From assembly GCA_029785825.1 (NCBI GenBank), contig JAFLYY010000002.1, positions 1-64,000 of the forward strand: 64,000 bases of DNA. The letters are read 5' to 3'. Position numbers and translations under genes: made by a program. This DNA is from Nitrososphaerota archaeon (GTDB taxonomy: Archaea > Thermoproteota > Nitrososphaeria > Nitrososphaerales > Gagatemarchaeaceae). This document shows positions 1 through 64,000 of the stretch, piece after piece. How positions within the stretch are numbered: position 1 is the stretch's first letter; the number at the start of each line of letters is the position of its first letter. The notes beneath the pieces are model-generated. The model had not been told where the DNA came from, searched no databases, and saw only the letters and a program-made list of their open reading frames with translations.

Positions 1-224
1 GCAGCCAGGTCAGCAACGACCTTCTCGACGACAAGCGTCTTTCCCATCCCCGGGGCGCCAGTTACTACGATATGCGGTCCTGCAGCGTCGTAGTCCTGCA
101 TCGCGAACGCCTCGAATTCGGAGCGAATGGTGGAGTACTCCTCCCCCCTGTACCAGAGCTGGGTTGGATGGAATGACTCGCTCAGAGCCAGCCTGTTCTT
201 GACGACCTGCCTTTGACCCGTCAT
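1..224 (-). CDS. Orc1/Cdc6-type AAA+ replication initiator, N-terminal fragment
   Basis: The first 74 codons are visible, from ATG at 224..222 to the left edge. The product has a Walker A motif, GAPGMGKT, at residues 56-63. It is preceded by a basic N-terminus and a segment (HPTQLWYRGEE) like the 'P..L..R..E' stretch before the P-loop of archaeal Orc1/Cdc6 proteins. Those proteins bind origin boxes, hydrolyse ATP and load the MCM helicase. The Walker B, sensor and winged-helix regions lie outside the window, so another AAA+ family is possible. The G-rich intergenic region upstream fits an initiator next to its origin. Confidence 0.6.
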   Translation of the reverse strand, partial: MTGQRQVVKNRLALSESFHPTQLWYRGEEYSTIRSEFEAFAMQDYDAAGPHIVVTGAPGMGKTLVVEKVVADLA

Positions 225-599
225 GCTATGCAAACACCTTTCCAGCACCCAACCGACCATTAATCATCATTATCACGTTTATCACGTGGGGGGTGTACCG
301 ATTAATCACGCCAAAAAACAGGGGGTCAGGCACACACCCCTGCTCATACTGGGTTACAATAGGAGAACATGCACTGAACCGCTCGCTCCTTACCCGTTCC
401 AGATTAGACATTAGGCGGGACGTTACGGCATCTCGGTAGGTCTTCTCGGTATTTATGGACGGCGAAATATTATCCCCCAAGGGGAGGGGGGTGTGTCTGG
501 TCGGTCGTGCCTGCAAATCTTTCGGCGCCAACGGGGTATACCACCGGATTTAAGCTGATAGCCTTTCTTTCATGCGTTGCCCAACTCGTCGCTTATGCT
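225..599. other. Gene-free region, candidate replication origin
   Basis: This 375-bp stretch lies between the start of the Orc1/Cdc6-like gene and the end of glmS. It has an AT-rich part with repeated ATCACG units (272-309). It also has three copies of a GGGGTGT core: 290-296 (+), about 332-340 (minus strand) and 488-496 (+). One of these is half of a hairpin between CAGGGG (319-324) and CCCCTG (336-341). G-rich boxes flanking an AT-rich stretch beside cdc6 are the usual layout of archaeal origins (ORB elements). The boxes do not match a consensus I can name, so this is inference from position and composition. Confidence 0.4.
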
Positions 600-2348
600 C
601 TAGCGCACAGTGACCGACTTTGCAAGGTTCCTAGGATAATCAGGGTTTACCTTCAACCTCAGAGCCAGCTCGTAAGCTATGCGTTGGAGCGGTACTGCTG
701 CTTCTATGGCTCCACATACATCATCCTGGGAAGGCAAGTGAACAACCGCGTCGTACACCTGATCCGGGGTGTTTGTGATGCCGATCAGATTGGCCCCCCG
801 GGCTTTGAGGGCCTCGGCAGCTGTGACTACCTCGGTATGGGACTCTCCACCACTGTCGATACAGAGTACAGGGGTTCCATCCCTGACCACGGCAAGGGGA
901 CCGTGCTTGAACTCGCTCGAGACCAGACCTTCGGCATGAACCAGGGCAAGTTCTTTCATCTTCAGAGCTCCCTCAAGTGCCAGGGGGTGCCCGAAGCCGC
1001 TCCCTATCATGTAAACATCGTTATGGCCGGCTATAGCCTTGAGAGCATATGAGACGTCAGTTTGCAGCAACGTATTCACGTCGTTTTCTATCAACCCGGC
1101 GGTCCTCGCACTCGTGATCGTCTCGATGGTCCTCGCCGCGGAGTACAGGCTCGCCGTGAAGCTCTTTGTTGCTGCTACCCCTATTTCTGGACCGCATTTC
1201 ATGTCCACAACAACGTCTGACTCTCTGACAAGGGTGGACCCGGGGACGTTGACGAACGACAGGATCTTGGTTCCCTTCTTCTTGGCGGCTCTCACTGCAT
1301 CGAGCGTGTCAGCGGTCTCGCCGCTCTGGCTAAATGCGATAACAGCATCGTTGGGACCGAGGTTGGAGTTCATGTATCTGAACTCCCCAGATGGGAAGGC
1401 GTAAAACCTGGCGCCGTATTTCTGGTTGAGGAGGTTCCTGAAAAAGAGTGCTGCATGGTAACTGCTTCCAGCCCCTACTAGGATGACGTTCAGAGCATTG
1501 TCTATCAACTGGCCGGCTTCAACGTAGTCTGATGTTGGTCGAGCCGCTATCTTCGCAAGCACTGCTGGCTGCTCTTCTATCTCTTTCAGCGTGTGATGCC
1601 TGTACCCGTGAAGGCCGGCCTCAGCAAACTCCCACGGGAGCTGCACCGGAGCCCCCAAGACAGTAACGCCGTGGGGGTCCACAATCTTGACCCCATACTT
1701 CGTTGCCATGAACGAGCAGCCATCGTTGACGAACACCGCTCTATCGGTCCATTTCAAGAACCCGAGAACATCGCTTGACACAAAGATGCTGTTAGCACCC
1801 ATTCCTATCACGAGCGGAAGACCTCGCCTGGCTCCAGTCAGCACCCCTGCTACCGAGAACAGCGCCACGAACGCGTTGTCCCCCTCGATTTGCACGAAAG
1901 CAGCCCTAGTAGCGTAGAGAGGGTCCATGGTCTTGGTGTATGCAGCTTCGATCAGATGGGCAATTACCTCACTATCTGTCCCACTTGAGAACGTGTGCCC
2001 TTGCTCTGTCAGGGCTGCCCTCAGTTCCGCATGGTTTGTAATCAACCCATTGTGAGCTACCGCTACACGGGAATCGCAAGACAGGAATGGGTGGGCATTA
2101 GCCTCTGTGACACTCCCGTGGCTGGCCCAACGTACGTGACCAATCGCCGCGGTGCCCGGCATTACGACGCTATTGAACGGCATAAGCACGGCTTTCACCT
2201 TCCCTACACCCTTCTTGACCCTTATTTCTCCAGCATCGGCAACCGCTATTCCGGCCGAGTCGTACCCCCGATACTCAAGATATGACAGTCCCTCTACCAC
2301 TATTGGGTATGCTTTTCTGTTTGCGGTGCACCCAAAGATCCCACACAT
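600..2348 (-). CDS. glmS: Glutamine--fructose-6-phosphate aminotransferase (isomerizing)
   Basis: This 582-residue enzyme makes glucosamine-6-phosphate from fructose-6-phosphate and glutamine, the entry to UDP-GlcNAc synthesis in the cytoplasm. It begins MCGIFG, where Cys2 is the glutaminase nucleophile. The class II amidotransferase domain covers roughly residues 1-220 (YRGYDSAG, HVRWASHG, AHNG). Two SIS sugar-isomerase domains follow (VGAGSSYHA; FSQSGETADT; IGVAATKSFT). The C-terminus, PRNLAKSVTV, is the family signature. Length is normal and no key residue is missing. A TTTTA box on the minus strand starting at 2375 lies 27 nt before the ATG, so the mRNA is probably leaderless. It is the one clear housekeeping gene here. 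Confidence 0.96.
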   Translation of the reverse strand: MCGIFGCTANRKAYPIVVEGLSYLEYRGYDSAGIAVADAGEIRVKKGVGKVKAVLMPFNSVVMPGTAAIGHVRWASHGSVTEANAHPFLSCDSRVAVAHNGLITNHAELRAALTEQGHTFSSGTDSEVIAHLIEAAYTKTMDPLYATRAAFVQIEGDNAFVALFSVAGVLTGARRGLPLVIGMGANSIFVSSDVLGFLKWTDRAVFVNDGCSFMATKYGVKIVDPHGVTVLGAPVQLPWEFAEAGLHGYRHHTLKEIEEQPAVLAKIAARPTSDYVEAGQLIDNALNVILVGAGSSYHAALFFRNLLNQKYGARFYAFPSGEFRYMNSNLGPNDAVIAFSQSGETADTLDAVRAAKKKGTKILSFVNVPGSTLVRESDVVVDMKCGPEIGVAATKSFTASLYSAARTIETITSARTAGLIENDVNTLLQTDVSYALKAIAGHNDVYMIGSGFGHPLALEGALKMKELALVHAEGLVSSEFKHGPLAVVRDGTPVLCIDSGGESHTEVVTAAEALKARGANLIGITNTPDQVYDAVVHLPSQDDVCGAIEAAVPLQRIAYELALRLKVNPDYPRNLAKSVTVR

Positions 2349-2368
2349 GAAGCCAGAGACACGATAAC

Positions 2369-2379
2369 GATAAAACGGT
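2369..2379 (-). promoter_or_regulatory. TATA-like box of glmS
   Basis: On the minus strand CCGTTTTATC places its TTTTA about 27 nt before the glmS ATG. That is the archaeal TATA-box distance for a leaderless transcript and matches the box seen before other genes in the window. Confidence 0.45.
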
Positions 2380-2480
2380 TGTCAAGCGCAGAACCAAATG
2401 TCGTTCCGTGCGGAAGTTATGCCGTTCCGAGAGTGCAGAACTAAAATCTAGCTAGTACCTGTCACTACAGACTCTGTGAA

Positions 2481-3737
2481 CTACCACCGACTGAAGGTCG
2501 GGTGGCTTCCTGCTTCGACCACTAAGCTTGCCGAGACATTTGGAATACTGTTGAAGTACTCCAGCATCCAGGTAGCGGCCTTCGTGTCCACAGGCGTGGA
2601 TTCCCTGCGTTCCGCAGGTATCTGCGACCAAATGTTGATCGCAGCGTTCAGGTCCCGGTCTATGACGAGCCCGCAAGTTTCACACTTGTAGACTCTGGCA
2701 CCGAGCCCCATCTTATTCTTGCTGCTGCACCAGCAACATCCTTGGGTCGTCGGCTCGAACCTGCCCACCACGACCGGAGTGCGCGGCTTGGTCCTCAAGC
2801 CGCTCATTATCCCTCCGATCGAGGAAGAGGCTACCCGGCGGCCCCAAAGCCTCTGCCACCCGGCGACGTTATCCTTCTGGGTGGCGACACAGTCGTAGTT
2901 GCTGACGATGTAGCTGGTGACCTTCCGCCTCATATCGCGCCTCCTGTTTGTTATCCTCTCGTATTCTCTGTTCAGCTCTGTGTTTGTCTTCATCCAGTTC
3001 TTGCCGTAGAGCTTCCTCCTCGACAGCTCCCGATGAAGGCGCCGGACGCGCTTCGTCAACGGGACCACCGCCTCAACGGCGACCCCGTTGGAAAAGACAG
3101 CCTGCCTCTTGACGCCGAAGTCGATCCCGATGGCTTTCTCCAGTGGTTCCGAATCAGTGGTTTTCTTCTGGTAGGTGGTCACGTGGACGAAATAATCCCA
3201 GTTGCGTCACATCAGGATGGCCGAAGCGAGTTCGGCCCCTTTCGGAATCTGGCCCGCCCCTCTGACTCTGAGCCTTCCGACGTTCTGTATCCTGAGACGG
3301 TTCCCGTCCGATATTTCGTACGTCACACCGTGCTGCTTGAGGGGTATCGAGTCCACCCTGCTCTTGAACTTCGGTTTCCCCGCCTTCCTCCCCTTCTTCT
3401 TGGTCGCCAAAAGGCCAATGATGTTATCCTTCGCCCTGTCGATGATCTCCTGCCTCATCTGAGACGAGAGGTTCCGTATCTCCCTGTCCTCGAAGCGGTT
3501 CTTGACCTTGACCTGCACCGTCGCGGTCTTGTAGTCAGCCTTGAAGATGCCGACAGCAAGAGTATGGTTGTAGAACCACTTTGCCTCGAGGAACAGGCGG
3601 TCGAGGGTACCGACTGTCTCCGCAGAGAGGTGTGACCTGTCGACCTTCAACTCGTACGTCTTACATGCCATTGATTTGTGCCGCTGGATTGTCTCCTGCC
3701 GCGTCTTCGCTATCCTATCATTCTTGGGCTCGCTCAA
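2481..3737 (-). pseudogene. tnpB: TnpB RNA-guided nuclease with an in-frame TGA
   Basis: Two pieces of one TnpB lie in the same frame, separated only by a TGA at 3209..3207. The N-terminal piece (3737..3207) ends ASAILM. Translation past the TGA gives RNWDYFVHV, the expected continuation into the RuvC region. The C-terminal piece holds RuvC motif I (GIDFGVKR), the zinc ribbon (CCWC and CETC) and the last motif (DRDLNAA). The second motif is the variant form TQKDNVAGW. A single base change, for example CGA to TGA, would explain the break, as would stop-codon readthrough. The start overlaps tnpA by 20 nt. Confidence 0.8.
2484..2505 (-). repeat. Right-end hairpin of the IS / omegaRNA scaffold
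   Basis: CCACCGAC pairs with GTCGGGTGG around a short loop, at the very 3' end of tnpB. The surrounding text (GAACTACC before, GGCTTC after) resembles the right ends and guide-RNA scaffolds of IS200/IS605 elements. Any guide would lie just beyond it, at about 2440-2480. Confidence 0.55.
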
Positions 3738-4128
3738 ATTTCTTCCCCCACTGGTTCTCGATATACTTCTGGATGGCTTCCGAAGAGACGTTGCCAGCAG
3801 TCGACAGGAAATACGACCTGGTCCAGAGGGTCGGCATCTTCAGGAGTTCTGGGAATTCCCCCCTCAACGTGTGGGAGCTCCTGCCCTTGAAGCGCTTGAC
3901 GACTATCTCAGGTTTTGTCTTGGTGTCGGCAGACACAAAGAGGTGGACGTGGTCTGGCATCACTTCCATGGCGATAACCTCCCAGCCGTTGTCTCTGGCG
4001 ACCTCGCGCAGGACCTCTGACAGCCTCTTTTTCCTCTTGCCAACGAGCAGCTGCCTCCTATAGCGGGGAGCGAAGACGATGTGGTAGTTGACGAGTTGGA
4101 CGCTGTGCGGCGTGTGTCTGTACTGCAT
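3718..4128 (-). CDS. tnpA: IS200/IS605 transposase TnpA (Y1 HUH)
   Basis: This 136-residue protein is a complete Y1-type transposase, which cuts and rejoins single-stranded DNA at the element ends as a dimer. The HUH motif is visible as PDHVHLFV and the catalytic tyrosine lies in SSEAIQKYIENQ. The N-terminal NYHIVFAPRYRR is typical of the family. Length is normal and the frame is intact, so the element may still move even though tnpB is broken. The gene ends 20 nt inside the start of tnpB. Confidence 0.93.
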   Translation of the reverse strand: MQYRHTPHSVQLVNYHIVFAPRYRRQLLVGKRKKRLSEVLREVARDNGWEVIAMEVMPDHVHLFVSADTKTKPEIVVKRFKGRSSHTLRGEFPELLKMPTLWTRSYFLSTAGNVSSEAIQKYIENQWGKKFERAQE

Positions 4129-4195
4129 TTAGATACTCTACAGTATATCTAATCACGTCTATTTAACGCCATGTGTCGCCATTCCAGCCATTCAT

Positions 4196-4215
4196 CCCCG
4201 GATTAAAATCCGGGG
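4196..4215. repeat. Left-end hairpin of the IS
   Basis: A perfect 9-bp palindrome (CCCCGGATT / AATCCGGGG) with a 2-nt spacer lies about 70 bp upstream of tnpA. It has the form of an IS200/IS605 left-end hairpin. It overlaps the last codons of the neighbouring PH-domain gene, so that gene's C-terminus may be supplied by the IS. Confidence 0.55.
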
Positions 4216-4718
4216 CTTTCTGACGTCATCTCTGTAATGGGTGCCTTGGTTTCCGGAGAAGCACTGGATGCCTTCGACTCAATGCGCTTCACAACCTCAA
4301 GGGGATTTTTGATGTTTACCATAGTTGCAGAATACCCATCAGTGGTATTGACCTCAACCGACCCGATCCCGAAGATCCTAGCAGGAAACGGCATAACACC
4401 TACAACACTCGCTATGTTGGACCTGTCGATAGATTTCGACTGTTTGAGTGCAAATCCGACGTTGATCTTCACAGTACTGGTATCGACCGCATACGACTGT
4501 GTGCAGTATACCACAACATCATTCCAAATGGCTATGGATATGAGACCCAGAAATATGAACCCCAGGAGCATAATGGTTCCATACTGCTCAGTAGCTGGGA
4601 GAGGGACAAGATACACAAGCCCAACTGAGAACAGGAGCAATGCTGCGGCTAGTATACCGGCGCTAAAGGCTGCAGGAATGAGAGTAGGCTTTACTACCAA
4701 TGGGGTTTCTGAAGGCAA
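4203..4718 (-). CDS. Membrane protein with a bacterial-type PH domain
   Basis: This 171-residue protein has two membrane segments (about residues 15-37 and 45-67) followed by a YdbS/YdbT-like PH domain. The family pattern shows as YAVDTSTVKINVG, the SIDRSNIASV stretch, PARIFGIGSVEV and IKNPLEVVKRIES. Such proteins sit in the cytoplasmic membrane and their role is mostly unknown. The start is TTG at 4718, 28 nt after a TTAAAAGG box on the minus strand. The last residues (about SESPGF) fall in the IS left-end hairpin, so the native tail may be lost. Confidence 0.75.
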   Translation of the reverse strand: MPSETPLVVKPTLIPAAFSAGILAAALLLFSVGLVYLVPLPATEQYGTIMLLGFIFLGLISIAIWNDVVVYCTQSYAVDTSTVKINVGFALKQSKSIDRSNIASVVGVMPFPARIFGIGSVEVNTTDGYSATMVNIKNPLEVVKRIESKASSASPETKAPITEMTSESPGF

Positions 4719-4738
4719 CGAAAGAAGTACTACTGAAA

Positions 4739-4764
4739 CCTTTTAACGGTTCACGTCTTAAAAG
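4739..4764. promoter_or_regulatory. Divergent pair of TATA-like boxes
   Basis: TTAAAAGG on the minus strand (4746..4739) lies 28 nt before the TTG start of the PH-domain gene. TTAAAAG on the plus strand (4758-4764) lies 28 nt before the ATG at 4786. Both spacings predict leaderless transcripts from a shared intergenic region. Confidence 0.55.
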
Positions 4765-4785
4765 AACACCAGCACTAATCGGTAT

Positions 4786-5238
4786 ATGGTCAATGCTCTG
4801 GTAGAACTATTTCTTAACACTCCGGCACCATATCTCCTGATGTTCTATGTCATCGTCTACAGGCACGACCTCGGCCGTTATCACCACCCATTCAGGGACC
4901 ATGATACTCCTCGGGATTGGGTGCTTGTCTTCAGGAAGATAGGTGTAGTCCCCAAAGACCAGCCAGCACAAGCATACGGCACTGACGCATTGAAGATCTT
5001 CCCCGTTGTATTCCTTGGTCTGTTCATTTGGTGGCTAGGACCATTCTTGGCATTCGGAGTCTGGTATCAGGCCATAGTTGCCCAGCTGCTATCGGCTATA
5101 GTGCTAATGTCAGCCATAACTCGTTCTCTAGGGCCATCTGCCAACATTGCTCGGCGTGACCATATGAGATATCCGAGACTCGGCTCGAGAGTGTTGCATC
5201 TTAGGGGAGACACTGAGCCAGGTGAAAAATATGACTGA
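4786..5238 (+). CDS. Small membrane protein of unknown function
   Basis: The 150-residue product is not recognised. It has an N-terminal hydrophobic stretch (about residues 6-24), a polar middle with several His, Asp and Arg residues (YRHDLGRYHHPFRDHD), and two membrane segments near residues 70-110 (FPVVFLGLFIWWLGPFLAFG). The start ATG is 28 nt after a TATA-like box. It overlaps the next gene by 17 nt, so it is probably part of the VirB4-like operon and may be a membrane component of that machine. Confidence 0.6.
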   Translation: MVNALVELFLNTPAPYLLMFYVIVYRHDLGRYHHPFRDHDTPRDWVLVFRKIGVVPKDQPAQAYGTDALKIFPVVFLGLFIWWLGPFLAFGVWYQAIVAQLLSAIVLMSAITRSLGPSANIARRDHMRYPRLGSRVLHLRGDTEPGEKYD

Positions 5239-6418
5239 TAGCAAGGGCTCAAGAGAGCCAATCCGCTTCTTCAACGTAAGTCAGAAAGACGCCCACTTAA
5301 TGTCGATGCCAAAGTACCCAACTGAGCAATCACTCATAGGCGAGCTGATCTATGCAATAGAGAAAGCCGCTCCCAAAGCAGCCTGGGTGCAATTCTCATT
5401 CGTTCAGAAAGATCTTACGGCAGAGCTCACAAACCTCAAGCTTGGCATGCAATCCTTCAAAGCCATGGCAGAAACCCCAGTAGAAAAGCTGGACTACGAT
5501 GGAAACCCCTATCAAGTGAAACACAAAGAGCTTGGAACCGACTTCTATCGACAAGCCGAAGCAAGGATGGGAAAGATAGACACAGCGGCTCCCCTCCCAA
5601 AGATACTCATGGCGATACAGGGAATGTGGATAGGAGACGAATCCAACATCTATGACCTTCCATTCTCCCACTGCTACGATGAGATAGACCACCTAGACGA
5701 ATTCGTGTATAAAGATCCAAGAATGCTGATAGAACTTATAGAACGAAGAATGGTCACCGACATAACCCCTTATTTCAGAAAATACGGAAACTCGAGACTT
5801 GAATCCCCATCATTCATAATCACGCCTGAAGAACTTCCTACATTCATACACTTCCCAACCCCTCCGTCATCGAAAGCCATATCAAGCATCAACTGGGGAA
5901 TGACGGCTGGATCCATAGAAGTAGGCAAAGCCTGGACAGAAGAGGAAGCAAAACCCCAGGAGATCTCACAAATAATGGAAGCTGTAACCCTCCCTAAGCT
6001 CGAAGAACCCCTCTCGAAGGAGGCCGCCCCCAGACTGAAGCACCTGTACTCCTCGGTGCAAAGGACATTCGAAATACTCTACGAAAACGGGTCGACAAAA
6101 CTCGTCCTCACATCGAAATCCGACGCCGACATGTTCCAATACAAGAGCCACCTGGAGTCGATGTACGGTCCCGTCGACCTTACGCCAGCAGAGAAGGTCC
6201 CGAATATGGTATACAGATTACCGGTGATAAAAGGAATCCTGGCAGAGCCCATGCCCCACGGAAAGAGTACTGACACCCCCACCCTGAAGACCGAATACAG
6301 TATATTCCCCGTTGAGGCCCCCATTAACGAGCCCGCCGCCCTCCCTCAGCCGGCCGGACCGACACTGCTGTCAGAGAAGAAGGACGAACCGGAACCGTCC
6401 CAGCCCGCTCAAATCTGA
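5222..6418 (+). CDS. VirB4-like N-terminal domain protein
   Basis: The 398-residue product lies directly before the ATPase gene in the same frame, separated by two stop codons. The segment at about residues 178-220 (IELIERRMVTDITPYF, then SPSFIITPEELPTFIHFP) resembles the part of VirB4/TraC-type proteins just before their motor domain, where an 'ELATLFHLP'-type motif is common. The C-terminus is rich in Pro and Glu, like a linker. It probably partners the ATPase as a split VirB4/HerA homologue. The start could be GTG 5222 or ATG 5231. Confidence 0.5.
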   Translation: MKNMTDSKGSREPIRFFNVSQKDAHLMSMPKYPTEQSLIGELIYAIEKAAPKAAWVQFSFVQKDLTAELTNLKLGMQSFKAMAETPVEKLDYDGNPYQVKHKELGTDFYRQAEARMGKIDTAAPLPKILMAIQGMWIGDESNIYDLPFSHCYDEIDHLDEFVYKDPRMLIELIERRMVTDITPYFRKYGNSRLESPSFIITPEELPTFIHFPTPPSSKAISSINWGMTAGSIEVGKAWTEEEAKPQEISQIMEAVTLPKLEEPLSKEAAPRLKHLYSSVQRTFEILYENGSTKLVLTSKSDADMFQYKSHLESMYGPVDLTPAEKVPNMVYRLPVIKGILAEPMPHGKSTDTPTLKTEYSIFPVEAPINEPAALPQPAGPTLLSEKKDEPEPSQPAQI

Positions 6419-6424
6419 TTCCCG

Positions 6425-6431
6425 TTTTAAG
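6425..6431 (+). promoter_or_regulatory. TATA-like box of the ATPase gene
   Basis: TTTTAAG lies 27 nt before the GTG at 6452. It supports that start and suggests that the ATPase can be transcribed on its own as a leaderless mRNA. Confidence 0.5.
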
Positions 6432-6451
6432 CACCTCCAGCCTCACTACAC

Positions 6452-9400
6452 GTGCCGGAAGCGCTTGATGTCGACGACCTTAGAGGGCATGCATATGTCA
6501 TAGGTGCAAGCCTTGAGTACAACGAACCCATAATCTACAAGAAGAACGGTGTAGTGAACATAGGAAAGATTGGCGAAGTTGTTGACAGTTACTACGACTC
6601 GCCCGAAATTCAAGGAGAACAAAGAACTTCAGACATCGAAGTGGTGACATTTGACAGGATTACGTACGAAGTGGCATGGCGCCCGATACAATACGTTTAT
6701 CGGCATAGGTACGACGGAAAGATGCTCAGGTTCGGGCTCGAGTCAGGAAGAGAGGTGACAGTTACCCCCGACCATTCTCTTTTCGTCCTGAAGGATGGCA
6801 AGATAACCGATGTCCATTCTGAAGAAATCAAGCCTGGAGACTTCGTAGTTGGCACTAGGAGGATACCCGCAGATGCCACAAAAAACGTATCGATAGACCT
6901 GGCCAAGATCGGATACCACAGCAAGGCCGATCATCTCCCTCTGAAGCTAGAGATAGATGAGGAGTTCGCAAGACTGCTAGGATACTACACAGCCGAAGGC
7001 AGCGCAACAATGCGAACACACCCACCGAAACAGAGCTATTCTCTTGTGTTTCACTTCGGGCCGGGAGACGAGATCATAATCAAAGACACGGTGTCGATAT
7101 TACGAAAGAGGTTCGGCGCCAAAGTGGTGGTGGAAAACGAGAAAGGCAGTAAGGGTGTGCGAGTGAGGACTTCGAACAAGATGGCGTGTCAAATCATTTC
7201 GAAGTTGGTTGGGAGAGGTGCAAGCAACAAAGTAGTGCCAGAAGCTATCTTGAACTCCCCGCTGGCTGTGCGCGACGCGTTCTATGAGGCGTGGGTGAAA
7301 GGCGACTGTAACACTACTATTTCCAGAGATTTGGCTAATGGGGTGTCGTACATGTTGCTGATGGAAGGTTGCATTGACACCATATTTCAGCGCAAATTGT
7401 CGAAGAGTATGATAGGAGACAGGATTGTGCAGTCCCGTCATCCGATATTCAGTGTGTCGTTTCCACGCGCCAAAGAGATCAAAACAGGTAGTTGGAGACG
7501 CGACCGGGTCGGTGGTAATTTTCGTTACCCAGCTTCACAGCTTCCCAATCCTCTTGTTAACGTCTACAAGAGTACCCCCACCCTGCAAAATCTCCATAGC
7601 TACATTAACCAGAGAGCACTAGACCTCATGCAACGTCGTCTCTCCAGTGGACTGTCAACTTCATACTGGTCCCGAGAAGAGAAGAAACAGATGCGGAAAG
7701 CTGCACGTGAGCTAGAGGATGTTAACCGCATCACAAAATCCTCTCTCACCTTCTTCAAAGTCAGAACGGTAACGGAAACAAAGTCAAGCTCTTCCTTTGT
7801 GTACGACTTGTCGGTAGATGGAAACGAGAACTTTCTTGCGGGGTTTGGAGGGGTTCTATGCAAAAATACCAGAAGTGGCAAGACTAATGCTCTTCTGTAT
7901 ACGATGGATTACCTCTCCAACGAGTCCGTTCAGAAGCGCCTCCCGACGGCGGTCGTCTTCATCGACCCCCACGGAGAGGCGTCCTTCGACCTGGCCACCA
8001 GGGTTAAGGACATCAAGAAGTTGTTCATCTTTGACCCAACATATGTCTCTTTTGGCCTGAACCCTCTGGAACTCCCATCATACAAGACAAAAGAAGAGAA
8101 GTCATTCCTGATACAGACCCAAGTATCTGAGCTTGCCACGATTCTGAAGGATTTGTTCGGTTCTGATGTCGAAAATAGTCCGCGATTGGTTTGGATTTTC
8201 CGTTCGTGCTTGTACTTTCTGTACGCAACCTCTGACGAGGCCCCAACATTCGCCGACCTCTATGCCCTTCTCTCAGACATGATAGCAAGAGATGCTGACG
8301 AGCTACAAGATATGCTCAGAAGTGTAGGAATAGAGGACGAACTCATCTCGAAGACCATCGAAGCTATCACCAAGCTCGAATCGGCCGCTTTTACGGCCGT
8401 ACTCAACAGGATATCCAACTTCGTGATGCCTCCCGACAGTTTGACATCACGTACTTTTTGCGTTAGAAAAAGTACCTTGCCATTCGAAGAGATGATGAAG
8501 CCAGGAGTAGTCACGATATTCAGGCTCTCGAAGTTCCATCTTCCTAACGACTTCAGAGTGATGATTACCAACACACTTCTCCTCAAGTTCTATTTCATGA
8601 TTCAGAAACGTGCACGAGACGCAGAGAGAGATGGCGGTCCGATGGTTCCTAACAACCTAATTTTGACTATTGACGAATTCCAGAACATAGGAAGCCTGGA
8701 TACTATCGACTCGGTCCTCAGCGAGGCCGCGAAGTACGGGTTGTATCTGATAATGGCGCACCAGAATACCGCCCAGTTGAGGGAGGAGTTGTTCGAAACC
8801 ATAATGGGTAATGTGGGGCTTGTGATGTCGTTCAGGGTGGGTCCCGATGATGCGCACAAACTTGCAAAATTGATGGATCCGAGCAAGGGGAAGGAGATTG
8901 AGACGATATTGCCGAGGCTCCCGAACTGGGTCTGCCTTGTGAGGAAGAACCCGGTGGGCGGGCGAGGGCTGTCCAACGTGATGAGAATCCAGTTCCCGAA
9001 GGTCCATGAGCCCGTGAGGACTGTCAACGAGGTCACCGATCACATGAAGAATGTCATGAACCCTGCTTATGGTAATGCAGTTCAGGATCTGAAACCGATC
9101 TATAAGGACAAGCTAGAGGAACTCCGCCGAGCCGAGGGGATGCCGCTTGTCAGCCCGCTGCAATGGGGGATAATGACGAAGCTCTTCGTCCAGCACGAGG
9201 TCACACACACGGAGATGGTCCATCAGCTCTACAATGAGAACTACTGGGATGGCTCGGTAGTCCAGGGTGGGCTTACTAACTTGCAACAGTTAGGGTACAT
9301 ATCCGGCATGGTGACTACTGATCCTGACAAGCGGGGAGGCGGTTGGAATATCCTCCAGAAGCAGAACAGGGGGGAGATGCCGATAATGAAGCCGGGTCCG

Positions 9401-10615
9401 AAGTCGCAGGACGAGATGGACAGGTCAAGGGAGATCATATACCATCTCAGCGAGGACGCGAAGAACAAGTTCTTCAGGACTCTGCCTCACGGCCGGCGTG
9501 GCGGTGGCAAGCTCCATCAACTGATGATGAATGTCCTGCTCAATGAGTACTGGCAGGGCGGTAGCTGGGTGACGGTGGACACTGGGGACCAGGCTGGGGA
9601 GAAGGCTGACCTGTTGGTGTTCTCCCCCAAGGAGAAGATAGAACGCAACAAGAGAGCTGTTGACCCCCTTAACTGGGATAAGTCACCATTCGCCGTGGAG
9701 ATCGAGACCTACCCGGAGAAAAGCCAGCAGCAGGTACGGCACAACCTCGAGAAGAACGCGAAGAAGGGGTACAAGAAGATCATGTTTGTCGTCAGCAGTC
9801 CTGAGCACAGGGTACAGGTTGACAAGATTCTGCGTGACATGGGGTACCAATATGAGCTCAAGACCCTCAACATCTACGAGGACCCAGAGACTTACAAGAA
9901 GTATCTCAGCGAGGAGATGAAGTATTTCGGAGAAGAAGGCGGTGCCGAGTACTCGGAAGCAGCTACATGGAAACCTCCGGAGAAGGTAGTAGTTCAGGGT
10001 CCACCAAAGAGGACCGAAGCGCTTGACGCTATAGAGGCTGTTATCTCCGCTGTCACGATGGCGGTCGAAGCTGGGGATATACAAACTGCTCTGAGGGAGA
10101 TGATGAAGGCGGCAGATATTTTGGGCCCTCTCGACGTTGATGATACTCCAGAAGCCCAGGCTGTGAGGGCCAGGTGGAAGGAGTTCGGAGCCTCGAAAGT
10201 CTACATGACACCAGCATTGAGGGATGCGTTAATTCACAAACAGCCGGAGAAGCATGAGCCTGCAATTGAGCCACCCACCCCAATCCAAACAAATAAAATC
10301 GAACCTGATAAGACACAATCAGATATTATTGCACCAGAATCGCCAAACGGGGTTCAAAACGCGCCTCTTTTAAACAACGGGGCAGTTTTATCGCCAGAAG
10401 AATTGGCTCGCCAGACAGAAGAGAAAGACAAGGCATTCAGGATAGAGATCCTCCAGCAGCTGGCCAGGACACCAAATGTCCCCATGTACAAGCTTTCGAA
10501 GATGTTGAGCACCTCGGAAAAGAGACTCGTCAAACACCTCCAATACCTCGAGTCCAAGGGCTCGGTCGTCCAATCCGGTGGAGTGTGGCGGCTGGCAGAA
10601 CGGGCAACGTCATAG
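6452..10615 (+). CDS. VirB4/HerA-like DNA-translocating ATPase, intein-containing
   Basis: The precursor has 1387 residues, and removing the 453-residue intein leaves a 934-residue motor. The P-loop is GA, then the intein, then TRSGKT. Walker B is LILTIDEFQN, followed by the SEAAKYGLYLIMAHQN stretch typical of TraG/VirB4/HerA ATPases. About residues 1045-1150 look like a nuclease-fold domain (GEKADLLVF, then FAVEIETYPE). A winged helix at the C-terminus (about 1335-1380, YKLSKMLSTSEKRLVKHL) suits DNA binding. The likely job is pumping DNA for conjugation, packaging or segregation. The GTG start is supported by the TATA-like box 27 nt upstream. Confidence 0.85.
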   Translation: MPEALDVDDLRGHAYVIGASLEYNEPIIYKKNGVVNIGKIGEVVDSYYDSPEIQGEQRTSDIEVVTFDRITYEVAWRPIQYVYRHRYDGKMLRFGLESGREVTVTPDHSLFVLKDGKITDVHSEEIKPGDFVVGTRRIPADATKNVSIDLAKIGYHSKADHLPLKLEIDEEFARLLGYYTAEGSATMRTHPPKQSYSLVFHFGPGDEIIIKDTVSILRKRFGAKVVVENEKGSKGVRVRTSNKMACQIISKLVGRGASNKVVPEAILNSPLAVRDAFYEAWVKGDCNTTISRDLANGVSYMLLMEGCIDTIFQRKLSKSMIGDRIVQSRHPIFSVSFPRAKEIKTGSWRRDRVGGNFRYPASQLPNPLVNVYKSTPTLQNLHSYINQRALDLMQRRLSSGLSTSYWSREEKKQMRKAARELEDVNRITKSSLTFFKVRTVTETKSSSSFVYDLSVDGNENFLAGFGGVLCKNTRSGKTNALLYTMDYLSNESVQKRLPTAVVFIDPHGEASFDLATRVKDIKKLFIFDPTYVSFGLNPLELPSYKTKEEKSFLIQTQVSELATILKDLFGSDVENSPRLVWIFRSCLYFLYATSDEAPTFADLYALLSDMIARDADELQDMLRSVGIEDELISKTIEAITKLESAAFTAVLNRISNFVMPPDSLTSRTFCVRKSTLPFEEMMKPGVVTIFRLSKFHLPNDFRVMITNTLLLKFYFMIQKRARDAERDGGPMVPNNLILTIDEFQNIGSLDTIDSVLSEAAKYGLYLIMAHQNTAQLREELFETIMGNVGLVMSFRVGPDDAHKLAKLMDPSKGKEIETILPRLPNWVCLVRKNPVGGRGLSNVMRIQFPKVHEPVRTVNEVTDHMKNVMNPAYGNAVQDLKPIYKDKLEELRRAEGMPLVSPLQWGIMTKLFVQHEVTHTEMVHQLYNENYWDGSVVQGGLTNLQQLGYISGMVTTDPDKRGGGWNILQKQNRGEMPIMKPGPKSQDEMDRSREIIYHLSEDAKNKFFRTLPHGRRGGGKLHQLMMNVLLNEYWQGGSWVTVDTGDQAGEKADLLVFSPKEKIERNKRAVDPLNWDKSPFAVEIETYPEKSQQQVRHNLEKNAKKGYKKIMFVVSSPEHRVQVDKILRDMGYQYELKTLNIYEDPETYKKYLSEEMKYFGEEGGAEYSEAATWKPPEKVVVQGPPKRTEALDAIEAVISAVTMAVEAGDIQTALREMMKAADILGPLDVDDTPEAQAVRARWKEFGASKVYMTPALRDALIHKQPEKHEPAIEPPTPIQTNKIEPDKTQSDIIAPESPNGVQNAPLLNNGAVLSPEELARQTEEKDKAFRIEILQQLARTPNVPMYKLSKMLSTSEKRLVKHLQYLESKGSVVQSGGVWRLAERATS
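6509..7867 (+). other. Intein with LAGLIDADG homing endonuclease, inside Walker A
   Basis: Residues 20-472 of the precursor form an intein that begins with Ser and ends CKN, followed by Thr. Splicing rebuilds HAYVIGATRSGKT. Block B is TVTPDHSLFVL. Two dodecapeptide-like motifs (LLGYYTAEGS and AFYEAWVKGDC) mark a DOD homing endonuclease. The C-terminal blocks read YDLSVDGNENFLAG and end GVLCKN. The penultimate residue is Lys, not the usual His, which can slow splicing in known inteins. Insertion in the P-loop of a motor ATPase is a favoured intein site. Confidence 0.9.
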
Positions 10616-10666
10616 AGTAAGTCTGCAGAGCGCCTGGCGATTAGTTACACAACAACTGATATTGCA

Positions 10667-11476
10667 CTAAGCAGCCAGTGCACTCAGGTCATTAGAACTG
10701 GGGGCTTGCCTGAACGGCTGGACCTCTATCGACTCGAACCTTAACGACGCGTATAGGTTCCTTTCTGTCCAAATCAAAGACATTTCCAGTGGTACATCAG
10801 ATCTTTCCTGGGATTCTTGCAGCTTCGCTTCCCATCCGTCTCCCTCCCCCTGGAGCTCAACCGATTTGACCCCCTCAGCCCCAATCCTAGCCACAGGGGG
10901 TTTCCCTATCCTCCGGATCAACACCTTGGCCACTTTTTCCAAGACCCCCTCATCGAAGTTCTGGCTTGTCGCCGACATTGGGTATATACTTAACTCCACC
11001 TTCGTTGCGTCTAGCAGGATCTCCCCAACAAGGGGCACCACACCATCAGAGGAAGTAACATGTTTACGCCCCGTCTTGCTGTCTACTACCAACAAGGCAG
11101 GGGTGTCTCCAAGATAGGCAAGCCAGAGCCTCAAGGCTTCGGTGAACGCCTCGTTCTGGAATCCTCTGAGCTTCCCGGAGCTGCCGTCCTTGACCACCCT
11201 TTGTACGGCGTCTAACAAACTCTTGTTAACACGGATCGTCGTCTTGACCTCAACATCGTCAACCGCTGATTGCATAACCGGCTGCTCGGGTTGGACGGCA
11301 GGCGGTTGGGCCACCTGGGCCGGCGGATGTGCTTCTGACACGGAAAACAATATCCCCTTATGATTTAACGATGGAGTAGTTGACGTCCAATTCCTCCAAC
11401 TGGAGATGGCACTATCAGATGCTGGACCATTTATGCCTATCTCGACCGACTGAGTTGATGATGGCATGATTGTCAT
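10667..11476 (-). CDS. Ribbon-helix-helix-type DNA-binding protein
   Basis: The 269-residue product has a low-complexity Pro/Gln-rich N-terminal half. A segment at about residues 78-122 (VKTTIRVNKSLLDAVQRVV, then NEAFTEALRLWLAYL) matches the beta-helix-helix pattern of MetJ/Arc regulators. The remaining 140 residues are an unrecognised alpha/beta region. It converges with the ATPase gene 51 bp away. It may regulate the element or mark a DNA site for transfer. In-frame starts exist at 11476 and 11467, and a TATATAAG sequence lies just upstream. Confidence 0.5.
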   Translation of the reverse strand: MTIMPSSTQSVEIGINGPASDSAISSWRNWTSTTPSLNHKGILFSVSEAHPPAQVAQPPAVQPEQPVMQSAVDDVEVKTTIRVNKSLLDAVQRVVKDGSSGKLRGFQNEAFTEALRLWLAYLGDTPALLVVDSKTGRKHVTSSDGVVPLVGEILLDATKVELSIYPMSATSQNFDEGVLEKVAKVLIRRIGKPPVARIGAEGVKSVELQGEGDGWEAKLQESQERSDVPLEMSLIWTERNLYASLRFESIEVQPFRQAPSSNDLSALAA

Positions 11477-11564
11477 AACTCCTTATATAGAAACAGGAGC
11501 TAACTTATCCGTCGTTCGCGACAAAAATAGTACGTTATGCCTAGTGGTATCTAAAATAAACCTA

Positions 11565-12750
11565 GCTTCTTGCTGGGTTATTCGACGTCCAAACCATTGG
11601 ACGCCCACTTTTTGAGCTTCCTTGCTCATATCGAGATACTCTTGGCTGTCGTACTATCGCATACGCCTTTGCCCCGGATTAGCAACAATCCAAATTACCC
11701 GGGCTACGAAGAGACCTGGTCTAGTACCGAGACATCGGTACCATGCTGGAGCCTCACCTTCCAGCAGCAACTGCCAAACTAAGGCAGATGCGATCAGAGG
11801 ATACGCAATATTTGAGCCACTTATCGGCTCCTGATGACTCCCAGAACACGGAGTCGACATTAACCAGCCACAACCGTTGGCCGAAACTTTGCAGGTAACC
11901 CTGCAGTCTTTGACAGCCAATTGACGACTAAGATTGTGGCGATCTGGTATACACAACAACGGGCACCCAGGAAAAAGACGATGGACACCTGGTATATGCC
12001 CTTGATTTGCAGACCGGAAGAACACACCCAGGAGACGACAGCTTGCCCTATGACGGCAAGGTTCTTACCTGGTCTGCACGAACGCATGCTCTTCGACATA
12101 CAACCAGAACTAGTGGAAAGTTTGGGATGTTGGGACGGAATTAGAAAATGGGGACCTCATATAGGGCGCGCACCCTATACGCAGCGACTTTGGGAAAGTA
12201 GTCGTCCCTCCCGTCGTGCGCCCAACGTCCAAACCCACAAACAGTATCTGGTATGTGCCGATTAAGTGTCGAAAGACACTAGCATGCATCCTGATAGCAA
12301 TAGACCCGGTTCCCCAAGCTGAGAGCCCTGTATTTTCACAAGGCTATGATCCGCCGGGTCCTTTGCTCAGAAACTTATGATCATTGACGGAGCACAACCT
12401 GCCAAGTCGGCCACTTTTGCCGTAGATGCAGTATCATCACCGTTGCGCTCCTTGGTGAGGGAACCGCCCCCCACTTACCTTTTTGCTTATCTCTGATGAC
12501 AGCCTACTGTCCCGAGGCTCTAGGAGCAAGACCGAGAGACTCTGACTTCCGTGCATTATCTCGCCTGGAAGCAGTAACCGAGTTCCTAATACCAAAGTCC
12601 GTGCATTGGCCTGGCCCTGCTGAGCTACCCGCCCCATAATAGCGGGAGCATTGGAAGGCAGGAGCCTACTGACCATCAGGCGGGCTTCCGGTTGTTAAGA
12701 ACTCAGGAGCATGTAATGCCGCATGCAGAGACCATAACTCAAAGGAGTTG
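11565..12750 (+). ncRNA. Large structured noncoding RNA candidate A
   Basis: No convincing gene is present over about 1.2 kb, but strong helices follow one another. They include 11586-11603 (7 bp), 11725-11740 (6 bp), 11744-11766 (7 bp), an 8-bp stem 12008-12015/12071-12078 enclosing a 6-bp stem 12042-12047/12055-12060, and 12303-12309/12354-12360 (7 bp). A 9-bp stem with one mismatch joins 12389-12398 and 12442-12451. The hairpin 12265-12280 has a GAAA loop, which is a stable GNRA loop only if the plus strand is transcribed. No rRNA, tRNA or RNase P signature was seen. The ends are approximate. Confidence 0.5.
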
Positions 12751-12756
12751 AGAACC

Positions 12757-12906
12757 ATGAACATAAAAACAATGTGCATAGTTATGTGTGTTGTGTCTGC
12801 ATCCACTGCAGCAATTGCCATCTTCATGATGGTACATGGATACCCACATCCACCGGGCTTTTTGCCACCAATTCGTGCATTCGCGTCATCTAGGAACGTG
12901 GTGTAG
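12757..12906 (+). CDS. Small membrane or secreted peptide (49 aa)
   Basis: The ATG at 12757 follows GGAGTTG with good spacing. The product starts with a hydrophobic segment (CIVMCVVSASTAAIAIFMM) and continues with a short Pro-rich tail. It ends one base before the next membrane-protein gene, so the two are probably co-transcribed. Not recognised. Confidence 0.5.
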   Translation: MNIKTMCIVMCVVSASTAAIAIFMMVHGYPHPPGFLPPIRAFASSRNVV

Positions 12907-12907
12907 G

Positions 12908-13237
12908 ATGAGAGCAACAACTACACTGGCAATAGTTGCAGTAGCTGCGGTCATCGCTCTGTCGGTGCTGTTCGCAATGTCAACAACATTCAGCTACACC
13001 AGTAGTAACACAGTCACTAAAGGAAATACTATCACCACAACCTATTGGTCAGTGGCATCCTCAGTGCCAACTATCACCAACTCAGCAGTATCTATCAGGG
13101 CGCCAATTACTGTAATCACACCAAACGAGATGACAACCTTGGTAGTCATAGCGTTAGTGACAGGATTGGGCTTTCTCATTGGCCGGCATTTGGGACTACA
13201 CCTCACACAGACTCGTTCGCCCCAGGCGATCACTTAG
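12908..13237 (+). CDS. Secreted or membrane-anchored protein (109 aa)
   Basis: The product has an N-terminal signal-like segment (residues 5-26, LAIVAVAAVIALSVLFAMST), a Ser/Thr/Asn-rich extracellular middle and a C-terminal membrane segment (about 82-99). ATG 12908 lies directly after the stop of the preceding small membrane gene. The composition suggests a small surface protein. Not recognised. Confidence 0.55.
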   Translation: MRATTTLAIVAVAAVIALSVLFAMSTTFSYTSSNTVTKGNTITTTYWSVASSVPTITNSAVSIRAPITVITPNEMTTLVVIALVTGLGFLIGRHLGLHLTQTRSPQAIT

Positions 13238-13313
13238 GCACCATACAAGGTACAATAAGTGCAGCATAGGAAAGGCGGATCTAACCAATCTGGCTTTTCC
13301 TACTCCTGTTCTG

Positions 13314-13442
13314 ATGGAGTCAATCCGCTCAAAACCTCTAGTCCAGAAATGGATTACTCTCGAAAGGGAGATGACTCCACATGAGGTTGTGAAGCTGGAA
13401 GTCGGTTGCAGAGACAATCCTGTAACAACCGACTCAAAATAA
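13314..13442 (+). CDS. Small protein of unknown function (42 aa)
   Basis: An ATG at 13314 opens a 42-codon frame with ordinary composition (RSKPLVQKWITLEREMTPHE). No motif is visible. It lies between a membrane-protein gene and a group of hairpins. Weakly supported. Confidence 0.35.
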   Translation: MESIRSKPLVQKWITLEREMTPHEVVKLEVGCRDNPVTTDSK

Positions 13443-13463
13443 GCCATTCAAATCACGAAACAG

Positions 13464-13556
13464 TCCTGACAGCAGAGCGGCAGGACGCCGCTCCACCGCC
13501 GGACCCCGACGCTGCTTAGAACAGCGTCCATTGCATACCTTTGCCGGGTATGCAAC
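13464..13556 (+). terminator. Cluster of three hairpins ending the preceding unit
   Basis: Three hairpins follow one another: GAGCGGC/GCCGCTC (13475-13493), GACGCTG/CAGCGTC (13508-13528) and GCATACC/GGTATGC (13533-13553). They are followed by a TATA box for the next unit. They could be a 3' end structure or a small structured RNA. Confidence 0.4.
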
Positions 13557-13575
13557 TTTGTAAAAGGGGTTTGGA

Positions 13576-13582
13576 TATATAA
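13576..13582 (+). promoter_or_regulatory. TATA box
   Basis: TATATAA in a gene-free stretch predicts transcription starting near 13602-13606, upstream of the small-gene cluster at 13.7-14.6 kb. The leader would be about 100 nt. Confidence 0.45.
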
Positions 13583-13707
13583 GCTATGCGCTCATTTAGT
13601 AGGTGCAGGGCTTCAAAAGTGTGGAGAGCACGGCTTCTGTGTAGCAGCTGTCACGTCTGTCACTGAGATGGAGGGCGACGCCAACTGGGTTGAAAGGAGG
13701 TGGTACT

Positions 13708-13827
13708 TTGGCGTCAGTACAACCACGTATGTCGGAACTCCACAAGGAGTTCAGAGCTGCCTACGACGACCGGGACTACATGCCGGGGACATTCATGTTC
13801 TCGACAACGGAGGTGGACTCGGAGTGA
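13708..13827 (+). CDS. Small protein of unknown function (39 aa)
   Basis: The TTG at 13708 is preceded by a strong Shine-Dalgarno sequence (AAAGGAGGTGG). The product (SELHKEFRAAYDDRDYMPG in the middle) has normal, charged composition. It overlaps the next frame by GTGA. An alternative longer frame from ATG 13668 to 13940 covers the same DNA but has a less natural middle part. Confidence 0.4.
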   Translation: MASVQPRMSELHKEFRAAYDDRDYMPGTFMFSTTEVDSE

Positions 13828-13940
13828 GCGGGCTGGTCGAGGTAGCGAGCCCAACAAAGGGACTGTCAGAGTACTACGACGAAGGCTCTGGGGTCTTCAT
13901 CGGCGTCGGCGTTCCCAGCGACAACGCGGAAAGCTGGTAG
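13824..13940 (+). CDS. Small protein of unknown function (38 aa)
   Basis: This frame starts with GTG overlapping the stop of the preceding small gene (GTGA). It ends GVFIGVGVPSDNAESW. It could instead be the end of a 90-residue protein starting at 13668. Not recognised. Confidence 0.35.
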   Translation: MSGLVEVASPTKGLSEYYDEGSGVFIGVGVPSDNAESW

Positions 13941-13943
13941 ATA

Positions 13944-14144
13944 GTGCCGTTGGACATTATCTCCCAGGTGCTAGAGCCGCACGTTGGACTCGAAGAAGCC
14001 GAGGACGTCATCAATGCAGTGTGGGAAGACCCCACGGCATATTGTGAGTCTGCAGTCGAATGGGCTGAATGCGTCCTTGAAGACGCAGACTACCGTGCCA
14101 AAACGTCTTCAGCGGCACTGAAGTGGCTGGCTAATCTCAATTAG
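13944..14144 (+). CDS. Small acidic protein (66 aa)
   Basis: A GTG start lies 3 nt after the previous stop. The product is acidic and helical (LEEAEDVINAVWEDP, then ESAVEWAECVLEDADY). No family is recognised. The tight spacing puts it in the same small-gene operon. Confidence 0.5.
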   Translation: MPLDIISQVLEPHVGLEEAEDVINAVWEDPTAYCESAVEWAECVLEDADYRAKTSSAALKWLANLN

Positions 14145-14211
14145 CCACCATCCACTTTCTGACCAAGTCATTGTCTCCAAACCAGCCCACTATGCCTCGA
14201 GAGAGGGAGAC

Positions 14212-14385
14212 TTGGCTCGCTGGTGTGAGAGCAATCCCGCCCAAATGCTCCTGATAGCCCAGGAGACGGGGTGGAACGGGTTCGAGAAGCCCGGAATGAT
14301 CGCATCCTGTATGGCGGCCTCCATTGTGAGTTGCCTGGCCCGGGTGCTGGACGAAATCCTCGTCAGACGCAAGAAAGCCTTCTGA
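14212..14385 (+). CDS. Small protein starting LARWCESN (57 aa)
   Basis: The TTG at 14212 follows GAGAGGGAGA. The product has a moderately hydrophobic middle (MIASCMAASIVSCLARVLDE) and a basic end (RRKKAF), so it may touch the membrane. The DNA around its start is repeated at 27505-27540, where the frame LARWCEN is quickly closed. Confidence 0.45.
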   Translation: MARWCESNPAQMLLIAQETGWNGFEKPGMIASCMAASIVSCLARVLDEILVRRKKAF

Positions 14386-14396
14386 AGGCGACAAAC

Positions 14397-14645
14397 TTGG
14401 ACGAAAACAAATGTGCACGAGACGCAAACTGGCATGGACCAATACTAGAAGACCCTAACCTCATCATAGAGGTAAAGCAGACCAGGGTTGAACAGGTTGG
14501 TCCATGCCACTACTGTAGTTCCTTCAGCGGAACTCAGGCAGAGCTGTCTAGGCACTACCAGGGAATCGGAATGCCGCAGTGTACATACTATCAGAACTCT
14601 GCGTTCTTAAGTGTGAGCACGCGGTCCCGGCCTGGAGACGACTAG
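14397..14645 (+). CDS. Small zinc-finger-like protein (82 aa)
   Basis: This TTG-started frame 12 nt after the previous stop encodes CHYCSSFSGTQAELSRHYQG followed by PQC, which could hold one zinc ion (C..C...H...C). The N-terminus is charged. It closes the small-gene operon before structured region D. Function unknown. Confidence 0.5.
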   Translation: MDENKCARDANWHGPILEDPNLIIEVKQTRVEQVGPCHYCSSFSGTQAELSRHYQGIGMPQCTYYQNSAFLSVSTRSRPGDD

Positions 14646-14649
14646 GACA

Positions 14650-15105
14650 GCACCAACCCAAGCCCTGGCCTACAAGCTAGGGCCGTTTATGGTAATCACA
14701 CGGCTCCATATTTTCACACCGTTCATGTGTGGAGCGAAGCGGCTGGTATCCGCATCTTCTGCTTACGTTAGCAGATCTCTACCCCAAATCCTGGATAGGT
14801 TACGGCTTTCCAACTAGAGCTCAAGGGAGCCGCATAAAACTCAGACCTTGAAACAAGAAGCTCTCCGCAGCCGCCCCATCCCTACACGGGTGGCATAGGT
14901 CTCAGCAGCCAAAGAGTATGAGGCTGCGCAGGTCTAGCGAACCAAATCGCAACGACCGGGAGATGTGGGTTGCCAGAAGGGCATCCCGGTCTTACGCTAA
15001 AATGAAAACCTACTTCGGTATACTGCCGTAAATCAGTCCCTAAGAAGTTCCTGGTTGGCATCAGGAGCAGAGGCAATTATTGCCCGGACCGCCCGCTAGG
15101 GCTAT
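14650..15105 (+). ncRNA. Structured noncoding RNA candidate D
   Basis: About 460 nt without a plausible gene hold strong helices: GCTCCA/TGGAGC (14703-14735) with an inner CACA/TGTG, TCTGCT/AGCAGA near 14770, GCAGCC/GGCTGC near 14910, and GACCGGGA/TCCCGGTC (14954-14961 with 14984-14991). Its 3' end has the GGCAATTATTGCC hairpin that recurs before the gene at 15936. It could be the long leader of the repeat-protein gene or a separate RNA. Confidence 0.4.
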
Positions 15106-15119
15106 TCGTTATTGTGGGT
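15066..15119 (+). promoter_or_regulatory. Leader element with GAGGCAATTAT...GTGGGT motif
   Basis: The stretch before the repeat-protein gene reads GAGGCAATTATTGC, a gap, then TTATTGTGGGTATG. The same two blocks in the same order precede the gene at 15936 (15860-15935). GGCAATTATTGCC folds as a hairpin. A shared cis-regulatory leader is likely. Confidence 0.4.
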
Positions 15120-15773
15120 ATGTCAAATACCAAACCGACGGAAAACATCGCTGGGATGACCGCCAATTTTGAGAACGGCGGTCTTGCTCAGGGAAAGGTG
15201 GGTGACTACTACTTCCACATCCATCACGGCGTCCTCGTCGAGCGGCTCACCGAACCACTCGAGAACAGGATCGCCTACATAAAGGCCAACAAGCCTGCCA
15301 ATGAGATCGCAACCAGATTGCGGCTCATCAGACCGGCAGTAGGAGTAGAACAGATCTTCAAGGCCTACGACGAGGTAATGGTACCTGCCTGGAAGACCTA
15401 CAGCGAGGCAAAGGCATCTGCCGGGAAGACCTACTACGAGGTAAGGGCATCTGCCTGGAAGACCTACGACGAGGCAACGGCATCTGCCTGGAAGACCTAC
15501 GACGAGGCAACGGCATCTGCCTGGAAGACCTACAGCAAGGCAAGGGCATCTGCCTGGAAGACCTACTACGAGGTAAGGGCATCTGCCTGGAAGACCTACG
15601 ACGAGGCAACGGCATCTGCCTGGAAGACCTTCAACGAGGCGGTGGCATCTGCCGAGAAGACCTACGACGCGGCGGTAGCACCTGCCAGGAAGGCCTTCAA
15701 CGAGGCGGTGGAGGCGCTGCATGCTGAGCAGTGCCCCAACTGTCCATGGAATGGGGAGACAATCTTCCCATAG
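15120..15773 (+). CDS. Decapeptide-repeat protein (ASAWKTYDEA repeats)
   Basis: The 217-residue product (GTG 15114 is the alternative start) has a unique N-terminal 85 residues, then about 11 tandem copies of a ten-residue unit, consensus A-x-A-W-K-T-Y-x-E-A, over residues 88-200. It ends with a short tail that has CPNC. The repeat should form a long amphipathic helix or coil with evenly spaced Trp, Tyr and Lys. Repeats of this sort occur in unnamed microbial and phage proteins. It could be structural or a length ruler. A good terminator follows. Confidence 0.75.
   Translation: MSNTKPTENIAGMTANFENGGLAQGKVGDYYFHIHHGVLVERLTEPLENRIAYIKANKPANEIATRLRLIRPAVGVEQIFKAYDEVMVPAWKTYSEAKASAGKTYYEVRASAWKTYDEATASAWKTYDEATASAWKTYSKARASAWKTYYEVRASAWKTYDEATASAWKTFNEAVASAEKTYDAAVAPARKAFNEAVEALHAEQCPNCPWNGETIFP
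15379..15713 (+). repeat. 30-bp tandem repeats inside the decapeptide-repeat gene
   Basis: About 11 in-frame 30-bp units such as GCATCTGCCTGGAAGACCTA follow head to tail, with variation concentrated in the last third of the unit. Near-identical central copies suggest recent expansion by slippage or recombination. Confidence 0.8.
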
Positions 15774-15783
15774 GACCTGCTCT

Positions 15784-15809
15784 GGCCCCAATTCATTGGG
15801 GCCTTTTTT
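15784..15809 (+). terminator. Hairpin plus T-run terminator
   Basis: GGCCCCAAT pairs perfectly with ATTGGGGCC around a 2-nt loop, followed directly by TTTTTT. It ends the repeat-protein transcript. Confidence 0.75.
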
Positions 15810-15935
15810 GATTGATACGTAATCCAAGCGCCTATGATGCCCTGGTCTAGCACCCAGGCCTGAGGCAATTATCGCTGCTGATAGTGTAACAGCTACCAGC
15901 GTGGGCTGAGCTCAGCTCACAATAGTGGGTGTCAT

Positions 15936-16196
15936 ATGCAAACTCAGTTGCAGCACCAGACGAGCCCCCGTGTAGGGAGCATAAGTGCGGCTTCATCCGC
16001 ATCCCCCGCTGACAACAGCGGTCTCCTGCCACCAAAGCTGACATATGAATATCGGTGGCCACGGGTGGTCAAGCAGATCACCTGGTACGACTCGACCGAC
16101 TACTATCCGGAGGACAGAATCGCAACCTCCGCAAAACCATCGCCTCAGTTCGTCGGCGGCTATATGCTGCTGGTGAATGACAACAAGGAGGAGTGA
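15936..16196 (+). CDS. Unknown protein (86 aa)
   Basis: The product has a Ser/Gln-rich N-terminal 30 residues and an aromatic middle (YEYRWPRVVKQITWYDSTDY). No family is recognised. ATG 15936 follows the shared leader motif, and its stop overlaps the next start (GTGA). It heads a five-gene unit reaching 18015. Confidence 0.5.
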   Translation: MQTQLQHQTSPRVGSISAASSASPADNSGLLPPKLTYEYRWPRVVKQITWYDSTDYYPEDRIATSAKPSPQFVGGYMLLVNDNKEE

Positions 16197-16924
16197 GAAT
16201 AGTCTTGTGTGAACTTCTCACAATCGAAATGGAAGACATGGCAACATCATTCCTCCGACGGGTGTACTCCTACGGTGACTACGTGGGTGTGCCTCGCCGC
16301 GACAAGGAAGGCAAGGAGACGCGCATCTCCGATGTCTGCGATGCCCTCTGGGCCAGAGGTCTCCTAGTAAGGGACGTCGAGGATCCAGAGTATCTGTACT
16401 ACAACCTCTCGGAAGGCGGCAGGAAGGTCGTCGAGACCATCGGCGCGTTTCCGAAGGCAGTCGAAGCCATGTGTGATAAGCTCTGGTTCGACTGTCCGGA
16501 CCAGCCAACTGCCACAATCCGAGCAACATACCAGTGCGCCGTGAAGTCATGCAGAGCCAAGTTCTCCACCATTAATGAGCTCAAGGGCCACTACAGCAAC
16601 GAATCATACCAAGACGACGGCAGCTTCAACTTCACAGAGAAGAGCCCAGAGCACAACGCGTTCCGGAAAGCCTGGATCGGCGTCATTGATGCCTATCAGT
16701 ACGGGACGCACCCGCTCGCCAAGGAACACAAAGACCACTTTGCCCCATGGAACGGACCATACGCCCAGTATCGTCGCTACAACCGCATAGGTGCTCCAAT
16801 CTGCCAATGGTGCTCGATGGGAATCCATGAGCATGGCGCAGAGGAACGCGGCGGCAATGATTGCAAAGTCATCCTAATCGAAGGTGGGCAATGCAATTGT
16901 TGGTGGGGATATCGGAGGGACTAG
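16193..16924 (+). CDS. Winged-helix / zinc-finger protein
   Basis: The 243-residue product starts with a helical region like a winged helix (residues about 35-85, ISDVCDALWARGLLVRDVED, then LSEGGRKVVE), the pattern of archaeal transcription regulators. A C2H2-type finger follows (YQCAVKSCRAKFSTINELKG, then H), and a Cys-rich end has CQWC, C and CNC. It is probably a DNA- or RNA-binding regulator. The GTG start overlaps the preceding stop. Confidence 0.55.
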   Translation: MRIVLCELLTIEMEDMATSFLRRVYSYGDYVGVPRRDKEGKETRISDVCDALWARGLLVRDVEDPEYLYYNLSEGGRKVVETIGAFPKAVEAMCDKLWFDCPDQPTATIRATYQCAVKSCRAKFSTINELKGHYSNESYQDDGSFNFTEKSPEHNAFRKAWIGVIDAYQYGTHPLAKEHKDHFAPWNGPYAQYRRYNRIGAPICQWCSMGIHEHGAEERGGNDCKVILIEGGQCNCWWGYRRD

Positions 16925-16926
16925 AT

Positions 16927-17286
16927 ATGGACCAAACACAACCATTTCCATACAGAACGACGAAGACTGACCCTGATGATTTGGAGTTTTGGCTTCGGCC
17001 AACAGATCCAGATCTTGGCAGAGCCTTCCTCAGACGCGCTGCGTTTGCCTATCAGTACAGTATATCACCATACGAAGACCTACTCATGGCAGCCGTCGAA
17101 GCAAAGACAATCGCAGAAAAAGCGAAGCCACTCAGCGAAGAACAGATCCACATGACCAAGGTCGCAACATGCCTCCTCAAGTTGGCGGACGCCGTCTTCG
17201 ATGATTGGGGATGTGACCATTGGTCCCCCCTTGTTGATGACGACGGGATGCCATACCTGGAAGCAACATACCAGGAGGTAACATAG
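16927..17286 (+). CDS. Unknown acidic protein (119 aa)
   Basis: ATG 16927 lies 2 nt after the previous stop. The product is largely helical (LRRAAFAYQYSISPYEDLLM, then AAVEAKTIAEKAKPLSEEQI) and acidic. No motif is recognised. It is part of the 15.9-18.0 kb unit. Confidence 0.55.
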   Translation: MDQTQPFPYRTTKTDPDDLEFWLRPTDPDLGRAFLRRAAFAYQYSISPYEDLLMAAVEAKTIAEKAKPLSEEQIHMTKVATCLLKLADAVFDDWGCDHWSPLVDDDGMPYLEATYQEVT

Positions 17287-17287
17287 A

Positions 17288-17821
17288 ATGCGTCTCTTCA
17301 CACACACAATCTTCTCATGGGGTGTAGGCTTGCTGCTCTTCCACATCATAGAAGTGCGGTTTGATCCTCTTCTCATGCTATGTTACGGTCAGTTCTTGTG
17401 GGCATACATGTTTGCTGTTTCTTGGCTTGGAAATCATATGATCGACAAGCTAGGGCACGGCATCACCCCGCAGGGATACCCGAAGCGCCTCCCACGCACC
17501 CACTCTGTCTTCACAGCCCCAATCTGGGGAGTCCTAGCAACTATCATAGTGATACTAGCAGCATCACAAATTCCGTTCTTCTACGTCCCCTTCTACTGGC
17601 AGGGTGTTGTTATGATCGGGGTTTTCGTAGCATACTCTCACCTCTTCCTTGACTCATTGACAATGGCCGGCGTCTACTTCACAACAAATCGCATCGACCT
17701 CATGCACCTTAGCTGGGACAGCCCAGTTGGCAATGGGCTTGCCATACTGGCTGGTTTTGCGGCCATCTACGTGGTGTTCTTCCAGCCATCTCTGATGCAT
17801 ACGCTGATTTCAATGGGGTAA
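17288..17821 (+). CDS. DUF1286-like integral membrane protein
   Basis: The 177-residue product has four to five membrane segments. It carries histidine/aspartate motifs of the archaeal DUF1286 / YdjM-like family: FTHTIFSWG at the start, GNHMIDKLGHG, RTHSVFTAPIWG and SHLFLDSLTMAGVYF. Members are membrane-bound putative metal-dependent hydrolases, found also on archaeal plasmids and viruses. The function of the family is unproven. The gene starts 1 nt after the preceding stop. Confidence 0.65.
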   Translation: MRLFTHTIFSWGVGLLLFHIIEVRFDPLLMLCYGQFLWAYMFAVSWLGNHMIDKLGHGITPQGYPKRLPRTHSVFTAPIWGVLATIIVILAASQIPFFYVPFYWQGVVMIGVFVAYSHLFLDSLTMAGVYFTTNRIDLMHLSWDSPVGNGLAILAGFAAIYVVFFQPSLMHTLISMG

Positions 17822-17826
17822 GTACA

Positions 17827-18015
17827 TTGGAATACACAGAGCCAATAGCAAAGGAGCTTGAGACTTATGCCCATGGTCTCGAGTGCAACGCAGAGATTTC
17901 AACAACTGAAAAACAGCATGCCTACAGAAAAGCTGGCCGGGCTTATACACTAGCCAGCCTCTACGACGATGCAAAGCGCATGGAAGAAAAGGCAGTATCA
18001 CTGAGTGCCCTGTAG
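17827..18015 (+). CDS. Small helical protein (62 aa)
   Basis: A TTG-started frame follows the membrane protein by 5 nt. The product is one or two helices (EPIAKELETYAHGLECNAEI, then AYTLASLYDDAKRMEEKAVS), resembling part of a TPR-type helical hairpin. Not recognised. Confidence 0.5.
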   Translation: MEYTEPIAKELETYAHGLECNAEISTTEKQHAYRKAGRAYTLASLYDDAKRMEEKAVSLSAL

Positions 18016-18029
18016 GGCACCTTCCCCCC

Positions 18030-19175
18030 TTTGGCCCCAATGGCTCACCTCCACGTGGTGGGGCCGGACTCTTCGCAAGCAGAGACAGCCTGAATTGACA
18101 GGCATTACGAGCCAACAATATACCCCTCAGCGTTCTGAGAGGACGTTGAGACGTTATTGCTTGCTCCGGTAAGAGGAGCAGCATTGGCAGTGCGCACACG
18201 CGCATGCGGCAATCATACGCAGCCAAGAGAGATTCTTGCGTAGACGCCGAGGCCAGGCATAGTCAGATTAGTAGCGCCCAGGTCGATAATTCCTCCTGGT
18301 GACATTGTCTGACAAGTCCATCGGCCTGCGAGCGTCCGCAACGGGATTGTCTCCCGCAGATTCCTCCGCTGTATGGAGAACGCCAGCCAACAATATCTCT
18401 TACCTTCGCCAGCTCCTGGCTAGAGCAGGTCGTCGTAACCGAACTTGTCTGAAAGCTAACGGATACCACAAGCGCCACTCCAACACCATACATTGGGTGG
18501 AGTACAGAGAAAACAGGCGCCCAAGCAAGATGACAAGTAGCCCAGGTTGTTCGATTGGTCTCGAACGACAGCTAGTCCTAGGCTAGCAGCTAAACCCCTT
18601 TGCCTGACCATTAAGATGCTCGTTGAAGCCGGCTTCTTGACTGGCTGCGCCCTTCTTTCAGTGGCAACAGCAGCCAAGCAACGAGCATCTCAAAGGCAAT
18701 TCCTTCAGAAAGGGGTACCAAATCCGGTACTGGATTGCAAATAATCGCAAGCTTCGATGTGCACCATTTTCGTAGCATATCATAGCTTCCACACAGCTAG
18801 TCACTGTGAGACCAACGAGGTTATCTTGTAATCTGCTTTCCGGTTTGGTCGAATCAACATACATAGAACGTATGACATTGTCGAACACGCGTCCAAAGTT
18901 ACCTGCAAGATCCCCGTTGGAATCCAATCAACGGGTCCGGCTTCAATAAAAAAGTGGGGCAACCTTCTACCATTCGGAGGGGCCACATATTGCAGGGTTC
19001 ACCTTCTGGACAAGCCGCTCGTGGTGTCATACTTACTTTCAGAACTACTAGTAGGAAGAGGGCTGGAGAGGTCTCCTGGGTTATTGCTCCCAGGGTTCTC
19101 CAGAACCCCCACGCCGTAATCTGACGGGCGAAAGCCCGGCCTCCCCGACTAGGAAAACCTAGCGGGAGCGAGGTA
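18030..19175 (+). ncRNA. Large structured noncoding RNA candidate B
   Basis: About 1.15 kb has no supported gene but dense helices. The clearest is a perfect 12-bp stem (18614-18625 with 18679-18690) closing a junction with GAAGCC/GGCTTC (18625-18636) and GGCTGC/GCAGCC (18643-18675). Others are CCCGTTG/CAACGGG (18913-18935), GGGTTC/GAACCC (19093-19108), CGGGC-GAAA-GCCCG (19125-19138) and a long arm 19141-19168 with a CTAGG-AAAA-CCTAG tip. GNRA-type loops favour plus-strand transcription. The last three hairpins lie just before the gene at 19182 and might be its leader. Ends are approximate. Confidence 0.5.
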
Positions 19176-19181
19176 AAGAAA

Positions 19182-20081
19182 GTGAGTGCAAGTTCACTTC
19201 CAAATACGGGTGCCTCAGCGGAGGCATCAAATAGCTTCACTACCACAAGTAGTGATTCCCCTCAGTATGTCCTGGTACAGGACATCTGTAATGCAGCAAG
19301 CAAGCACTTCAATGCACTCGATTCTGGCAACGACATCTCCGTCTCGGTTGCAGTGAAGGGCTGGGACTTTCAGAGGGAAGAGAAGGCAATAATGGCTGTA
19401 GTTGAGAGCGGCCAAGCCGATATCAACGCAGCGATGGCCACTCTGGAAGCCCTGAGAAATGCCGGCGTCGTGATGTCTGGCACTGACGGTGGGAAGGGAA
19501 TGAGGGCGGAAGACGCCTTTCAGCGCGCCCTTGTGGATGCTGGTCTGCAGACATACTGCAGATACAACACACGCAAGCGTGATGAAAGTGGGCTGTCAGC
19601 CTACATCGATGTCCACATACTCGACCACGCGTTCGCTATGGTCGTTACTGACAGTACGACCAACCGCAGTGAACCGGCACTAGTCTACCTCCCAGGGAGC
19701 ACTGTAGTCTTCGAGCTGAAGTACGTCAGACGCAGCTGCGTCGGCGAAGAACTCGAAGAAAGGCTCAGAGCAGCACAGGAGCAAGCAGAAGACGAAGGGT
19801 ACCTAGCAAAAGCGTCAACGACACTCCTTGTCTATGGCAACGACCTCGGGTTCACCTACAAGGTACTCGACATCGAGTCGAAGCGGGCCTCTATTGGTGC
19901 GAGGATCAGTGCACAAGTGAGAGAGAGGCACAACCAACGCTGGACACACAATCACACCAATGGCTCTCCTTACGAAGAGGTAGAAGCACTAGTCATAAAG
20001 CGAGAATTCGCCCAGAAGCGCAAGAACAATCGCCGCGACTCGGGCTCGCTTTATACAACACATGGAGGCTATTCTAGATGA
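19182..20081 (+). CDS. PD-(D/E)XK nuclease-fold protein
   Basis: The 299-residue product has a nuclease-like core. AYIDVHI at about residue 147 supplies the Asp, VVFELKYV at about 177 is the (D/E)XK motif, and AAQEQAEDEGY follows, as in the family that ends 'A..Q....GY'. It probably cuts DNA or is a restriction/repair nuclease of the element. The GTG start at 19182 follows GAGCGAGG and the hairpins of region B. Its stop overlaps the next start (ATGA). Confidence 0.6.
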   Translation: MSASSLPNTGASAEASNSFTTTSSDSPQYVLVQDICNAASKHFNALDSGNDISVSVAVKGWDFQREEKAIMAVVESGQADINAAMATLEALRNAGVVMSGTDGGKGMRAEDAFQRALVDAGLQTYCRYNTRKRDESGLSAYIDVHILDHAFAMVVTDSTTNRSEPALVYLPGSTVVFELKYVRRSCVGEELEERLRAAQEQAEDEGYLAKASTTLLVYGNDLGFTYKVLDIESKRASIGARISAQVRERHNQRWTHNHTNGSPYEEVEALVIKREFAQKRKNNRRDSGSLYTTHGGYSR

Positions 20082-20458
20082 GCTTCCAATACACCATCCC
20101 AGCCGAAGTCAGACAAACTCTCGGCGTAGGCCCCGAGCCAGTTCTTCAGAAGAATGACGGGTGCCCATGGAAATTGACCCCTAAGGAATACGCCCTGATG
20201 GCTGCTGATGCAAAACATGACCAAGAAACGGAAGCGAGGGGTAGAAGAGAGAGGGCCAGGCGAGAAGCCGAGTTTCTCAGGGTCCACAAGTGTGAACCCA
20301 AGTTGTTAGACCCGAATACATGCCTATGGTGTAGCAAATCTATGCCGCTTCCTCCAAGCAAGAGCGAACGCCTAAGAGCAATCCAGGCATCAAATATGAA
20401 ATCGTCGGGTAGGAGGTCGGCCTACTACGACGCCATACTCAGGAGTGACAAGAGATGA
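20078..20458 (+). CDS. Small basic protein with a Cys pair (126 aa)
   Basis: The product is highly charged. A helical Arg/Glu-rich stretch (TEARGRRERARREAEFLRVH) is followed by CLWCSKSM, a possible half zinc site. ATGA overlaps link it to the nuclease-like gene before and the nucleotidyltransferase after. Not recognised. Confidence 0.55.
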   Translation: MSFQYTIPAEVRQTLGVGPEPVLQKNDGCPWKLTPKEYALMAADAKHDQETEARGRRERARREAEFLRVHKCEPKLLDPNTCLWCSKSMPLPPSKSERLRAIQASNMKSSGRRSAYYDAILRSDKR

Positions 20459-21963
20459 CAAGTCCCAAGAACACAACAAGGGTAATTGAGCTCCCGCCAG
20501 AGATAATCACCATCCTGGCACAGGTAAATGACATCTCCGTCAGGACCACAGGGATACCTGCGTACATCACCGGCGGATTTGTACGTGACCACCTCTTGGG
20601 GATTGGAGACTACCACGACATCGATGTCAGCGTCCCGGACGCAGATGCCGTGTTCAAGCTCGCCAATTTGAAGTTCGTGCCTTCCGGCGAAAGCAAGACA
20701 GAGTTCGGTGTCCAGTCAGTGTTCGTTCCGCTTGGTAGCGGGGTGACCGGCAGGCTCGACATCGTACAGCTAAGGTCGGAAGCATATAGGGCTGACTCCA
20801 GGAAACCAACAATCAAGCCAACCACTGACATCATCTTCGACCTCTCTAGGCGCGACTTCACACGCAATGCCATCGCGTGGAAGCTGGTCTCCTTCAATAA
20901 TGCCAGTGTTACGGTCGAGGAAATCGACCCATTCAACGGCATAGGCGACTTGCTCTACTACAAGGTAATCAAGGCGGTTGGCGACCCAAACGAGCGCTTC
21001 TTCGAGGATCCCCTGAGGATCATGAGAGCCGTACGGTTTGCCACCAAACTTGACAACGTCGTCATCGACATCAACACACAGAAGTCTATCACCAGCAATG
21101 TCAATCGCCTACAGGATGGCGGACCAGTATCCAGAGAAAGGATTGTCGACGAGCTTACCAAGATCCTCGTCCTGCCAAATGCAGGCAAGGGTGTCAAAAT
21201 GCTCTTCGACCTCGGGATACTCCAATTCCTCATCCCGGAGTTTGCCGAAGCTGGAAACATCCGGCATGACAACCGCGGGGGGCACCATGGCGAAACAATC
21301 ATAGAGCATACCGCCGAGGCGGTATCACGAATAGCTCCAGAACCAACCCTGAGAATAGCCGCTCTCTTACACGACGTCGGCAAAACCAGTGTCTACAGTT
21401 CAGTCGACGGAAAGAAGCACTTCTTCGTCAAAGACCCCGAAACGGGAAGAACAGTTGGGCATGAGTCCGTCTCAGCAGAAGTAGCTGCTAGACGCCTCAA
21501 AGAACTGAAGTTCCCAAGCAGCATTGTGCGTGAAGTGACCACACTGGTCAAGTTCCACATGAGGCTGCATATGGTCAGCAAGGACAGCGACGAGTCGAAA
21601 CGCAAGTCTATGGCAAAGGTCTACATCTCTCTCAGGAGAGACGCCAACCTCATAGACAAGCTCATCAAGCTCGGCGAAGCTGATTCGGGACAGTCTTATG
21701 CGTACTTCAGCGAACTCCTCAACGAATACTCACATGTCAAGCTTGTCAATGGGCTGGACATACTCGCAATCGAGCCAGGTCTTGACACCACCAATCCAAA
21801 GGTCCTTGAAAGAGCACTCAGAGAGACACAGGTACAGCAGTTGAGCAGAGGTTGGACGTTTCCAAAGCTCGTCGGCGTCATGAAGAACAACATCAACAAT
21901 GCCAAGAAGCCATCCGATGATGCAAGAAAGAGTACTGTAATTGAGGCAAAGGTGGAACAATGA
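20455..21963 (+). CDS. Class II CCA-adding-type tRNA nucleotidyltransferase with HD domain
   Basis: The 502-residue product has the bacterial-type (class II) nucleotidyltransferase head. GGFVRDHLLG is followed by the metal-binding DIDVSVPD, then RRDFTRNA, then ERFFEDPLRIMRAVRFA. An HD phosphohydrolase domain follows (HHGETIIEHT, ALLHDVGK, H at VGHE). This is the layout of bacterial Cca with an HD domain, which adds CCA to tRNA 3' ends and can trim 2',3'-phosphates. Archaeal hosts normally use the unrelated class I enzyme. It may repair or tail tRNA or the element's own RNAs. It overlaps both neighbours by ATGA. Confidence 0.85.
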   Translation: MTSPKNTTRVIELPPEIITILAQVNDISVRTTGIPAYITGGFVRDHLLGIGDYHDIDVSVPDADAVFKLANLKFVPSGESKTEFGVQSVFVPLGSGVTGRLDIVQLRSEAYRADSRKPTIKPTTDIIFDLSRRDFTRNAIAWKLVSFNNASVTVEEIDPFNGIGDLLYYKVIKAVGDPNERFFEDPLRIMRAVRFATKLDNVVIDINTQKSITSNVNRLQDGGPVSRERIVDELTKILVLPNAGKGVKMLFDLGILQFLIPEFAEAGNIRHDNRGGHHGETIIEHTAEAVSRIAPEPTLRIAALLHDVGKTSVYSSVDGKKHFFVKDPETGRTVGHESVSAEVAARRLKELKFPSSIVREVTTLVKFHMRLHMVSKDSDESKRKSMAKVYISLRRDANLIDKLIKLGEADSGQSYAYFSELLNEYSHVKLVNGLDILAIEPGLDTTNPKVLERALRETQVQQLSRGWTFPKLVGVMKNNINNAKKPSDDARKSTVIEAKVEQ

Positions 21964-22415
21964 CATCAGAATTCGACAATCTCTACGAAATCTTCAAGAA
22001 GGCCGAAACCAATTCTAGCCTAGTACCTCTCGCGATATGGCTTGCAGACATATGCATCCCGCAGGCTGATAAGAAGTATGCCAGCAAGTTATCATTCGAG
22101 GAGTACGTCAATTGGATGAACAGCTGGGACAAGAAGCGGTCAGACCTGTGGAAGAAGTATGACTACCTCTGCGGGCCAGTTCATCATGGTCTAGCTCATG
22201 GCCTAGGCCGCGACGACCCACTTGGAGACCATAAAGTGTTGAGCACAGGAACACAGCAACTCATCATCCTCATCAAGGACCTCCTAACGGGGCATCTACC
22301 TCTCAATGCTGGAGAACTGCCTCCTGACGGATACTATCGTTGGGAATACATCCTCAAGGAGTTTCCTGACGCGAAGTTGAAGCTCAAGAGCCTAATGGCA
22401 GGAGCCAAGATATGA
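21960..22415 (+). CDS. Unknown protein (151 aa)
   Basis: The product is mostly helical with many Trp, Lys and Asp residues (YVNWMNSWDKKRSDLWKKYD) and a HHGLAHGLGRDD stretch that might bind metal. No family is recognised. It overlaps the nucleotidyltransferase and the hydrolase genes by 4 nt each, so the operon 19182-23311 is translationally coupled. Confidence 0.55.
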   Translation: MTSEFDNLYEIFKKAETNSSLVPLAIWLADICIPQADKKYASKLSFEEYVNWMNSWDKKRSDLWKKYDYLCGPVHHGLAHGLGRDDPLGDHKVLSTGTQQLIILIKDLLTGHLPLNAGELPPDGYYRWEYILKEFPDAKLKLKSLMAGAKI

Positions 22416-23311
22416 ATACCACAAGCGGCGAACTGATACAGTTCGAAGCTTCTGACGGCCTCATTCTCACAGGATTCCTAGCAAAATCAAAGTATCCTAA
22501 TGAGACCGTTGTGGTTCATGTCCATGGATTTGGAGGCAACTTCGCAAGCTTTAGCAGTCTCTTCAGGATCTATGGGAGGGCACTCAAGCAGGGGTTCAGT
22601 CTGTTCACCATCAACACCAGAGGGGCGGGTCTCAAGACTCGGTTCAGATCAGACAACAAGAGCTTCACAATAGGAAGCTCCAACGAGGTGTTCGAAGACT
22701 GTGTCAAAGACATCTCAGGAGCAATCTTGGCGGTAAAGCGACTTGGATTTGAGCGGGTGATACTCTCGGGGCATTCAACGGGATGCCAGAAAGTCACCTA
22801 TTACCAGTCACTTACACAAAACGAGTCGGTGAAAGGCCTCATACTGCTGGCACCAACCGACGACTACAACGCCAACAAGAAAGACTTGGGGGTTAAATTC
22901 GACGCAGCAGCAAGTCTGGCGAAGTCGATGGTAGCTCTTGGAATGGGCCACCAGCCTATGCCTGAAGAGACAGGTGTTCACTTCATGTCAGCAATGCGAT
23001 TCAACAGCGTTGCCAATCTGGAGAACCCCGAAGCTAACATCTTCAACTACGAGGCACCCAAGCTCAACATTTACTCCAAGGTCGAAGTTCCTGTCCTCGC
23101 CGTCTTCGGAGGGCAAGAGCAGTACAGGACCAAACCTGTCAAACAATACATCCAAAAACTCTACAAAGACGGCAACTACCGGTACACTCTAGAGCATATC
23201 AATGTCTCAACATTCACTGGCAAGATTGTAGCCGGCGCTGGTCATGGATTCACTGGAAAAGCATCAACACTTTCAAAGATCATCGGAAAGTGGATAATAG
23301 AAGGCAAGTAG
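22412..23311 (+). CDS. Alpha/beta hydrolase
   Basis: The 299-residue product has the alpha/beta-hydrolase fold marks: the oxyanion-hole HVHGFGGN near residue 37, the nucleophile elbow SGHSTGCQ near residue 120 and the catalytic histidine in GAGHGF near residue 274. The expected acid falls near FGGQEQ, where the usual Asp is not obvious. Members cleave esters or related bonds in the cytoplasm, and the substrate is unknown. It is the last gene of its operon, before structured region E. Confidence 0.8.
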   Translation: MNTTSGELIQFEASDGLILTGFLAKSKYPNETVVVHVHGFGGNFASFSSLFRIYGRALKQGFSLFTINTRGAGLKTRFRSDNKSFTIGSSNEVFEDCVKDISGAILAVKRLGFERVILSGHSTGCQKVTYYQSLTQNESVKGLILLAPTDDYNANKKDLGVKFDAAASLAKSMVALGMGHQPMPEETGVHFMSAMRFNSVANLENPEANIFNYEAPKLNIYSKVEVPVLAVFGGQEQYRTKPVKQYIQKLYKDGNYRYTLEHINVSTFTGKIVAGAGHGFTGKASTLSKIIGKWIIEGK

Positions 23312-23339
23312 CCTTCATCCCTTTTCTTTTCACTATCCC

Positions 23340-23700
23340 TTGACTCACAAGCTGGAGCAATCCAGCTATGGCATGCATGGGCGAGATAGCCCCTCTGTAA
23401 TGCCCGTACGCGTTCCTAAGTGAACGCAGGTGGGATGGTACACCCTCAGGGTGCAAATGAGTCACCGCGTTGAAAGACAGCCCCACTCAGGGCGCCAGGC
23501 GGTAACTGGCAAAGAGCTTTGGCACCGCAAGACTAGGACCCGGAGCGAACTATCCTCAACTCCATGCGCAACTCACCACCGCGCCCCATAGAGGCACCAC
23601 GGTATCAGTGAGAGCGTTATGAAGGCAGGGACGCTTTGAAGGTACTACATTCTACGGAAGCCAGAGGGTTGTAGGCATGCGGGCGCGAGTCCGCGTGTAT
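23340..23700 (+). ncRNA. Structured noncoding RNA candidate E
   Basis: A gene-free stretch of about 400 nt contains AGCTGGA-GCAA-TCCAGCT (23350-23367, a GNRA loop on the plus strand), GGGC/GCCC just after it, GCGTTC/GAACGC (23410-23427), CACCCT/GGGTG (about 23440) and CCAG/CTGG (about 23500). It lies between the hydrolase gene and a small-gene cluster. Confidence 0.42.
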
Positions 23701-23717
23701 CAAGGAGTGAAACAACC

Positions 23718-23999
23718 ATGAAAGTCCGAAGAGAGAACGCAGCAAAAGTAGTCGCCGCGGTTGACAGGATCAGAAAGACTCAACCCTTTGAGTGTTTCAA
23801 CTGCCATCAGCCGCTGCCGGTGAGTGCACCGATCCAGGATGCCTGGATTGGCAACAAAGAAGCAGCGTACCTGTACATCGAATGCAAGTGCACATACCAG
23901 AACTCTCTGTGGAAAGTCATGCACAGGCCTGACCTTCACCACAATGGCGATGCTCTGGTCGAGCTTCCGCATGGGTGCCCGCAGTGCGCATGGGACTAG
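23718..23999 (+). CDS. Small zinc-ribbon protein (93 aa)
   Basis: The product contains CFNC near residue 24, CKCTYQ near 56 and CPQC near the end, enough for one or two zinc sites. ATG 23718 follows AAGGAGTG with good spacing. It probably binds nucleic acid. It opens a five-gene unit reaching 25074. Confidence 0.6.
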   Translation: MKVRRENAAKVVAAVDRIRKTQPFECFNCHQPLPVSAPIQDAWIGNKEAAYLYIECKCTYQNSLWKVMHRPDLHHNGDALVELPHGCPQCAWD

Positions 24000-24020
24000 A
24001 TTGGAGGAAAGTGAAGAAAC

Positions 24021-24185
24021 ATGGACACAGTCCAAGTAAGCGAGACGGCAATCTCGAAGCAAAAAGCGAGGCAGCCAGTGGGTCTTACAGTCAACGACCA
24101 AGCAGACCTGCCAACTACACCAAAAGACGTCGTTAACGAGTTCAGTCGCGCCGGTCGATTGATGCAGGAAGTGATCGGCAAATGA
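24021..24185 (+). CDS. Small protein of unknown function (54 aa)
   Basis: ATG 24021 follows GGAGGAAAGTGAAGAAAC, a good ribosome site. The product is polar (AISKQKARQPVGLTVNDQAD), with no motif. Its stop overlaps the next start as ATGA, which supports translation. Confidence 0.55.
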   Translation: MDTVQVSETAISKQKARQPVGLTVNDQADLPTTPKDVVNEFSRAGRLMQEVIGK

Positions 24186-24502
24186 GCCTCTCTGGATTCG
24201 AAACGACAAAGTCGACGAGGACCAAGCTGAGTCGGGCTCACATAGAGTCGATGAGACCCAGGGCGCGTCAGATCGTTGAAGCCTTCGTTTCCAACATCAG
24301 CGACAACTCCTATGACGACAGAGTTGCCCAGAACACATTCTTCTACCTACAAGAGGCACTTCAAAACAATCCAGAAGTATTCAGGCTCATGTTTCAGGAA
24401 GTCAGGAAGCTTCCAAGAACATCTGCCCAGCAACAGATGATGCAGATAATCAACACCGCGCAGAGCAGAGGCAAGCGTCGCAAAAGGCGGGAACAAAAGT
24501 GA
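24182..24502 (+). CDS. Helical basic protein (106 aa)
   Basis: The product is largely helical and ends in a very basic tail (SRGKRRKRREQK), which suggests nucleic-acid binding. Overlaps with both neighbours (ATGA, GTGA) show operon coupling. Not recognised. Confidence 0.55.
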   Translation: MSLSGFETTKSTRTKLSRAHIESMRPRARQIVEAFVSNISDNSYDDRVAQNTFFYLQEALQNNPEVFRLMFQEVRKLPRTSAQQQMMQIINTAQSRGKRRKRREQK

Positions 24503-24813
24503 CCCCGGAGAGTACAGCAAGGCTCCTTAACTCTCTCTTCGATGTATGTGGCGACTCAAACGTCACATGCACCATCGCAGATAACGAGAACTTCGACCTG
24601 GCGATAACTGATGGCAAGGATACAGTCCATGCCGCACTATCGCAGGAAGCAGCTCTTGGTCTTGCCAACTACCTCAAGCGATCGCAGTTGAGGACTGCAT
24701 ACCTCTGGCTTACTCCCATCTTCATGAAGATGGTACCACAACCAGCCAACAGCGTCATCGAAGTCGCTCCAGTCCCTGTTTCAAGGTTGGAGAGAACATT
24801 ACTGGAGGCATAG
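24499..24813 (+). CDS. Unknown protein (104 aa)
   Basis: The GTG start overlaps the previous stop. The product has a beta-rich first half (CTIADNENFDLAITDGKDTV) and a helical second half with hydrophobic stretches. It resembles the next gene in general plan but not in clear sequence. Function unknown. Confidence 0.5.
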   Translation: MTPESTARLLNSLFDVCGDSNVTCTIADNENFDLAITDGKDTVHAALSQEAALGLANYLKRSQLRTAYLWLTPIFMKMVPQPANSVIEVAPVPVSRLERTLLEA

Positions 24814-24816
24814 TAG

Positions 24817-25074
24817 ATGCGAACATTCAACCCGGAATACATCCACGGCAGCACTGTGCGACGTCTCAACTTGGCTTTATGGAAGTCAGGAGAGACTGAC
24901 ATCAAAGCCGCCAACAACGAGGACGGGATGATAACCGTCCATAAGCTCGAGAGCGGCAAACTGGTGTTGATGGATTGCATCTCCGAGGCAGATGCCAGCA
25001 AGTTTGCAGCAGACCTTGAGAGATCTCTCAAGATCAGGCTAGCCTTGATGGCAGACACAACTACAGCCAGATAG
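24817..25074 (+). CDS. Unknown protein (85 aa)
   Basis: ATG 24817 comes 3 nt after the previous stop and follows GGAGG. The product (KLESGKLVLMDCISEADASK) is a small alpha/beta protein without a recognised motif. Last gene before structured region F. Confidence 0.5.
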   Translation: MRTFNPEYIHGSTVRRLNLALWKSGETDIKAANNEDGMITVHKLESGKLVLMDCISEADASKFAADLERSLKIRLALMADTTTAR

Positions 25075-25079
25075 TAACA

Positions 25080-25598
25080 ACATAGCGGAAAACGGGTAAT
25101 TTTATTGCCCCGGCCCGCTATTATATGCACCTCATGGGTCAGCCGACCAGCCGGTAACCAAACACATACCCAAAAGGGGCGGCTAGGCGAGGTGCGGGCA
25201 CTGTTTTGTCAGCGGCCAATGACCTTTTACCTCTGCGCAGAGGGCTGCGGTCATCCTTGGGCTGATCACCCTTGGATGGACCGATCCGGCTCATGCCCTT
25301 TCCTTCGACCTACCATGCACAACCACGGCTTCAACCGTGGTATCTGGAGGCGACAACCCGGTGCCGGGAATCAATGATTGCCGCGCTTCTCTTCGGAGAA
25401 GCCTCCGGTCCATGAGAACCGAGAAGGGCAACCTTGCAGAAAGCGTTCTCTGTTCTGCATTGTATGCCACTTTCATTCCCTCTTCTTGAAGTGTAAAACC
25501 ATACCAAGCTGCCTGAAGCTGATAAATAGCTTCAAGGCCTCCGATATCCAGTCAATTTATCAGAACTGGTGACCAAGTGCTTGGATTACGATGGTTAC
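25080..25598 (+). ncRNA. Structured noncoding RNA candidate F
   Basis: About 520 nt without a convincing gene hold strong helices. ACCACGG/CCGTGGT lies at 25322-25341. GCTTCTC-TTCG-GAGAAGC (25385-25402) is a C(UUCG)G tetraloop hairpin when read on the plus strand. GCCTGAAGCT pairs with AGCTTCAAGGC (25511-25538), and CGGTCATCC pairs with GGATGGACCG around 25250-25285. Its 5' end has AATTTTATTGCCCCGG, similar to the leader element near 15070. Confidence 0.48.
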
Positions 25599-25599
25599 G

Positions 25600-25606
25600 T
25601 TTTAAG
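25600..25606 (+). promoter_or_regulatory. TATA-like box before the surface protein gene
   Basis: TTTTAAG here predicts a transcript start near 25627, downstream of ATG 25612. That favours ATG 25660, which has GGAGG upstream at 25632-25636, as the real start. Confidence 0.4.
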
Positions 25607-25659
25607 AAGACATGGAGGAATGTGACAATGAGAACAAACAATGGAGGTACAAGGAAGCT

Positions 25660-27441
25660 ATGATTCTGTTAGAAAACTTCCTGATCGCATTCGTCCTCAC
25701 GGCGATACCACTTTTTGCCGTGTTCGGACGGGTATCAAAGTCAGCACTCACAACCGCCCTTGAGGCGCTAATCTTTTCATTCATCGAAGTCGTCGTCTTC
25801 GTTCTACTCCAACTGCCAACACTTCAACAGCTGTTCGCTGTAGCTATGATGGACCTGATTTTCATAGTCTTTTTGAGGCACACCACCTACCACGACCACT
25901 ACCACTACGATTCACTATCAAACAGCAACAAAAAGAAGGGGTTCAAGGCCACCCAAGGTAAAATCGACGCTTTGGTAATCATCACCCTTCTTGCCATAAC
26001 CATCGTATTCCCAATAACCATATGGACTGTACAAGCAACAGCATCCAATGCCACATATCTGCAGAACCAGGTAACTACACTGCCCGGCACGGCACTTTTT
26101 GCCAATGAAACATTGCCGATCGGAGCAGTACCACTGGTAACTGTTGACTATGCGCGCCAAATCGCCCAGTCTCACATGTCAAGGGATTTCGGTGGATCTG
26201 CCCAGATCGTTGACCACGAGCAAATAGTCTACGATCATGCCCCATACTGGGTGTTCACCATAGCCAGCACTAACACTTTCTCTCAGAACTTTGAGAAGGG
26301 GTTCATACTGGTCAACGCGGTGAACGGCAGTTACATAGAGGTCCAGCAGCAAACGGCTATCGGGCCTGGTCTTTGCGGCGTCTGCTTCTCAAGTATAGGC
26401 GTTCAGACCTGGCTACGCAATACGAACGTAGGAATAGGCAACTGGTACCCACAACCGGTATCAGGTGGCAAAATCCTCTATGTCGAGACCCTAGACCAGC
26501 CTGGAATATGGGGCGCGACAACTTTCGCAGGGGGGATCGTGTACAACCCTGACGGTAGCGTCAACACCACATACAGCTCTGTATCCAACGCCCCGTCATA
26601 CGTGAATCAGCCATGGGACCGGCAATTGCTTGTCTCTATCGCTGGGCAATGGGCTTCTGCAAGGACCACTAGTGGCGAAAGCTGGTGTTCTTGGGGGTGC
26701 TTTTTTGGGCAGGCATCAACCTACCGACTACAGCTCGCAACTGATGGGAACTACTCATACGAGCTTATCCCATATCACAACGGGACAGCCGTCATGCTGT
26801 TCTTCTCGCCCGCCAATTCCCAGCGGTCGCTCTCTGGCGTCATGGTAGCCAGCGGCAGCAACATCACCTACTACAATCTTTCATCATTCAATTACATCAG
26901 TCCATCATACGCACAGTCACAGGTCCACAGTGAGATATGCCAAACAACAGTATGCTCGCTGCATGCGACCCAGCCAATCCTCTATCCTGTTAACGGCCAA
27001 TTCGTGTACATCACGCCAGTGTACTACCAAGATCCGTCCACTGGAAACTACGTCTTCGACGGAGTTGGTGTAACTGGTGCTGCACAGAATGGCGCAACAG
27101 TCTACGTCCATGGAACAGACCCCACAACTACCAGAGACGCGGCACTATCACAATACTTCAACGGGATCATTACTAACACCACAACTATCACAACTACCAT
27201 CAACGGGACGGTTCAGGCAACATCTTCATACATCCAGAACGGCAACTCGGTCATAGCCCTCAAGGTGAATGGCACGTGGTACACTGCCTCACCACCCTCA
27301 GGACCTACGACCACTACCACTGGTAGCAATTCGACCAACCTCAGCTTTGATGACTGGTACACAATCCAGAACATCCAGGTCGGCCAGCAAGTGACGCTGA
27401 CCGTCAGAGGCACGGCGATAGTCGCCATTAAGGCATCATAG
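25660..27441 (+). CDS. Large membrane-anchored surface protein
   Basis: The 593-residue product (609 if ATG 25612 is used) begins with four membrane segments within the first 125 residues. A cytoplasmic His/Tyr-rich loop (HTTYHDHYHYDSLSN) lies before the last of these. About 450 residues then face outside, rich in Thr, Ser, Tyr and Asn with many N-x-S/T sites, and with a Thr-rich stretch near the end. Cys pairs (CGVC, CSWGC) suggest disulphides. It could be an S-layer-linked protein, an adhesin or a virion or pilus component. No family is recognised. A terminator follows. Confidence 0.65.
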   Translation: MILLENFLIAFVLTAIPLFAVFGRVSKSALTTALEALIFSFIEVVVFVLLQLPTLQQLFAVAMMDLIFIVFLRHTTYHDHYHYDSLSNSNKKKGFKATQGKIDALVIITLLAITIVFPITIWTVQATASNATYLQNQVTTLPGTALFANETLPIGAVPLVTVDYARQIAQSHMSRDFGGSAQIVDHEQIVYDHAPYWVFTIASTNTFSQNFEKGFILVNAVNGSYIEVQQQTAIGPGLCGVCFSSIGVQTWLRNTNVGIGNWYPQPVSGGKILYVETLDQPGIWGATTFAGGIVYNPDGSVNTTYSSVSNAPSYVNQPWDRQLLVSIAGQWASARTTSGESWCSWGCFFGQASTYRLQLATDGNYSYELIPYHNGTAVMLFFSPANSQRSLSGVMVASGSNITYYNLSSFNYISPSYAQSQVHSEICQTTVCSLHATQPILYPVNGQFVYITPVYYQDPSTGNYVFDGVGVTGAAQNGATVYVHGTDPTTTRDAALSQYFNGIITNTTTITTTINGTVQATSSYIQNGNSVIALKVNGTWYTASPPSGPTTTTTGSNSTNLSFDDWYTIQNIQVGQQVTLTVRGTAIVAIKAS

Positions 27442-27468
27442 GGGCGCTTAGCGCTCCTCCCGTTTTTT
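27440..27468 (+). terminator. Hairpin plus T-run terminator
   Basis: AGGGGCGC pairs with GCGCTCCT (one mismatch) around TTA, and six T follow at 27463-27468. It overlaps the stop codon of the surface-protein gene. Confidence 0.65.
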
Positions 27469-27702
27469 GACCAAGGCACCGGTTCCATACCAGCTTCACC
27501 CGAAAGGGGCGACTTGGCGCGCTGGTGTGAGAACAAAAGTCGTCCTACCTGAGAAGCATGGAGAGACCCATGTCTGCTTGCGTTAAATTGGCCGAGCCCC
27601 CTATAGGGCAACTTGACCACAAAGACACGCAGGCCGGCATCTCTTCAAGGCTTCCAGAGCGGCGCAACACGACGGCTGAACACATGGAGGTGAAATCAGC
27701 CT
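27469..27702 (+). other. Gene-free structured stretch with an IS-like leftover frame
   Basis: This 234-nt stretch has CCAGC/GCTGG enclosing CCC-GAAA-GGG near 27489-27525. It also has a copy of the DNA around the start of the gene at 14212 (GACTTGGCGCGCTGGTGTGA), followed by an early stop. It may be a smaller member of the structured RNA set or a decayed gene start. Confidence 0.35.
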
Positions 27703-28098
27703 ATGAACCCATCTCAACATGAAGCAATCGAGACGACTGTAACTCTCATGCTTGCGAGAGACATGACAGGAAGCGAGTTAGTAAGCGTCTTCAAGAAGGC
27801 CGTAAAATCACTCGGTCTCAACTACATAGAACACGTGATAAGCCAGACTCGCGTAGCAGGTGATGGAAGCTTCACAAACGTGGAAGCACATGCAAAGTCT
27901 GGATCAAAAATTCTCGCGCTTAGAAACTCCAGCTCACCGTATATAGCACCACTCAATGGAAACACCACATACAAGACTGTGAACCTGAAGTATTTCAACT
28001 ATGGGTGCTTCGTATCCCATGGGCAAATCACACAAACCCAATTCGACACCATAGCAAACACCTTGCTAGACGCTAGCCTGGCCGGCGCCATTTCTTGA
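27703..28098 (+). CDS. Unknown protein, paralogue of the 32294 gene (131 aa)
   Basis: The product shares its plan and several matches with the 132-residue protein at 32294. Both have a first helix around 'LxxVFKKAVKSLGLNYIEHV', a central 'SGSKILAL'/'SGSRVISV' strand and an aromatic-Gly-x-F-(V/L)-x-HG segment (YGCFVSHG / WGSFLPHG) before a last helix. No known family is recognised. The two flank a gene group, so they may bracket a functional unit. ATG 27703 follows GGAGGTGA. Confidence 0.55.
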   Translation: MNPSQHEAIETTVTLMLARDMTGSELVSVFKKAVKSLGLNYIEHVISQTRVAGDGSFTNVEAHAKSGSKILALRNSSSPYIAPLNGNTTYKTVNLKYFNYGCFVSHGQITQTQFDTIANTLLDASLAGAIS

Positions 28099-28280
28099 AC
28101 ACATACGAGCGTTCAAGGCTGGCCAGTTTCCTGTACATCGAAGCAATCATAGCTAGTAGTATAGGGGTTGTGCTCCTCATAATGGCGCCATCGCTTGTGG
28201 CTTGGGTCATTACTATGAGTAGTGCAGCCGCACTAACTGTAGCCATGGGTGTTGCTCCTTCCGATTCGCCATCAAGCTAG
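28095..28280 (+). CDS. Small two-helix membrane protein (61 aa)
   Basis: The TTG start overlaps the previous stop. Two hydrophobic segments (FLYIEAIIASSIGVVLLIMA and VAWVITMSSAAALTVAMGVA) make it a small integral membrane protein. Not recognised. Confidence 0.55.
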   Translation: MNTYERSRLASFLYIEAIIASSIGVVLLIMAPSLVAWVITMSSAAALTVAMGVAPSDSPSS

Positions 28281-28860
28281 AACTGTCCAGGAAACACAAG
28301 AAGTGATAGAACTGAAATCAATGGACATGGTGTACGAGCGCTTTCACAAGTGCAAAACTCAAAAGACACAACTAAAGGAAATCTCCACTCAGATCAGGCA
28401 GATGTTGACATTGGACCTTCCGCCTCTTGAGCAGCGGCTCGCAACAAGGCTGTTAGCAAAGCTTGAAACAGCAATTGAACAGCCAATTGACATAATGACC
28501 ACGGGATACCCGCCTCTCACAGTGAAACTGCGACCCAGCGCTGTGGAAGATGGGTGCTTCGTAACAGCCATACCAATCTATAACTTCATATCGCTAGCGA
28601 AGCGCGGTATAATCAGCAGTATGAAGTACAACACAGAAGAGCATGAGACGGCCAGACTCGCTTTCTATGATGCTACACTTCCACCAGACTCGGTAGACAA
28701 ATCACTGCTGTTCGCTGCAGCTCCTGAAAACGATGAGCCATATGTGACTCTCGCAACGATACCTCAGAGGGCAATCAACATCCTGAGGGAGAGAGACACA
28801 GACTTCCCATTCGGAAGCTTATTGGTATCCGATGACAATGCCCCATCAACTGTGACCTAG
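28249..28860 (+). CDS. Unknown protein (203 aa)
   Basis: The product has a charged helical N-terminal half (YERFHKCKTQKTQLKEISTQ) and an alpha/beta second half. The frame opens at ATG 28249, overlapping the membrane-protein gene by 32 nt. ATG 28321 is an equally likely start. No motif is recognised. Confidence 0.5.
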   Translation: MLLLPIRHQARTVQETQEVIELKSMDMVYERFHKCKTQKTQLKEISTQIRQMLTLDLPPLEQRLATRLLAKLETAIEQPIDIMTTGYPPLTVKLRPSAVEDGCFVTAIPIYNFISLAKRGIISSMKYNTEEHETARLAFYDATLPPDSVDKSLLFAAAPENDEPYVTLATIPQRAINILRERDTDFPFGSLLVSDDNAPSTVT

Positions 28861-28940
28861 ATGAAAGAACACACAGTTACAACCGATAACGCAGACTTCG
28901 AAATAGCAAAGCAGCTAGCAGCTGTCTGAATCAATTGGGT

Positions 28941-28962
28941 AGGGCCAAACCGCCCTCTTTTT
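28941..28962 (+). terminator. Hairpin plus T-run terminator
   Basis: AGGGC pairs with GCCCT around CAAACC, followed by CTTTTT. A 22-codon frame (28861-28929) lies between it and the previous gene and is too short to call. Confidence 0.55.
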
Positions 28963-28989
28963 ACCCCAAGCCAGCTCTCAATTGGAAGC

Positions 28990-29415
28990 GTGTGCGCAGT
29001 AACCCTGCGCCCCTGTACCCAGGCTCTGCCACCAAAAACCGGCAGAACTGAGCTGGAGGTAAGCACCATCGAGGTGCTCAACGAATTGGAACATACCCAA
29101 TATACCGCCACTCTGGTGTCTAATGACACTGGAGCACGCATCTCCCTCGCAGACATTCTGGACGACATTTCTTCAGTCCAGACGTCGCAGCGAGTTGAGA
29201 CGACCGTCAGCATGTCAAGCAAATCACCTTGGCAAGCCACGAAGAAAACTCCGTTTGAACAAGCACTGACAGAGCTCGAACAGACTGCACTCGAAGCATC
29301 GATCCAGGCTAGAAAAGCGCTTACCCCTCAGGAGGAGTATGCGGCTTGGATGAATCCCATGTCGAGTGAGGAATCTCGATTCCTGGCTCTGATCCACGGC
29401 ACAAGGAGCGACTAA
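28990..29415 (+). CDS. Unknown protein (141 aa)
   Basis: A GTG start opens this frame just after the terminator. The C-terminal half is helical (FEQALTELEQTALEASIQAR). No motif is recognised. It lies 3 nt before the next gene, so the two share an mRNA. Confidence 0.5.
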   Translation: MCAVTLRPCTQALPPKTGRTELEVSTIEVLNELEHTQYTATLVSNDTGARISLADILDDISSVQTSQRVETTVSMSSKSPWQATKKTPFEQALTELEQTALEASIQARKALTPQEEYAAWMNPMSSEESRFLALIHGTRSD

Positions 29416-29418
29416 GCA

Positions 29419-30264
29419 TTGCCAGAACAAGTCAGCACGGCAACAGTAGCAAAGGCAGTAACTGGCATCATCATAGGTGTTGGCTCTGCCCTAAATCCGG
29501 CGAAAATCCCAATCGTTTCCCTCCTGGGAAGCACAACCGTCGAGATCGCTGGTATTGCCCTTGCAGCTGGCAGTGCTACATATGCGATAGAGAAAACTCT
29601 CAAGCACGAGTTTGCCAATCAGGCAGATAGTGTAGCATCACAGGGAAGCCTCTTCCAAACCATCAAGGACCACAATGAGACCGCGATCTCCAAGAAAGGA
29701 GCCGCGCTCTACACTCTGTTCAAGGCGGACGCAGACAAAGTGGTCACCAAGATGGTAGACGACTTCAAGGAGATCACCGCCATTCGTGCCGGTGAGGCCC
29801 AGGATGCACTACTTTCATCAGCAAGGCACCTGCTTGCCGACGCCGGAATGGCACCTCCAACAATCATCGCCGCTCAGCCCGCGCAGCGCACTGAACAGAC
29901 GTCACGACTAGTAGCAGCACCAGAGGACGATCTGGTCGCAATACTCGCCGATGCCGCCGAATCAAAGCCTCTGGGTGAACTCCCCGCATCTTGGGGAAGA
30001 TTGGTCGAAACATGCGGCCTAGTACATAATCCCATACTGAATGCGGCCGCGTTCAAGCACCTTACCGTCAAGGTAGCCAAGCCAGTTACCCCATCGCAGA
30101 AGGTAGCGCAAACAAAGGTAGCGCCAACCAGTGCTGGAAGTGGACAGGTCCAAAAACTACCACAACCGCCTCAGGCAGCAGAAGCAGGCACCCCCAACAG
30201 CTCAACACCACAAATCGATATGGACATACCTACTGCTGATCTATCAGCAGCTACCCAGGCATAG
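29419..30264 (+). CDS. Unknown protein with hydrophobic N-terminus (281 aa)
   Basis: The first 55 residues are Gly/Ala/Ile-rich and hydrophobic (AVTGIIIGVGSALNPAKIPI, then IAGIALAAGSATYAIE), likely one or two membrane segments. A helical domain follows, then a Pro/Gln/Thr-rich tail. It could be a membrane-anchored structural protein. TTG start at 29419. Not recognised. Confidence 0.5.
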   Translation: MPEQVSTATVAKAVTGIIIGVGSALNPAKIPIVSLLGSTTVEIAGIALAAGSATYAIEKTLKHEFANQADSVASQGSLFQTIKDHNETAISKKGAALYTLFKADADKVVTKMVDDFKEITAIRAGEAQDALLSSARHLLADAGMAPPTIIAAQPAQRTEQTSRLVAAPEDDLVAILADAAESKPLGELPASWGRLVETCGLVHNPILNAAAFKHLTVKVAKPVTPSQKVAQTKVAPTSAGSGQVQKLPQPPQAAEAGTPNSSTPQIDMDIPTADLSAATQA

Positions 30265-30279
30265 GTGCAAGTGATCTAC

Positions 30280-32259
30280 ATGAACATAAAACTATCGCCA
30301 GAGCTAGCAGCTGTATCAGCTAACGCAGAACGCCAGGAACGCAAGTGGCACGAGGCTGAACGCGCACAACGCCAAACCGAGCGCATCCAGACGCCGTCGC
30401 CAGTCAAGGTAGATGGTGAATATGATGTCACCATAACCAAGACTAGTAACCGCGGCGATGGCATCGCACTGGTCGAAGGCCTCATAGTCTTCGTCCCCGG
30501 TGCCGAACAGGGGTGGCAGGGCAAGGTCAAGGTAACCAGGGTCTTTGAGAGGGCAGCCACTGCTACAAAGGTGGTCGTACGTGCTCCAATGCCCGAGAAG
30601 GGAGAAGAGTACGACATCACCATCACCGGTAGCGGCAGAGACGAGTCTGGTATCACCAGAATAAATGGCGTCGTCACCTTCGTCAAGGGCGCGCCTGAAG
30701 GCTGGCAAGGCAAGGTGCGGGTCACAGGTATCGGCAAGAGCGGACGTGTGATCTTTGCCGAAAGAACCGACATGCCATCTCCGCCCAGGCAGAGGACGCG
30801 GGTATCTTACGGCCTTCTAGGTGAAGAGGGCACGAAGAAGAAGCGCGACGCCAGCAGAGAGAAGACCAGGGCATACAAGACAAAACGCATCCACGAGAGG
30901 CCTGCAAGACTTCTCAACCAGTCACTCGTTCTTGACAATCAGTTCTGTGCGGTCTGCAAGGCACAAACTGTTGCTATGAAAGATGTGAATGGTAACATAG
31001 TCACCACCCAGGAAGAGCTGGCGGCAGCAAGAGAACTGGGACCAGTCATGAGGGTGAAGATCGCCCACGAGGGATCTCACTCTCCACTACTCAGCTTCCC
31101 GGTGCCCCCGGCTCCTAAGCCAGCTAGCACGACCAAAACATCAAAACTACCCAAGCCTCAGGTACAGGTCAAGAAGACGAAACCGTACAAGCAACCCAAC
31201 CCCAGCTTCAGTATCACCGAACCATCATTCGCTGTCCGCGGAGGTTACTTCAACACCCAGGAGAACAAGATTAGCGATGTACCACCTCGCTTCGTCCCAT
31301 ACGGTGACAACGCGGTCCTCACCACCATCGCCAACAGACCAGGCTCCACAATAGCAGACATTGTAGCAGCCACTGACCTTTCAGTTGCCGAAGTGAAGCA
31401 GGAACTCACAAGTCTTGGCTACAAGCTAGACATCACACGCAAGGGAAGGCACTTTGTCCGTGGCCAGAACGACATCCGGGCCAAGGTCGTCACCGCCCTT
31501 CCTGCCAAACCAGTAACACCGCAAAGGCCGTTGACTGAAGAACTCCAGAATGTCGCCACCTTCAAGGTGGGTAAGCACGTCCTCAGCGACGAGGCATATA
31601 CGATATTCATGGATTCTGTAGTCAACAAGAACGCCCTTGCACAATTTGTCAACCAAGACGCAGAGTCCAAGAAACATACCCTAGCAGACCTTGGGTTCAT
31701 ATCATTCGCCGAAGCATACGGCGCCACCAACGAAATACACCTAACACCAATAGTAACCAATGGGTCCAGAGGCTCACTGTATTACTACCCTGTCGGCGGT
31801 AATACACACTCCAAGTGCTTCCTGAAGAGCACCAAGAAATGCTTCCACCTCAGGATCATCACCACCAACGGCAGACTCCCACAGACCAAACACGCCATGA
31901 TCGACGACTACGGCTTCTACAAGCAAGCCTACGTACCTGTCGATGGAGGCGACACCATCCACTACATCGACGGCGAGTTCCGTAACGGAAAGCCCACCAT
32001 CACTTCCTACAACGCATTCGTTTTCACTGACTTCAGAGACGGCAAGCTCATAGCTACCAGGGACACCGAAAGCAACCCAGCCAGGGTCATCGACAACCTT
32101 GTCAAGCTAGGAGCCGCACAGGGTATGCTGACCCCATACGCCCCCATGAAGGGACACTACTACGCAGCCATATGGCAGCCAATGAACAGGGTCGAACAAG
32201 CCCAGACAGTAGTCGCGGGAAGCCCACAAGCTTCCCCCGGCTCCACCGGGCGCAACTAG
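30280..32259 (+). CDS. Protein with two TRAM domains and a winged helix
   Basis: The product is about 659 residues long (664 from GTG 30265). It has two tandem TRAM-type beta-barrels near residues 37-92 and 105-160, both with the pattern 'Y(D)(V/I)TI...G(D/S)GI....G.(I/V).FV.GA..GWQGKV.V'. TRAM domains bind RNA in tRNA-modifying enzymes and in archaeal cold-response proteins. A Cys pair (CAVC) follows, then a winged helix near 350-400 (IADIVAATDLSVAEVKQELT) and a 240-residue unrecognised C-terminal domain. It is a strong candidate to bind the structured RNAs around it. Confidence 0.65.
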   Translation: MNIKLSPELAAVSANAERQERKWHEAERAQRQTERIQTPSPVKVDGEYDVTITKTSNRGDGIALVEGLIVFVPGAEQGWQGKVKVTRVFERAATATKVVVRAPMPEKGEEYDITITGSGRDESGITRINGVVTFVKGAPEGWQGKVRVTGIGKSGRVIFAERTDMPSPPRQRTRVSYGLLGEEGTKKKRDASREKTRAYKTKRIHERPARLLNQSLVLDNQFCAVCKAQTVAMKDVNGNIVTTQEELAAARELGPVMRVKIAHEGSHSPLLSFPVPPAPKPASTTKTSKLPKPQVQVKKTKPYKQPNPSFSITEPSFAVRGGYFNTQENKISDVPPRFVPYGDNAVLTTIANRPGSTIADIVAATDLSVAEVKQELTSLGYKLDITRKGRHFVRGQNDIRAKVVTALPAKPVTPQRPLTEELQNVATFKVGKHVLSDEAYTIFMDSVVNKNALAQFVNQDAESKKHTLADLGFISFAEAYGATNEIHLTPIVTNGSRGSLYYYPVGGNTHSKCFLKSTKKCFHLRIITTNGRLPQTKHAMIDDYGFYKQAYVPVDGGDTIHYIDGEFRNGKPTITSYNAFVFTDFRDGKLIATRDTESNPARVIDNLVKLGAAQGMLTPYAPMKGHYYAAIWQPMNRVEQAQTVVAGSPQASPGSTGRN

Positions 32260-32293
32260 GCTGGCTTATAGGAAACCAAGGAGATACGAGAAC

Positions 32294-32692
32294 ATGCCAG
32301 AACCACTTACAGTGCAACTCGCAAGACCGCTGAAAGGAGAACAGATCCTGCAGATCCTGAAGGCTGCTGCAGGCAGCTACGGCGCCAAGTACACCGAGTA
32401 TGTCACAGGCAGAACAATAATACTCGGACGCGGTCAGACCAGGGAAGTATTGGCTGGAATCAAGTCAGGGTCACGGGTCATATCAGTCTACTCTGAGAGG
32501 TATACCGGTCAAAGTGACCAGGACCTTTCGATCAACTCCGGCAGACTGTACAGCTCGATAGTGCTCGAGTTCAACGAATGGGGATCCTTCTTACCCCATG
32601 GCAAACTCAGAGCCTCTGACACCCAGGTCTTTGCGAAGAGCCTTATGGATGAGAGCCTAAGGCCTGCTACTCCTACCAGCTCTGAGTGGTAA
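32294..32692 (+). CDS. Unknown protein, paralogue of the 27703 gene (132 aa)
   Basis: It shares its length, order of secondary-structure elements and the FNEWGSFLPHGKL / FNYGCFVSHGQI block with the gene at 27703. ATG 32294 follows AAGGAGATACGA, a good ribosome site. It lies just before structured region C1. Function unknown. Confidence 0.55.
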   Translation: MPEPLTVQLARPLKGEQILQILKAAAGSYGAKYTEYVTGRTIILGRGQTREVLAGIKSGSRVISVYSERYTGQSDQDLSINSGRLYSSIVLEFNEWGSFLPHGKLRASDTQVFAKSLMDESLRPATPTSSEW

Positions 32693-33118
32693 GAGCATTT
32701 GCCAGAAACAACAGTACCACCTGGCAGCTCTAACCCTTTCTCTATTTTGTCCCGAACGCCATCACCTCCGGTCCCTGTCATGGGCTCAGGTTCGGGACGC
32801 TGAATCGACCATCATGTGCCCACCAGGCACAAGTCGATCAGCCCAGGCCGTATCCGCGCCCTACCTGGCCAACATGCCGGGGTGGACTACGCGGCGGCAA
32901 CTCCTGGGGTCAACGGCGCTCCAGCCCAAGCGGCTAGGAAGCCGGCTAACGATGGCCAAAAGGGATCCTACCGTCCACGGTAAACACCTCCAACCGTGCA
33001 ACCACCGATCTTCGCAAGGGAGGAGAACAGAACGGCTTTCCAAAAGGAAGGTGACAGAGGGCACTCCAAGGTGGGATACTCGGGGTCTAACCCCGACGGT
33101 AGGAACACCCTTTTTTCG
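32693..33118 (+). ncRNA. Structured noncoding RNA candidate C1 with terminator
   Basis: Helices are unusually strong here: GAGC+TGCCAG with CTGGCA+GCTC (32693-32730), GTCCCGAAC/GTTCGGGAC (9 bp, 32749-32757 with 32790-32798), and TCGAC+TGTGCC with GGCACA+GTCGA (32805-32837). A perfect 10-bp long-range stem joins 32966-32975 to 33095-33104. It is followed within 7 nt by TTTTTT (33111-33116), as if the long arm ended the transcript. No gene is supported inside. Confidence 0.55.
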
Positions 33119-33190
33119 ACGTAACTCTTTCTGGTCTCCCAAGTTACGTCGAAAATAGTTTGCCGTCCAAGTCGACAAACGTCGTAGTCC

Positions 33191-33200
33191 TTTATATATT
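33191..33200 (+). promoter_or_regulatory. TATA box for structured RNA C2
   Basis: TTTATATATT sits in a gene-free stretch just after the T-run that ends C1. It predicts a transcript start near 33217-33222, at the head of region C2. Confidence 0.55.
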
Positions 33201-33217
33201 AGCAAGGGCTCGACATC

Positions 33218-33735
33218 TGTCAATTCGACAAAAAACACACTCAAGAGTGTTAGAGTGTTCTGTATCTCGTGGTCCAAAATCACGGGATTTTTGCTGTCTG
33301 CCCTTTGTGGCTTGACAGCCAACTATTGGTGATCAAAAATGAGTATTCTCTCACCACATTTCGGCCCGAGATCCGTTGAAAAGCCGTGCAAGTCGGCTAG
33401 ACCATGCAAATGGGCATGGTTGATGGGGTAATCAAGCCCCTCGAAATTGGCGAAACCGCCATCTCCACGCGGAGATGGTTTGCAGGCACGTGCCTGCTCG
33501 CCAATCCGGAAGTATTCGATCTCTCAAGTTAATCTCGGGAGATTGGGGCCGCCCCTGTGGGGGCGGTTCCGTTTGCTGGTTCAGGCTGGCTTGTATGGTT
33601 GTGGACAACCTTGGCAGTTGATCTATCGAGACTATTGGTGTTTTGCCTCGGCTTATGCGACCGTTTTCTTTCGCATACCTGCTGTATTGCGAGCCTGTCG
33701 CCATGCATCTGTATGGGATGTACCAGGTTCGGTCT
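33218..33735 (+). ncRNA. Structured noncoding RNA candidate C2
   Basis: A three-way junction is closed by ATTGGCG/CGCCAAT (33446-33452 with 33499-33505). It contains two 8-bp hairpins, CCATCTCC/GGAGATGG (33459-33478) and GCAGGCAC/GTGCCTGC (33482-33497). Around it are AGCCG/CGGCT (33382-33398), ACCATGC/GCATGGT (33401-33420), GGGG/CCCC (33424-33440) and CCGCCCC/GGGGCGG (33549-33566). With a TATA box upstream and no supported gene, this is the best single ncRNA candidate. The 3' end may be near 33575 or extend to 33735. Confidence 0.6.
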
Positions 33736-33736
33736 G

Positions 33737-33744
33737 TTTTAAGG
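33737..33744 (+). promoter_or_regulatory. TATA-like box starting the long plus-strand run
   Basis: TTTTAAGG lies 27 nt before ATG 33764, so the first gene of the dense 33.7-64 kb run is probably translated from a leaderless mRNA. Confidence 0.5.
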
Positions 33745-33763
33745 GCAAAAGGCGAGAGTGAAT

Positions 33764-34126
33764 ATGAAGAGCGATCAAAAAGGAGGGTGGAACGAGTTTA
33801 CGGTCAGGGTTGTTCCTGGTCGGGTGCATTTGGATAGCATCTACTTCGGGAATCTCTTGATTGAGGCTCTTGGTGCGGCGAGAGACGAAGGGTTGGGGAT
33901 CGGCGGGTTCGAGATCGTGCGGGTTGAGGATTTCAAGTTTACTGCTAGGCTCCTTTCAAGTGGTACCAAATCTGCAGAAATGGTATTGAGGGGTACTCTT
34001 GAAGCGCTTCGCGATAGTGGGCATGGTCTTGAGAGCTTTGAGATTGATGGGTTGGCATTGTCTGCTGGCGAAGCCAATGTGGAACAGCCCAATGATCCGC
34101 GTGATTCCTGGTCTGACTTAAAGTGA
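33764..34126 (+). CDS. Unknown protein (120 aa)
   Basis: Start ATG 33764 is chosen from the TATA-box distance; GTG 33758 is the alternative. The product seems to hold two related halves, each a beta-alpha unit ending in 'FEIVRVEDF' and 'FEIDGLAL'. No family is recognised. Confidence 0.55.
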   Translation: MKSDQKGGWNEFTVRVVPGRVHLDSIYFGNLLIEALGAARDEGLGIGGFEIVRVEDFKFTARLLSSGTKSAEMVLRGTLEALRDSGHGLESFEIDGLALSAGEANVEQPNDPRDSWSDLK

Positions 34127-34131
34127 GAAAC

Positions 34132-34248
34132 ATGGATGATATACCATATGAGCGCAAGCAGGGTTACGCTGGATTCCGAGGTAATACTGGAGTTGAGGCT
34201 GGCGGTGCAGTGCTGACTTTCGTAATGCTAAGGATTGGGAGGAGATAG
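34132..34248 (+). CDS. Possible small protein (38 aa)
   Basis: ATG 34132 follows GTGAGAAAC 5 nt after the preceding stop and fills an otherwise empty gap. The product (RKQGYAGFRGNTGVEAGGAV) is Gly-rich with no motif. Weak support. Confidence 0.3.
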   Translation: MDDIPYERKQGYAGFRGNTGVEAGGAVLTFVMLRIGRR

Positions 34249-34252
34249 TAAA

Positions 34253-34468
34253 TTGGCGCGAAATTCTGTAACTCAGACCCGTGATGAATACAAGAAGCAG
34301 CTTGGAGAGGAGATTAGGTCCGGGGTTTCTCGGCTTGTGGTTGATGTTAGAGTCCCTCCAGACGGTGTTCATGTGAATATAACGTCGGTGGACCTGACAA
34401 TAAGAGGCTTGTTTCCGCAGGAAGCAAAGAAGGTCGTCAGACTGTTGAAGGACAACGGTTTGGATTAA
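34253..34468 (+). CDS. Small protein of unknown function (71 aa)
   Basis: TTG 34253 follows GGGAGGAG with good spacing, which decides this start. The product has a helix and a beta-alpha-beta-like core (RLVVDVRVPPDGVHVNITSV). Not recognised. Confidence 0.5.
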   Translation: MARNSVTQTRDEYKKQLGEEIRSGVSRLVVDVRVPPDGVHVNITSVDLTIRGLFPQEAKKVVRLLKDNGLD

Positions 34469-34540
34469 TGGGCGGCAAACCATGCAAAGTAGCTCAAAGA
34501 AGTTCGTGAAAGTCGCAATTGATAGTCGGAGGTAATACAA

Positions 34541-34798
34541 TTGGAAATTTCCAGCAAGTTGTCTGTTGACGATCTGGTCAGGCTGTATGCAGAAGCGGCA
34601 GTTAACGACGTTATTGACCCCTCAGATAAGACGTTCGACAGACGCGTAGAGCTCCATAATGCGTTATGCAAGGCCCTTGGTGTGGAGAGTGATAACTTCA
34701 AACCGTTAGAGTTCACCGATGGGTACACACTTGACTTCAAGATGGCTGAGAGGATGGTCAGATTGGAAATTCAGCGGCTGAAGAGGAAGACGAGTTGA
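34541..34798 (+). CDS. Small helical protein (85 aa)
   Basis: TTG 34541 follows GGAGGTAATACAA, a good ribosome site. The product is helical and charged (VDDLVRLYAEAAVNDVID) and overlaps the next gene by TTGA. Not recognised. Confidence 0.55.
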   Translation: MEISSKLSVDDLVRLYAEAAVNDVIDPSDKTFDRRVELHNALCKALGVESDNFKPLEFTDGYTLDFKMAERMVRLEIQRLKRKTS

Positions 34799-35253
34799 GA
34801 ATTATGTCTAACATGCCAATTACCAAAGACGCCGTCTCTGAACTGTATGATTATGCAGCCGCAATCTCCCTGAATGGGAATGAGAATCTAGCTGAAGGAT
34901 TGCGTGCCATAGCTGACCTAGTAGTGAAAGAACGCAAATTGACCACAGCGAAGCCAACGAGCTTGATGCAGAAGAAGATAGAAGCCTTGTTTGATAATTA
35001 CGACCTTTTGTCAGAGGTGGGTCATCCAGCAGATTGGTCGGCATTTCGGAACAAAGTCCTCGCTCTTGTCGCCGCAGAAGAGCAGAGTACGCAAGAGGCG
35101 GTTGCTATCTTGCAGAAAGCACTCTACAAAGAACAGGTTGCCGACACCCTGTATGTTCCACCGGAATATGTCGAACGAGCAAATCCAGAGTCAGTTAAAA
35201 GTGCCATAGCTCTTCTCGCACCCTCAGAGGACAAGGAAGGCAAGACAGAATGA
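34795..35253 (+). CDS. Unknown helical protein (152 aa)
   Basis: The product is almost entirely helical (AVAILQKALYKEQVADTLYV) and acidic at the end. The TTG start overlaps the previous stop; ATG 34804 is the alternative. No motif is recognised. Confidence 0.55.
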   Translation: MRIMSNMPITKDAVSELYDYAAAISLNGNENLAEGLRAIADLVVKERKLTTAKPTSLMQKKIEALFDNYDLLSEVGHPADWSAFRNKVLALVAAEEQSTQEAVAILQKALYKEQVADTLYVPPEYVERANPESVKSAIALLAPSEDKEGKTE

Positions 35254-35284
35254 AGCCGACTCGGTAAGAACGGAGTTTGAAATC

Positions 35285-35533
35285 TTGGAAATCGTAGAAC
35301 TGAAGCATGTTCCTGATCAGGTGAAGACAAAACTTCTCAACTACCTCGGCTTCGCCGTCGACAAGGAGGGCTTCGTCACCAAGGATGGCCGGCGTGTAGT
35401 TGACAAATATTCCGGCGAAGAGGTAACCATGGACAACATGGACATAATGCCTGGTCGCAGAGGTGATGCGGTCATACTGGACCACAATATCTTGAGCCTG
35501 GCTTCATACTTCGACGAGTACGGTGAGATCTAG
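35285..35533 (+). CDS. Small alpha/beta protein (82 aa)
   Basis: A TTG-started frame. The product (GFVTKDGRRVVDKYSGEEVT) has a short beta-hairpin-like segment and an acidic end. It lies 2 nt before the next gene. Not recognised. Confidence 0.5.
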   Translation: MEIVELKHVPDQVKTKLLNYLGFAVDKEGFVTKDGRRVVDKYSGEEVTMDNMDIMPGRRGDAVILDHNILSLASYFDEYGEI

Positions 35534-35535
35534 TC

Positions 35536-35838
35536 TTGAAGATATCACTTGACATTGGCGACGTAGAACTCAAGGAAGTCGTACAGTGCTTCACCGACTA
35601 TGAACCACCAGCTAGTGGAAGTGGCAACTTTCAAAGGGTGGCTAAAAAGAGATATTCCTGGGCGCTCATAACTGATGACCCCCGCCTTCTAGGCCATATC
35701 CTGTATCATCTTGGGCTGGGAGAATTATACAGCCATGTTGCAGGGAAGAGACTCTACGTGACTGGCAGGGATGCCGGTGAACGCATTCTGAGGACGCTGG
35801 AGAAACTTGTTAGTACGAAAGAGGTACAAGCAAGATGA
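35536..35838 (+). CDS. Unknown protein (100 aa)
   Basis: A TTG start 2 nt after the previous stop. The product (RYSWALITDDPRLLGHILYH) looks like a compact alpha/beta fold. Its stop overlaps the next start (ATGA). Not recognised. Confidence 0.5.
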   Translation: MKISLDIGDVELKEVVQCFTDYEPPASGSGNFQRVAKKRYSWALITDDPRLLGHILYHLGLGELYSHVAGKRLYVTGRDAGERILRTLEKLVSTKEVQAR

Positions 35839-36464
35839 GCAAATACACCAAGCAAGATTACTTGAATGTGCTTGCCGAAGTGGCAGAAATTGTGAAGATC
35901 ATGCCGAAGGGCATATCTCCTAATGGCTACGTCGAAGCGCATGTGAAAGCTCTGGCTAACTCTGAAAATTCGTTCCTTGACGGCAAAGAATTCCTCGCCA
36001 TGGTCGAACCGTTTGTGGCAGAGCTTCAAACGTGTCTTAGCGGTAATGAGGCGATGAGTGAGTACTATGCTGTGAAGGGAATACTCGCGGCCGCTTCTGA
36101 TCCGCTGGCTGCTGAAATACAGGTCTGTGAGTTCAACCTCGGAGTCATCGATACTCAGACCAAGATCCTGCGCCAACAGAAGCAGGAGTTATCGCAGGCG
36201 TTGGAGCAACTCCGTACCGTTCTTGGCATAGATGTGAAGGCACTGCTAGCTGAGATTGGTTCGGGCATCCAGGATCAGCCAAGCACCTCGGACATGCTAG
36301 ACAAGATCAAGACTTCAGCAAAGGCCAATGAAATTGGTATGCGGTTAGCCAAAGTCGAGCGGGCAATGATAGTAGACAAGATGGCTTCGCTCAAGAAGAG
36401 GCGTGTTGCCAAGGCTAGAAATAACACGGCAACATTACGGCGAACGGCTAGGTCAGGCCGTTAA
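35835..36464 (+). CDS. Coiled-coil protein (209 aa)
   Basis: A helical protein with a probable coiled coil around residues 98-135 (IDTQTKILRQQKQELSQALE) and a strongly basic tail (KKRRVAKARN). It may bind nucleic acid or serve as a partner of the AAA+ ATPase encoded 27 nt downstream. Confidence 0.6.
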   Translation: MSKYTKQDYLNVLAEVAEIVKIMPKGISPNGYVEAHVKALANSENSFLDGKEFLAMVEPFVAELQTCLSGNEAMSEYYAVKGILAAASDPLAAEIQVCEFNLGVIDTQTKILRQQKQELSQALEQLRTVLGIDVKALLAEIGSGIQDQPSTSDMLDKIKTSAKANEIGMRLAKVERAMIVDKMASLKKRRVAKARNNTATLRRTARSGR

Positions 36465-36468
36465 AAGA
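36461..36468 (+). promoter_or_regulatory. TATA-like box of the AAA+ gene
   Basis: TTAAAAGA overlaps the stop codon of the preceding gene and lies 30 nt before ATG 36491, so the ATPase gene may have its own promoter. Confidence 0.4.
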
Positions 36469-36490
36469 TGATTACAGGTGAAAGTGTAAA

Positions 36491-38917
36491 ATGAAAGCAA
36501 TCAACGAAACCGATCTGCTTAGCACCCTGAAGCCGCTTGGTGACGTTCTCACTAGCGTCGACAAGGTACTCAGCAAGGTAGAGAAGACACAGGAACGGAT
36601 AGACGTCGAACGACGTCTATTCAGGGACATCGACTTGTCCACCGGGATGACCGAAGTCATAGAGAAGCGCAGGAAGAAGAAAGTGAAGGCAAAGGGTAAC
36701 GGCGATGAAGAGGAAGAAGACGATGCACGATCATTCTTCTTCGATATGTTCCGCAGCGATCGCGACCCTATCAAGTATGTGCATGTAGCCAATCCCCTCG
36801 GTCCAATCATGAGGTTGGTCGAAACCCTCGAGCCTGAGTACAGGCAACTCGTAGACAACTTGAAGTCTCTCCAGGCGGTAAGCGAGATCGGGGTGGTCAA
36901 GAACTCCATAGGGGCGTCAATGAATATACCACTCCCGAAGACACTCCTCGATGCGAAAGCCCTACTCGAGTCAGGCAACATAAATGCAATCAAGGGTGTT
37001 ACCAACGCGACTCTCAACAGTGCTTACAACTCTGGAAGCTATCAAGAGATGGACGCCGCAAGAGAATTTGGGGTTGTAGCCAACTCATACACGACCATCT
37101 ACATGGACTCTCTGAAGACCGCTGCCAACGTGTGCGTAGATGTATTGGGTAATGTCGACAGGCTTGAGCACACCGCCCACGGTGTCTGGGTCGAGACTGA
37201 ATCGGCCTACAGAACACTGTCAAGGGAATATCTCCACCGCGAAGCCAATCGGGTCGTTCAGAATCCGATCCTAACTAACGTGCTCAAAGTGGTGTACAAC
37301 GATCTCCCCGGGCTCGAAGAAATCGAGGATGGAGCGAACCTGAGGCAGATTACCCCATACAGCATCCACAAGGCAGAACGCCTCCTGAAGGCGCTCACGA
37401 GCAAGGAGGTCTACAGCTACCTTATGAAACCTGGGACCATCTCGTCGACAATCAAGACTCGTCTCACCGAGTTGTTCGAGAGTTATCTCGAACTCGTGGA
37501 GACCATGACTACGTTCATGATGTCTCTAAGGAACCTCGACATGGGAAGACGCGAGCAAAAAGACGTCGAATCCTTCGCAAAGTACAAGATCTCCTCGGCG
37601 GTGCGGGACTTCAAAGAATCTCTCGAATCATTCGATGGAGTTGACTTCGGATCGATACGAGCCAAGGCCAAGGTGAAGACCAAGACCAAGGGCAAGATCC
37701 ACGCTCAGATGGCGAAATATGTGAAGATTTCCGGCATGCTGGGAACCATCGCTACCACGCCAGACATGGCGAAGAAGTATGTCATCCAGATCTATGGAAT
37801 GCACAAGCGGGACAGAGAGAATGCACTTCGGCGTCCAGATGAGAAGGACGAGGACGAGGAGCCTACCTTCTACGAGGCTCAGCAGTCCGCATGGGGTGCT
37901 ATCGAACTGGTCCCATCCAAGAAGCCCGCGATCAAGTTCGAGGACATCATAGGTGAGTCGTACAAGGAGACCAAGGAACACATAGCCATACTCCGCGAGT
38001 ACACGAAGTACCCGAGGTTGTACTTGGCTACCAGCCCCAGCCGAACCCTCAAGAGCAACTTGCTCCTGGTTGGGCCCCCAGGCTCGGGAAAGACTGAGGT
38101 CTTCAGAGCAATGGCCAGTGATCCGAGGAGCGTGGTGGTAGCTGTCAGTGGCGCCAATGTGCTCAGCATGTGGTTCGGCCAGGCAGAGCAGAACGTAGTT
38201 AGGCTGGCGAAGGCGGCCCAGAAGCTTCACGACAAGACCGGCAAGATCGTTTATGTCGCGATAGACGAGATTGACTCGGTGCTCCAAGACCCCTCTGATG
38301 GCAACAACCTCGGAGATGTCGTGAGACGCATCAAGAACACGTTCCAGGAGATCATGGACGGTGTCAGGTACTACAGGGGTGTCGTCTGGTGCGGTGCTAC
38401 CAACCACCCAGAGCTTCTTGACCCGGCAGTCATGAGGAGGTTCTCCTTTGTTGACGCGCCAGGCAATCTGACCATGCAGGACAGGGCAACCATCCTGAAG
38501 TACTACACCGCTCTTGGACTCCCACTTGCCAAGGACATCACTGACAAGGACTTTGAAGGGTATGCAAAGCTCATGGACGGCGCTGTCGGTGACACCGTGA
38601 GAAAGGTCTCCGATGGGGTCCATGAGAAGATACTCTCCGAGTTCATCAAGACCCATCCCAAGGAAGCCAAGGAGCTCGAGAACTGGTTGAAGAAGAAGGA
38701 CTTCAACGTCTGGGAGCTCACCAAGCGTGACCGGAAGCATGTCAAGGGCGTAATCGCGAAGAAGATGGTGGTGACCAAGGAAGTCCTCGAGAGCACTCTC
38801 AAGGACAAGGTCAAGGCCCCCAACATCGTCCGCGAGATCGAGGTCGCCAAGAAGACCTTCGATGCCTACAAGAATGCAATGGCTGGCTACGGGAAGAGCA
38901 TACCGCAGTACCAGTAA
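36491..38917 (+). CDS. Large AAA+ ATPase
   Basis: The 808-residue product has a long helical N-terminal part (about 470 residues, with an acidic/basic stretch near 60-80). One AAA+ module follows: Walker A GPPGSGKT near residue 525, Walker B VYVAIDEIDSVL near 588, sensor 1 GATNHPE and Arg fingers in MRRF. The order and the 'FEDIIGESYKETKEHI' lead-in resemble the Cdc48/katanin/FtsH branch, which remodels protein complexes. The length of the N-terminus and lack of a second AAA module are unusual. It may remodel replication or packaging complexes of the element. Confidence 0.8.
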   Translation: MKAINETDLLSTLKPLGDVLTSVDKVLSKVEKTQERIDVERRLFRDIDLSTGMTEVIEKRRKKKVKAKGNGDEEEEDDARSFFFDMFRSDRDPIKYVHVANPLGPIMRLVETLEPEYRQLVDNLKSLQAVSEIGVVKNSIGASMNIPLPKTLLDAKALLESGNINAIKGVTNATLNSAYNSGSYQEMDAAREFGVVANSYTTIYMDSLKTAANVCVDVLGNVDRLEHTAHGVWVETESAYRTLSREYLHREANRVVQNPILTNVLKVVYNDLPGLEEIEDGANLRQITPYSIHKAERLLKALTSKEVYSYLMKPGTISSTIKTRLTELFESYLELVETMTTFMMSLRNLDMGRREQKDVESFAKYKISSAVRDFKESLESFDGVDFGSIRAKAKVKTKTKGKIHAQMAKYVKISGMLGTIATTPDMAKKYVIQIYGMHKRDRENALRRPDEKDEDEEPTFYEAQQSAWGAIELVPSKKPAIKFEDIIGESYKETKEHIAILREYTKYPRLYLATSPSRTLKSNLLLVGPPGSGKTEVFRAMASDPRSVVVAVSGANVLSMWFGQAEQNVVRLAKAAQKLHDKTGKIVYVAIDEIDSVLQDPSDGNNLGDVVRRIKNTFQEIMDGVRYYRGVVWCGATNHPELLDPAVMRRFSFVDAPGNLTMQDRATILKYYTALGLPLAKDITDKDFEGYAKLMDGAVGDTVRKVSDGVHEKILSEFIKTHPKEAKELENWLKKKDFNVWELTKRDRKHVKGVIAKKMVVTKEVLESTLKDKVKAPNIVREIEVAKKTFDAYKNAMAGYGKSIPQYQ

Positions 38918-38926
38918 GCCAGAAAA

Positions 38927-38977
38927 CAAGGGACGCCCTCAGCCAGCATTTTATTCGGCTGAGGGCGTTAGCCCTTG
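38927..38977 (+). terminator. Strong 12-bp hairpin after the AAA+ gene
   Basis: ACGCCCTCAGCC pairs perfectly with GGCTGAGGGCGT (38933-38968), within an outer CAAGGG/CCCTTG. No T-run follows, so it may block 3' decay or mark an RNA-processing site rather than stop transcription. Confidence 0.5.
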
Positions 38978-39005
38978 GGTTCCAACTAAGACAGGTGGAG
39001 ATAGA

Positions 39006-39200
39006 GTGGAATCTAATCACAATTACCTACCAGGAGATACGAAACCAATCGCTGATGATGTTGGCAGTGGTGAAATTTGTCCCAAATGCGGCAGTACGAA
39101 CACTACTTCCGAGCTATCTGCCGTGTCGCACTTTGGTGACCAAGATGGTGTCGTAACCATCAGATGCCATAACTGTAAACGCACGACGTACATGCGATGA
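39006..39200 (+). CDS. Zinc-ribbon protein (64 aa)
   Basis: GTG 39006 follows GGTGGAGATAGA. The product carries CPKCGST and RCHNCKRTT 30 residues apart, a TFIIS-like zinc ribbon. It is probably a small nucleic-acid-binding or adaptor protein. The longer upstream frame from 38862 runs through the hairpin and is less likely. Confidence 0.65.
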   Translation: MESNHNYLPGDTKPIADDVGSGEICPKCGSTNTTSELSAVSHFGDQDGVVTIRCHNCKRTTYMR

Positions 39201-39245
39201 TGACCGGTTCGTGCAGATGAGTGATAGAATGGAGATGCTCTACAA

Positions 39246-40427
39246 GTGGGCGAACAAAAAGGAAGTACCGACAGGAAGCAAAACGAGATTCTTGACATAA
39301 TTCAGAGTCTGGTTGAGATCGAGAGTAGGGGAACTGTAGTGTTCGCTACTCCTGGTTCACTTGAACGTGGAATTTATGCAACACGAAAAGGTGCAACTGG
39401 GCTAACTTTTGCCAACTATGGGTATGACATGGAATCACGTGCCCACCCAGCCGTCATGTTATACATGGAAGGCAACAGTCACACACACAAGAAAGCCCTA
39501 GAGAACATAATGGGGATCACGCGCCTATCATACAAGATGTTCCTCCGCCATTCAATGCTGAATAAGGGAACATTCGAGCCGTTGTTGAGCCGGGTCTACA
39601 GTAACATCCTGGGTATCGACAACGACTGTGCTGAAAATCAGTACCAGAACAGAAAGCTTATCATGGACGTGCCGAAATATCTGCAGGATGGCAGAGTAAC
39701 AGCAGTCTTTGTCTTCGCGTACAATAAGCTTGTGAATCTGTTCGAGAAGTGGCGGCAGGATAATCTGATAGACTACATAAAACTGCACCCTACAACCCAA
39801 AACGGAAGAAGAGGGTATATTCTTTGGGCATGCAAGGCTGGCAACAAGAAGGTGCACGACGTCTTTGCAGAATATGCAAAAACCCACGAAGGTCACATTC
39901 CTGATTTCGAAAAATGCAAGTGCTCCTTCTACTGCAAGAATGGAGACCCTCTGTTGCAAAAGACGGCACCAGATCCAAATGACTTCGAAACGGTGTTCGT
40001 GAAACGCCGTAATAGCTGGAAAGACGCTCCAACGGAAGTAGAGGGTCAAAGAGATGAATGGTGCACCACGTCAGGCACAGGTAGCATCATTAACGTGTCA
40101 TTAACGCTCGATACAAACGGAAGGTTTGACACTTCGCCGGCACCAGGCCGAGTCAAGATGGCAAGACTGCCTATCATTAACGCAAGCAAGGCGTTAGCGG
40201 ACAGTATCGCCAGAAACCAACTACTGATACACGGGGTGCCCAAGGCATTTATCGATGATATCACAAACGAAATCCAGTTCTCAGTAAGAGACACGGACCT
40301 TGGGCGCATGAACAGGCTTCTAGAAAAACTTGAGACGCACAATGTCTCCAAGTACCCTAAGATGGCCCGGCTCATCGACGCGTATGTCGGAGAAATGATG
40401 GAGAAGTACAACGCGTCTAAACAGTAG
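39246..40427 (+). CDS. Unknown protein with a duplicated C-terminal domain (393 aa)
   Basis: The N-terminal 300 residues are unrecognised (GTVVFATPGSLERGIYATRK) and include a Cys cluster (KCKCSFYCKNG). The last 80 residues (NQLLIHGVPKAFIDDITNEI, then KYPKMARLIDAYVGEMM) are repeated as a separate 91-residue protein in the next gene. It starts with GTG after GGAG. The shared domain may mediate pairing between the two products. Confidence 0.55.
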   Translation: MGEQKGSTDRKQNEILDIIQSLVEIESRGTVVFATPGSLERGIYATRKGATGLTFANYGYDMESRAHPAVMLYMEGNSHTHKKALENIMGITRLSYKMFLRHSMLNKGTFEPLLSRVYSNILGIDNDCAENQYQNRKLIMDVPKYLQDGRVTAVFVFAYNKLVNLFEKWRQDNLIDYIKLHPTTQNGRRGYILWACKAGNKKVHDVFAEYAKTHEGHIPDFEKCKCSFYCKNGDPLLQKTAPDPNDFETVFVKRRNSWKDAPTEVEGQRDEWCTTSGTGSIINVSLTLDTNGRFDTSPAPGRVKMARLPIINASKALADSIARNQLLIHGVPKAFIDDITNEIQFSVRDTDLGRMNRLLEKLETHNVSKYPKMARLIDAYVGEMMEKYNASKQ

Positions 40428-40472
40428 TTCGATTGGTAGGTCGCCCATACATTTTGTTGGGCAACCTGCCTG

Positions 40473-40480
40473 TTTTAAGA
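40473..40480 (+). promoter_or_regulatory. TATA-like box
   Basis: TTTTAAGA lies 29 nt before TTG 40502, after a GCCCA/TGGGC hairpin (40443-40463) that may end the preceding transcript. Confidence 0.45.
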
Positions 40481-40501
40481 GAACTAAATCTAGGTGGGAA
40501 A

Positions 40502-40777
40502 TTGCCAAGGAATGCACAAAAAGTGAACAAAGAACTCATCGAAAACGGCTTCCCAGAAGCGTTTCTTGATGACATAACGATAATGATGAAGACGATGATG
40601 GGCGAAACCAGCACAGAAGACGTGAGTAATGCACGGCACACGTTAGAAAAACTGTCAGAGCTTGATACAAGCAGATTCCCCAAAATGGGGGACCTCTTGG
40701 ACCAATACGTAAGCGAACTGACGGGTGTCGACGTTTGTGCCCTGAGAAAGGTTGCAGAAGGTGTATTGAAACAATGA
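40502..40777 (+). CDS. Stand-alone copy of the C-terminal domain of the 39246 protein (91 aa)
   Basis: The product aligns along its whole length with the last 80 residues of its neighbour: NGFPEAFLDDITIMM against HGVPKAFIDDITNEI, and SRFPKMGDLLDQYVSEL against SKYPKMARLIDAYVGEM. The TTG start is supported by GGTGG and the TATA-like box 29 nt upstream. Function unknown. Its stop overlaps the exonuclease start. Confidence 0.55.
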   Translation: MPRNAQKVNKELIENGFPEAFLDDITIMMKTMMGETSTEDVSNARHTLEKLSELDTSRFPKMGDLLDQYVSELTGVDVCALRKVAEGVLKQ

Positions 40778-41412
40778 TAGTACTAGACTGTGAAACGAGC
40801 GGATTAGATCCTGTGAAGAACTCTATCGTAAGCATTGGCGCAGTAGACTTCAACAACCCTGCTGATCAGTTCTACGGAGAGTGTAGAGTAAAGTGGGGTG
40901 CTGAAGTTAGTGAGAAAGCACTCGCAGTCAACGGTTTCAGCGCTGAGTATGTAACAAAACTTGCCCCAGCGTCGCATAACCAGTTGATGGAGATGTTCAA
41001 CACCTGGTACATGAAGAAGGATGATAGGACGCTAGCCGGAGAGAATGTGCCCCAGTTCGACCTTCCTATGATCGACGCCGGTTTCAAGGCTGCAGGTATT
41101 GATACCAACCTTGGCCACAGGGCTGTAGACATGCATTCCGTATTCTTCGTCCATTTTCTGAAGCTCGGTGTGACTCCCCCGCTCAGAGACGGGCGGACCG
41201 CGCTGGGAGCCGACACAATCCTGACCTACGTGGGGCTCTACACTGAGCCAAAACCTCACAACGCCCTCACCGGAGCCAAGATGGAAGCAGAGGCGTTTAA
41301 CAGACTGATCTACGGTCAGCCCCTGTTCAGGGAGTTCAGCAGTTTTCCCGTGCCCAAGCTGATTCAGGCATCGGTGCTGACTGCACCGCTCGTGAAGCGC
41401 GAAATTTACTGA
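40774..41412 (+). CDS. DnaQ-like DEDDh 3'-5' exonuclease
   Basis: The 212-residue product has the exonuclease motifs in order. Exo I is VLDCETSGLDP at the start, exo II lies around LAGENVPQFDLPMID, and exo III is PHNALTGAKMEAEAF with the His of the DEDDh type. It removes nucleotides from 3' ends and may proofread, trim or recycle nucleic acid for the element. The start at 40774 overlaps the previous stop (ATGA) and places motif I at the N-terminus, as usual. Confidence 0.88.
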   Translation: MIVLDCETSGLDPVKNSIVSIGAVDFNNPADQFYGECRVKWGAEVSEKALAVNGFSAEYVTKLAPASHNQLMEMFNTWYMKKDDRTLAGENVPQFDLPMIDAGFKAAGIDTNLGHRAVDMHSVFFVHFLKLGVTPPLRDGRTALGADTILTYVGLYTEPKPHNALTGAKMEAEAFNRLIYGQPLFREFSSFPVPKLIQASVLTAPLVKREIY

Positions 41413-41485
41413 TAGGTGACCGGATTGGGTAAATGGGAACCAATAACGGCACCATCGACAGGCTGTGCAAAGATGTGATGTTAAG

Positions 41486-41611
41486 TTGAGAGACAGATAC
41501 CTTATGATTCCGAGGCCGCCGATCCGTAACCCACTGCTGCCATTTCCAAAGCCCGGGCAGGATGCGCCTGATATGAATGGTCCAACTACGTTACTGGGGT
41601 TGAATGCATAA
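41486..41611 (+). CDS. Possible small Pro-rich protein (41 aa)
   Basis: A TTG-started frame in a 190-nt gap encodes a Pro/Leu-rich peptide (MIPRPPIRNPLLPFPKPGQD). Its stop overlaps the next start. No motif; weak support. Confidence 0.35.
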   Translation: MRDRYLMIPRPPIRNPLLPFPKPGQDAPDMNGPTTLLGLNA

Positions 41612-41822
41612 CATGGACTCGTCATCTGGTGTGGTAATCGTAGCTGGGGCGCTGTGTCTGATCGCAGCGTTTTTCATAGGCAGTTGGATTGGAGGGATAC
41701 TGTTCACCCCCATGGGGGAAGTTCTTGTCTGGCAGTTCCTGATATTGGACCTGGCAGCTCTGGCGTTCCTCGTGACGGGGGTCGGCGGCGTCATCCTGAT
41801 CATATTAGGGCTACTTCCATAG
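41604..41822 (+). CDS. Small membrane protein (72 aa)
   Basis: Two hydrophobic segments (about residues 9-30 and 42-70, VIVAGALCLIAAFFIGSWIG) fill nearly the whole product. ATG 41613 is an alternative start. Not recognised; a holin-like or membrane-anchor role would be a guess. Confidence 0.55.
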   Translation: MHNMDSSSGVVIVAGALCLIAAFFIGSWIGGILFTPMGEVLVWQFLILDLAALAFLVTGVGGVILIILGLLP

Positions 41823-41853
41823 AGAATAATATAGTAGGTAGCTCTAAAGTCCG

Positions 41854-41860
41854 TTAAATA
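41854..41860 (+). promoter_or_regulatory. TATA-like box of the OB-fold gene
   Basis: TTAAATA lies 28 nt before ATG 41882 and decides that start over ATG 41873. Confidence 0.45.
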
Positions 41861-41881
41861 GTCAAATGGAGAATGGTGGTA

Positions 41882-42172
41882 ATGAACATACGAGACTTCC
41901 GAGATGGTATGCGCAGAGTGGACACCGAAGGCGAGATTGTGGAGCTCTCTGAGCCCCGGTCAGTCAACCTGAGAACTGGTGGCGAGGCACGTGTTGCTGA
42001 TGCCCAGTTGAAGGATGAATCAGGCCAGATCAAACTCGCTTTGTGGGACGACCAGATCGACCAGGTGAAGGTGGGGTCCAAGGTCAGGGTGACCAACGGC
42101 TACACCAACAGCTTCCGTGGGGAACTGCGCCTAAGCATAGGCAAGTATGGAAAGCTTCAGGTCCTAAACTAG
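41882..42172 (+). CDS. Archaeal OB-fold single-stranded DNA-binding protein
   Basis: The 96-residue product is a single OB fold with the archaeal SSB/RPA pattern: EGEIVELSEPRSVNLRTGG, then ADAQLKDESGQIKLALWDDQ, then VKVGSKVRVTNGYT and LRLSIGKYGKLQVL. It resembles the short SSBs of Crenarchaeota and Thaumarchaeota and SOSS-B. It would coat ssDNA during replication or repair of the element. ATG 41873 would add three residues. Confidence 0.82.
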   Translation: MNIRDFRDGMRRVDTEGEIVELSEPRSVNLRTGGEARVADAQLKDESGQIKLALWDDQIDQVKVGSKVRVTNGYTNSFRGELRLSIGKYGKLQVLN

Positions 42173-42217
42173 GGACACTGAGGCCCCATACCTACTTTTT
42201 TCCAAGGCGGTAACACT

Positions 42218-42487
42218 ATGTCTAGTGTTGAACAAACAAGGAAACTCAAGTCGTATGGCATGTGGCAATCGGTAGGATCAGCTTTCAAGGATGGCGGGTT
42301 CACCAAGGGAATGGCAATTCTTTACGCGGAACTGGACTTTACCAGGGCATTTGGAACTAAAAAGATGGCGGACGGCGCCTGGAGGAGTCTTGTTCAGTAC
42401 CTTGTGGACCAGGGCGTGGAAGAACCTGAAGCCGTCCAAGCACTAATTAACGCTTCAGACGCAGTAAAAAATAGGAAGTACGGTTAG
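42218..42487 (+). CDS. Small unknown protein (89 aa)
   Basis: The product (YGMWQSVGSAFKDGGFTKGM) is helical with no recognised motif. ATG 42218 follows a weak ribosome site. A T-rich stretch and a GCCTAA/TTAGGC hairpin (42489-42513) lie on either side, so it may be a single-gene unit. Confidence 0.5.
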   Translation: MSSVEQTRKLKSYGMWQSVGSAFKDGGFTKGMAILYAELDFTRAFGTKKMADGAWRSLVQYLVDQGVEEPEAVQALINASDAVKNRKYG

Positions 42488-42541
42488 TGCCTAAGCAATC
42501 TTGTCGTTTTAGGCGCGCAAACATTGGAAAGGTTAGGAAAA

Positions 42542-42793
42542 ATGGAAATCAAGGAATCCACGGGCCGGGCCACGTGCAAGAAGTGCTACAAAGTCATCCA
42601 GAAGGGTGGTTACCAAGTTCTCGAAGATACGGTTGATAATTGGAACCATCCAGCAACATATCGATACCACGCATCATGTTACATCGAGGTCCTCGAAGAC
42701 AATGTGAAGCGTGCCATAGTAACGTTGAAACGCACGAAGAGACAATTGGCCAGTCTTTACGCAAAGCAGGGGAAGACACCATGGAGCAAGTAG
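42542..42793 (+). CDS. PARP-type zinc-finger-like protein (83 aa)
   Basis: The product has GRATCKKCYKVIQKG, then about 25 residues later RYHASCY. This C-x2-C...H-x2-C spacing recalls PARP/ligase III zinc fingers, which sense DNA breaks. It would fit next to ligase, nuclease and ART-like genes, but the match is short. TTG 42524 is an alternative start. It overlaps the next gene by 13 nt. Confidence 0.5.
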   Translation: MEIKESTGRATCKKCYKVIQKGGYQVLEDTVDNWNHPATYRYHASCYIEVLEDNVKRAIVTLKRTKRQLASLYAKQGKTPWSK

Positions 42794-43539
42794 CTAACCT
42801 AGTTGATGAGACAGAAGTCAGAGAGTTCATAAGACGCTTACCAGAGATTACAGTTTCTCCTCCATCTGTACACATCATTATGATGGCGGTCAGGTCGAGG
42901 TTGGCCAAACAGATCACAGGCATCAAACTCAAGGACCTTGTGATGGAAAGAACCATTATCAGACCTGTCTCAAACTGGCGACTTGTATACTTCAACGCTG
43001 TATACAATCTAGCCGTTCTGAAGCAAAATGGCCGCTACGAAGAGCGTGATGTGACAGTCGCCCCAGAGGCATTTGCCCTACTAGCTACCCTTTCTCCACG
43101 GCGTGTGACGAACGCAGTTGCTGAACTTGTGCGAGAAAACGTCGCATATGCGTTTCAGAACACAACCGTCGGTATGTATGAATTAAGCAAGCAGAACGCA
43201 CGATTCTTCAGTCTACTCCATCAGAATCCCATTGGTGGGCTTCACTTGGTAACTGTTGATGTGGATGATGCCAGTTATTTCCAGCAATCCAAGGATCTGA
43301 CATCAACGTTGCCGAGATTCATGACAACAAAGACGTCCCGCGGATATCACATCGTTCTGAACCTGTCCAAAGCAGAGGATGCTCAGGCGTTTTACGACCA
43401 AAGGGGATCTCAGGGCATCATATTCAAGCTAAAATCATTACCTGGCGTCGAGATAAAGAAAGATTCGTCAGAACCGATACCAGGAACACAATATGCTAGT
43501 CCAACCGATCCCAAGAACATCGTACGAATAGTGGAGTGA
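42781..43539 (+). CDS. Primase-like (AEP) protein, tentative
   Basis: The 252-residue product has in its second half LHLVTVDVDDAS (an hhhDhD metal motif) followed 35 residues later by TKTSRGYHIVLN (an sxH-type motif), the pair that marks archaeo-eukaryotic primases and polymerases. The first half is helical. It lacks the full length of known primases, so a degenerate or mini-AEP is possible. ATG 42781 is preferred over the longer frame from 42640, which overlaps the zinc-finger gene. Confidence 0.45.
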   Translation: MEQVANLVDETEVREFIRRLPEITVSPPSVHIIMMAVRSRLAKQITGIKLKDLVMERTIIRPVSNWRLVYFNAVYNLAVLKQNGRYEERDVTVAPEAFALLATLSPRRVTNAVAELVRENVAYAFQNTTVGMYELSKQNARFFSLLHQNPIGGLHLVTVDVDDASYFQQSKDLTSTLPRFMTTKTSRGYHIVLNLSKAEDAQAFYDQRGSQGIIFKLKSLPGVEIKKDSSEPIPGTQYASPTDPKNIVRIVE

Positions 43540-43545
43540 GAAGAG

Positions 43546-44190
43546 TTGAGTAGAAGAATAAAGTTTACGTTGATTAAATTAGGGCTGTATACAGTGTTGG
43601 CACTACCTGTACTTGTGATCACCTTATCGTGGCCTGACACATTGGTAAATTTAGCAATCGAGTTTGGCTATTACACACTCATTTACGCACTCATTGCGGT
43701 TGTAATTAACAGGTATGCCAAAACCCCGCAATCAGGAAATTACGACATGGCAAAACTTGGCTACAACAAGACCACGCGTAACCACATAGAACGCCTCGCC
43801 AAGGAATCTAGAGATGACCTGGAAAGCATCAGGAGTCTGCGTGCGAGGCTTGAAGATGGGGCCATCACTGACAGCAAGAAAGAAGAGATTGTGAAAGCCA
43901 TAGCCACCAGAGCAATCGACATGCTCGATGCCAGCATGGACTGGTTAGATCATCTCGGGTACAGCAACATGGAAGCGCTTGACACAGAGCTCGATGATCT
44001 CGTCAACGAGTCTGAGCACGTGACGCAGGACGTCATGGCATACTGGCTCTACAACAAGCTGAGAGTGTTTGCAGCAAGAGTGGACACCACCATTGCAGAC
44101 GTTCTTAGCGGCAAGTTGGGAAAACCAGTTTCAGGAACCGTGGTCAGGTACTTGCTTGACGAAATAGACGAAGTACACTACCACGCATAA
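43546..44190 (+). CDS. Membrane-anchored helical protein (214 aa)
   Basis: The TTG start follows GAGAAGAG. Two membrane segments (about residues 8-28 and 38-58) precede a long helical cytoplasmic domain (RLAKESRDDLESIRSLRARL). It could tether a replication or partition complex to the membrane. Not recognised. Confidence 0.55.
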   Translation: MSRRIKFTLIKLGLYTVLALPVLVITLSWPDTLVNLAIEFGYYTLIYALIAVVINRYAKTPQSGNYDMAKLGYNKTTRNHIERLAKESRDDLESIRSLRARLEDGAITDSKKEEIVKAIATRAIDMLDASMDWLDHLGYSNMEALDTELDDLVNESEHVTQDVMAYWLYNKLRVFAARVDTTIADVLSGKLGKPVSGTVVRYLLDEIDEVHYHA

Positions 44191-44274
44191 CGCTGTAGCT
44201 ACAAGATCTGTCGGCACGTTGTAGCCGAGTGACTCCCGAGTCTCGCATCATATTCTGGGTAAGTGGTACAGAAA

Positions 44275-44424
44275 ATGCAAGAAGAGCTAGAGAACATTCT
44301 ACAAGGATGTCTGAATTGCAGCCTCGGCAACGATATGTTCTGCAGCGACAGTTGCCAGGCATCGTACGAGGACATGATAGAGGTTGGGGACGTAGTAGGA
44401 TGGCCAGGGTTGATCCCTAATTGA
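44275..44424 (+). CDS. Small zinc-finger protein (49 aa)
   Basis: ATG 44275 opens a frame with CLNCSLGNDMFCSDSCQASY, a C2C2 finger of the kind seen in MYM/TRASH-like domains. Its stop overlaps the next start (TTGA). It probably binds zinc and nucleic acid or protein. Confidence 0.55.
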   Translation: MQEELENILQGCLNCSLGNDMFCSDSCQASYEDMIEVGDVVGWPGLIPN

Positions 44425-44753
44425 GCCTAACCGAATCCATCTATGCCCCAAGCCTCGTCGATATCGGAAAAACCGGTTCACCTAACAGCCTGTGGCACGT
44501 CGGATGGGGCAATGGAACGGCTCTTTGTGGGGTTGTGATGAACGGTGGAGAGCCTGAGGATGATTTTGACAGCAGGAAAACATCTTCCACCCGAAGCATA
44601 ATGGTGCAAGAGCTCCTCAACAGTGAGAGTCTTTTCCCATTGAGCCTAAGGGATAACCTAGACCCTCTGTGCGCCAGGCTGCTGAGGCAGCGAGTGAAAG
44701 AAGTGCCAAGAGTTGACATGAAACATGGACAATATCGTGGAATCTACTGTTGA
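44421..44753 (+). CDS. Unknown protein (110 aa)
   Basis: The TTG start overlaps the previous stop. The product has WHVGWGNGTALCGVVMNGGE and a helical C-terminal half. It overlaps the next gene by 29 nt. Not recognised. Confidence 0.5.
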   Translation: MSLTESIYAPSLVDIGKTGSPNSLWHVGWGNGTALCGVVMNGGEPEDDFDSRKTSSTRSIMVQELLNSESLFPLSLRDNLDPLCARLLRQRVKEVPRVDMKHGQYRGIYC

Positions 44754-44988
44754 TAACAAGCGGGCTGCTAACTTCATCACTAAGCTTGGTCAGCTAGAAG
44801 TTTCCCTGACTGAGACCCCTTGGTACAGGCTACGGAAGCGAAAAGCACTCCAGGACCAGATCAACCATCTAGTGTGGAACCTGTTCCTGTGGTCCGTGTC
44901 ATACAAGAAGGCCGCATTAGCAAACGACGAGCTGGTAGCTGCCTCCGAAAAGTCAGAGGGGTCCACTGTTGCCCCGGAAGATAACTGA
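44725..44988 (+). CDS. Small helical protein (87 aa)
   Basis: The product is helical and basic in the middle (RLRKRKALQDQINHLVWNLF). It overlaps both neighbours. No motif is recognised. Confidence 0.5.
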   Translation: MDNIVESTVDNKRAANFITKLGQLEVSLTETPWYRLRKRKALQDQINHLVWNLFLWSVSYKKAALANDELVAASEKSEGSTVAPEDN

Positions 44989-45136
44989 AGCCGTTTGCGT
45001 CTGCCGCGGCGCAGCAACCATCGATATCAGAGGGGCGGGCCTGTACTTCGTCATTTGCAACAAGTGCAGAACTATCCCATGCAAGTGTGGGCGGCAGACG
45101 ACGCTGCTTGACTGGACAGGAGACGAAAGCAATTGA
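44969..45136 (+). CDS. Small zinc-ribbon protein (55 aa)
   Basis: A TTG start overlapping the previous gene opens a frame with VCVCRG, CNKCRTIPCKCG and further polar residues. Five or six cysteines suit a zinc ribbon. Its stop TGA shares a base with the ATG of the nuclease gene, so the pair is coupled. Confidence 0.5.
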   Translation: MPRKITEAVCVCRGAATIDIRGAGLYFVICNKCRTIPCKCGRQTTLLDWTGDESN

Positions 45137-46296
45137 TGAAAGAAAACCAATACCAAGATGTAGAAGTCAAAGGGCTGGCTAACACAGTCGCAGAGCAAGA
45201 CACCGAAGCAAAATCCATACCACTGACTACTTCATGCGTAGCATGCAAGCGGTATGACAGGGGGTACAAGGATTGTGTCTCATATTCATGGCTTTTCGGT
45301 GGAAAAAGCAGGAACAAGGACTTCGTAGACAGGTTTGTGTTCCATAAATCTGTCATCGAGACTCCGGCTATGAAAGCTGGCACGGAAGCGCACAAGACTC
45401 TCGCGGCAAGCCGCAGGGTAATTAGCGACTTGAACAAGGTCATCGCATCAATTGTTAGCATGAGACGAACAGCATGGAGCGCTGGGCTCATATGCACAAC
45501 GAGCCGAGGTTTCAGAGGAAGCCCGGACACAGTAGTCTCGCAGCTAACAGAAACTAACGACGGTTACCTTCTCGAGCATTACATCATCGAGGACAAGACC
45601 TATCCAAAGAGCGACTTCAGTTATCTTCCACAGGTATGGGGAGAAGCAGAAACACTTACTGACCCCAACTTCCTGTTCCACGTAAGCACTGAAACGCTTG
45701 CTGACAGGTTGGAAGGTCCCTCTGTGGTGTTCTATGAACTCCTTGGGCGGCTCTTGCAACTCGCCGAGACCGGCAAGACGCTTCATGTGAAAGTCTACAC
45801 GGTCCTTAACTTCTACGGAAACAAGGACGGTGAACCCAAGGACAACTACGCATGGCTTGTCAATGGAGAGCCAAAACCAGCAGATGGCTCAATAAGGTCA
45901 CCGGAGCTGTGGAGCGAGGACTTCAGAGTACTCGACCATGAGAAGTCACTGATCCCTCTAAGGCAGAAAAACTCCAGAATCAAGGCTATGAAGGATGTCA
46001 CCTACAATAGTGCCGCTCGGCAACTGAGGTTTACGACAAGGCCGCGGGTAGGCATCAATGTTGTAGAAACCTTTCCAACAGAGGGTAACGGCGTAATGGG
46101 ACTGTACTCTCCGAAGACAGACGACGACAAGCAGGAAGAAAAGAAGCGGATGCGCGCCATCAAGTACGTGATGGCGGACCTGGCAAACTTTGCCAAGGTA
46201 ACTGACGCCGAAAGAAAACTGAATGCCACCCAAGGGCCCGAGCTCATAGCGGCGGCAAAGATTGGACAGCAGCATGTAGCTGCTGGCAACAATTGA
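45136..46296 (+). CDS. Cas4/RecB-like PD-(D/E)XK nuclease
   Basis: The 386-residue product has GTEAHK near residue 75 (the RecB/Cas4 His), RGSPDTV near 127, YIIEDKTY near 148 and LPQVWGEAE near 162. These make the H, D, E-x-K and Q of the RecB-family nuclease core. The remaining 200 residues are specific to this protein. Such enzymes resect DNA ends in recombination or viral replication. No Fe-S cysteine set like that of Cas4 is obvious. Not next to any CRISPR array. Confidence 0.65.
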   Translation: MKENQYQDVEVKGLANTVAEQDTEAKSIPLTTSCVACKRYDRGYKDCVSYSWLFGGKSRNKDFVDRFVFHKSVIETPAMKAGTEAHKTLAASRRVISDLNKVIASIVSMRRTAWSAGLICTTSRGFRGSPDTVVSQLTETNDGYLLEHYIIEDKTYPKSDFSYLPQVWGEAETLTDPNFLFHVSTETLADRLEGPSVVFYELLGRLLQLAETGKTLHVKVYTVLNFYGNKDGEPKDNYAWLVNGEPKPADGSIRSPELWSEDFRVLDHEKSLIPLRQKNSRIKAMKDVTYNSAARQLRFTTRPRVGINVVETFPTEGNGVMGLYSPKTDDDKQEEKKRMRAIKYVMADLANFAKVTDAERKLNATQGPELIAAAKIGQQHVAAGNN

Positions 46297-46332
46297 TACC
46301 AAAAGGTGAAATAAAAATTGGTGTACAAGGGA

Positions 46333-47211
46333 ATGAACGCAAAGACGAAGAATAACGGTGCAGGTATCAGCATAAAGCAGGGCTGGAACCTGGATTGGCA
46401 GGGTAAGGCATTGTTCGACACTGACAACCTGCTGGCAGGCATACTGGCTGCACCAAAGAGCAAGTGGGTAAAGGACAACTTTTTCCCCAAGGTCCGTGAT
46501 GCACTTGACAATGGCAGTAAGCTTGTCATTGCAAGCGTTGATACAGAAGCTCTAGGACTGGGAGACCCACGGTTCCCCCAGGACAAGGTGCTACTGGTTG
46601 GTGGTATACAGAAGCTCGTGATCCAAGGCAACGACTTCTACATAGACAAGCCTTGGCAGCCAATGGTCGACTTAAAGGATGTCGACTCAGTAGATGTCGC
46701 GAAGAAGATTCACGACCGCGTTCAAGGGGCAGATGTTATGGTAGCCCACTACGCGCAGTATGACATAGGCGTGCTGAAGCTGTATGAACCGGCAATAAGG
46801 GAGAGATATGGCGACTTCCAACCACTTCCTGATGTCACCATCGACATCATGTCCCCAGTCAGGTCGTTCAACGTCTCCGCAAGCCAGGCACACATAATTA
46901 ACCACTTCAACCTTGGCGCCCAGAAGGCCAGCGTCAACATCCACATCTGGCAGGATGCGGTCGTAGGCTGGTTCAACGGAATGTCCTTGGCAGATCGCAA
47001 GGCTGCGCTGCTTGAGATCCGTGACACCAGGAACAAGGGATGCCTTGCTGAGAATATCGCCGAGCTGGCGTTCGAAAGCCGCGAAATGGTCTGGATGAAC
47101 AAGGTCAAGATCAAGGAGACCTATCCTAACAAGAACGCCATCCGGGACATCCTGGGTAGCAAGTTTGGCAAGACGCATGCCAAGCCGATGAAGTCCTTCG
47201 CAGGAAAGTAA
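46333..47211 (+). CDS. RNase H-fold DEDD-type exonuclease
   Basis: The 292-residue product has motif I VIASVDTEALGLGDP near residue 62 (D-x-E) and motif II MVAHYAQYDIGVLKL near 138, followed by PDVTIDIMSP. A later Asp-containing helix (NKGCLAENIAELAF) could supply the final acid. This is the layout of 3'-5' exonucleases related to DnaQ/YprB. It is a second exonuclease 5 kb from the DnaQ-like one. The frame is open from TTG 46318; ATG 46333 is preferred. Confidence 0.65.
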   Translation: MNAKTKNNGAGISIKQGWNLDWQGKALFDTDNLLAGILAAPKSKWVKDNFFPKVRDALDNGSKLVIASVDTEALGLGDPRFPQDKVLLVGGIQKLVIQGNDFYIDKPWQPMVDLKDVDSVDVAKKIHDRVQGADVMVAHYAQYDIGVLKLYEPAIRERYGDFQPLPDVTIDIMSPVRSFNVSASQAHIINHFNLGAQKASVNIHIWQDAVVGWFNGMSLADRKAALLEIRDTRNKGCLAENIAELAFESREMVWMNKVKIKETYPNKNAIRDILGSKFGKTHAKPMKSFAGK

Positions 47212-47227
47212 GCGTCAGCACCAGCGT

Positions 47228-47265
47228 TAGAACGGGGGCATAGCAAATTGCTAGCCTCCGTTCTA
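47228..47265 (+). terminator. Hairpin after the exonuclease gene
   Basis: TAGAACGG pairs with CCGTTCTA around an inner TAGCAA/TTGCTA, in a 95-nt gap. No T-run follows, so it is a 3' end or processing structure. Confidence 0.45.
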
Positions 47266-47305
47266 GTAACAGGTCTGATTCAGAAGAATCGAAAGGTGCA
47301 AGAGC

Positions 47306-47548
47306 ATGAAGAGTAAAACATACTACGTTGCCGTAATACTCTGGCAGGGCTGTATAGACAGCGTGAAGTTGTGCTCAACAAAGGCTGAAGCACATGCATT
47401 CTTCAAGACCAAGACTGGTATCAACTACGCCGAAGCCACCGCACACACAGGCGACGGTAGGTACAACTATGAGAACTGGATAGGTTCTGATATCTTTACC
47501 CTGAAAGCTGGGAACCACCAAAGCGGCAATGCCCCGGGGCGCGGTTGA
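47306..47548 (+). CDS. Small unknown protein (80 aa)
   Basis: ATG 47306 follows GAAAGGTGCAAGAGC. The product (YVAVILWQGCIDSVKLCSTK) is a small alpha/beta protein like others seen on phages. Not recognised. Confidence 0.5.
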   Translation: MKSKTYYVAVILWQGCIDSVKLCSTKAEAHAFFKTKTGINYAEATAHTGDGRYNYENWIGSDIFTLKAGNHQSGNAPGRG

Positions 47549-47552
47549 GACA

Positions 47553-47747
47553 ATGATCACCAAGGATATGACCGTAAGACCAAAACCCGGAGCACGAAAG
47601 CCTAGTCTAGAGCAGGCGCCCAAGCGGACCGTCATCAAAACCAACTCATGCGGTTGCACCTATGAGAGAGATGCCAATGGCAATGACTATCGGAACTTCC
47701 GTGGGTGCCGACGTAATCACGGGCGTGCAGTACCAATAAGGGTGTAA
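47553..47747 (+). CDS. Small basic protein (64 aa)
   Basis: ATG 47553 is 4 nt after the previous stop. The product is basic with CGCTYERD and one further Cys, perhaps a partial zinc site. Not recognised. Confidence 0.45.
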   Translation: MITKDMTVRPKPGARKPSLEQAPKRTVIKTNSCGCTYERDANGNDYRNFRGCRRNHGRAVPIRV

Positions 47748-47749
47748 TA

Positions 47750-47956
47750 ATGAGCGCCAATACAAAGCTGGTAAGGCCACTCACAAGACAGCTCAACGAA
47801 GCAATACGACGTCACGATATCAAAGCAGCCAAGAAGCTGATTGCTGACCACCCCTTCGAAGCCCTCTCGGCGTCGAGGTTCGTTCGGCTCGAGTACCAGG
47901 ACCTCGTTAAGAAGTGGGCCGCCGACGCAGTAGACAAGGAGGAAGAGAAAGAGTGA
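47750..47956 (+). CDS. Small charged protein (68 aa)
   Basis: ATG 47750 lies 2 nt after the previous stop. The product is helical (RQLNEAIRRHDIKAAKKLIA) and ends acidic. Not recognised. Confidence 0.5.
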   Translation: MSANTKLVRPLTRQLNEAIRRHDIKAAKKLIADHPFEALSASRFVRLEYQDLVKKWAADAVDKEEEKE

Positions 47957-47987
47957 TGAGGATATTTGGAAAGAAGGCAGACCAGAA

Positions 47988-48605
47988 ATGAACCCATCGC
48001 TAGCAGACAAACTGGAGGCGCTGACGAAGAAGAGAGCCATCCATCCGCAAGAAGCACACGCTCTATACGAGTTTGACAAGCGGGTTAGAAACGACCAGTT
48101 TCTACCGGGCTCGGCCAAGCTCCAGGAACTGTACGAGGAGACAACGCTGTCCATCGCAGGGCACAACGAGTTCACTTCGTTAATAGCGGAGTACCAAGCT
48201 GCAGAGAAGAAGGAGAAGACACTGACGCCGGCGCAACGAGAAGGCATCAGAGTTCAATGGCTGAGGAATGCTATAGAGGCCGAAGCTTGTGCATTCGCTG
48301 CTAGGGTCCGTGGTTTCGCAACCAACGAAGATGAATTGGCGCATAGGCCAGTGTTCGATGCCAGCAAGTTGACCAAGCTAGTCAACGACACCGAGGTACC
48401 ACAGTCATACAAGGCCAACCTTATCCTGGCCATAGAATCCCTCCAGAAGAAAGCAGATGCCTACGACGACAATATGGCAGCTGCACAGCACGTCTGGGCC
48501 AGCGGGTTCGGCGGACTGGAGGGAAAGGCGCTAGAGAAGGAGATGAGGGAATTCTATGAGATGGTCACAGGGCTCAGAAACTGCAACTTGGGCCCTGACT
48601 TCTAG
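47988..48605 (+). CDS. Helical protein (205 aa)
   Basis: The product is charged and helical throughout (LTKKRAIHPQEAHALYEFDK). No motif is recognised. It belongs to the same dense operon. Confidence 0.5.
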   Translation: MNPSLADKLEALTKKRAIHPQEAHALYEFDKRVRNDQFLPGSAKLQELYEETTLSIAGHNEFTSLIAEYQAAEKKEKTLTPAQREGIRVQWLRNAIEAEACAFAARVRGFATNEDELAHRPVFDASKLTKLVNDTEVPQSYKANLILAIESLQKKADAYDDNMAAAQHVWASGFGGLEGKALEKEMREFYEMVTGLRNCNLGPDF

Positions 48606-48617
48606 GCAGGGTGTATC

Positions 48618-48902
48618 TTGCAAAGCATATCGTTGAAGAGCGCGCTAAGGCAGACTCTCCTGAGGACCATAGACGGGGCAACACCCGTGTATACTGCCAT
48701 GATGTTGGTCCTCGCTCTCTACACATACTTCTACAGCCATAACATACTCTGGAGCCAATTCGACGTGCTGGGTGCTTGCGCAGTATTCGTGTTCGTGTGG
48801 ACTTGGGTGTACTACCATTCCAGGAGATGTACGAAGATCCACAGACTCCTTACTGACGATGAGATACGCACACGCGAGTTGAGAGGTGAAAGAACATGGT
48901 GA
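48618..48902 (+). CDS. Small membrane protein (94 aa)
   Basis: A TTG-started frame with two membrane segments (AMMLVLALYTYFYSHNILWS and LGACAVFVFVWTWVYYHSRR) and a charged tail. It overlaps the next gene by 7 nt. Not recognised. Confidence 0.55.
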   Translation: MQSISLKSALRQTLLRTIDGATPVYTAMMLVLALYTYFYSHNILWSQFDVLGACAVFVFVWTWVYYHSRRCTKIHRLLTDDEIRTRELRGERTW

Positions 48903-49603
48903 GAACACTAGACGTCAGTAAGACGACAATCCTCATTCTCAACGACCAGGGCAAGGTAGAGCCGCTTCCCAGGATGCCGTACACATACACGAAGTATGTG
49001 GTCATGGGGGGCGCCCAAGTCGACTATAGTGCTTCCAACGGCCAGTGGAATGTAACTGTCAAAGAGGTCAGTTCCAAGAAATTCAGTGTAACAATGGACG
49101 GCAAGGAACAGGACATCAGTGACGTCAACGCCGTCTGTGAAGCTATCAATGCCCACAAGGACACAGGGAAGATAGAGCCATTAGTGGGACTCTGGAGGAA
49201 GCACTTCATCCAGCATTTCCTCGACTTCAAGTTCACGTCAGACACCCAGGCCAACGATGGGGACCCAGTAGGCCGCGAAAGGTTGGACCTCAGCAGGCAA
49301 GGGGTCTTTGTAATTCCCAAGACTGTCACAACATGGATCGACTCTTGGATGACCTATCATGACGGTGCAAGGGTCGCCAAGGTCATATTCAAGAAGGACA
49401 AGAAAGACAACCACAACTACCAAGTATTCATAAACGGGAACGACGAAGCCGTTTGCCTCACAGGCCGTGATGAGTGTAAGCAGCCATGGCTGCACTTCTT
49501 GCCGCCGTCTTACGCCAACAAGCCAATCCGCGAGTGCGAGTTCTGGCTGTTTGGGGTAGATACAGACCAAGAGGATGCAACGGTAGAGCAAGAATTCCAA
49601 TGA
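48896..49603 (+). CDS. Unknown protein (235 aa)
   Basis: The product is rich in beta-like segments (QWNVTVKEVSSKKFSVTMDG) with a Trp-rich C-terminal half. ATG 48896 lies within the GTGAAAGAACATGG end of the membrane-protein gene. No motif is recognised. Confidence 0.5.
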   Translation: MVRTLDVSKTTILILNDQGKVEPLPRMPYTYTKYVVMGGAQVDYSASNGQWNVTVKEVSSKKFSVTMDGKEQDISDVNAVCEAINAHKDTGKIEPLVGLWRKHFIQHFLDFKFTSDTQANDGDPVGRERLDLSRQGVFVIPKTVTTWIDSWMTYHDGARVAKVIFKKDKKDNHNYQVFINGNDEAVCLTGRDECKQPWLHFLPPSYANKPIRECEFWLFGVDTDQEDATVEQEFQ

Positions 49604-49667
49604 CGCGTCTTTCACAACACACAAAGCGCCACTCGTGCCATGACAGTACCAATGGAAGGTTTAACCA

Positions 49668-50210
49668 ATGATCCAACTAGAACTTCCGTGTCAATCTGTC
49701 ATGGTACATGGACCGTTGTACCACGGCACCGCCAAGTGTTCAGTAGAAAAGATCCTCGCGGATGGAATTCGCCCTACGTCTCAGACATGGCCTCCGGCGG
49801 TTCTCGGCAAACCCGTTGAGATAGACTGGGGAAAGCATGCATATCTCACGTCATCGCTTGTTGCTGCAAAGTACTGGGCCGAGCGGAAGGCCCGTAGCAT
49901 TGGGAGTACCCCTGCCATAGTCGTCAAGACCGACGCCAGCCTTGCCTTGGTCAAGGACCCATTCGCTCCGCTTGGTTTCTGCACGAGCGTCATAATTCCG
50001 GCTCGTATGATCGCGGGCACCATGGACCCCCACGCCGTAGAAGGGGCGTACAATCCCTCGCTGGAAGACAGCCCAGAAGCAGATGAAGTGATACAAATGG
50101 TAGATGATGAAAATGAAAGTAGTTATCATATTACAAAATCCGTGGGCAAAAGGCTCCCTGAAACAGGGGTACCACCCGTCGACGTGGAAGAAGGAGTTTC
50201 TTACAAGTAG
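49668..50210 (+). CDS. ADP-ribosyltransferase-fold protein, tentative
   Basis: The 180-residue product has LYHGTAKCSVEKILADGIRP followed by HAYLTSSLVAAKYWAERKA. This is the 'HGT...I...GI.P' and 'YLT....A..YA' pattern shared by ART-fold proteins such as the RNA 2'-phosphotransferase Tpt1/KptA and DarT-like toxins. The third catalytic residue is not clear. It could modify nucleic acid or protein, or remove RNA 2'-phosphates. Its 3' end overlaps the next gene by 107 nt, which is unusual here. Confidence 0.5.
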   Translation: MIQLELPCQSVMVHGPLYHGTAKCSVEKILADGIRPTSQTWPPAVLGKPVEIDWGKHAYLTSSLVAAKYWAERKARSIGSTPAIVVKTDASLALVKDPFAPLGFCTSVIIPARMIAGTMDPHAVEGAYNPSLEDSPEADEVIQMVDDENESSYHITKSVGKRLPETGVPPVDVEEGVSYK

Positions 50211-50586
50211 AACGGGCAAGCGCTTAAAGAGAATATTTGGGGACCAAGAGTTCAGCGTAATCAATGCCAACCCGACTCTTACTAACACAACAGACGGTAG
50301 TTGGTTAAAGCCCAAGGCTGGTATCACCGCTAGAATCAACAAGAAGAAACCTGATCTTGTAGTGATATGTGGAAAACTGGCGTTCAATGCAGTTGACACT
50401 GCAAAACTGAGACCGGGAACCAAGACGCATGTAATGAGACACCCTGCTTTCAGGCTCTTCTCAAGAGATATGGAACGCAAGGAAGCCAGGGAGATAGAGG
50501 CCATTCTACAGGTCGCTTCAGCCCGTTTTAAGCCGACTCTGATATCAAAAGGGGTGCAAACAACTGCCCTGCAAGAAATGCGGTAA
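50104..50586 (+). CDS. Uracil-DNA-glycosylase-superfamily-like protein
   Basis: The 160-residue product shows the UDG-fold landmarks: VVIILQNPW near the start (the 'GxxP' strand in altered form), a central NPTLTN, DLVVICGKLAFNAV near residue 88 and RHPAFRLFS near 118 (the 'HPS'-like motif). It may remove damaged bases or be an inactive relative. The reading frame stops at 50586, but a zinc-ribbon frame continues in +1 from a GGGG run at 50551-50554. Confidence 0.5.
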   Translation: MMKMKVVIILQNPWAKGSLKQGYHPSTWKKEFLTSRTGKRLKRIFGDQEFSVINANPTLTNTTDGSWLKPKAGITARINKKKPDLVVICGKLAFNAVDTAKLRPGTKTHVMRHPAFRLFSRDMERKEAREIEAILQVASARFKPTLISKGVQTTALQEMR

Positions 50587-50725
50587 GCCGATAATCGAAA
50601 TATGTTCAGGGTGTAACCGACAGGTATGCGTCTGTGAGGAGCCAATCGGACCACAGCCCCAAAGGCCAAGGCCATACTACATCGGTGATGCGAGAGCAAG
50701 CCGGAAGCTAATCAAAGAGAGTTGA
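50543..50725 (+). pseudogene. Zinc-ribbon frame in +1 after the UDG-like gene
   Basis: This open frame has no ATG, GTG or TTG start. It encodes CKQLPCKKCG, then EICSGCNRQVCVC and a polar tail ending at TGA 50723. Seven cysteines make a real zinc-binding domain likely. It joins the UDG-like frame at AAAAGGGG, so one G fewer, or a +1 frameshift, would make a UDG-zinc fusion. Alternatively CTG 50564 could be the start, since a TTTTAAG box lies at 50526. Confidence 0.4.
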
Positions 50726-50731
50726 GAGACA

Positions 50732-52132
50732 ATGATATTGTATTCCAACGACGAACTGGCAACGATACGCGAGAACCTGACCGCCGGGACGTTGAAGTTC
50801 GAGCTAGGCGGCAAAAGTCTGATATTCTCGAAGTCGAAGTCTCAATTCCCTCCAGGTGCCCCAAGGGAATATCTGCTTCAGAGGAACAACCGGTCACGGT
50901 TCCTCGGGTTGGCATTTGACACTGCTTTGGGCGAATTCATCCCAGGCTACCCTCACATCGACAATCCACCAAGGGCTCTTGATGTCAACGCGTACCTGGC
51001 ATCATTGACCAACGGGTACTTCGAGCACAAATGGAATGGAACGATGATAGGACTTGTTTCCACATCATCAGGGATAGTCTACAGGACCCGCGGGACTATA
51101 TCGCCTATTGCATTTATCAACGAAATTAACCTGGCGCTCACGAAGAACGCCAAGACTGTCCTCGGAGTCCAAGAACCATCATTCGAGGCATTCAAGAAGC
51201 GCTACCAGCCGATATTCGAAGAGGGCAGAGCAAATGGCTCCATCGACGAGATGGGCAACGTGGTCTTGTCGAAGTTCGCCCCGAGCATCATCGAGTCCAT
51301 GAAGCCGGCGTTCGAACCCAACGGAGTCGATGTAGCAGCCGCGTTCGGGGAGTTAGTGAGCAAGTACAACCCTATCTGCGTCGACCCTCTCCTTTCCAAG
51401 GGGATCTACATCGATGCGGGGGACTACATGTACGTGGTCTTCGACGTCCTTGCGAGGACCGAGAAGGGCCTGGAGTTCCTCCAATACCCCTCCATCAATG
51501 AGATCGTGCCCCAAAGCGCGAAGGTCAAGGTCGTACAAGGAAAGCCGTTCTCACAGACATCGTTTGCCGAGCTTATGGAGTTCGCCGGCCGCGAAGAAGG
51601 CGTGCTGGTTAAGACTCCAAGCTACTATGTCAAGGTGAAGCAAGAAGACGTGTTAGCATTCGAAAGGATGCTAGGACGCGCTTCTACCATACTCGACTGG
51701 TCTGTGAAACATGTCTTCGAGAAGGGCGTTGCCTACTCTGATGAGCAACTGTTCGAGGAGAAAGTGCTCCTGAAACCTGAAGAATTCGAACAGGTCAGTG
51801 ATGCCGTGTTTGCTGAGATGGAAGAAGCCGGCTTCGGCGTAGAGCAGCTCATCAAAGTCTACTCCACGAAGGGGGCAACCGAAGAACAAGCGAAGGCAAG
51901 CATCCAACGGTATGTAGCCAGGAAGGTCGATGAAAACCTCATGACTATCGTCGTACCGAGGATCTTTGCAAGAGGCGTGCCCATAAACACGCTCTACCTC
52001 GAGATCCCGAAGTACATTGACCTAGGCGATGTCCTAACCTTCGACACTCGACGGCAGAAGATGGTACCTGTTCCAGACTACGCGAAGATGCTCTCTGGAA
52101 TCTACGGGCGGACAATTGCAAGGAAGGGATAG
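50732..52132 (+). CDS. RNA/DNA ligase-type nucleotidyltransferase
   Basis: The 466-residue product carries the covalent nucleotidyltransferase motifs in order: motif I HKWNGTMIG with the acceptor Lys100, YRTRGTI shortly after, motif III/IIIa around YVVFDVLAR near 233, motif IV REEGVLVKT near 290 and motif V YYVKVKQ right after. This is the layout of T4-type and archaeal RNA ligases and of ATP-dependent DNA ligases, and size and motif V favour an RNA ligase. It would seal 5'-phosphate to 3'-OH ends. The last 170 residues are helical and unrecognised. Confidence 0.7.
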   Translation: MILYSNDELATIRENLTAGTLKFELGGKSLIFSKSKSQFPPGAPREYLLQRNNRSRFLGLAFDTALGEFIPGYPHIDNPPRALDVNAYLASLTNGYFEHKWNGTMIGLVSTSSGIVYRTRGTISPIAFINEINLALTKNAKTVLGVQEPSFEAFKKRYQPIFEEGRANGSIDEMGNVVLSKFAPSIIESMKPAFEPNGVDVAAAFGELVSKYNPICVDPLLSKGIYIDAGDYMYVVFDVLARTEKGLEFLQYPSINEIVPQSAKVKVVQGKPFSQTSFAELMEFAGREEGVLVKTPSYYVKVKQEDVLAFERMLGRASTILDWSVKHVFEKGVAYSDEQLFEEKVLLKPEEFEQVSDAVFAEMEEAGFGVEQLIKVYSTKGATEEQAKASIQRYVARKVDENLMTIVVPRIFARGVPINTLYLEIPKYIDLGDVLTFDTRRQKMVPVPDYAKMLSGIYGRTIARKG

Positions 52133-52135
52133 AAA

Positions 52136-52582
52136 ATGCGCAACACAGACGTAGTGATACAGGAAGTCCCGCACCGAGAGCAGAGATACCCCACCGTTGG
52201 CGACTGGATTCCACCCACCAAGACCAGGCCAGCCAAGATCAGAGCTAGCCGGATGAAGGACAGGCGGTACACTTTCCTCGTGGCGCTCCACGAGCTGGTC
52301 GAATACAAACTGTGCAAAGAAGAGGGCGTCACCGACGAAGAAGTGGTTGACTTCGATGTGCAGTTCGAAGAGGAGCGCAAAGCGGGTCTGCACAGAAAAT
52401 ACGACGAACCAGGCGACGATCCAAGGGCACCATATCAGGCTCAACACAAATTCGCCACAAAGATAGAGATGTTGATGGCGAAGGAGCTCGGGGTCAGCTG
52501 GGCGGCCTATGAGAAGACTGTGAACTCACTGGGCATACGGAGGAAGAAGCACACGTCAAAGAGAAAGGCGACCAAGAAATGA
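52136..52582 (+). CDS. Zincin-like HELVE protein (148 aa)
   Basis: The product has FLVALHELVEYKLCKEEGV near residue 52, an HExxE motif in a helix as in metallopeptidase-like phage proteins ('HELIEA' type). The tail is very basic (RRKKHTSKRKATKK). It could be a small metalloprotease or a metal-binding protein. It starts 3 nt after the ligase gene and overlaps the next by ATGA. Confidence 0.55.
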   Translation: MRNTDVVIQEVPHREQRYPTVGDWIPPTKTRPAKIRASRMKDRRYTFLVALHELVEYKLCKEEGVTDEEVVDFDVQFEEERKAGLHRKYDEPGDDPRAPYQAQHKFATKIEMLMAKELGVSWAAYEKTVNSLGIRRKKHTSKRKATKK

Positions 52583-53058
52583 GCCAGACACTCACAGAGG
52601 CCCTCGCGGAAAAGATATTCACCGCACTGGCCATAGCCGAATCTGAGGCCGGCGAAGAGCAGTACTATGACGATGTCAGATCTGCCCTGTATGACCTTTT
52701 CCCAAGCCTCAAGGGCAAGCATGAAGCGATAGCCACCGCCAGAAAAGCGTCTGCAGAAGAGCAGTGTGCAGCGAGGAAGGAAATCACTGACGAGTGCATA
52801 GGCGCTCTCGACCAGGCGGCGCCATTACTTCCTCAGATCAGGAGGTTCTTCTCCACCAACTATGCCAATAGGCGCCTTTCGGACCACTTCTCTGACGGGA
52901 TATGCCTAGCTGCAGACATCTGGAGATACGCAACTCCCGAAGTCATAGGGCAGCTAGTAGACGAAGTCCAGACGAAAGACTGGTTGGGGCTCGCCGATCT
53001 GCTGGAAGGCGATTCCTTCGAAATAACTCAAGAGCCTCGTAGCGGGGTCGTATCATAA
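52579..53058 (+). CDS. Unknown helical protein (159 aa)
   Basis: The product is acidic and helical (EKIFTALAIAESEAGEEQYY). No motif is recognised. It overlaps both neighbours by 1-4 nt, so it is translated with the HELVE protein and the zinc-finger gene. Confidence 0.55.
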   Translation: MSQTLTEALAEKIFTALAIAESEAGEEQYYDDVRSALYDLFPSLKGKHEAIATARKASAEEQCAARKEITDECIGALDQAAPLLPQIRRFFSTNYANRRLSDHFSDGICLAADIWRYATPEVIGQLVDEVQTKDWLGLADLLEGDSFEITQEPRSGVVS

Positions 53059-53252
53059 TGAGCGAATTGCCAGAGTCGTGTGGTTTGCAAGCATACAATG
53101 AATTACAAAGACTTGCAGACTGTTCCAAGATGGGGACCTGCGCCTATTGCGCCAAGTCGTTCCAAGAGACGCGGACCTCACCTACGCAAACATTCTGTGA
53201 TGATGGGTGCAAGGCTGCTTACTACAAGAAGACTTTCGGAGTAGCTGCGTGA
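53058..53252 (+). CDS. Small zinc-finger protein before GHKL gene 1 (64 aa)
   Basis: The product has CAYCAKSFQ, a 14-residue gap, then FCDDGCKAAYYKK, a C2C2 zinc finger like MYM or FCS fingers. Its stop touches the start of the GHKL ATPase gene. Comparable small zinc genes precede the other two GHKL genes. Confidence 0.6.
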   Translation: MSELPESCGLQAYNELQRLADCSKMGTCAYCAKSFQETRTSPTQTFCDDGCKAAYYKKTFGVAA

Positions 53253-55442
53253 GTGATAGAAATGGATAAGAAAGAACACAAACAAGTGTATTATGTTCCA
53301 GAGACCCCGAAGGTAGACCCTTTGGCTCTTAACCAGAATGAGATCAAACTTGACGACACCCTCAAGAGCATAGTAAATGAGAATGGCCTGATCAAGACAG
53401 AGCTCGAAACTGATGTGGTCCTGAGCAGGATAGCGAAGGACATATACAAGAACTACCTCGCTGGCTTCCGTGAAACGTATGCCAATGCTGTAACTGCTTG
53501 CCAGAGCGCAGCCGAGACGTTCAAATCCACACCAACGATCGAAGTAACACTAGACAAGGACATGCGCATGCTCCGCATCAAGGAGATTGACAGCATGGGT
53601 GTGTCGCCAGAGGCCTTCAAAGACATCTACCGCGTAGTCGGGCGAACAGGCAATGCAGACGGCAAACGCCTCGGACAGTTCGGGTTTGGAAGGTTAGCAT
53701 GGGTAGCTCTGTCCGACAGGATGATATTCGAAACAAAGTACAGAACTGTAGACGGTCGAACCGGGTCATACGCTCTTGAGAACAAAGAAGGTCTTGCTTT
53801 CGCCCCGTTGCGAGCACCAGACATCGATGATTTCGGCACTACACTATCATTCTTCCTCTACGAGAACCTAGACCTCAGCCGCCTTGAGAGCTACATCAAG
53901 ACTGCCGGGCAACTTGTCCCTATCAAAACGACGCTCAAAGTCATCTCAGACGGTAAGGAGATAGTAACACCTCTTACAATGACGCCCGAATCAATACTTG
54001 ACGCTAACATCAAGAAAAACACCCATAACGACACCAAAATACTCTCAACCGAGATGCTGACCTACAAGGATAGTGAAGTAGAAGTCTATGGGAAGCTTGC
54101 CGTAGGCAAGTATAGTTGGACCAGCGCTGACACCGAGTGGGAACAATACAGAGACCACCTCTATGCATACGCTGACTATAGGCTTCTTGGCATGCCAATA
54201 GACCAAGACCGCAGTTCAGGTCCATTCACGGCACTGTTGGTTAACATACTCGATGAGAGGAAGTTCCAGCCAACAGCAGACCGGGACAGGCTCAGAGAAG
54301 ACACAGCCCAAGCTCTGAGCGAGAAGCTGGTGCAAGTCTTCAGGAATATGCTTGTCCAGAGATTGTCAATGAGCACATTGACTGACTACATGGCGTTACC
54401 AAAAGAATGGAAGATCATCTTCGATGTCTACGCTCGTAACTTTACCATTATGGGTGACCATCCAATTATACAGATGATTACTACAGAGGTATCTACCCGT
54501 GGGATGAGCGAACGATGGAAGATACCGTTAGGACGAATGCTAAACCTCATACCCAAGGAACGACTCTTTTTCTCGCTCAACGGCACACCAGGGCACTACT
54601 TGCCAAAGGTGCAATCAATTGTCCCGAATGCTGTGGCTGTAATTATCCACGACGAGGAGACTGCCAAGGCGCTAAGGGACTATGGAGTCAGAGATCTGAA
54701 AGAGTTCGGAAAGGGTAAGAAAGTAGCTTCTGTAGAACCCATCGACTACGTCATCTATCAGTCTAATAATTACACGGCACGCAAACGCGCATCGAAGCAG
54801 GAGCTTCCAGAAACGACCATAAAGATCCCAGATGGGAGGCTTCTCGAGGAGTACATCCGCCGGATCGGGAGATTCCGCCATGACTACGTTGTCACCAGGG
54901 ACATGAAGCATCTCGACGGAATCGGAATAGGTCTGGCGGCATTCATGCGCAAGGTGGGAACCAAGATCGTGACAACCAGCGAAGGCCCTATGGCAGTTAA
55001 GGACATACCAAAGGACATGTACCCCATGCTATGCGTCTATGACATGCCCGACACAGCCCAACTCATGTTCAAGGGCAAGACAGCAGCGGACCTATCGCTT
55101 GGTGAGCCATGGGAGAGCAACAACAACACTCCTGTCATAGGAATACTTGCTGACGCTAACACGATCTTTGAAGTCATGTTCTACTTCGAGGAGCGAAGAC
55201 GACAGTTCGAGCTTGACACTGAAGGGTCCATAATCTCCAGAGCCTATTTTGGAGATAACTGGTACTCCAGAGGCAACTTCTACGAGCACAACCTGTCAAT
55301 ACTACATGTGTACCTCATGTGCAAGGACAAAGAACTTGCCGGCTTATTCCAGATCGCCATGGGTGATGCCAACAACTACGAGGAAATGGTTAAACGCCGG
55401 ACCAAAGTCCTCGACACGCTCGCGCATCTCGACAAGAGCTGA
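53253..55442 (+). CDS. GHKL ATPase paralogue 1 (rIIA-like)
   Basis: The 729-residue product has the Bergerat-fold motifs: N box RETYANAVTAC near residue 73, G1 EIDSMGVSPE near 113 and G2 GQFGFGRLAWV near 144. A transducer-like region follows with KFQPTADRDRLRE near 333, present in all three paralogues. The second half is poorly conserved. GHKL proteins of this size include MutL, Hsp90, topoisomerase VI-B, Morc and the phage protein rIIA. The general form here is closest to rIIA-like proteins, by recollection of the family and not a search. GTG 53253 or ATG 53262 may be the start. Confidence 0.7.
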   Translation: MIEMDKKEHKQVYYVPETPKVDPLALNQNEIKLDDTLKSIVNENGLIKTELETDVVLSRIAKDIYKNYLAGFRETYANAVTACQSAAETFKSTPTIEVTLDKDMRMLRIKEIDSMGVSPEAFKDIYRVVGRTGNADGKRLGQFGFGRLAWVALSDRMIFETKYRTVDGRTGSYALENKEGLAFAPLRAPDIDDFGTTLSFFLYENLDLSRLESYIKTAGQLVPIKTTLKVISDGKEIVTPLTMTPESILDANIKKNTHNDTKILSTEMLTYKDSEVEVYGKLAVGKYSWTSADTEWEQYRDHLYAYADYRLLGMPIDQDRSSGPFTALLVNILDERKFQPTADRDRLREDTAQALSEKLVQVFRNMLVQRLSMSTLTDYMALPKEWKIIFDVYARNFTIMGDHPIIQMITTEVSTRGMSERWKIPLGRMLNLIPKERLFFSLNGTPGHYLPKVQSIVPNAVAVIIHDEETAKALRDYGVRDLKEFGKGKKVASVEPIDYVIYQSNNYTARKRASKQELPETTIKIPDGRLLEEYIRRIGRFRHDYVVTRDMKHLDGIGIGLAAFMRKVGTKIVTTSEGPMAVKDIPKDMYPMLCVYDMPDTAQLMFKGKTAADLSLGEPWESNNNTPVIGILADANTIFEVMFYFEERRRQFELDTEGSIISRAYFGDNWYSRGNFYEHNLSILHVYLMCKDKELAGLFQIAMGDANNYEEMVKRRTKVLDTLAHLDKS

Positions 55443-55478
55443 CTTGGTGTTATTAGTTAGGAGATAGTGAAACAGGAA

Positions 55479-56207
55479 ATGAGTGCAGAAGAAAATCCAT
55501 TCCTGATGCTCATCACAGACTACAAGAAACCCAAGTCATTGGCAGAGCTCGAAGCCCTCACGTCGGCTTCGGGCTTGCCACGCTACTTCAGCAAGACCTC
55601 CATAACTCCTGATCGTCTCCTTGATTCGAAGCACGTGAACTACATATTTGCCACGGACGGGTGGAGCGAAACCAATGTCACAATACAGAGTCTGAGAGCA
55701 TCACTCCCAGACTTCGTGACTGTAAGTTCCAAGGCAACCAAAGTTGCCGTGTCAAGCAGGATAATGCGAGCACTGGAGAGATCAGTTTCGTATGTCGCAG
55801 CAGAGAACCAGCGAGCATTCTTCCTCATGGAATCGGCTAACAATGGTCATTACCTTACCACCCTCGACTTCAAGAACAAGGTCTGGGCGACCAATTGCCC
55901 AGAATACAACAATGTAGACAAGAAAACAGGGGGTCGCACAATCAGGTTCGATGTGTGCAAGCATTTACTTTCGGCAATTCCCTACTACAGAGCTGATATC
56001 CTAGACAAGTCGAGAGTGCCACTTTCAGAGAAAGCTGCATGGATGGACACCTATGATAGGTGCTACAACAAGGGGCAAGCCTTCGAGGCCAACTGGATCT
56101 ACTACTTCGTCAAAGAAGTTATTCCCAAGCTAGGATTCAGCGCAGGCCACTACGACAGTGGTACAGACGTCAACGAGGCAATAGGATATCTCGAGAGGAA
56201 GGTTTAG
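55479..56207 (+). CDS. SWIM-type zinc-finger protein (242 aa)
   Basis: The product has near residues 125-165 a strand leading to VWATNCPEYN, about 17 residues, then DVCKHLLSAI, the C...CKH pattern of SWIM zinc fingers that bind DNA or protein. The usual C-x-C start is reduced to one Cys. The rest is unrecognised. It lies between GHKL genes 1 and 2. GTG 55467 is an alternative start. Confidence 0.55.
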   Translation: MSAEENPFLMLITDYKKPKSLAELEALTSASGLPRYFSKTSITPDRLLDSKHVNYIFATDGWSETNVTIQSLRASLPDFVTVSSKATKVAVSSRIMRALERSVSYVAAENQRAFFLMESANNGHYLTTLDFKNKVWATNCPEYNNVDKKTGGRTIRFDVCKHLLSAIPYYRADILDKSRVPLSEKAAWMDTYDRCYNKGQAFEANWIYYFVKEVIPKLGFSAGHYDSGTDVNEAIGYLERKV

Positions 56208-56210
56208 AGC

Positions 56211-56618
56211 ATGTATCTACAATGTAACAAGTGCCAAAAGGAAATCGAAGCGGACTGGATCATCTGCCCCACTTGCGGAAATCCACTAGATGGCAACTCA
56301 GAAGTCGCCATTGTCGAGAGCGCAATAAAGGCTTGGCGCAAGGAAACCAAGGCAAAGTATGTGCCATCACCTTCTGAAGAGACCCTCTACAGTATGTTCC
56401 AAGAAGGTAATGGGTACATCTACACGCTACGCGACGAGGACTGTGAAATATGTGACTTTGGCGCGATGGCTGTAATCGTGGCAATCAAAGGGTCAACAGT
56501 ACCAGTTTCGATTTGCGCCAACTGCGGCCATGTTCAGAAGCTGGGGGCCAAAGAAGCACATGATCGTGGCTTAACGTTCACCCAGATGAATAAGGAGCAG
56601 AAGGAGACCAAGCCTTGA
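56211..56618 (+). CDS. Zinc-ribbon protein (135 aa)
   Basis: The N-terminus is a zinc ribbon (CNKCQKEIEADWIICPTCGN). A second Cys set (CEICDF, CANCGHV) follows near residues 84-108. It may be an adaptor for nucleic acid or protein binding. Start 3 nt after the SWIM gene; overlaps the next gene by ATGA-type coupling. Confidence 0.65.
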   Translation: MYLQCNKCQKEIEADWIICPTCGNPLDGNSEVAIVESAIKAWRKETKAKYVPSPSEETLYSMFQEGNGYIYTLRDEDCEICDFGAMAVIVAIKGSTVPVSICANCGHVQKLGAKEAHDRGLTFTQMNKEQKETKP

Positions 56619-57094
56619 GCAACCCAAATGACAATAGGAAACTTCTAGCGGTATACCGCTTCGAGTACAGCTATGATGGCGTCCCCTCGTATTCCCTTGC
56701 CACAGTATGTACAGACCAATCTGGAGTTGAAGACTTTCTCCGTGATAACAGGTTCTTCAATCCTTCCGTCCACACTGTCTTCAAAGTGAATACGTTAGGA
56801 CCTAACCCCAAACGGGTTAACACTGAAATTGAATACAACAAAGAAGACGACAGTCCAGACGTCGTATGCCCGAAGTGCCCTGCTCCGCTGAATAGTATCT
56901 CGATCTTCCCTGTTGACATCGACGAGATGGGTAACCCTACCAGCGACTATTCCAAGAGAACGAAGGCGGCATGGATGCATGGGAAGTGCAAGACGACATT
57001 CCCGATTGAAAACGTTGTCAGGTACTACAACGAAAACGGGAAGATGGAGCGGGAAACCCCATTTCCACCTGAACCATCAGAGGGGCCACAATGA
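56615..57094 (+). CDS. Protein with a zinc site (159 aa)
   Basis: The first half is alpha/beta (RFEYSYDGVPSYSLATVCTD). The second half holds CPKCPAPL and, 40 residues on, HGKCKTTF, a possible zinc site. TTG start overlapping the previous stop. Not recognised. Confidence 0.5.
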   Translation: MSNPNDNRKLLAVYRFEYSYDGVPSYSLATVCTDQSGVEDFLRDNRFFNPSVHTVFKVNTLGPNPKRVNTEIEYNKEDDSPDVVCPKCPAPLNSISIFPVDIDEMGNPTSDYSKRTKAAWMHGKCKTTFPIENVVRYYNENGKMERETPFPPEPSEGPQ

Positions 57095-57456
57095 AACAGA
57101 AGCCAGTGATTATGACAATCACGGTGGAGCCTCCAGAGTCATTCAACAGAAGGGTGATTACGAGACTCGATGTGGGCTACGATGTACTCTACGACTTTCC
57201 AAAACCGCCCTATGAAAGACTCGTGCGAGTTTTGTCGATCAAACACGTGTTGAGCAAGGGTTGGCTTAACCATCACAGGTACACATGGGATCTCTACTAC
57301 GTGAAGATGAGAATATGTGATGGCCAGCCCGGCGCCGGCAGGATCTATGTCGATAAACATATCCCAGCCGACAACGTCACCTACGTCCGCATAGAACCCT
57401 ATGGCATGGTAAGTAGCCTTCTGAAGGACAAAGGGGTCCTGAAGTATCAAGAGTGA
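57091..57456 (+). CDS. Unknown protein (121 aa)
   Basis: A beta-rich product (VLYDFPKPPYERLVRVLSIK), probably a small barrel. No motif is recognised. It overlaps the previous gene by ATGA and lies 4 nt before a zinc-ribbon gene. Confidence 0.5.
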   Translation: MKQKPVIMTITVEPPESFNRRVITRLDVGYDVLYDFPKPPYERLVRVLSIKHVLSKGWLNHHRYTWDLYYVKMRICDGQPGAGRIYVDKHIPADNVTYVRIEPYGMVSSLLKDKGVLKYQE

Positions 57457-57460
57457 GACA

Positions 57461-57613
57461 ATGCCTCGTTACGAAGAATCAACTCATGTGGCGGCAACGA
57501 AGTGCCCTGAATGCGGGGAAGAAGCTGTCTACGCTACCCTCATAACCGACACCATAACGATGCGGGCTGTCGAGTCGTACAACTGCAAAGATTGTGGAGT
57601 TGAATGGAATTGA
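57461..57613 (+). CDS. Small zinc-ribbon protein before GHKL gene 2 (50 aa)
   Basis: ATG 57461 opens a frame with CPECGEE and, 27 residues later, CKDCGVEW, a classic short zinc ribbon. It overlaps the start of GHKL gene 2 by 10 nt, so the two are coupled in translation. Confidence 0.6.
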   Translation: MPRYEESTHVAATKCPECGEEAVYATLITDTITMRAVESYNCKDCGVEWN

Positions 57614-59889
57614 GCGCGCAAGAAACAGAAAAGAAGTATTATACGCCGCCGGCCGCAGAACAACCAGTACCTCTCAACATTGACAAGGAGCAGACACAAT
57701 ACGCTGAGGATCTAACAGCTCTCGGCGGCAGTAATGGCGTAATCGAGATGAAACTCGAGCAATCAGTCGTTATGGCGCGTCTCTCCAAGGATATCTACAA
57801 GGACTTCAAGTCAGGATTTAGGGAGCTCTTCGCCAACGCGGTATCGGCATGCACACTCGCGAAGGAAATCTTCAAGTCCAAACCACGGGTGGACATAACT
57901 CTCAACCCGAAGACAAGAGAGCTATCCATACGCGAGTTCGACAGTATCGGTATGTCAACCGAGGTCTTCAAAGAGGTCTACACCGTCGTAGGCCGCTCAG
58001 GAAATTTCGATAGGACAAGACCAGGGCAATTTGGTTTTGGCAGGTTGGCATGGGTGACCTTGTCAGACAGGATGATCCTCGAAACTCATTACAGAACCCC
58101 AGATGGAAAGACCGGCAAGTACGCTGTCCAGGGGCAGAACGCTTCGTCGTTCGTGGTGCTTCCCAAACCCACTTTGAACACCTTCGGGACGACAGTGAAG
58201 CTTGTTCTCTACGATGAAATAAACATCTGCGCACTAGTCAAGTACATCATCAAAGCCTGCGAATTGTCAAAGGTTGACACCTACCTGACTCTGACATCAG
58301 GAATAGGGACCCGCAAGCAAACTAATACGACAGACGATGATGAGGATGACGACGAAGAGTACGATGATGACGGCGAACTCAGTCCAAGCACATTCAAGGC
58401 TGGCACAACCAAACTCAACGTGACATACCACCAGAAGGTGGTTGCTCTCACGAATGGGAAATCTGACTACAGTGTCACTGGTGCGTCAATACTCAAGGAG
58501 TATATGATCACTGGCAGCGGCTGGGAGATGTATGGTGCATTCCTCACCGAAAAGGAATCCAGCGGGCTAAAGAAACTTGTGTTCGCCAACAACAGCTCAT
58601 CTAGAACCTATCTCATCGGCCTCCCGATAGAAGCCGATATCTCTCTCCCATTCTCGGTATGGTATGTGAACGTTCTTGACGAAGGGAAGTTCCAGCCAAC
58701 AGCTGACAGGGAAAGGCTGAAAGACAAGGCAGGAGAAGAGCTCCTGGCTCAAATCACCGCTGAAATCAGAAAAACATTTATCGCCTTCAATGTCAGTGAC
58801 CTCGTTGGGTATCTCAACCTCCCAGCAGACGATAGAATCATATTGAGTGGAGGCAATGCTGCCTTCCGGGGGTATGTCGACAACCGCACCGTTCAGGTCA
58901 TAGAAAGCCTTACAGGATACATCAAGTGGAAGAATGCCGAACAACACAAGAGCGCGTCGTATGACAACGACTCGCTGTCCCATGTGCTCGCTTCAGTTCC
59001 TTCAACTGACAAGATATTCATAGAACCGGCGCGGTTTGTCGAGAGACACAATCAGATCATATTCGCTCTACTTCCCGACGCCGTCATAGTCAACTGCCGG
59101 GACGATGATAACAAGGTCAATCTCCTTGTTGGGGCTGGAGCGAAGTTAGCAAAAGACTACATCGCAACAATACCAAGATCCCAACGACCTAAGCCTCTTC
59201 ACAGCGGCACGGGCCATTCCGTCGGCTACGTCACCACATACGGTGCAACCAGTTACAGTAGGTCAACACCAGAAATAGAAGCGGTCCAGAGCATTCCTTC
59301 AAATGCAATCCGCATACCCAGAAAGGTTGGCTTGGAGGCCTACAAGAATGTCATGGCAAGCGGAATACAAACCGATTACGTGCTTGTCTCTGACAGCCCG
59401 GACTATGGCGAACAAGGGTTGAAGTTCGACGAATTCATAACCAGCATAGCCAAGACGAAGGTAGAAACAAACCACGGTGCAATAGCTATCGAAGGTCTTT
59501 CTGCCAACAGGCCCACACTCATACCGTATGACCGTCCAGAAATGGTCAGGCTTCTCAGTAAGGACAAGAACACCATAGTCATAGGGACCACCGACAGGAT
59601 TTTTGAAATCATGTTCTACCGCACCTACAAGGGACTCAAGTACGAAGTCGACCTCGATGCGGGTTCCATTCTCAGACGTTACACTCCTCGCAAGGTCTGG
59701 GACAACCGATACAACAATGATGCTAATGAAGCGTTCGACATCCTGACCATCTACTTCGTTGTGAAGAACAAGAACCTCGCAAGACTACTCATACAAGCCT
59801 ACGACGAAGATGCGCAGAGTGTCATGAAGACCCTCTTCAAGATCCCCGATATACTCGACGAATCGGTCATGAAGCAGATCCAACCATAG
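57604..59889 (+). CDS. GHKL ATPase paralogue 2 (rIIA-like)
   Basis: The 761-residue product carries RELFANAVSAC (N box), EFDSIGMSTE (G1), GQFGFGRLAWV (G2) and KFQPTADRERLKD, matching paralogue 1 closely in these motifs and little in between. An acidic insertion (DDDEDDDEEYDDD) near residues 241-255 is unique to this copy. The C-terminal halves of the three share IFEIMFY-type segments. Diverged paralogues kept in one element suggest different partners or a hetero-oligomer. Confidence 0.7.
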   Translation: MELSAQETEKKYYTPPAAEQPVPLNIDKEQTQYAEDLTALGGSNGVIEMKLEQSVVMARLSKDIYKDFKSGFRELFANAVSACTLAKEIFKSKPRVDITLNPKTRELSIREFDSIGMSTEVFKEVYTVVGRSGNFDRTRPGQFGFGRLAWVTLSDRMILETHYRTPDGKTGKYAVQGQNASSFVVLPKPTLNTFGTTVKLVLYDEINICALVKYIIKACELSKVDTYLTLTSGIGTRKQTNTTDDDEDDDEEYDDDGELSPSTFKAGTTKLNVTYHQKVVALTNGKSDYSVTGASILKEYMITGSGWEMYGAFLTEKESSGLKKLVFANNSSSRTYLIGLPIEADISLPFSVWYVNVLDEGKFQPTADRERLKDKAGEELLAQITAEIRKTFIAFNVSDLVGYLNLPADDRIILSGGNAAFRGYVDNRTVQVIESLTGYIKWKNAEQHKSASYDNDSLSHVLASVPSTDKIFIEPARFVERHNQIIFALLPDAVIVNCRDDDNKVNLLVGAGAKLAKDYIATIPRSQRPKPLHSGTGHSVGYVTTYGATSYSRSTPEIEAVQSIPSNAIRIPRKVGLEAYKNVMASGIQTDYVLVSDSPDYGEQGLKFDEFITSIAKTKVETNHGAIAIEGLSANRPTLIPYDRPEMVRLLSKDKNTIVIGTTDRIFEIMFYRTYKGLKYEVDLDAGSILRRYTPRKVWDNRYNNDANEAFDILTIYFVVKNKNLARLLIQAYDEDAQSVMKTLFKIPDILDESVMKQIQP

Positions 59890-59976
59890 AGCTGTTCCCG
59901 CAGGATGAAGGGGCTCTGGCCCGGACCTCCTGACTTCTAAATGGGCAATGAACTCGAAAAGGAGGTGAAAAGAAGA

Positions 59977-60270
59977 GTGAGAACAATAGTAGGACACCAG
60001 GGCGACGTGATCGTAGAGCGCGTCTCAGCAGTCCCGAAGAATGCCATCAAGGCTACTTCGAAGACTTTGAGCCTGCATAGCGAATCTGGCAACAACCACA
60101 TCCTCGATGCGTCGGCGGTTTTCAATGCCGACTCCGAAGAGAGCTTCGTGGTAGCTGACGGGCCGACCCAGATGACCCATCCTCAGCATCCGACACTGAG
60201 TTTGGCACCAGGCATCTATGCGGTGAGACACGTCCGCGACTTCACGCCCAGGCGCAATATACTCGACTAG
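59977..60270 (+). CDS. Small conserved protein, tandem paralogue 1 (97 aa)
   Basis: The start GTG 59977 is chosen because GGAGGTG lies 9 nt upstream and the product then aligns with its neighbour from the first residues (RTIVGHQGDVIVERVSAVPK against RTIVGHQGDVIVERISAIPK). It ends LAPGIYAVRHVRDFTPRR. The pair shares about 60% of residues. Similar small 'H...GIY.V..VRD' proteins occur on phages and archaeal elements, role unknown. Confidence 0.6.
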   Translation: MRTIVGHQGDVIVERVSAVPKNAIKATSKTLSLHSESGNNHILDASAVFNADSEESFVVADGPTQMTHPQHPTLSLAPGIYAVRHVRDFTPRRNILD

Positions 60271-60289
60271 AGCGCCAAAATCTGTAACG

Positions 60290-60346
60290 AAGAACTGTAG
60301 GTGGCAGCGCCCCAGATTGTTGTACTAAGGGGCCCTACCACCACCG
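60290..60346 (+). terminator. Hairpin between the tandem paralogues
   Basis: GTGG and GCCCC (around 60301-60317) pair with GGGGC and CCAC (around 60331-60343) around an AT-rich loop. It separates two transcription units, since a TATA-like box follows at 60362. Confidence 0.4.
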
Positions 60347-60361
60347 ATGTCAGCAGCGCCG

Positions 60362-60369
60362 TTAAATAA
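60362..60369 (+). promoter_or_regulatory. TATA-like box of tandem paralogue 2
   Basis: TTAAATAA lies 27 nt before ATG 60389, supporting a leaderless mRNA and that start over TTG 60380. Confidence 0.5.
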
Positions 60370-60388
60370 TCAAAAGTAGTTGAAAGAT

Positions 60389-60688
60389 ATGACCAAGAGG
60401 ACAATCGTAGGACATCAAGGCGATGTCATCGTAGAGAGGATCTCTGCAATCCCGAAGACCGCAAGGAAGCTCGACACCAAGAAGATCGAGATGCACAGCG
60501 AGTCTGGTGTCAACCACGTGCTGGACGCTTCGGCCGTGTTCGCTGGAAGCGGCGAGACCGAATACGCGGTACTCGACACAGCTAGCACCATGACCCACAC
60601 CCAGCACCCGAAGCTGGACCTAGCGCCCGGGATCTACGCGATCCGACACGTCAGGGATTACACCCCCCGACGTAACATGCTGGACTAG
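60389..60688 (+). CDS. Small conserved protein, tandem paralogue 2 (99 aa)
   Basis: A close copy of the 59977 product (HQGDVIVER, HSESGVNHVLDASAV, PGIYAIRHVRDYTPRR). It has its own promoter and a strong terminator, so it is likely expressed separately and at a high level. Function unknown. Confidence 0.65.
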   Translation: MTKRTIVGHQGDVIVERISAIPKTARKLDTKKIEMHSESGVNHVLDASAVFAGSGETEYAVLDTASTMTHTQHPKLDLAPGIYAIRHVRDYTPRRNMLD

Positions 60689-60704
60689 AAGTTCCAGAGA
60701 GAGG

Positions 60705-60741
60705 ACGGACAGGCTATTGCCTGTCCGTTTCCTCCGTTTTT
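60705..60741 (+). terminator. Strong hairpin plus T-run terminator
   Basis: ACGGACAGGC pairs perfectly with GCCTGTCCGT around TATT (60705-60728), followed by a T-run at 60737-60741. Confidence 0.7.
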
Positions 60742-60751
60742 ACGATTTACA

Positions 60752-61177
60752 ATGGAAGTGACTCATGTGGAAGGCATCATATCTATGACTTCCGAAGGGT
60801 ATCTGCAGCTCACACATAACGATCTGAAGGTCATCCTCGAGTCGCTTCCTGGCGAAAACGGCAGACTACGCTTCACGGTGGCCGGTATGATACCACCCGA
60901 CAAGTGGATGATCGTAGAAGATGGGTCTGCATGTACTAGCATCCTAAACACGATAGACCATAGAAACCAAGAAGCTATGCTCAAGCTGGTAATGGGCACG
61001 GTCTATCCAAAGTGGGAGCAAGGCATCGCCATCAAAAGGGTGGTATCCGACCTGTCATGGGTCGAATCGCATGACTGGAAACAGTATCTGACGGCAGCAG
61101 GTCGGAGATCCCGCCGTGTGGTCAATCCAACGACGTTCTTGGAATTGATCGGCAGTGTGTCTCATGTGACCAACTGA
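60752..61177 (+). CDS. Unknown protein (141 aa)
   Basis: The product (LTHNDLKVILESLPGENGRL) is alpha/beta with a Trp-containing C-terminal half. No motif is recognised. ATG 60752 lies 11 nt after the terminator T-run. Confidence 0.5.
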   Translation: MEVTHVEGIISMTSEGYLQLTHNDLKVILESLPGENGRLRFTVAGMIPPDKWMIVEDGSACTSILNTIDHRNQEAMLKLVMGTVYPKWEQGIAIKRVVSDLSWVESHDWKQYLTAAGRRSRRVVNPTTFLELIGSVSHVTN

Positions 61178-61188
61178 GGGGTATAACA

Positions 61189-61449
61189 GTGACAAGCAAA
61201 AACGAAATTGCCGAAGCACTTGCAATCGTGGCGCAGCAGCCCAACCTTAGGGGAAGACAGAGCCGTGCCCCGCCGAAGGTTACGACCTTCGAGTGCGTTC
61301 ATGAGTGGCAGCTAACGCCCGCCAGGAATGGAATTCTCTTCTGCCCGAAGTGCAGAGGATACTGGCATCTGGTCGTAGGTTGGATGAGAGAGCCAAGACG
61401 GGTCAAGAGCCTGATGAAAGATGACGGCGTAGTCAGGACTCAGAGGTAG
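61189..61449 (+). CDS. Small zinc-site protein before GHKL gene 3 (86 aa)
   Basis: GTG 61189 follows GAGGGGTATAACA. The product has FECVHEWQLTPARNGILFCP followed by KCRGYWHLV, a C..H...C..C zinc site. It is the third small zinc gene placed just before a GHKL gene, here with a 26-codon frame in between. Confidence 0.55.
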   Translation: MTSKNEIAEALAIVAQQPNLRGRQSRAPPKVTTFECVHEWQLTPARNGILFCPKCRGYWHLVVGWMREPRRVKSLMKDDGVVRTQR

Positions 61450-61455
61450 ACCTTG

Positions 61456-61536
61456 ATGAAACAGACGAGAAATCAGGTCAGAAGAAACATGCCCCGACGC
61501 GCCGTTAAGAGCATAGTAAGGGATAATGTAAAATGA
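61456..61536 (+). CDS. Possible basic micropeptide (26 aa)
   Basis: ATG 61456 opens a 26-codon Arg-rich frame (RRNMPRRAVKSIVRDN) whose stop overlaps the ATG of GHKL gene 3. It may be a real micropeptide or chance. Confidence 0.25.
   Translation: MKQTRNQVRRNMPRRAVKSIVRDNVK
61504..61511 (+). promoter_or_regulatory. TATA-like box of GHKL gene 3
   Basis: GTTAAGAG places its TTAA 28 nt before ATG 61533, so GHKL gene 3 probably has its own leaderless transcript. Confidence 0.4.
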
Positions 61537-63785
61537 ATCCAGAACAAGAACAATTGACAGACGTGAAAACCGAGACCAAGTTCTTCAGGCAACCAGGACC
61601 CAAGATAGACCCTCTTGCTATCGAGAAGGGGGCTATTACATCAGAGCTTTCGGCACTTGCTGATGACAACGGTCTGATTCGCGTTCAGCTAGACGCCGAG
61701 GCAGTACTTCCAAGGATAGCCAATGGCATCTACGCCAACTTCGAGAGCGGTTTCAGGGAAACTTATGCCAATGCCATAACAGCCTGTCTCAATGCCAAAG
61801 AGGTCTTCAAGGCAGATCCAAGGATCGAAATAACCTACGACGTCCAGAACAGGTTACTAGAAGTTGCAGAGATCGATAGCACCGGCATAACCTACGGAAT
61901 GTTCAAGGACGTGTATGTCGTGGTCGGGCGATCCGGCAACTTCGACGCTACCAAACCTGGGCAGTTTGGATTTGGCCGCCTCGCTTGGACCACACTTTCT
62001 GACCGTATGATCCTAAAGACGAAGTACAGAAACAGTAGCGGTCAAACTGGCTGTTTCGCCGTTGAGGGCAAAAACGGCATGGCATTTGCTATACTCCCCA
62101 CACCAGACTTGGAGTATTATGGGACCACAGTCAGTATGGTGGTCTATGAGAAGATAGACCCTCTCAGGCTGATTGCCTACATCAAGCAAGCTTGCAGACT
62201 GTCGCCAGTAGACACTTTCTTGACTCTGTCTGATGGAGAGAAGAAGGAACGCACCAAGCTCAACGACACCTACGAAAACGTCATGACTGACCAAAACCGT
62301 TTCATAAACGACTCGACCTACAGAAGCGACTACAACCAGTACAACTACAGTGAGGTCATAACCTTCAAACTACCCGGGTTCGATGTCTACGCCCTCAACA
62401 TAACCTACCGCGCAAAGACCGACATGACTTCGATACCGAGCACAGAATCGGGAATCACAAGAGCAGTTCTTCTCAACCTCCCAGTGTATACCAACCTGAG
62501 GCTCCCATTCAGCAGAGCACTCATATGCATAACTGACGAGCGGGCATTTCCACCAACGGCTGACAGGGAACGTCTCAAGGAAGAAACAGAGGCCCAAATA
62601 CAAAGCAAACTCTGGCCAGTATTGACACAGTATTTCTCGAAATATGTCGTTCACAACGTCAGTCAATTCACGAAACTGGACGTCGTTGATAGGGCTGTTC
62701 TCCTATCGTTCTCGCGCAGGCGTAACGGGTGGACTACTAATGACGGCCGTACGCTCTTGGACAGAGAGACTGACGAGTTCATCACCACGCTGTCTTTCAA
62801 CGTCGACGTCAAGGGGATAAGCGAGAGGAGGAGGATCCAACGACTAGAGCTGGCGGTGATGCTAACCGAGTTCACCACCGACGAACTATTCATTGAAGAT
62901 TCCAACTATACATCGAGACATCTGAAGCTGCTGAGACAGGTATACCCTCGCGCCATACTCATAATGGGGAAGGACTACCAGCAGATCGAGGTCCAGAACG
63001 TAATCTCTCAACTCAACCTGAGGAGTGCAACGCAATACATCACAGAGAACAACCTGAAACTCCCACGACCTCCTAGAACTGCCCGTGGATATACAATCCA
63101 CCGGTCGAAACACCGTTCAGGATACTCGTTCGCTGATGAGACACAAACCTTTTCTGACGCAAAGGACATAACCATCGATAACCTAATCAAGGTCGGAAGG
63201 AAGGACTCCGTGACAAAATACTCGGAACTCCTCGAGTCATTTCCAACAAAATACACAGTCACATCAGCAACTAACATCAAAGGCGGCGAGGCACTAGATG
63301 ACTTCATATCACGAGTAGAGGCAACCACCCAGGTAACAAACAAGGGACCCATGGCCGTGAAAGAGTTCCTCAAGTACGACTCCATATTCCTTACCATGCA
63401 CGACAACCCTGCCATCGCACCCCTAGTCTATCCCAACGACACGAGACTCGTTGTCATCGACAATGTTGATCGCCTGTTCGAGATAGCAATGTACCTTACA
63501 AAGAACGGCAAGGCCTATGTCTCACGCCTCGACCCATCAGACGAATTCGAGGCAATTACAGGCAAAAAACCATACAAGTTCTACAGTGGATACAGCAGTC
63601 TTAACGACCGCGCCAACATACTGTGGACACTCCTGCGCATCTATGCTGCAGCCAAGGACAAGAACGTGGCTTACCTACTCATGAGAGGAGTAGGGCAATC
63701 CAGCACCGAAGAATTCCCGGAATCCACAGAACTGGCACTCAAGATCGCCAGTCAAGACCTTCCGACGAATCAGAAAAGGAAGTGA
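61533..63785 (+). CDS. GHKL ATPase paralogue 3 (rIIA-like)
   Basis: The 750-residue product has RETYANAITAC (N box), EIDSTGITYG (G1), GQFGFGRLAWT (G2) and AFPPTADRERLKE, the same block order as paralogues 1 and 2. Motif conservation shows all three should still bind ATP. The catalytic Glu is in the N box. The middle and C-terminal thirds are diverged, so partners or substrates differ. The start is fixed by the TATA-like box 28 nt upstream. Confidence 0.7.
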   Translation: MNPEQEQLTDVKTETKFFRQPGPKIDPLAIEKGAITSELSALADDNGLIRVQLDAEAVLPRIANGIYANFESGFRETYANAITACLNAKEVFKADPRIEITYDVQNRLLEVAEIDSTGITYGMFKDVYVVVGRSGNFDATKPGQFGFGRLAWTTLSDRMILKTKYRNSSGQTGCFAVEGKNGMAFAILPTPDLEYYGTTVSMVVYEKIDPLRLIAYIKQACRLSPVDTFLTLSDGEKKERTKLNDTYENVMTDQNRFINDSTYRSDYNQYNYSEVITFKLPGFDVYALNITYRAKTDMTSIPSTESGITRAVLLNLPVYTNLRLPFSRALICITDERAFPPTADRERLKEETEAQIQSKLWPVLTQYFSKYVVHNVSQFTKLDVVDRAVLLSFSRRRNGWTTNDGRTLLDRETDEFITTLSFNVDVKGISERRRIQRLELAVMLTEFTTDELFIEDSNYTSRHLKLLRQVYPRAILIMGKDYQQIEVQNVISQLNLRSATQYITENNLKLPRPPRTARGYTIHRSKHRSGYSFADETQTFSDAKDITIDNLIKVGRKDSVTKYSELLESFPTKYTVTSATNIKGGEALDDFISRVEATTQVTNKGPMAVKEFLKYDSIFLTMHDNPAIAPLVYPNDTRLVVIDNVDRLFEIAMYLTKNGKAYVSRLDPSDEFEAITGKKPYKFYSGYSSLNDRANILWTLLRIYAAAKDKNVAYLLMRGVGQSSTEEFPESTELALKIASQDLPTNQKRK

Positions 63786-63790
63786 ATGAA

Positions 63791-64000
63791 ATGAGAAACT
63801 CACTAGAATTACTGAAGAAATACGAACCATTGATCAAGAAGATCGACGGAAGCAAAAGGAAGAAACGCCTTGTCTCCGTTGTACGAAAATTCCAACCAGA
63901 CAAGGAACAAATGAAAGCCGTAATCGCCGAACTCAAAGCAGACCCACTCATGGACCCCTTCGTCGCTATCACCAAGGTCAGAAAAGGCGTTACAAAAGAT
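63791..64000 (+). CDS. Basic protein, N-terminal fragment (runs off the window)
   Basis: Seventy codons from ATG 63791 are visible. The product is very basic and helical (EPLIKKIDGSKRKKRLVSVV) and may bind nucleic acid. It starts 5 nt after GHKL gene 3. Nothing else can be said without the rest. Confidence 0.5.
   Translation, partial: MRNSLELLKKYEPLIKKIDGSKRKKRLVSVVRKFQPDKEQMKAVIAELKADPLMDPFVAITKVRKGVTKD

Follow-up and report, generated by a model that had tools for sequence, protein, structure and literature searches.

A 22-kb segment of an archaeal contig probably encodes about nine large structured RNAs on its plus strand, which we consider to be free RNAs rather than leaders of messenger RNAs, with a probability of roughly 60%. 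The window, i.e. the whole stretch of 64,000 nucleotides that was analysed, covers the first 64,000 of the 154,010 bases of a contig (hereafter C2) from an archaeal genome of 1.97 Mb in eight contigs. An archaeal Rfam model matches the host 16S rRNA gene, whose sequence we take to be of Nitrososphaeria type. Among the gaps tested, a strong, mostly well-defined and plus-strand-biased folding propensity is limited to this segment plus one further stretch of C2. The predicted RNAs (Table 1) would alternate with short groups of protein genes, on a contig bearing mobile-element genes.

Table 1. Predicted RNAs, promoter-like elements and RNA-related genes in the window (z, folding energy relative to dinucleotide shuffles).
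Feature	Position	Strand	Description
TATA-like box, archaeal	11482..11489	+	CTCCTTATATAG; RNA 1 start predicted at ~11509
RNA 1	11509..12757	+	~1.25 kb, structured; z -8.2 on plus, -6.4 on minus
RNA 2	13238..13667	+	430 nt, structured; z -5.4; two GNRA loops; absent from the original prediction
RNA 3	14647..15113	+	0.47 kb, weakest member; z -2.9 to -3.5
Short structured spacer	15774..15935	+	z -4.0; GC hairpin then T6, poly-T at 15804
RNA 4	18016..19181	+	1.17 kb, structured; z -7.1 to -7.2 on plus, -5.9 on minus
CCA-adding enzyme/poly(A) polymerase, bacterial type	20455..21963	+	HD domain; Pfam PF01743, PF12627, PF01966
RNA 5	23312..23717	+	0.4 kb, structured; z -2.7 to -3.9; three GNRA loops
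RNA 6	25075..25611	+	0.54 kb, structured; z -4.5 to -4.8; one TTCG loop
RNA 7	27442..27702	+	0.26 kb, structured; z -2.5 to -3.2; absent from the original prediction
Double-TRAM protein	30265..32259	+	664 aa, two TRAM (RNA-binding) domains; Pfam PF01938, two stretches
RNA 8	32693..33116	+	0.42 kb, structured; z -4.3 to -5.4 on plus, -2.2 to -3.5 on minus
TATA-like box	33191..33198	+	CCTTTATATATTAG; RNA 9 start predicted at ~33218
RNA 9	33218..33757	+	0.54 kb, structured; z -6.6/-7.9

Folding energy relative to shuffled sequences and controls

The original prediction had singled out seven gene-free stretches as structured RNA regions. These are indeed gene-poor; the overlapping open reading frames have weak codon scores and no convincing protein frame was found within them. 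When their initial coordinates were compared with 60 dinucleotide shuffles, all seven folded below the shuffles, with plus-strand z between -2.8 and -8.6. The values (plus/minus strand) were -8.3/-5.9 at 11.57-12.75 kb, -2.8/-1.1 at 14.65-15.11 kb, -8.6/-6.3 at 18.03-19.18 kb, -3.4/-2.2 at 23.34-23.70 kb, -3.0/-3.0 at 25.08-25.60 kb, -4.1/-2.0 at 32.69-33.12 kb and -7.7/-7.9 at 33.22-33.74 kb, two of the seven being more than 8 standard deviations better than shuffles. Genes were also re-called with a codon model and the gaps between them folded. All gaps of at least 160 bases at 11.5-33.76 kb had a plus-strand z between -2.9 and -7.2, while the other gaps of the window (34.1-60.4 kb) ranged from +2.1 to -1.2. 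The set thus proved larger than seven, with the addition of 13238-13667, 15774-15935 and 27442-27702 (z -5.4, -4.0 and -3.2, respectively); 28861-29418, which is largely coding, and 13668-14645, which holds short frames, were left out. Overall, the two 1.2-kb stretches have a plus-strand z of about -7 to -8 and the remaining ones a z of -2.5 to -7.

Coding controls outside the segment gave a plus-strand z of +0.1 to -2.4 in five cases out of six and -3.1 in the sixth. The host 16S rRNA, used as a yardstick, reached -5.6 in its sense orientation and -2.6 in the antisense one, and RNA 1 and RNA 4 therefore surpass the ribosomal standard. The stretches thus show the energies well below shuffles by which large structured noncoding RNAs are generally recognized. 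Outside the window, a further structured stretch is present at C2 100.17-100.98 kb (L004:16170-16975; z -6.0 on plus, -6.2 on minus); among the other large gaps folded at C2 64-144 kb none stands out, one being borderline (-1.8).

The coding parts of the segment (11.5-33.8 kb) are themselves slightly more structured than those located elsewhere (-0.97 versus -0.37 and +0.23), also when compared with synonymous-codon shuffles (-1.06 versus -0.47 and +0.26), and the signal may therefore belong in part to the whole transcript and not to separate RNAs. Taken to its limit, this would mean that the entire 22-kb plus-strand RNA is folded, coding and noncoding parts alike, for instance as a protection against nucleases or RNA-targeting defence. 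We regard this as very unlikely, the noncoding stretches being more strongly structured than the coding parts (mean over 200-nt windows of -1.62 versus -0.97).

Ensemble definition, loops and strand

The spread of the structural ensemble, measured as the mean base-pair distance per nucleotide and compared with 20 shuffles, lies under all 20 for RNAs 2, 5, 7, 8 and 9, for the 3' half of RNA 1 and for the 5' half of RNA 4; this is not the case for RNA 3, RNA 6 and the 5' half of RNA 1. RNA 3, which corresponds to the predicted member at 14.65-15.11 kb, thus folds below shuffles, but does not surpass them in ensemble definition. In minimum free-energy folds of the 1.2-kb RNAs, the details are unreliable.

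GNRA or UUCG loops making sense on the plus strand had also been described. GNRA loops are indeed enriched, with nine on the plus strand and none on the minus strand, against 1.5 +/- 1.1 in shuffles (maximum of 4 in 40), but only a single UNCG loop was found. Among the bases unpaired on the plus strand, 38.5% are A. K-turn-like motifs are not enriched, and neither tetraloop receptors nor motifs common to the stretches show a clear enrichment. Uninterrupted helices of at least 11 pairs are not in excess in the stretches either, which rules out long inverted repeats as the source of the folding signal and suggests that it arises, as in natural RNAs, from many helices of ordinary size.

Plus-strand z is below minus-strand z in eight of the nine stretches and this asymmetry, together with the GNRA enrichment, points to plus-strand RNA. 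The exception to the proposed plus-strand sense is RNA 9 (33.22-33.74 kb) which, like the stretch at C2 100.17-100.98 kb, is strand-ambiguous by z, both strands folding equally well. RNA 9 nevertheless favours the plus strand, because the six G-U pairs of its 17-bp closing helix (33382-33398 / 33584-33600) become A-C mismatches on the opposite strand.

The equal folding of RNA 9 on either strand could also reflect a structure at the DNA level, that is, an origin of replication or transfer composed of inverted repeats and located chiefly at 33.1-33.76 kb. GC skew switches sign near 33 kb, and an inverted repeat (TTTTCGACGTAACT/AGTTACGTCGAAAA), possibly an origin or a two-way terminator, lies close by, between RNA 8 and RNA 9 (~33110-33155). 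We consider such an origin very unlikely as the explanation of the folding signal: the other stretches point to RNA by their GNRA loops and better plus-strand z, long inverted repeats are not enriched, and the closing helix of RNA 9 depends on its G-U pairs.

Promoter-like elements and neighbouring genes

TATA-like boxes are found on the plus strand at 11482, 13574 (within RNA 2) and 33191, and all well-scored genes between RNA 1 and RNA 9 are on the same strand. Transcription in archaea starts at a characteristic spacing from the TATA box, from which the RNA starts of Table 1 were predicted. RNA 1 and RNA 9 each have a TATA box on one side and a start codon on the other, which for RNA 1 is that of a gene for a small membrane-protein-like product. 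RNAs 3, 4, 5, 6 and 7 are followed, at once or at a short distance, by the start codons of plus-strand gene groups, RNA 4 being located immediately 5' of the group that contains the CCA enzyme. RNAs 1, 3, 4, 5 and 9 extend as far as the codon itself. Since several stretches directly precede start codons, and two of them just follow a possible promoter, some may be long leaders. The claim of a set of giant noncoding RNAs is partly supported, by folding, strand asymmetry and GNRA loops, but may not extend to every stretch.

The main rival to free RNAs therefore takes the stretches for leaders and spacers of polycistronic mRNAs, structured and very long, which would act in cis and never be released, stabilizing the transcript, hiding or exposing ribosome sites and separating gene groups. 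The mild structure of the coding parts of the segment is also in line with it. We nevertheless give this explanation a modest chance, as the 3' end of RNA 8 is a T6 tract (33111) followed by the TATA box that precedes RNA 9, an arrangement expected of separate transcripts. No leader with dense structure over more than 1.1 kb is known to us either, known leaders being far smaller. Termination at U-tracts has been described in archaea (PMC8716108).

Several repeats were observed in and around the stretches. Two 30-nt copies (14205-14234 and 27507-27536) are 90% alike, the first in a weak frame and the second in a noncoding gap; they may represent a coding relic or a shared RNA motif. Tandem 33-nt repeats (15294-15755) encode an 11-residue repeat within a 219-aa gene (15114-15773).

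Element and RNA-related genes

Both ends of C2 look chromosomal, the left one with a glmS-like gene followed by a TnpB-like gene, and the right one with five tRNA genes. The TnpB-like gene (OrfB_IS605 / Cas12f1-like, 2481-3182) flanks the element on its left side. Between these ends are found a TraG/VirD4-like gene, three GHKL-type proteins, a topoisomerase IA, ParB, Orc1/Cdc6 and an RNA ligase. The TraG/VirD4-like protein (6452-10615; PF12696 and PF02534) contains, close to its start, an intein splicing domain, and C2 thereby carries the VirD4/TraG-like ATPase gene by which archaeal integrative-conjugative elements are recognized; matches to it are present in 32 other genomes out of 250, some of them only to the intein part. 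The three paralogous proteins of ~750 aa (53253-55442, 57604-59889 and 61533-63785) show a weak GHKL-ATPase signal, with 31-32% identity to the first, and related proteins occur in seven further genomes of the order; we take them to be rIIA-like. Since relatives of TraG and of the GHKL-type protein lie on contigs from other members of the order, three of which have both, this type of element is found elsewhere too. No second copy of the tRNA-Ser 3' end that could serve as an attachment repeat was found in the window, nor were the exact ends of the element located. As judged from its gene content, notably the intein-containing TraG/VirD4-like gene, ParB and Orc1/Cdc6, the assignment of C2 to a mobile archaeal element is supported, in agreement with the original prediction of an archaeal-type element.

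The contig also encodes several RNA-related proteins, of which the CCA/poly(A) polymerase, the RNA ligase and the double-TRAM protein are rare in the order. The CCA/poly(A) polymerase matches CCA-adding enzymes of the PDB (E 2e-24); out of 300 genomes of the order, two encode such an enzyme, this one included. The closest PDB entry to the RNA ligase (C2 89.24-90.31 kb, L004:5238-6305; PHROG 968) is the Naegleria gruberi RNA ligase (E 1e-68), an enzyme that seals nicks in duplex RNA, and among 201 genomes of the order this ligase is found in the present genome only. The double-TRAM protein is unlike the order's standalone TRAM proteins and, among the matches listed, its relatives in the order cover the TRAM part only. 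An RNase_T-type exonuclease is encoded at 40774-41412. TRAM proteins have been described as archaeal RNA chaperones (PMC5572242, PMC6705878). For the proteins of C2, we infer a link with the predicted RNAs from their shared location only.

Search for known families and homologues

At the gathering score, no Rfam match was obtained in the window or at C2 64-144 kb, and with E<=5 no GOLLD, ROOL or OLE match was found at 11.4-34 kb. Neither Rfam nor ARAGORN returned a match of the stretches to group I or group II introns, rRNA, tRNA, RNase P or SRP, which upholds the view that they belong to no known RNA family. No tRNA gene was detected in the window or at C2 64-144 kb. An integron cassette array was ruled out, there being no repeat family common to the stretches.

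DNA searches gave only chance matches for the 18-kb stretch in 250 genomes of the order and no homologue for the 11.6-kb stretch in plasmids or for three stretches in phages. Single-sequence covariance models retrieved no homologue, whether built on parts of RNA 8 and RNA 1 (34 loci) or on part of RNA 8 (46 genomes of the family). Searches through proteins encoded nearby or elsewhere on the contig (the TRAM protein, the CCA enzyme and the RNA ligase) led to no useful homologue, and neither did those of viral contigs with the rIIA-like family, an AAA protein, TraG, the C2 79.2 kb protein and a surface-type protein. The rIIA-like protein and TraG each led to related elements, in which the gaps examined near these genes do not fold, and the structured segment therefore looks like cargo absent from such elements. 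One exception, in the related element of another genome, is a gap with many palindromic GTGGTACCA repeats (L078:13370-14110, z -9.1).

Comparison with known systems

GOLLD, ROOL and OLE RNAs have Rfam models, and the ROOL RNA that has been studied has 659 nt while many GOLLD RNAs exceed 800 nt (PMC12286853). Like GOLLD and ROOL, which are large, elaborate, carried by mobile elements and of poorly known function (PMC12286853), the RNAs predicted here are large and lie on a contig with mobile-element genes; they differ by having no Rfam match and, whereas GOLLD and ROOL often sit near tRNA genes, no adjoining tRNA island, by the occurrence of several unrelated RNAs in one element and by their archaeal host. 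OLE RNA is also large (about 600 nt) with dense helices and has known protein partners in bacteria (PMC9723947). It is, however, a bacterial class, and the stretches here have no Rfam match. Large untranslated leaders and riboswitches are likewise placed ahead of gene groups, but the stretches are much longer and match no known riboswitch or leader family.

Thaumarchaeal integrative-conjugative elements, which reportedly exceed in size the three other complex classes of integrated elements, share with C2 a VirD4/TraG-like ATPase and ParB (PMC6563490). Their reported median size is 64 kb (PMC6563490), compared with a contig of 154 kb here on which the ends of the element are unmapped, and the word 'noncoding' does not appear in that report.

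Proposed model and implications

Transcription would start at TATA boxes, at least those at 11.48 and 33.19 kb, and would continue through the gene groups, as suggested by the sequence. Each stretch is predicted to fold into a compact multi-helix domain, a model that builds on the computed folding propensity. The RNAs would then persist as stable bodies, possibly freed by processing of a long transcript, and might be kept in repair by the double-TRAM protein, the CCA/poly(A) polymerase and the RNA ligase, as gene content hints. By analogy with what GOLLD and ROOL may do for phages, we would guess that they are most likely structural or regulatory for the element. That the RNAs are transcribed, processed and active in trans is thus our inference.

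A bolder version of this model, in which the element carries around ten giant structured RNAs, unrelated to one another, plus its own RNA chaperone, end-adding enzyme and ligase, has a rather small chance of being correct; if true, it would represent an archaeal RNA-based machinery without known counterpart. Bacteria and their phages are known to encode giant structured RNAs. If the RNAs predicted here are real, they would constitute a new set of giant RNAs and, as a dense set in one archaeal element beside genes for an RNA ligase, a CCA enzyme and a TRAM protein, would offer a natural place to probe the function of such molecules. Their existence would bear on whether archaea possess giant structured RNAs at all.
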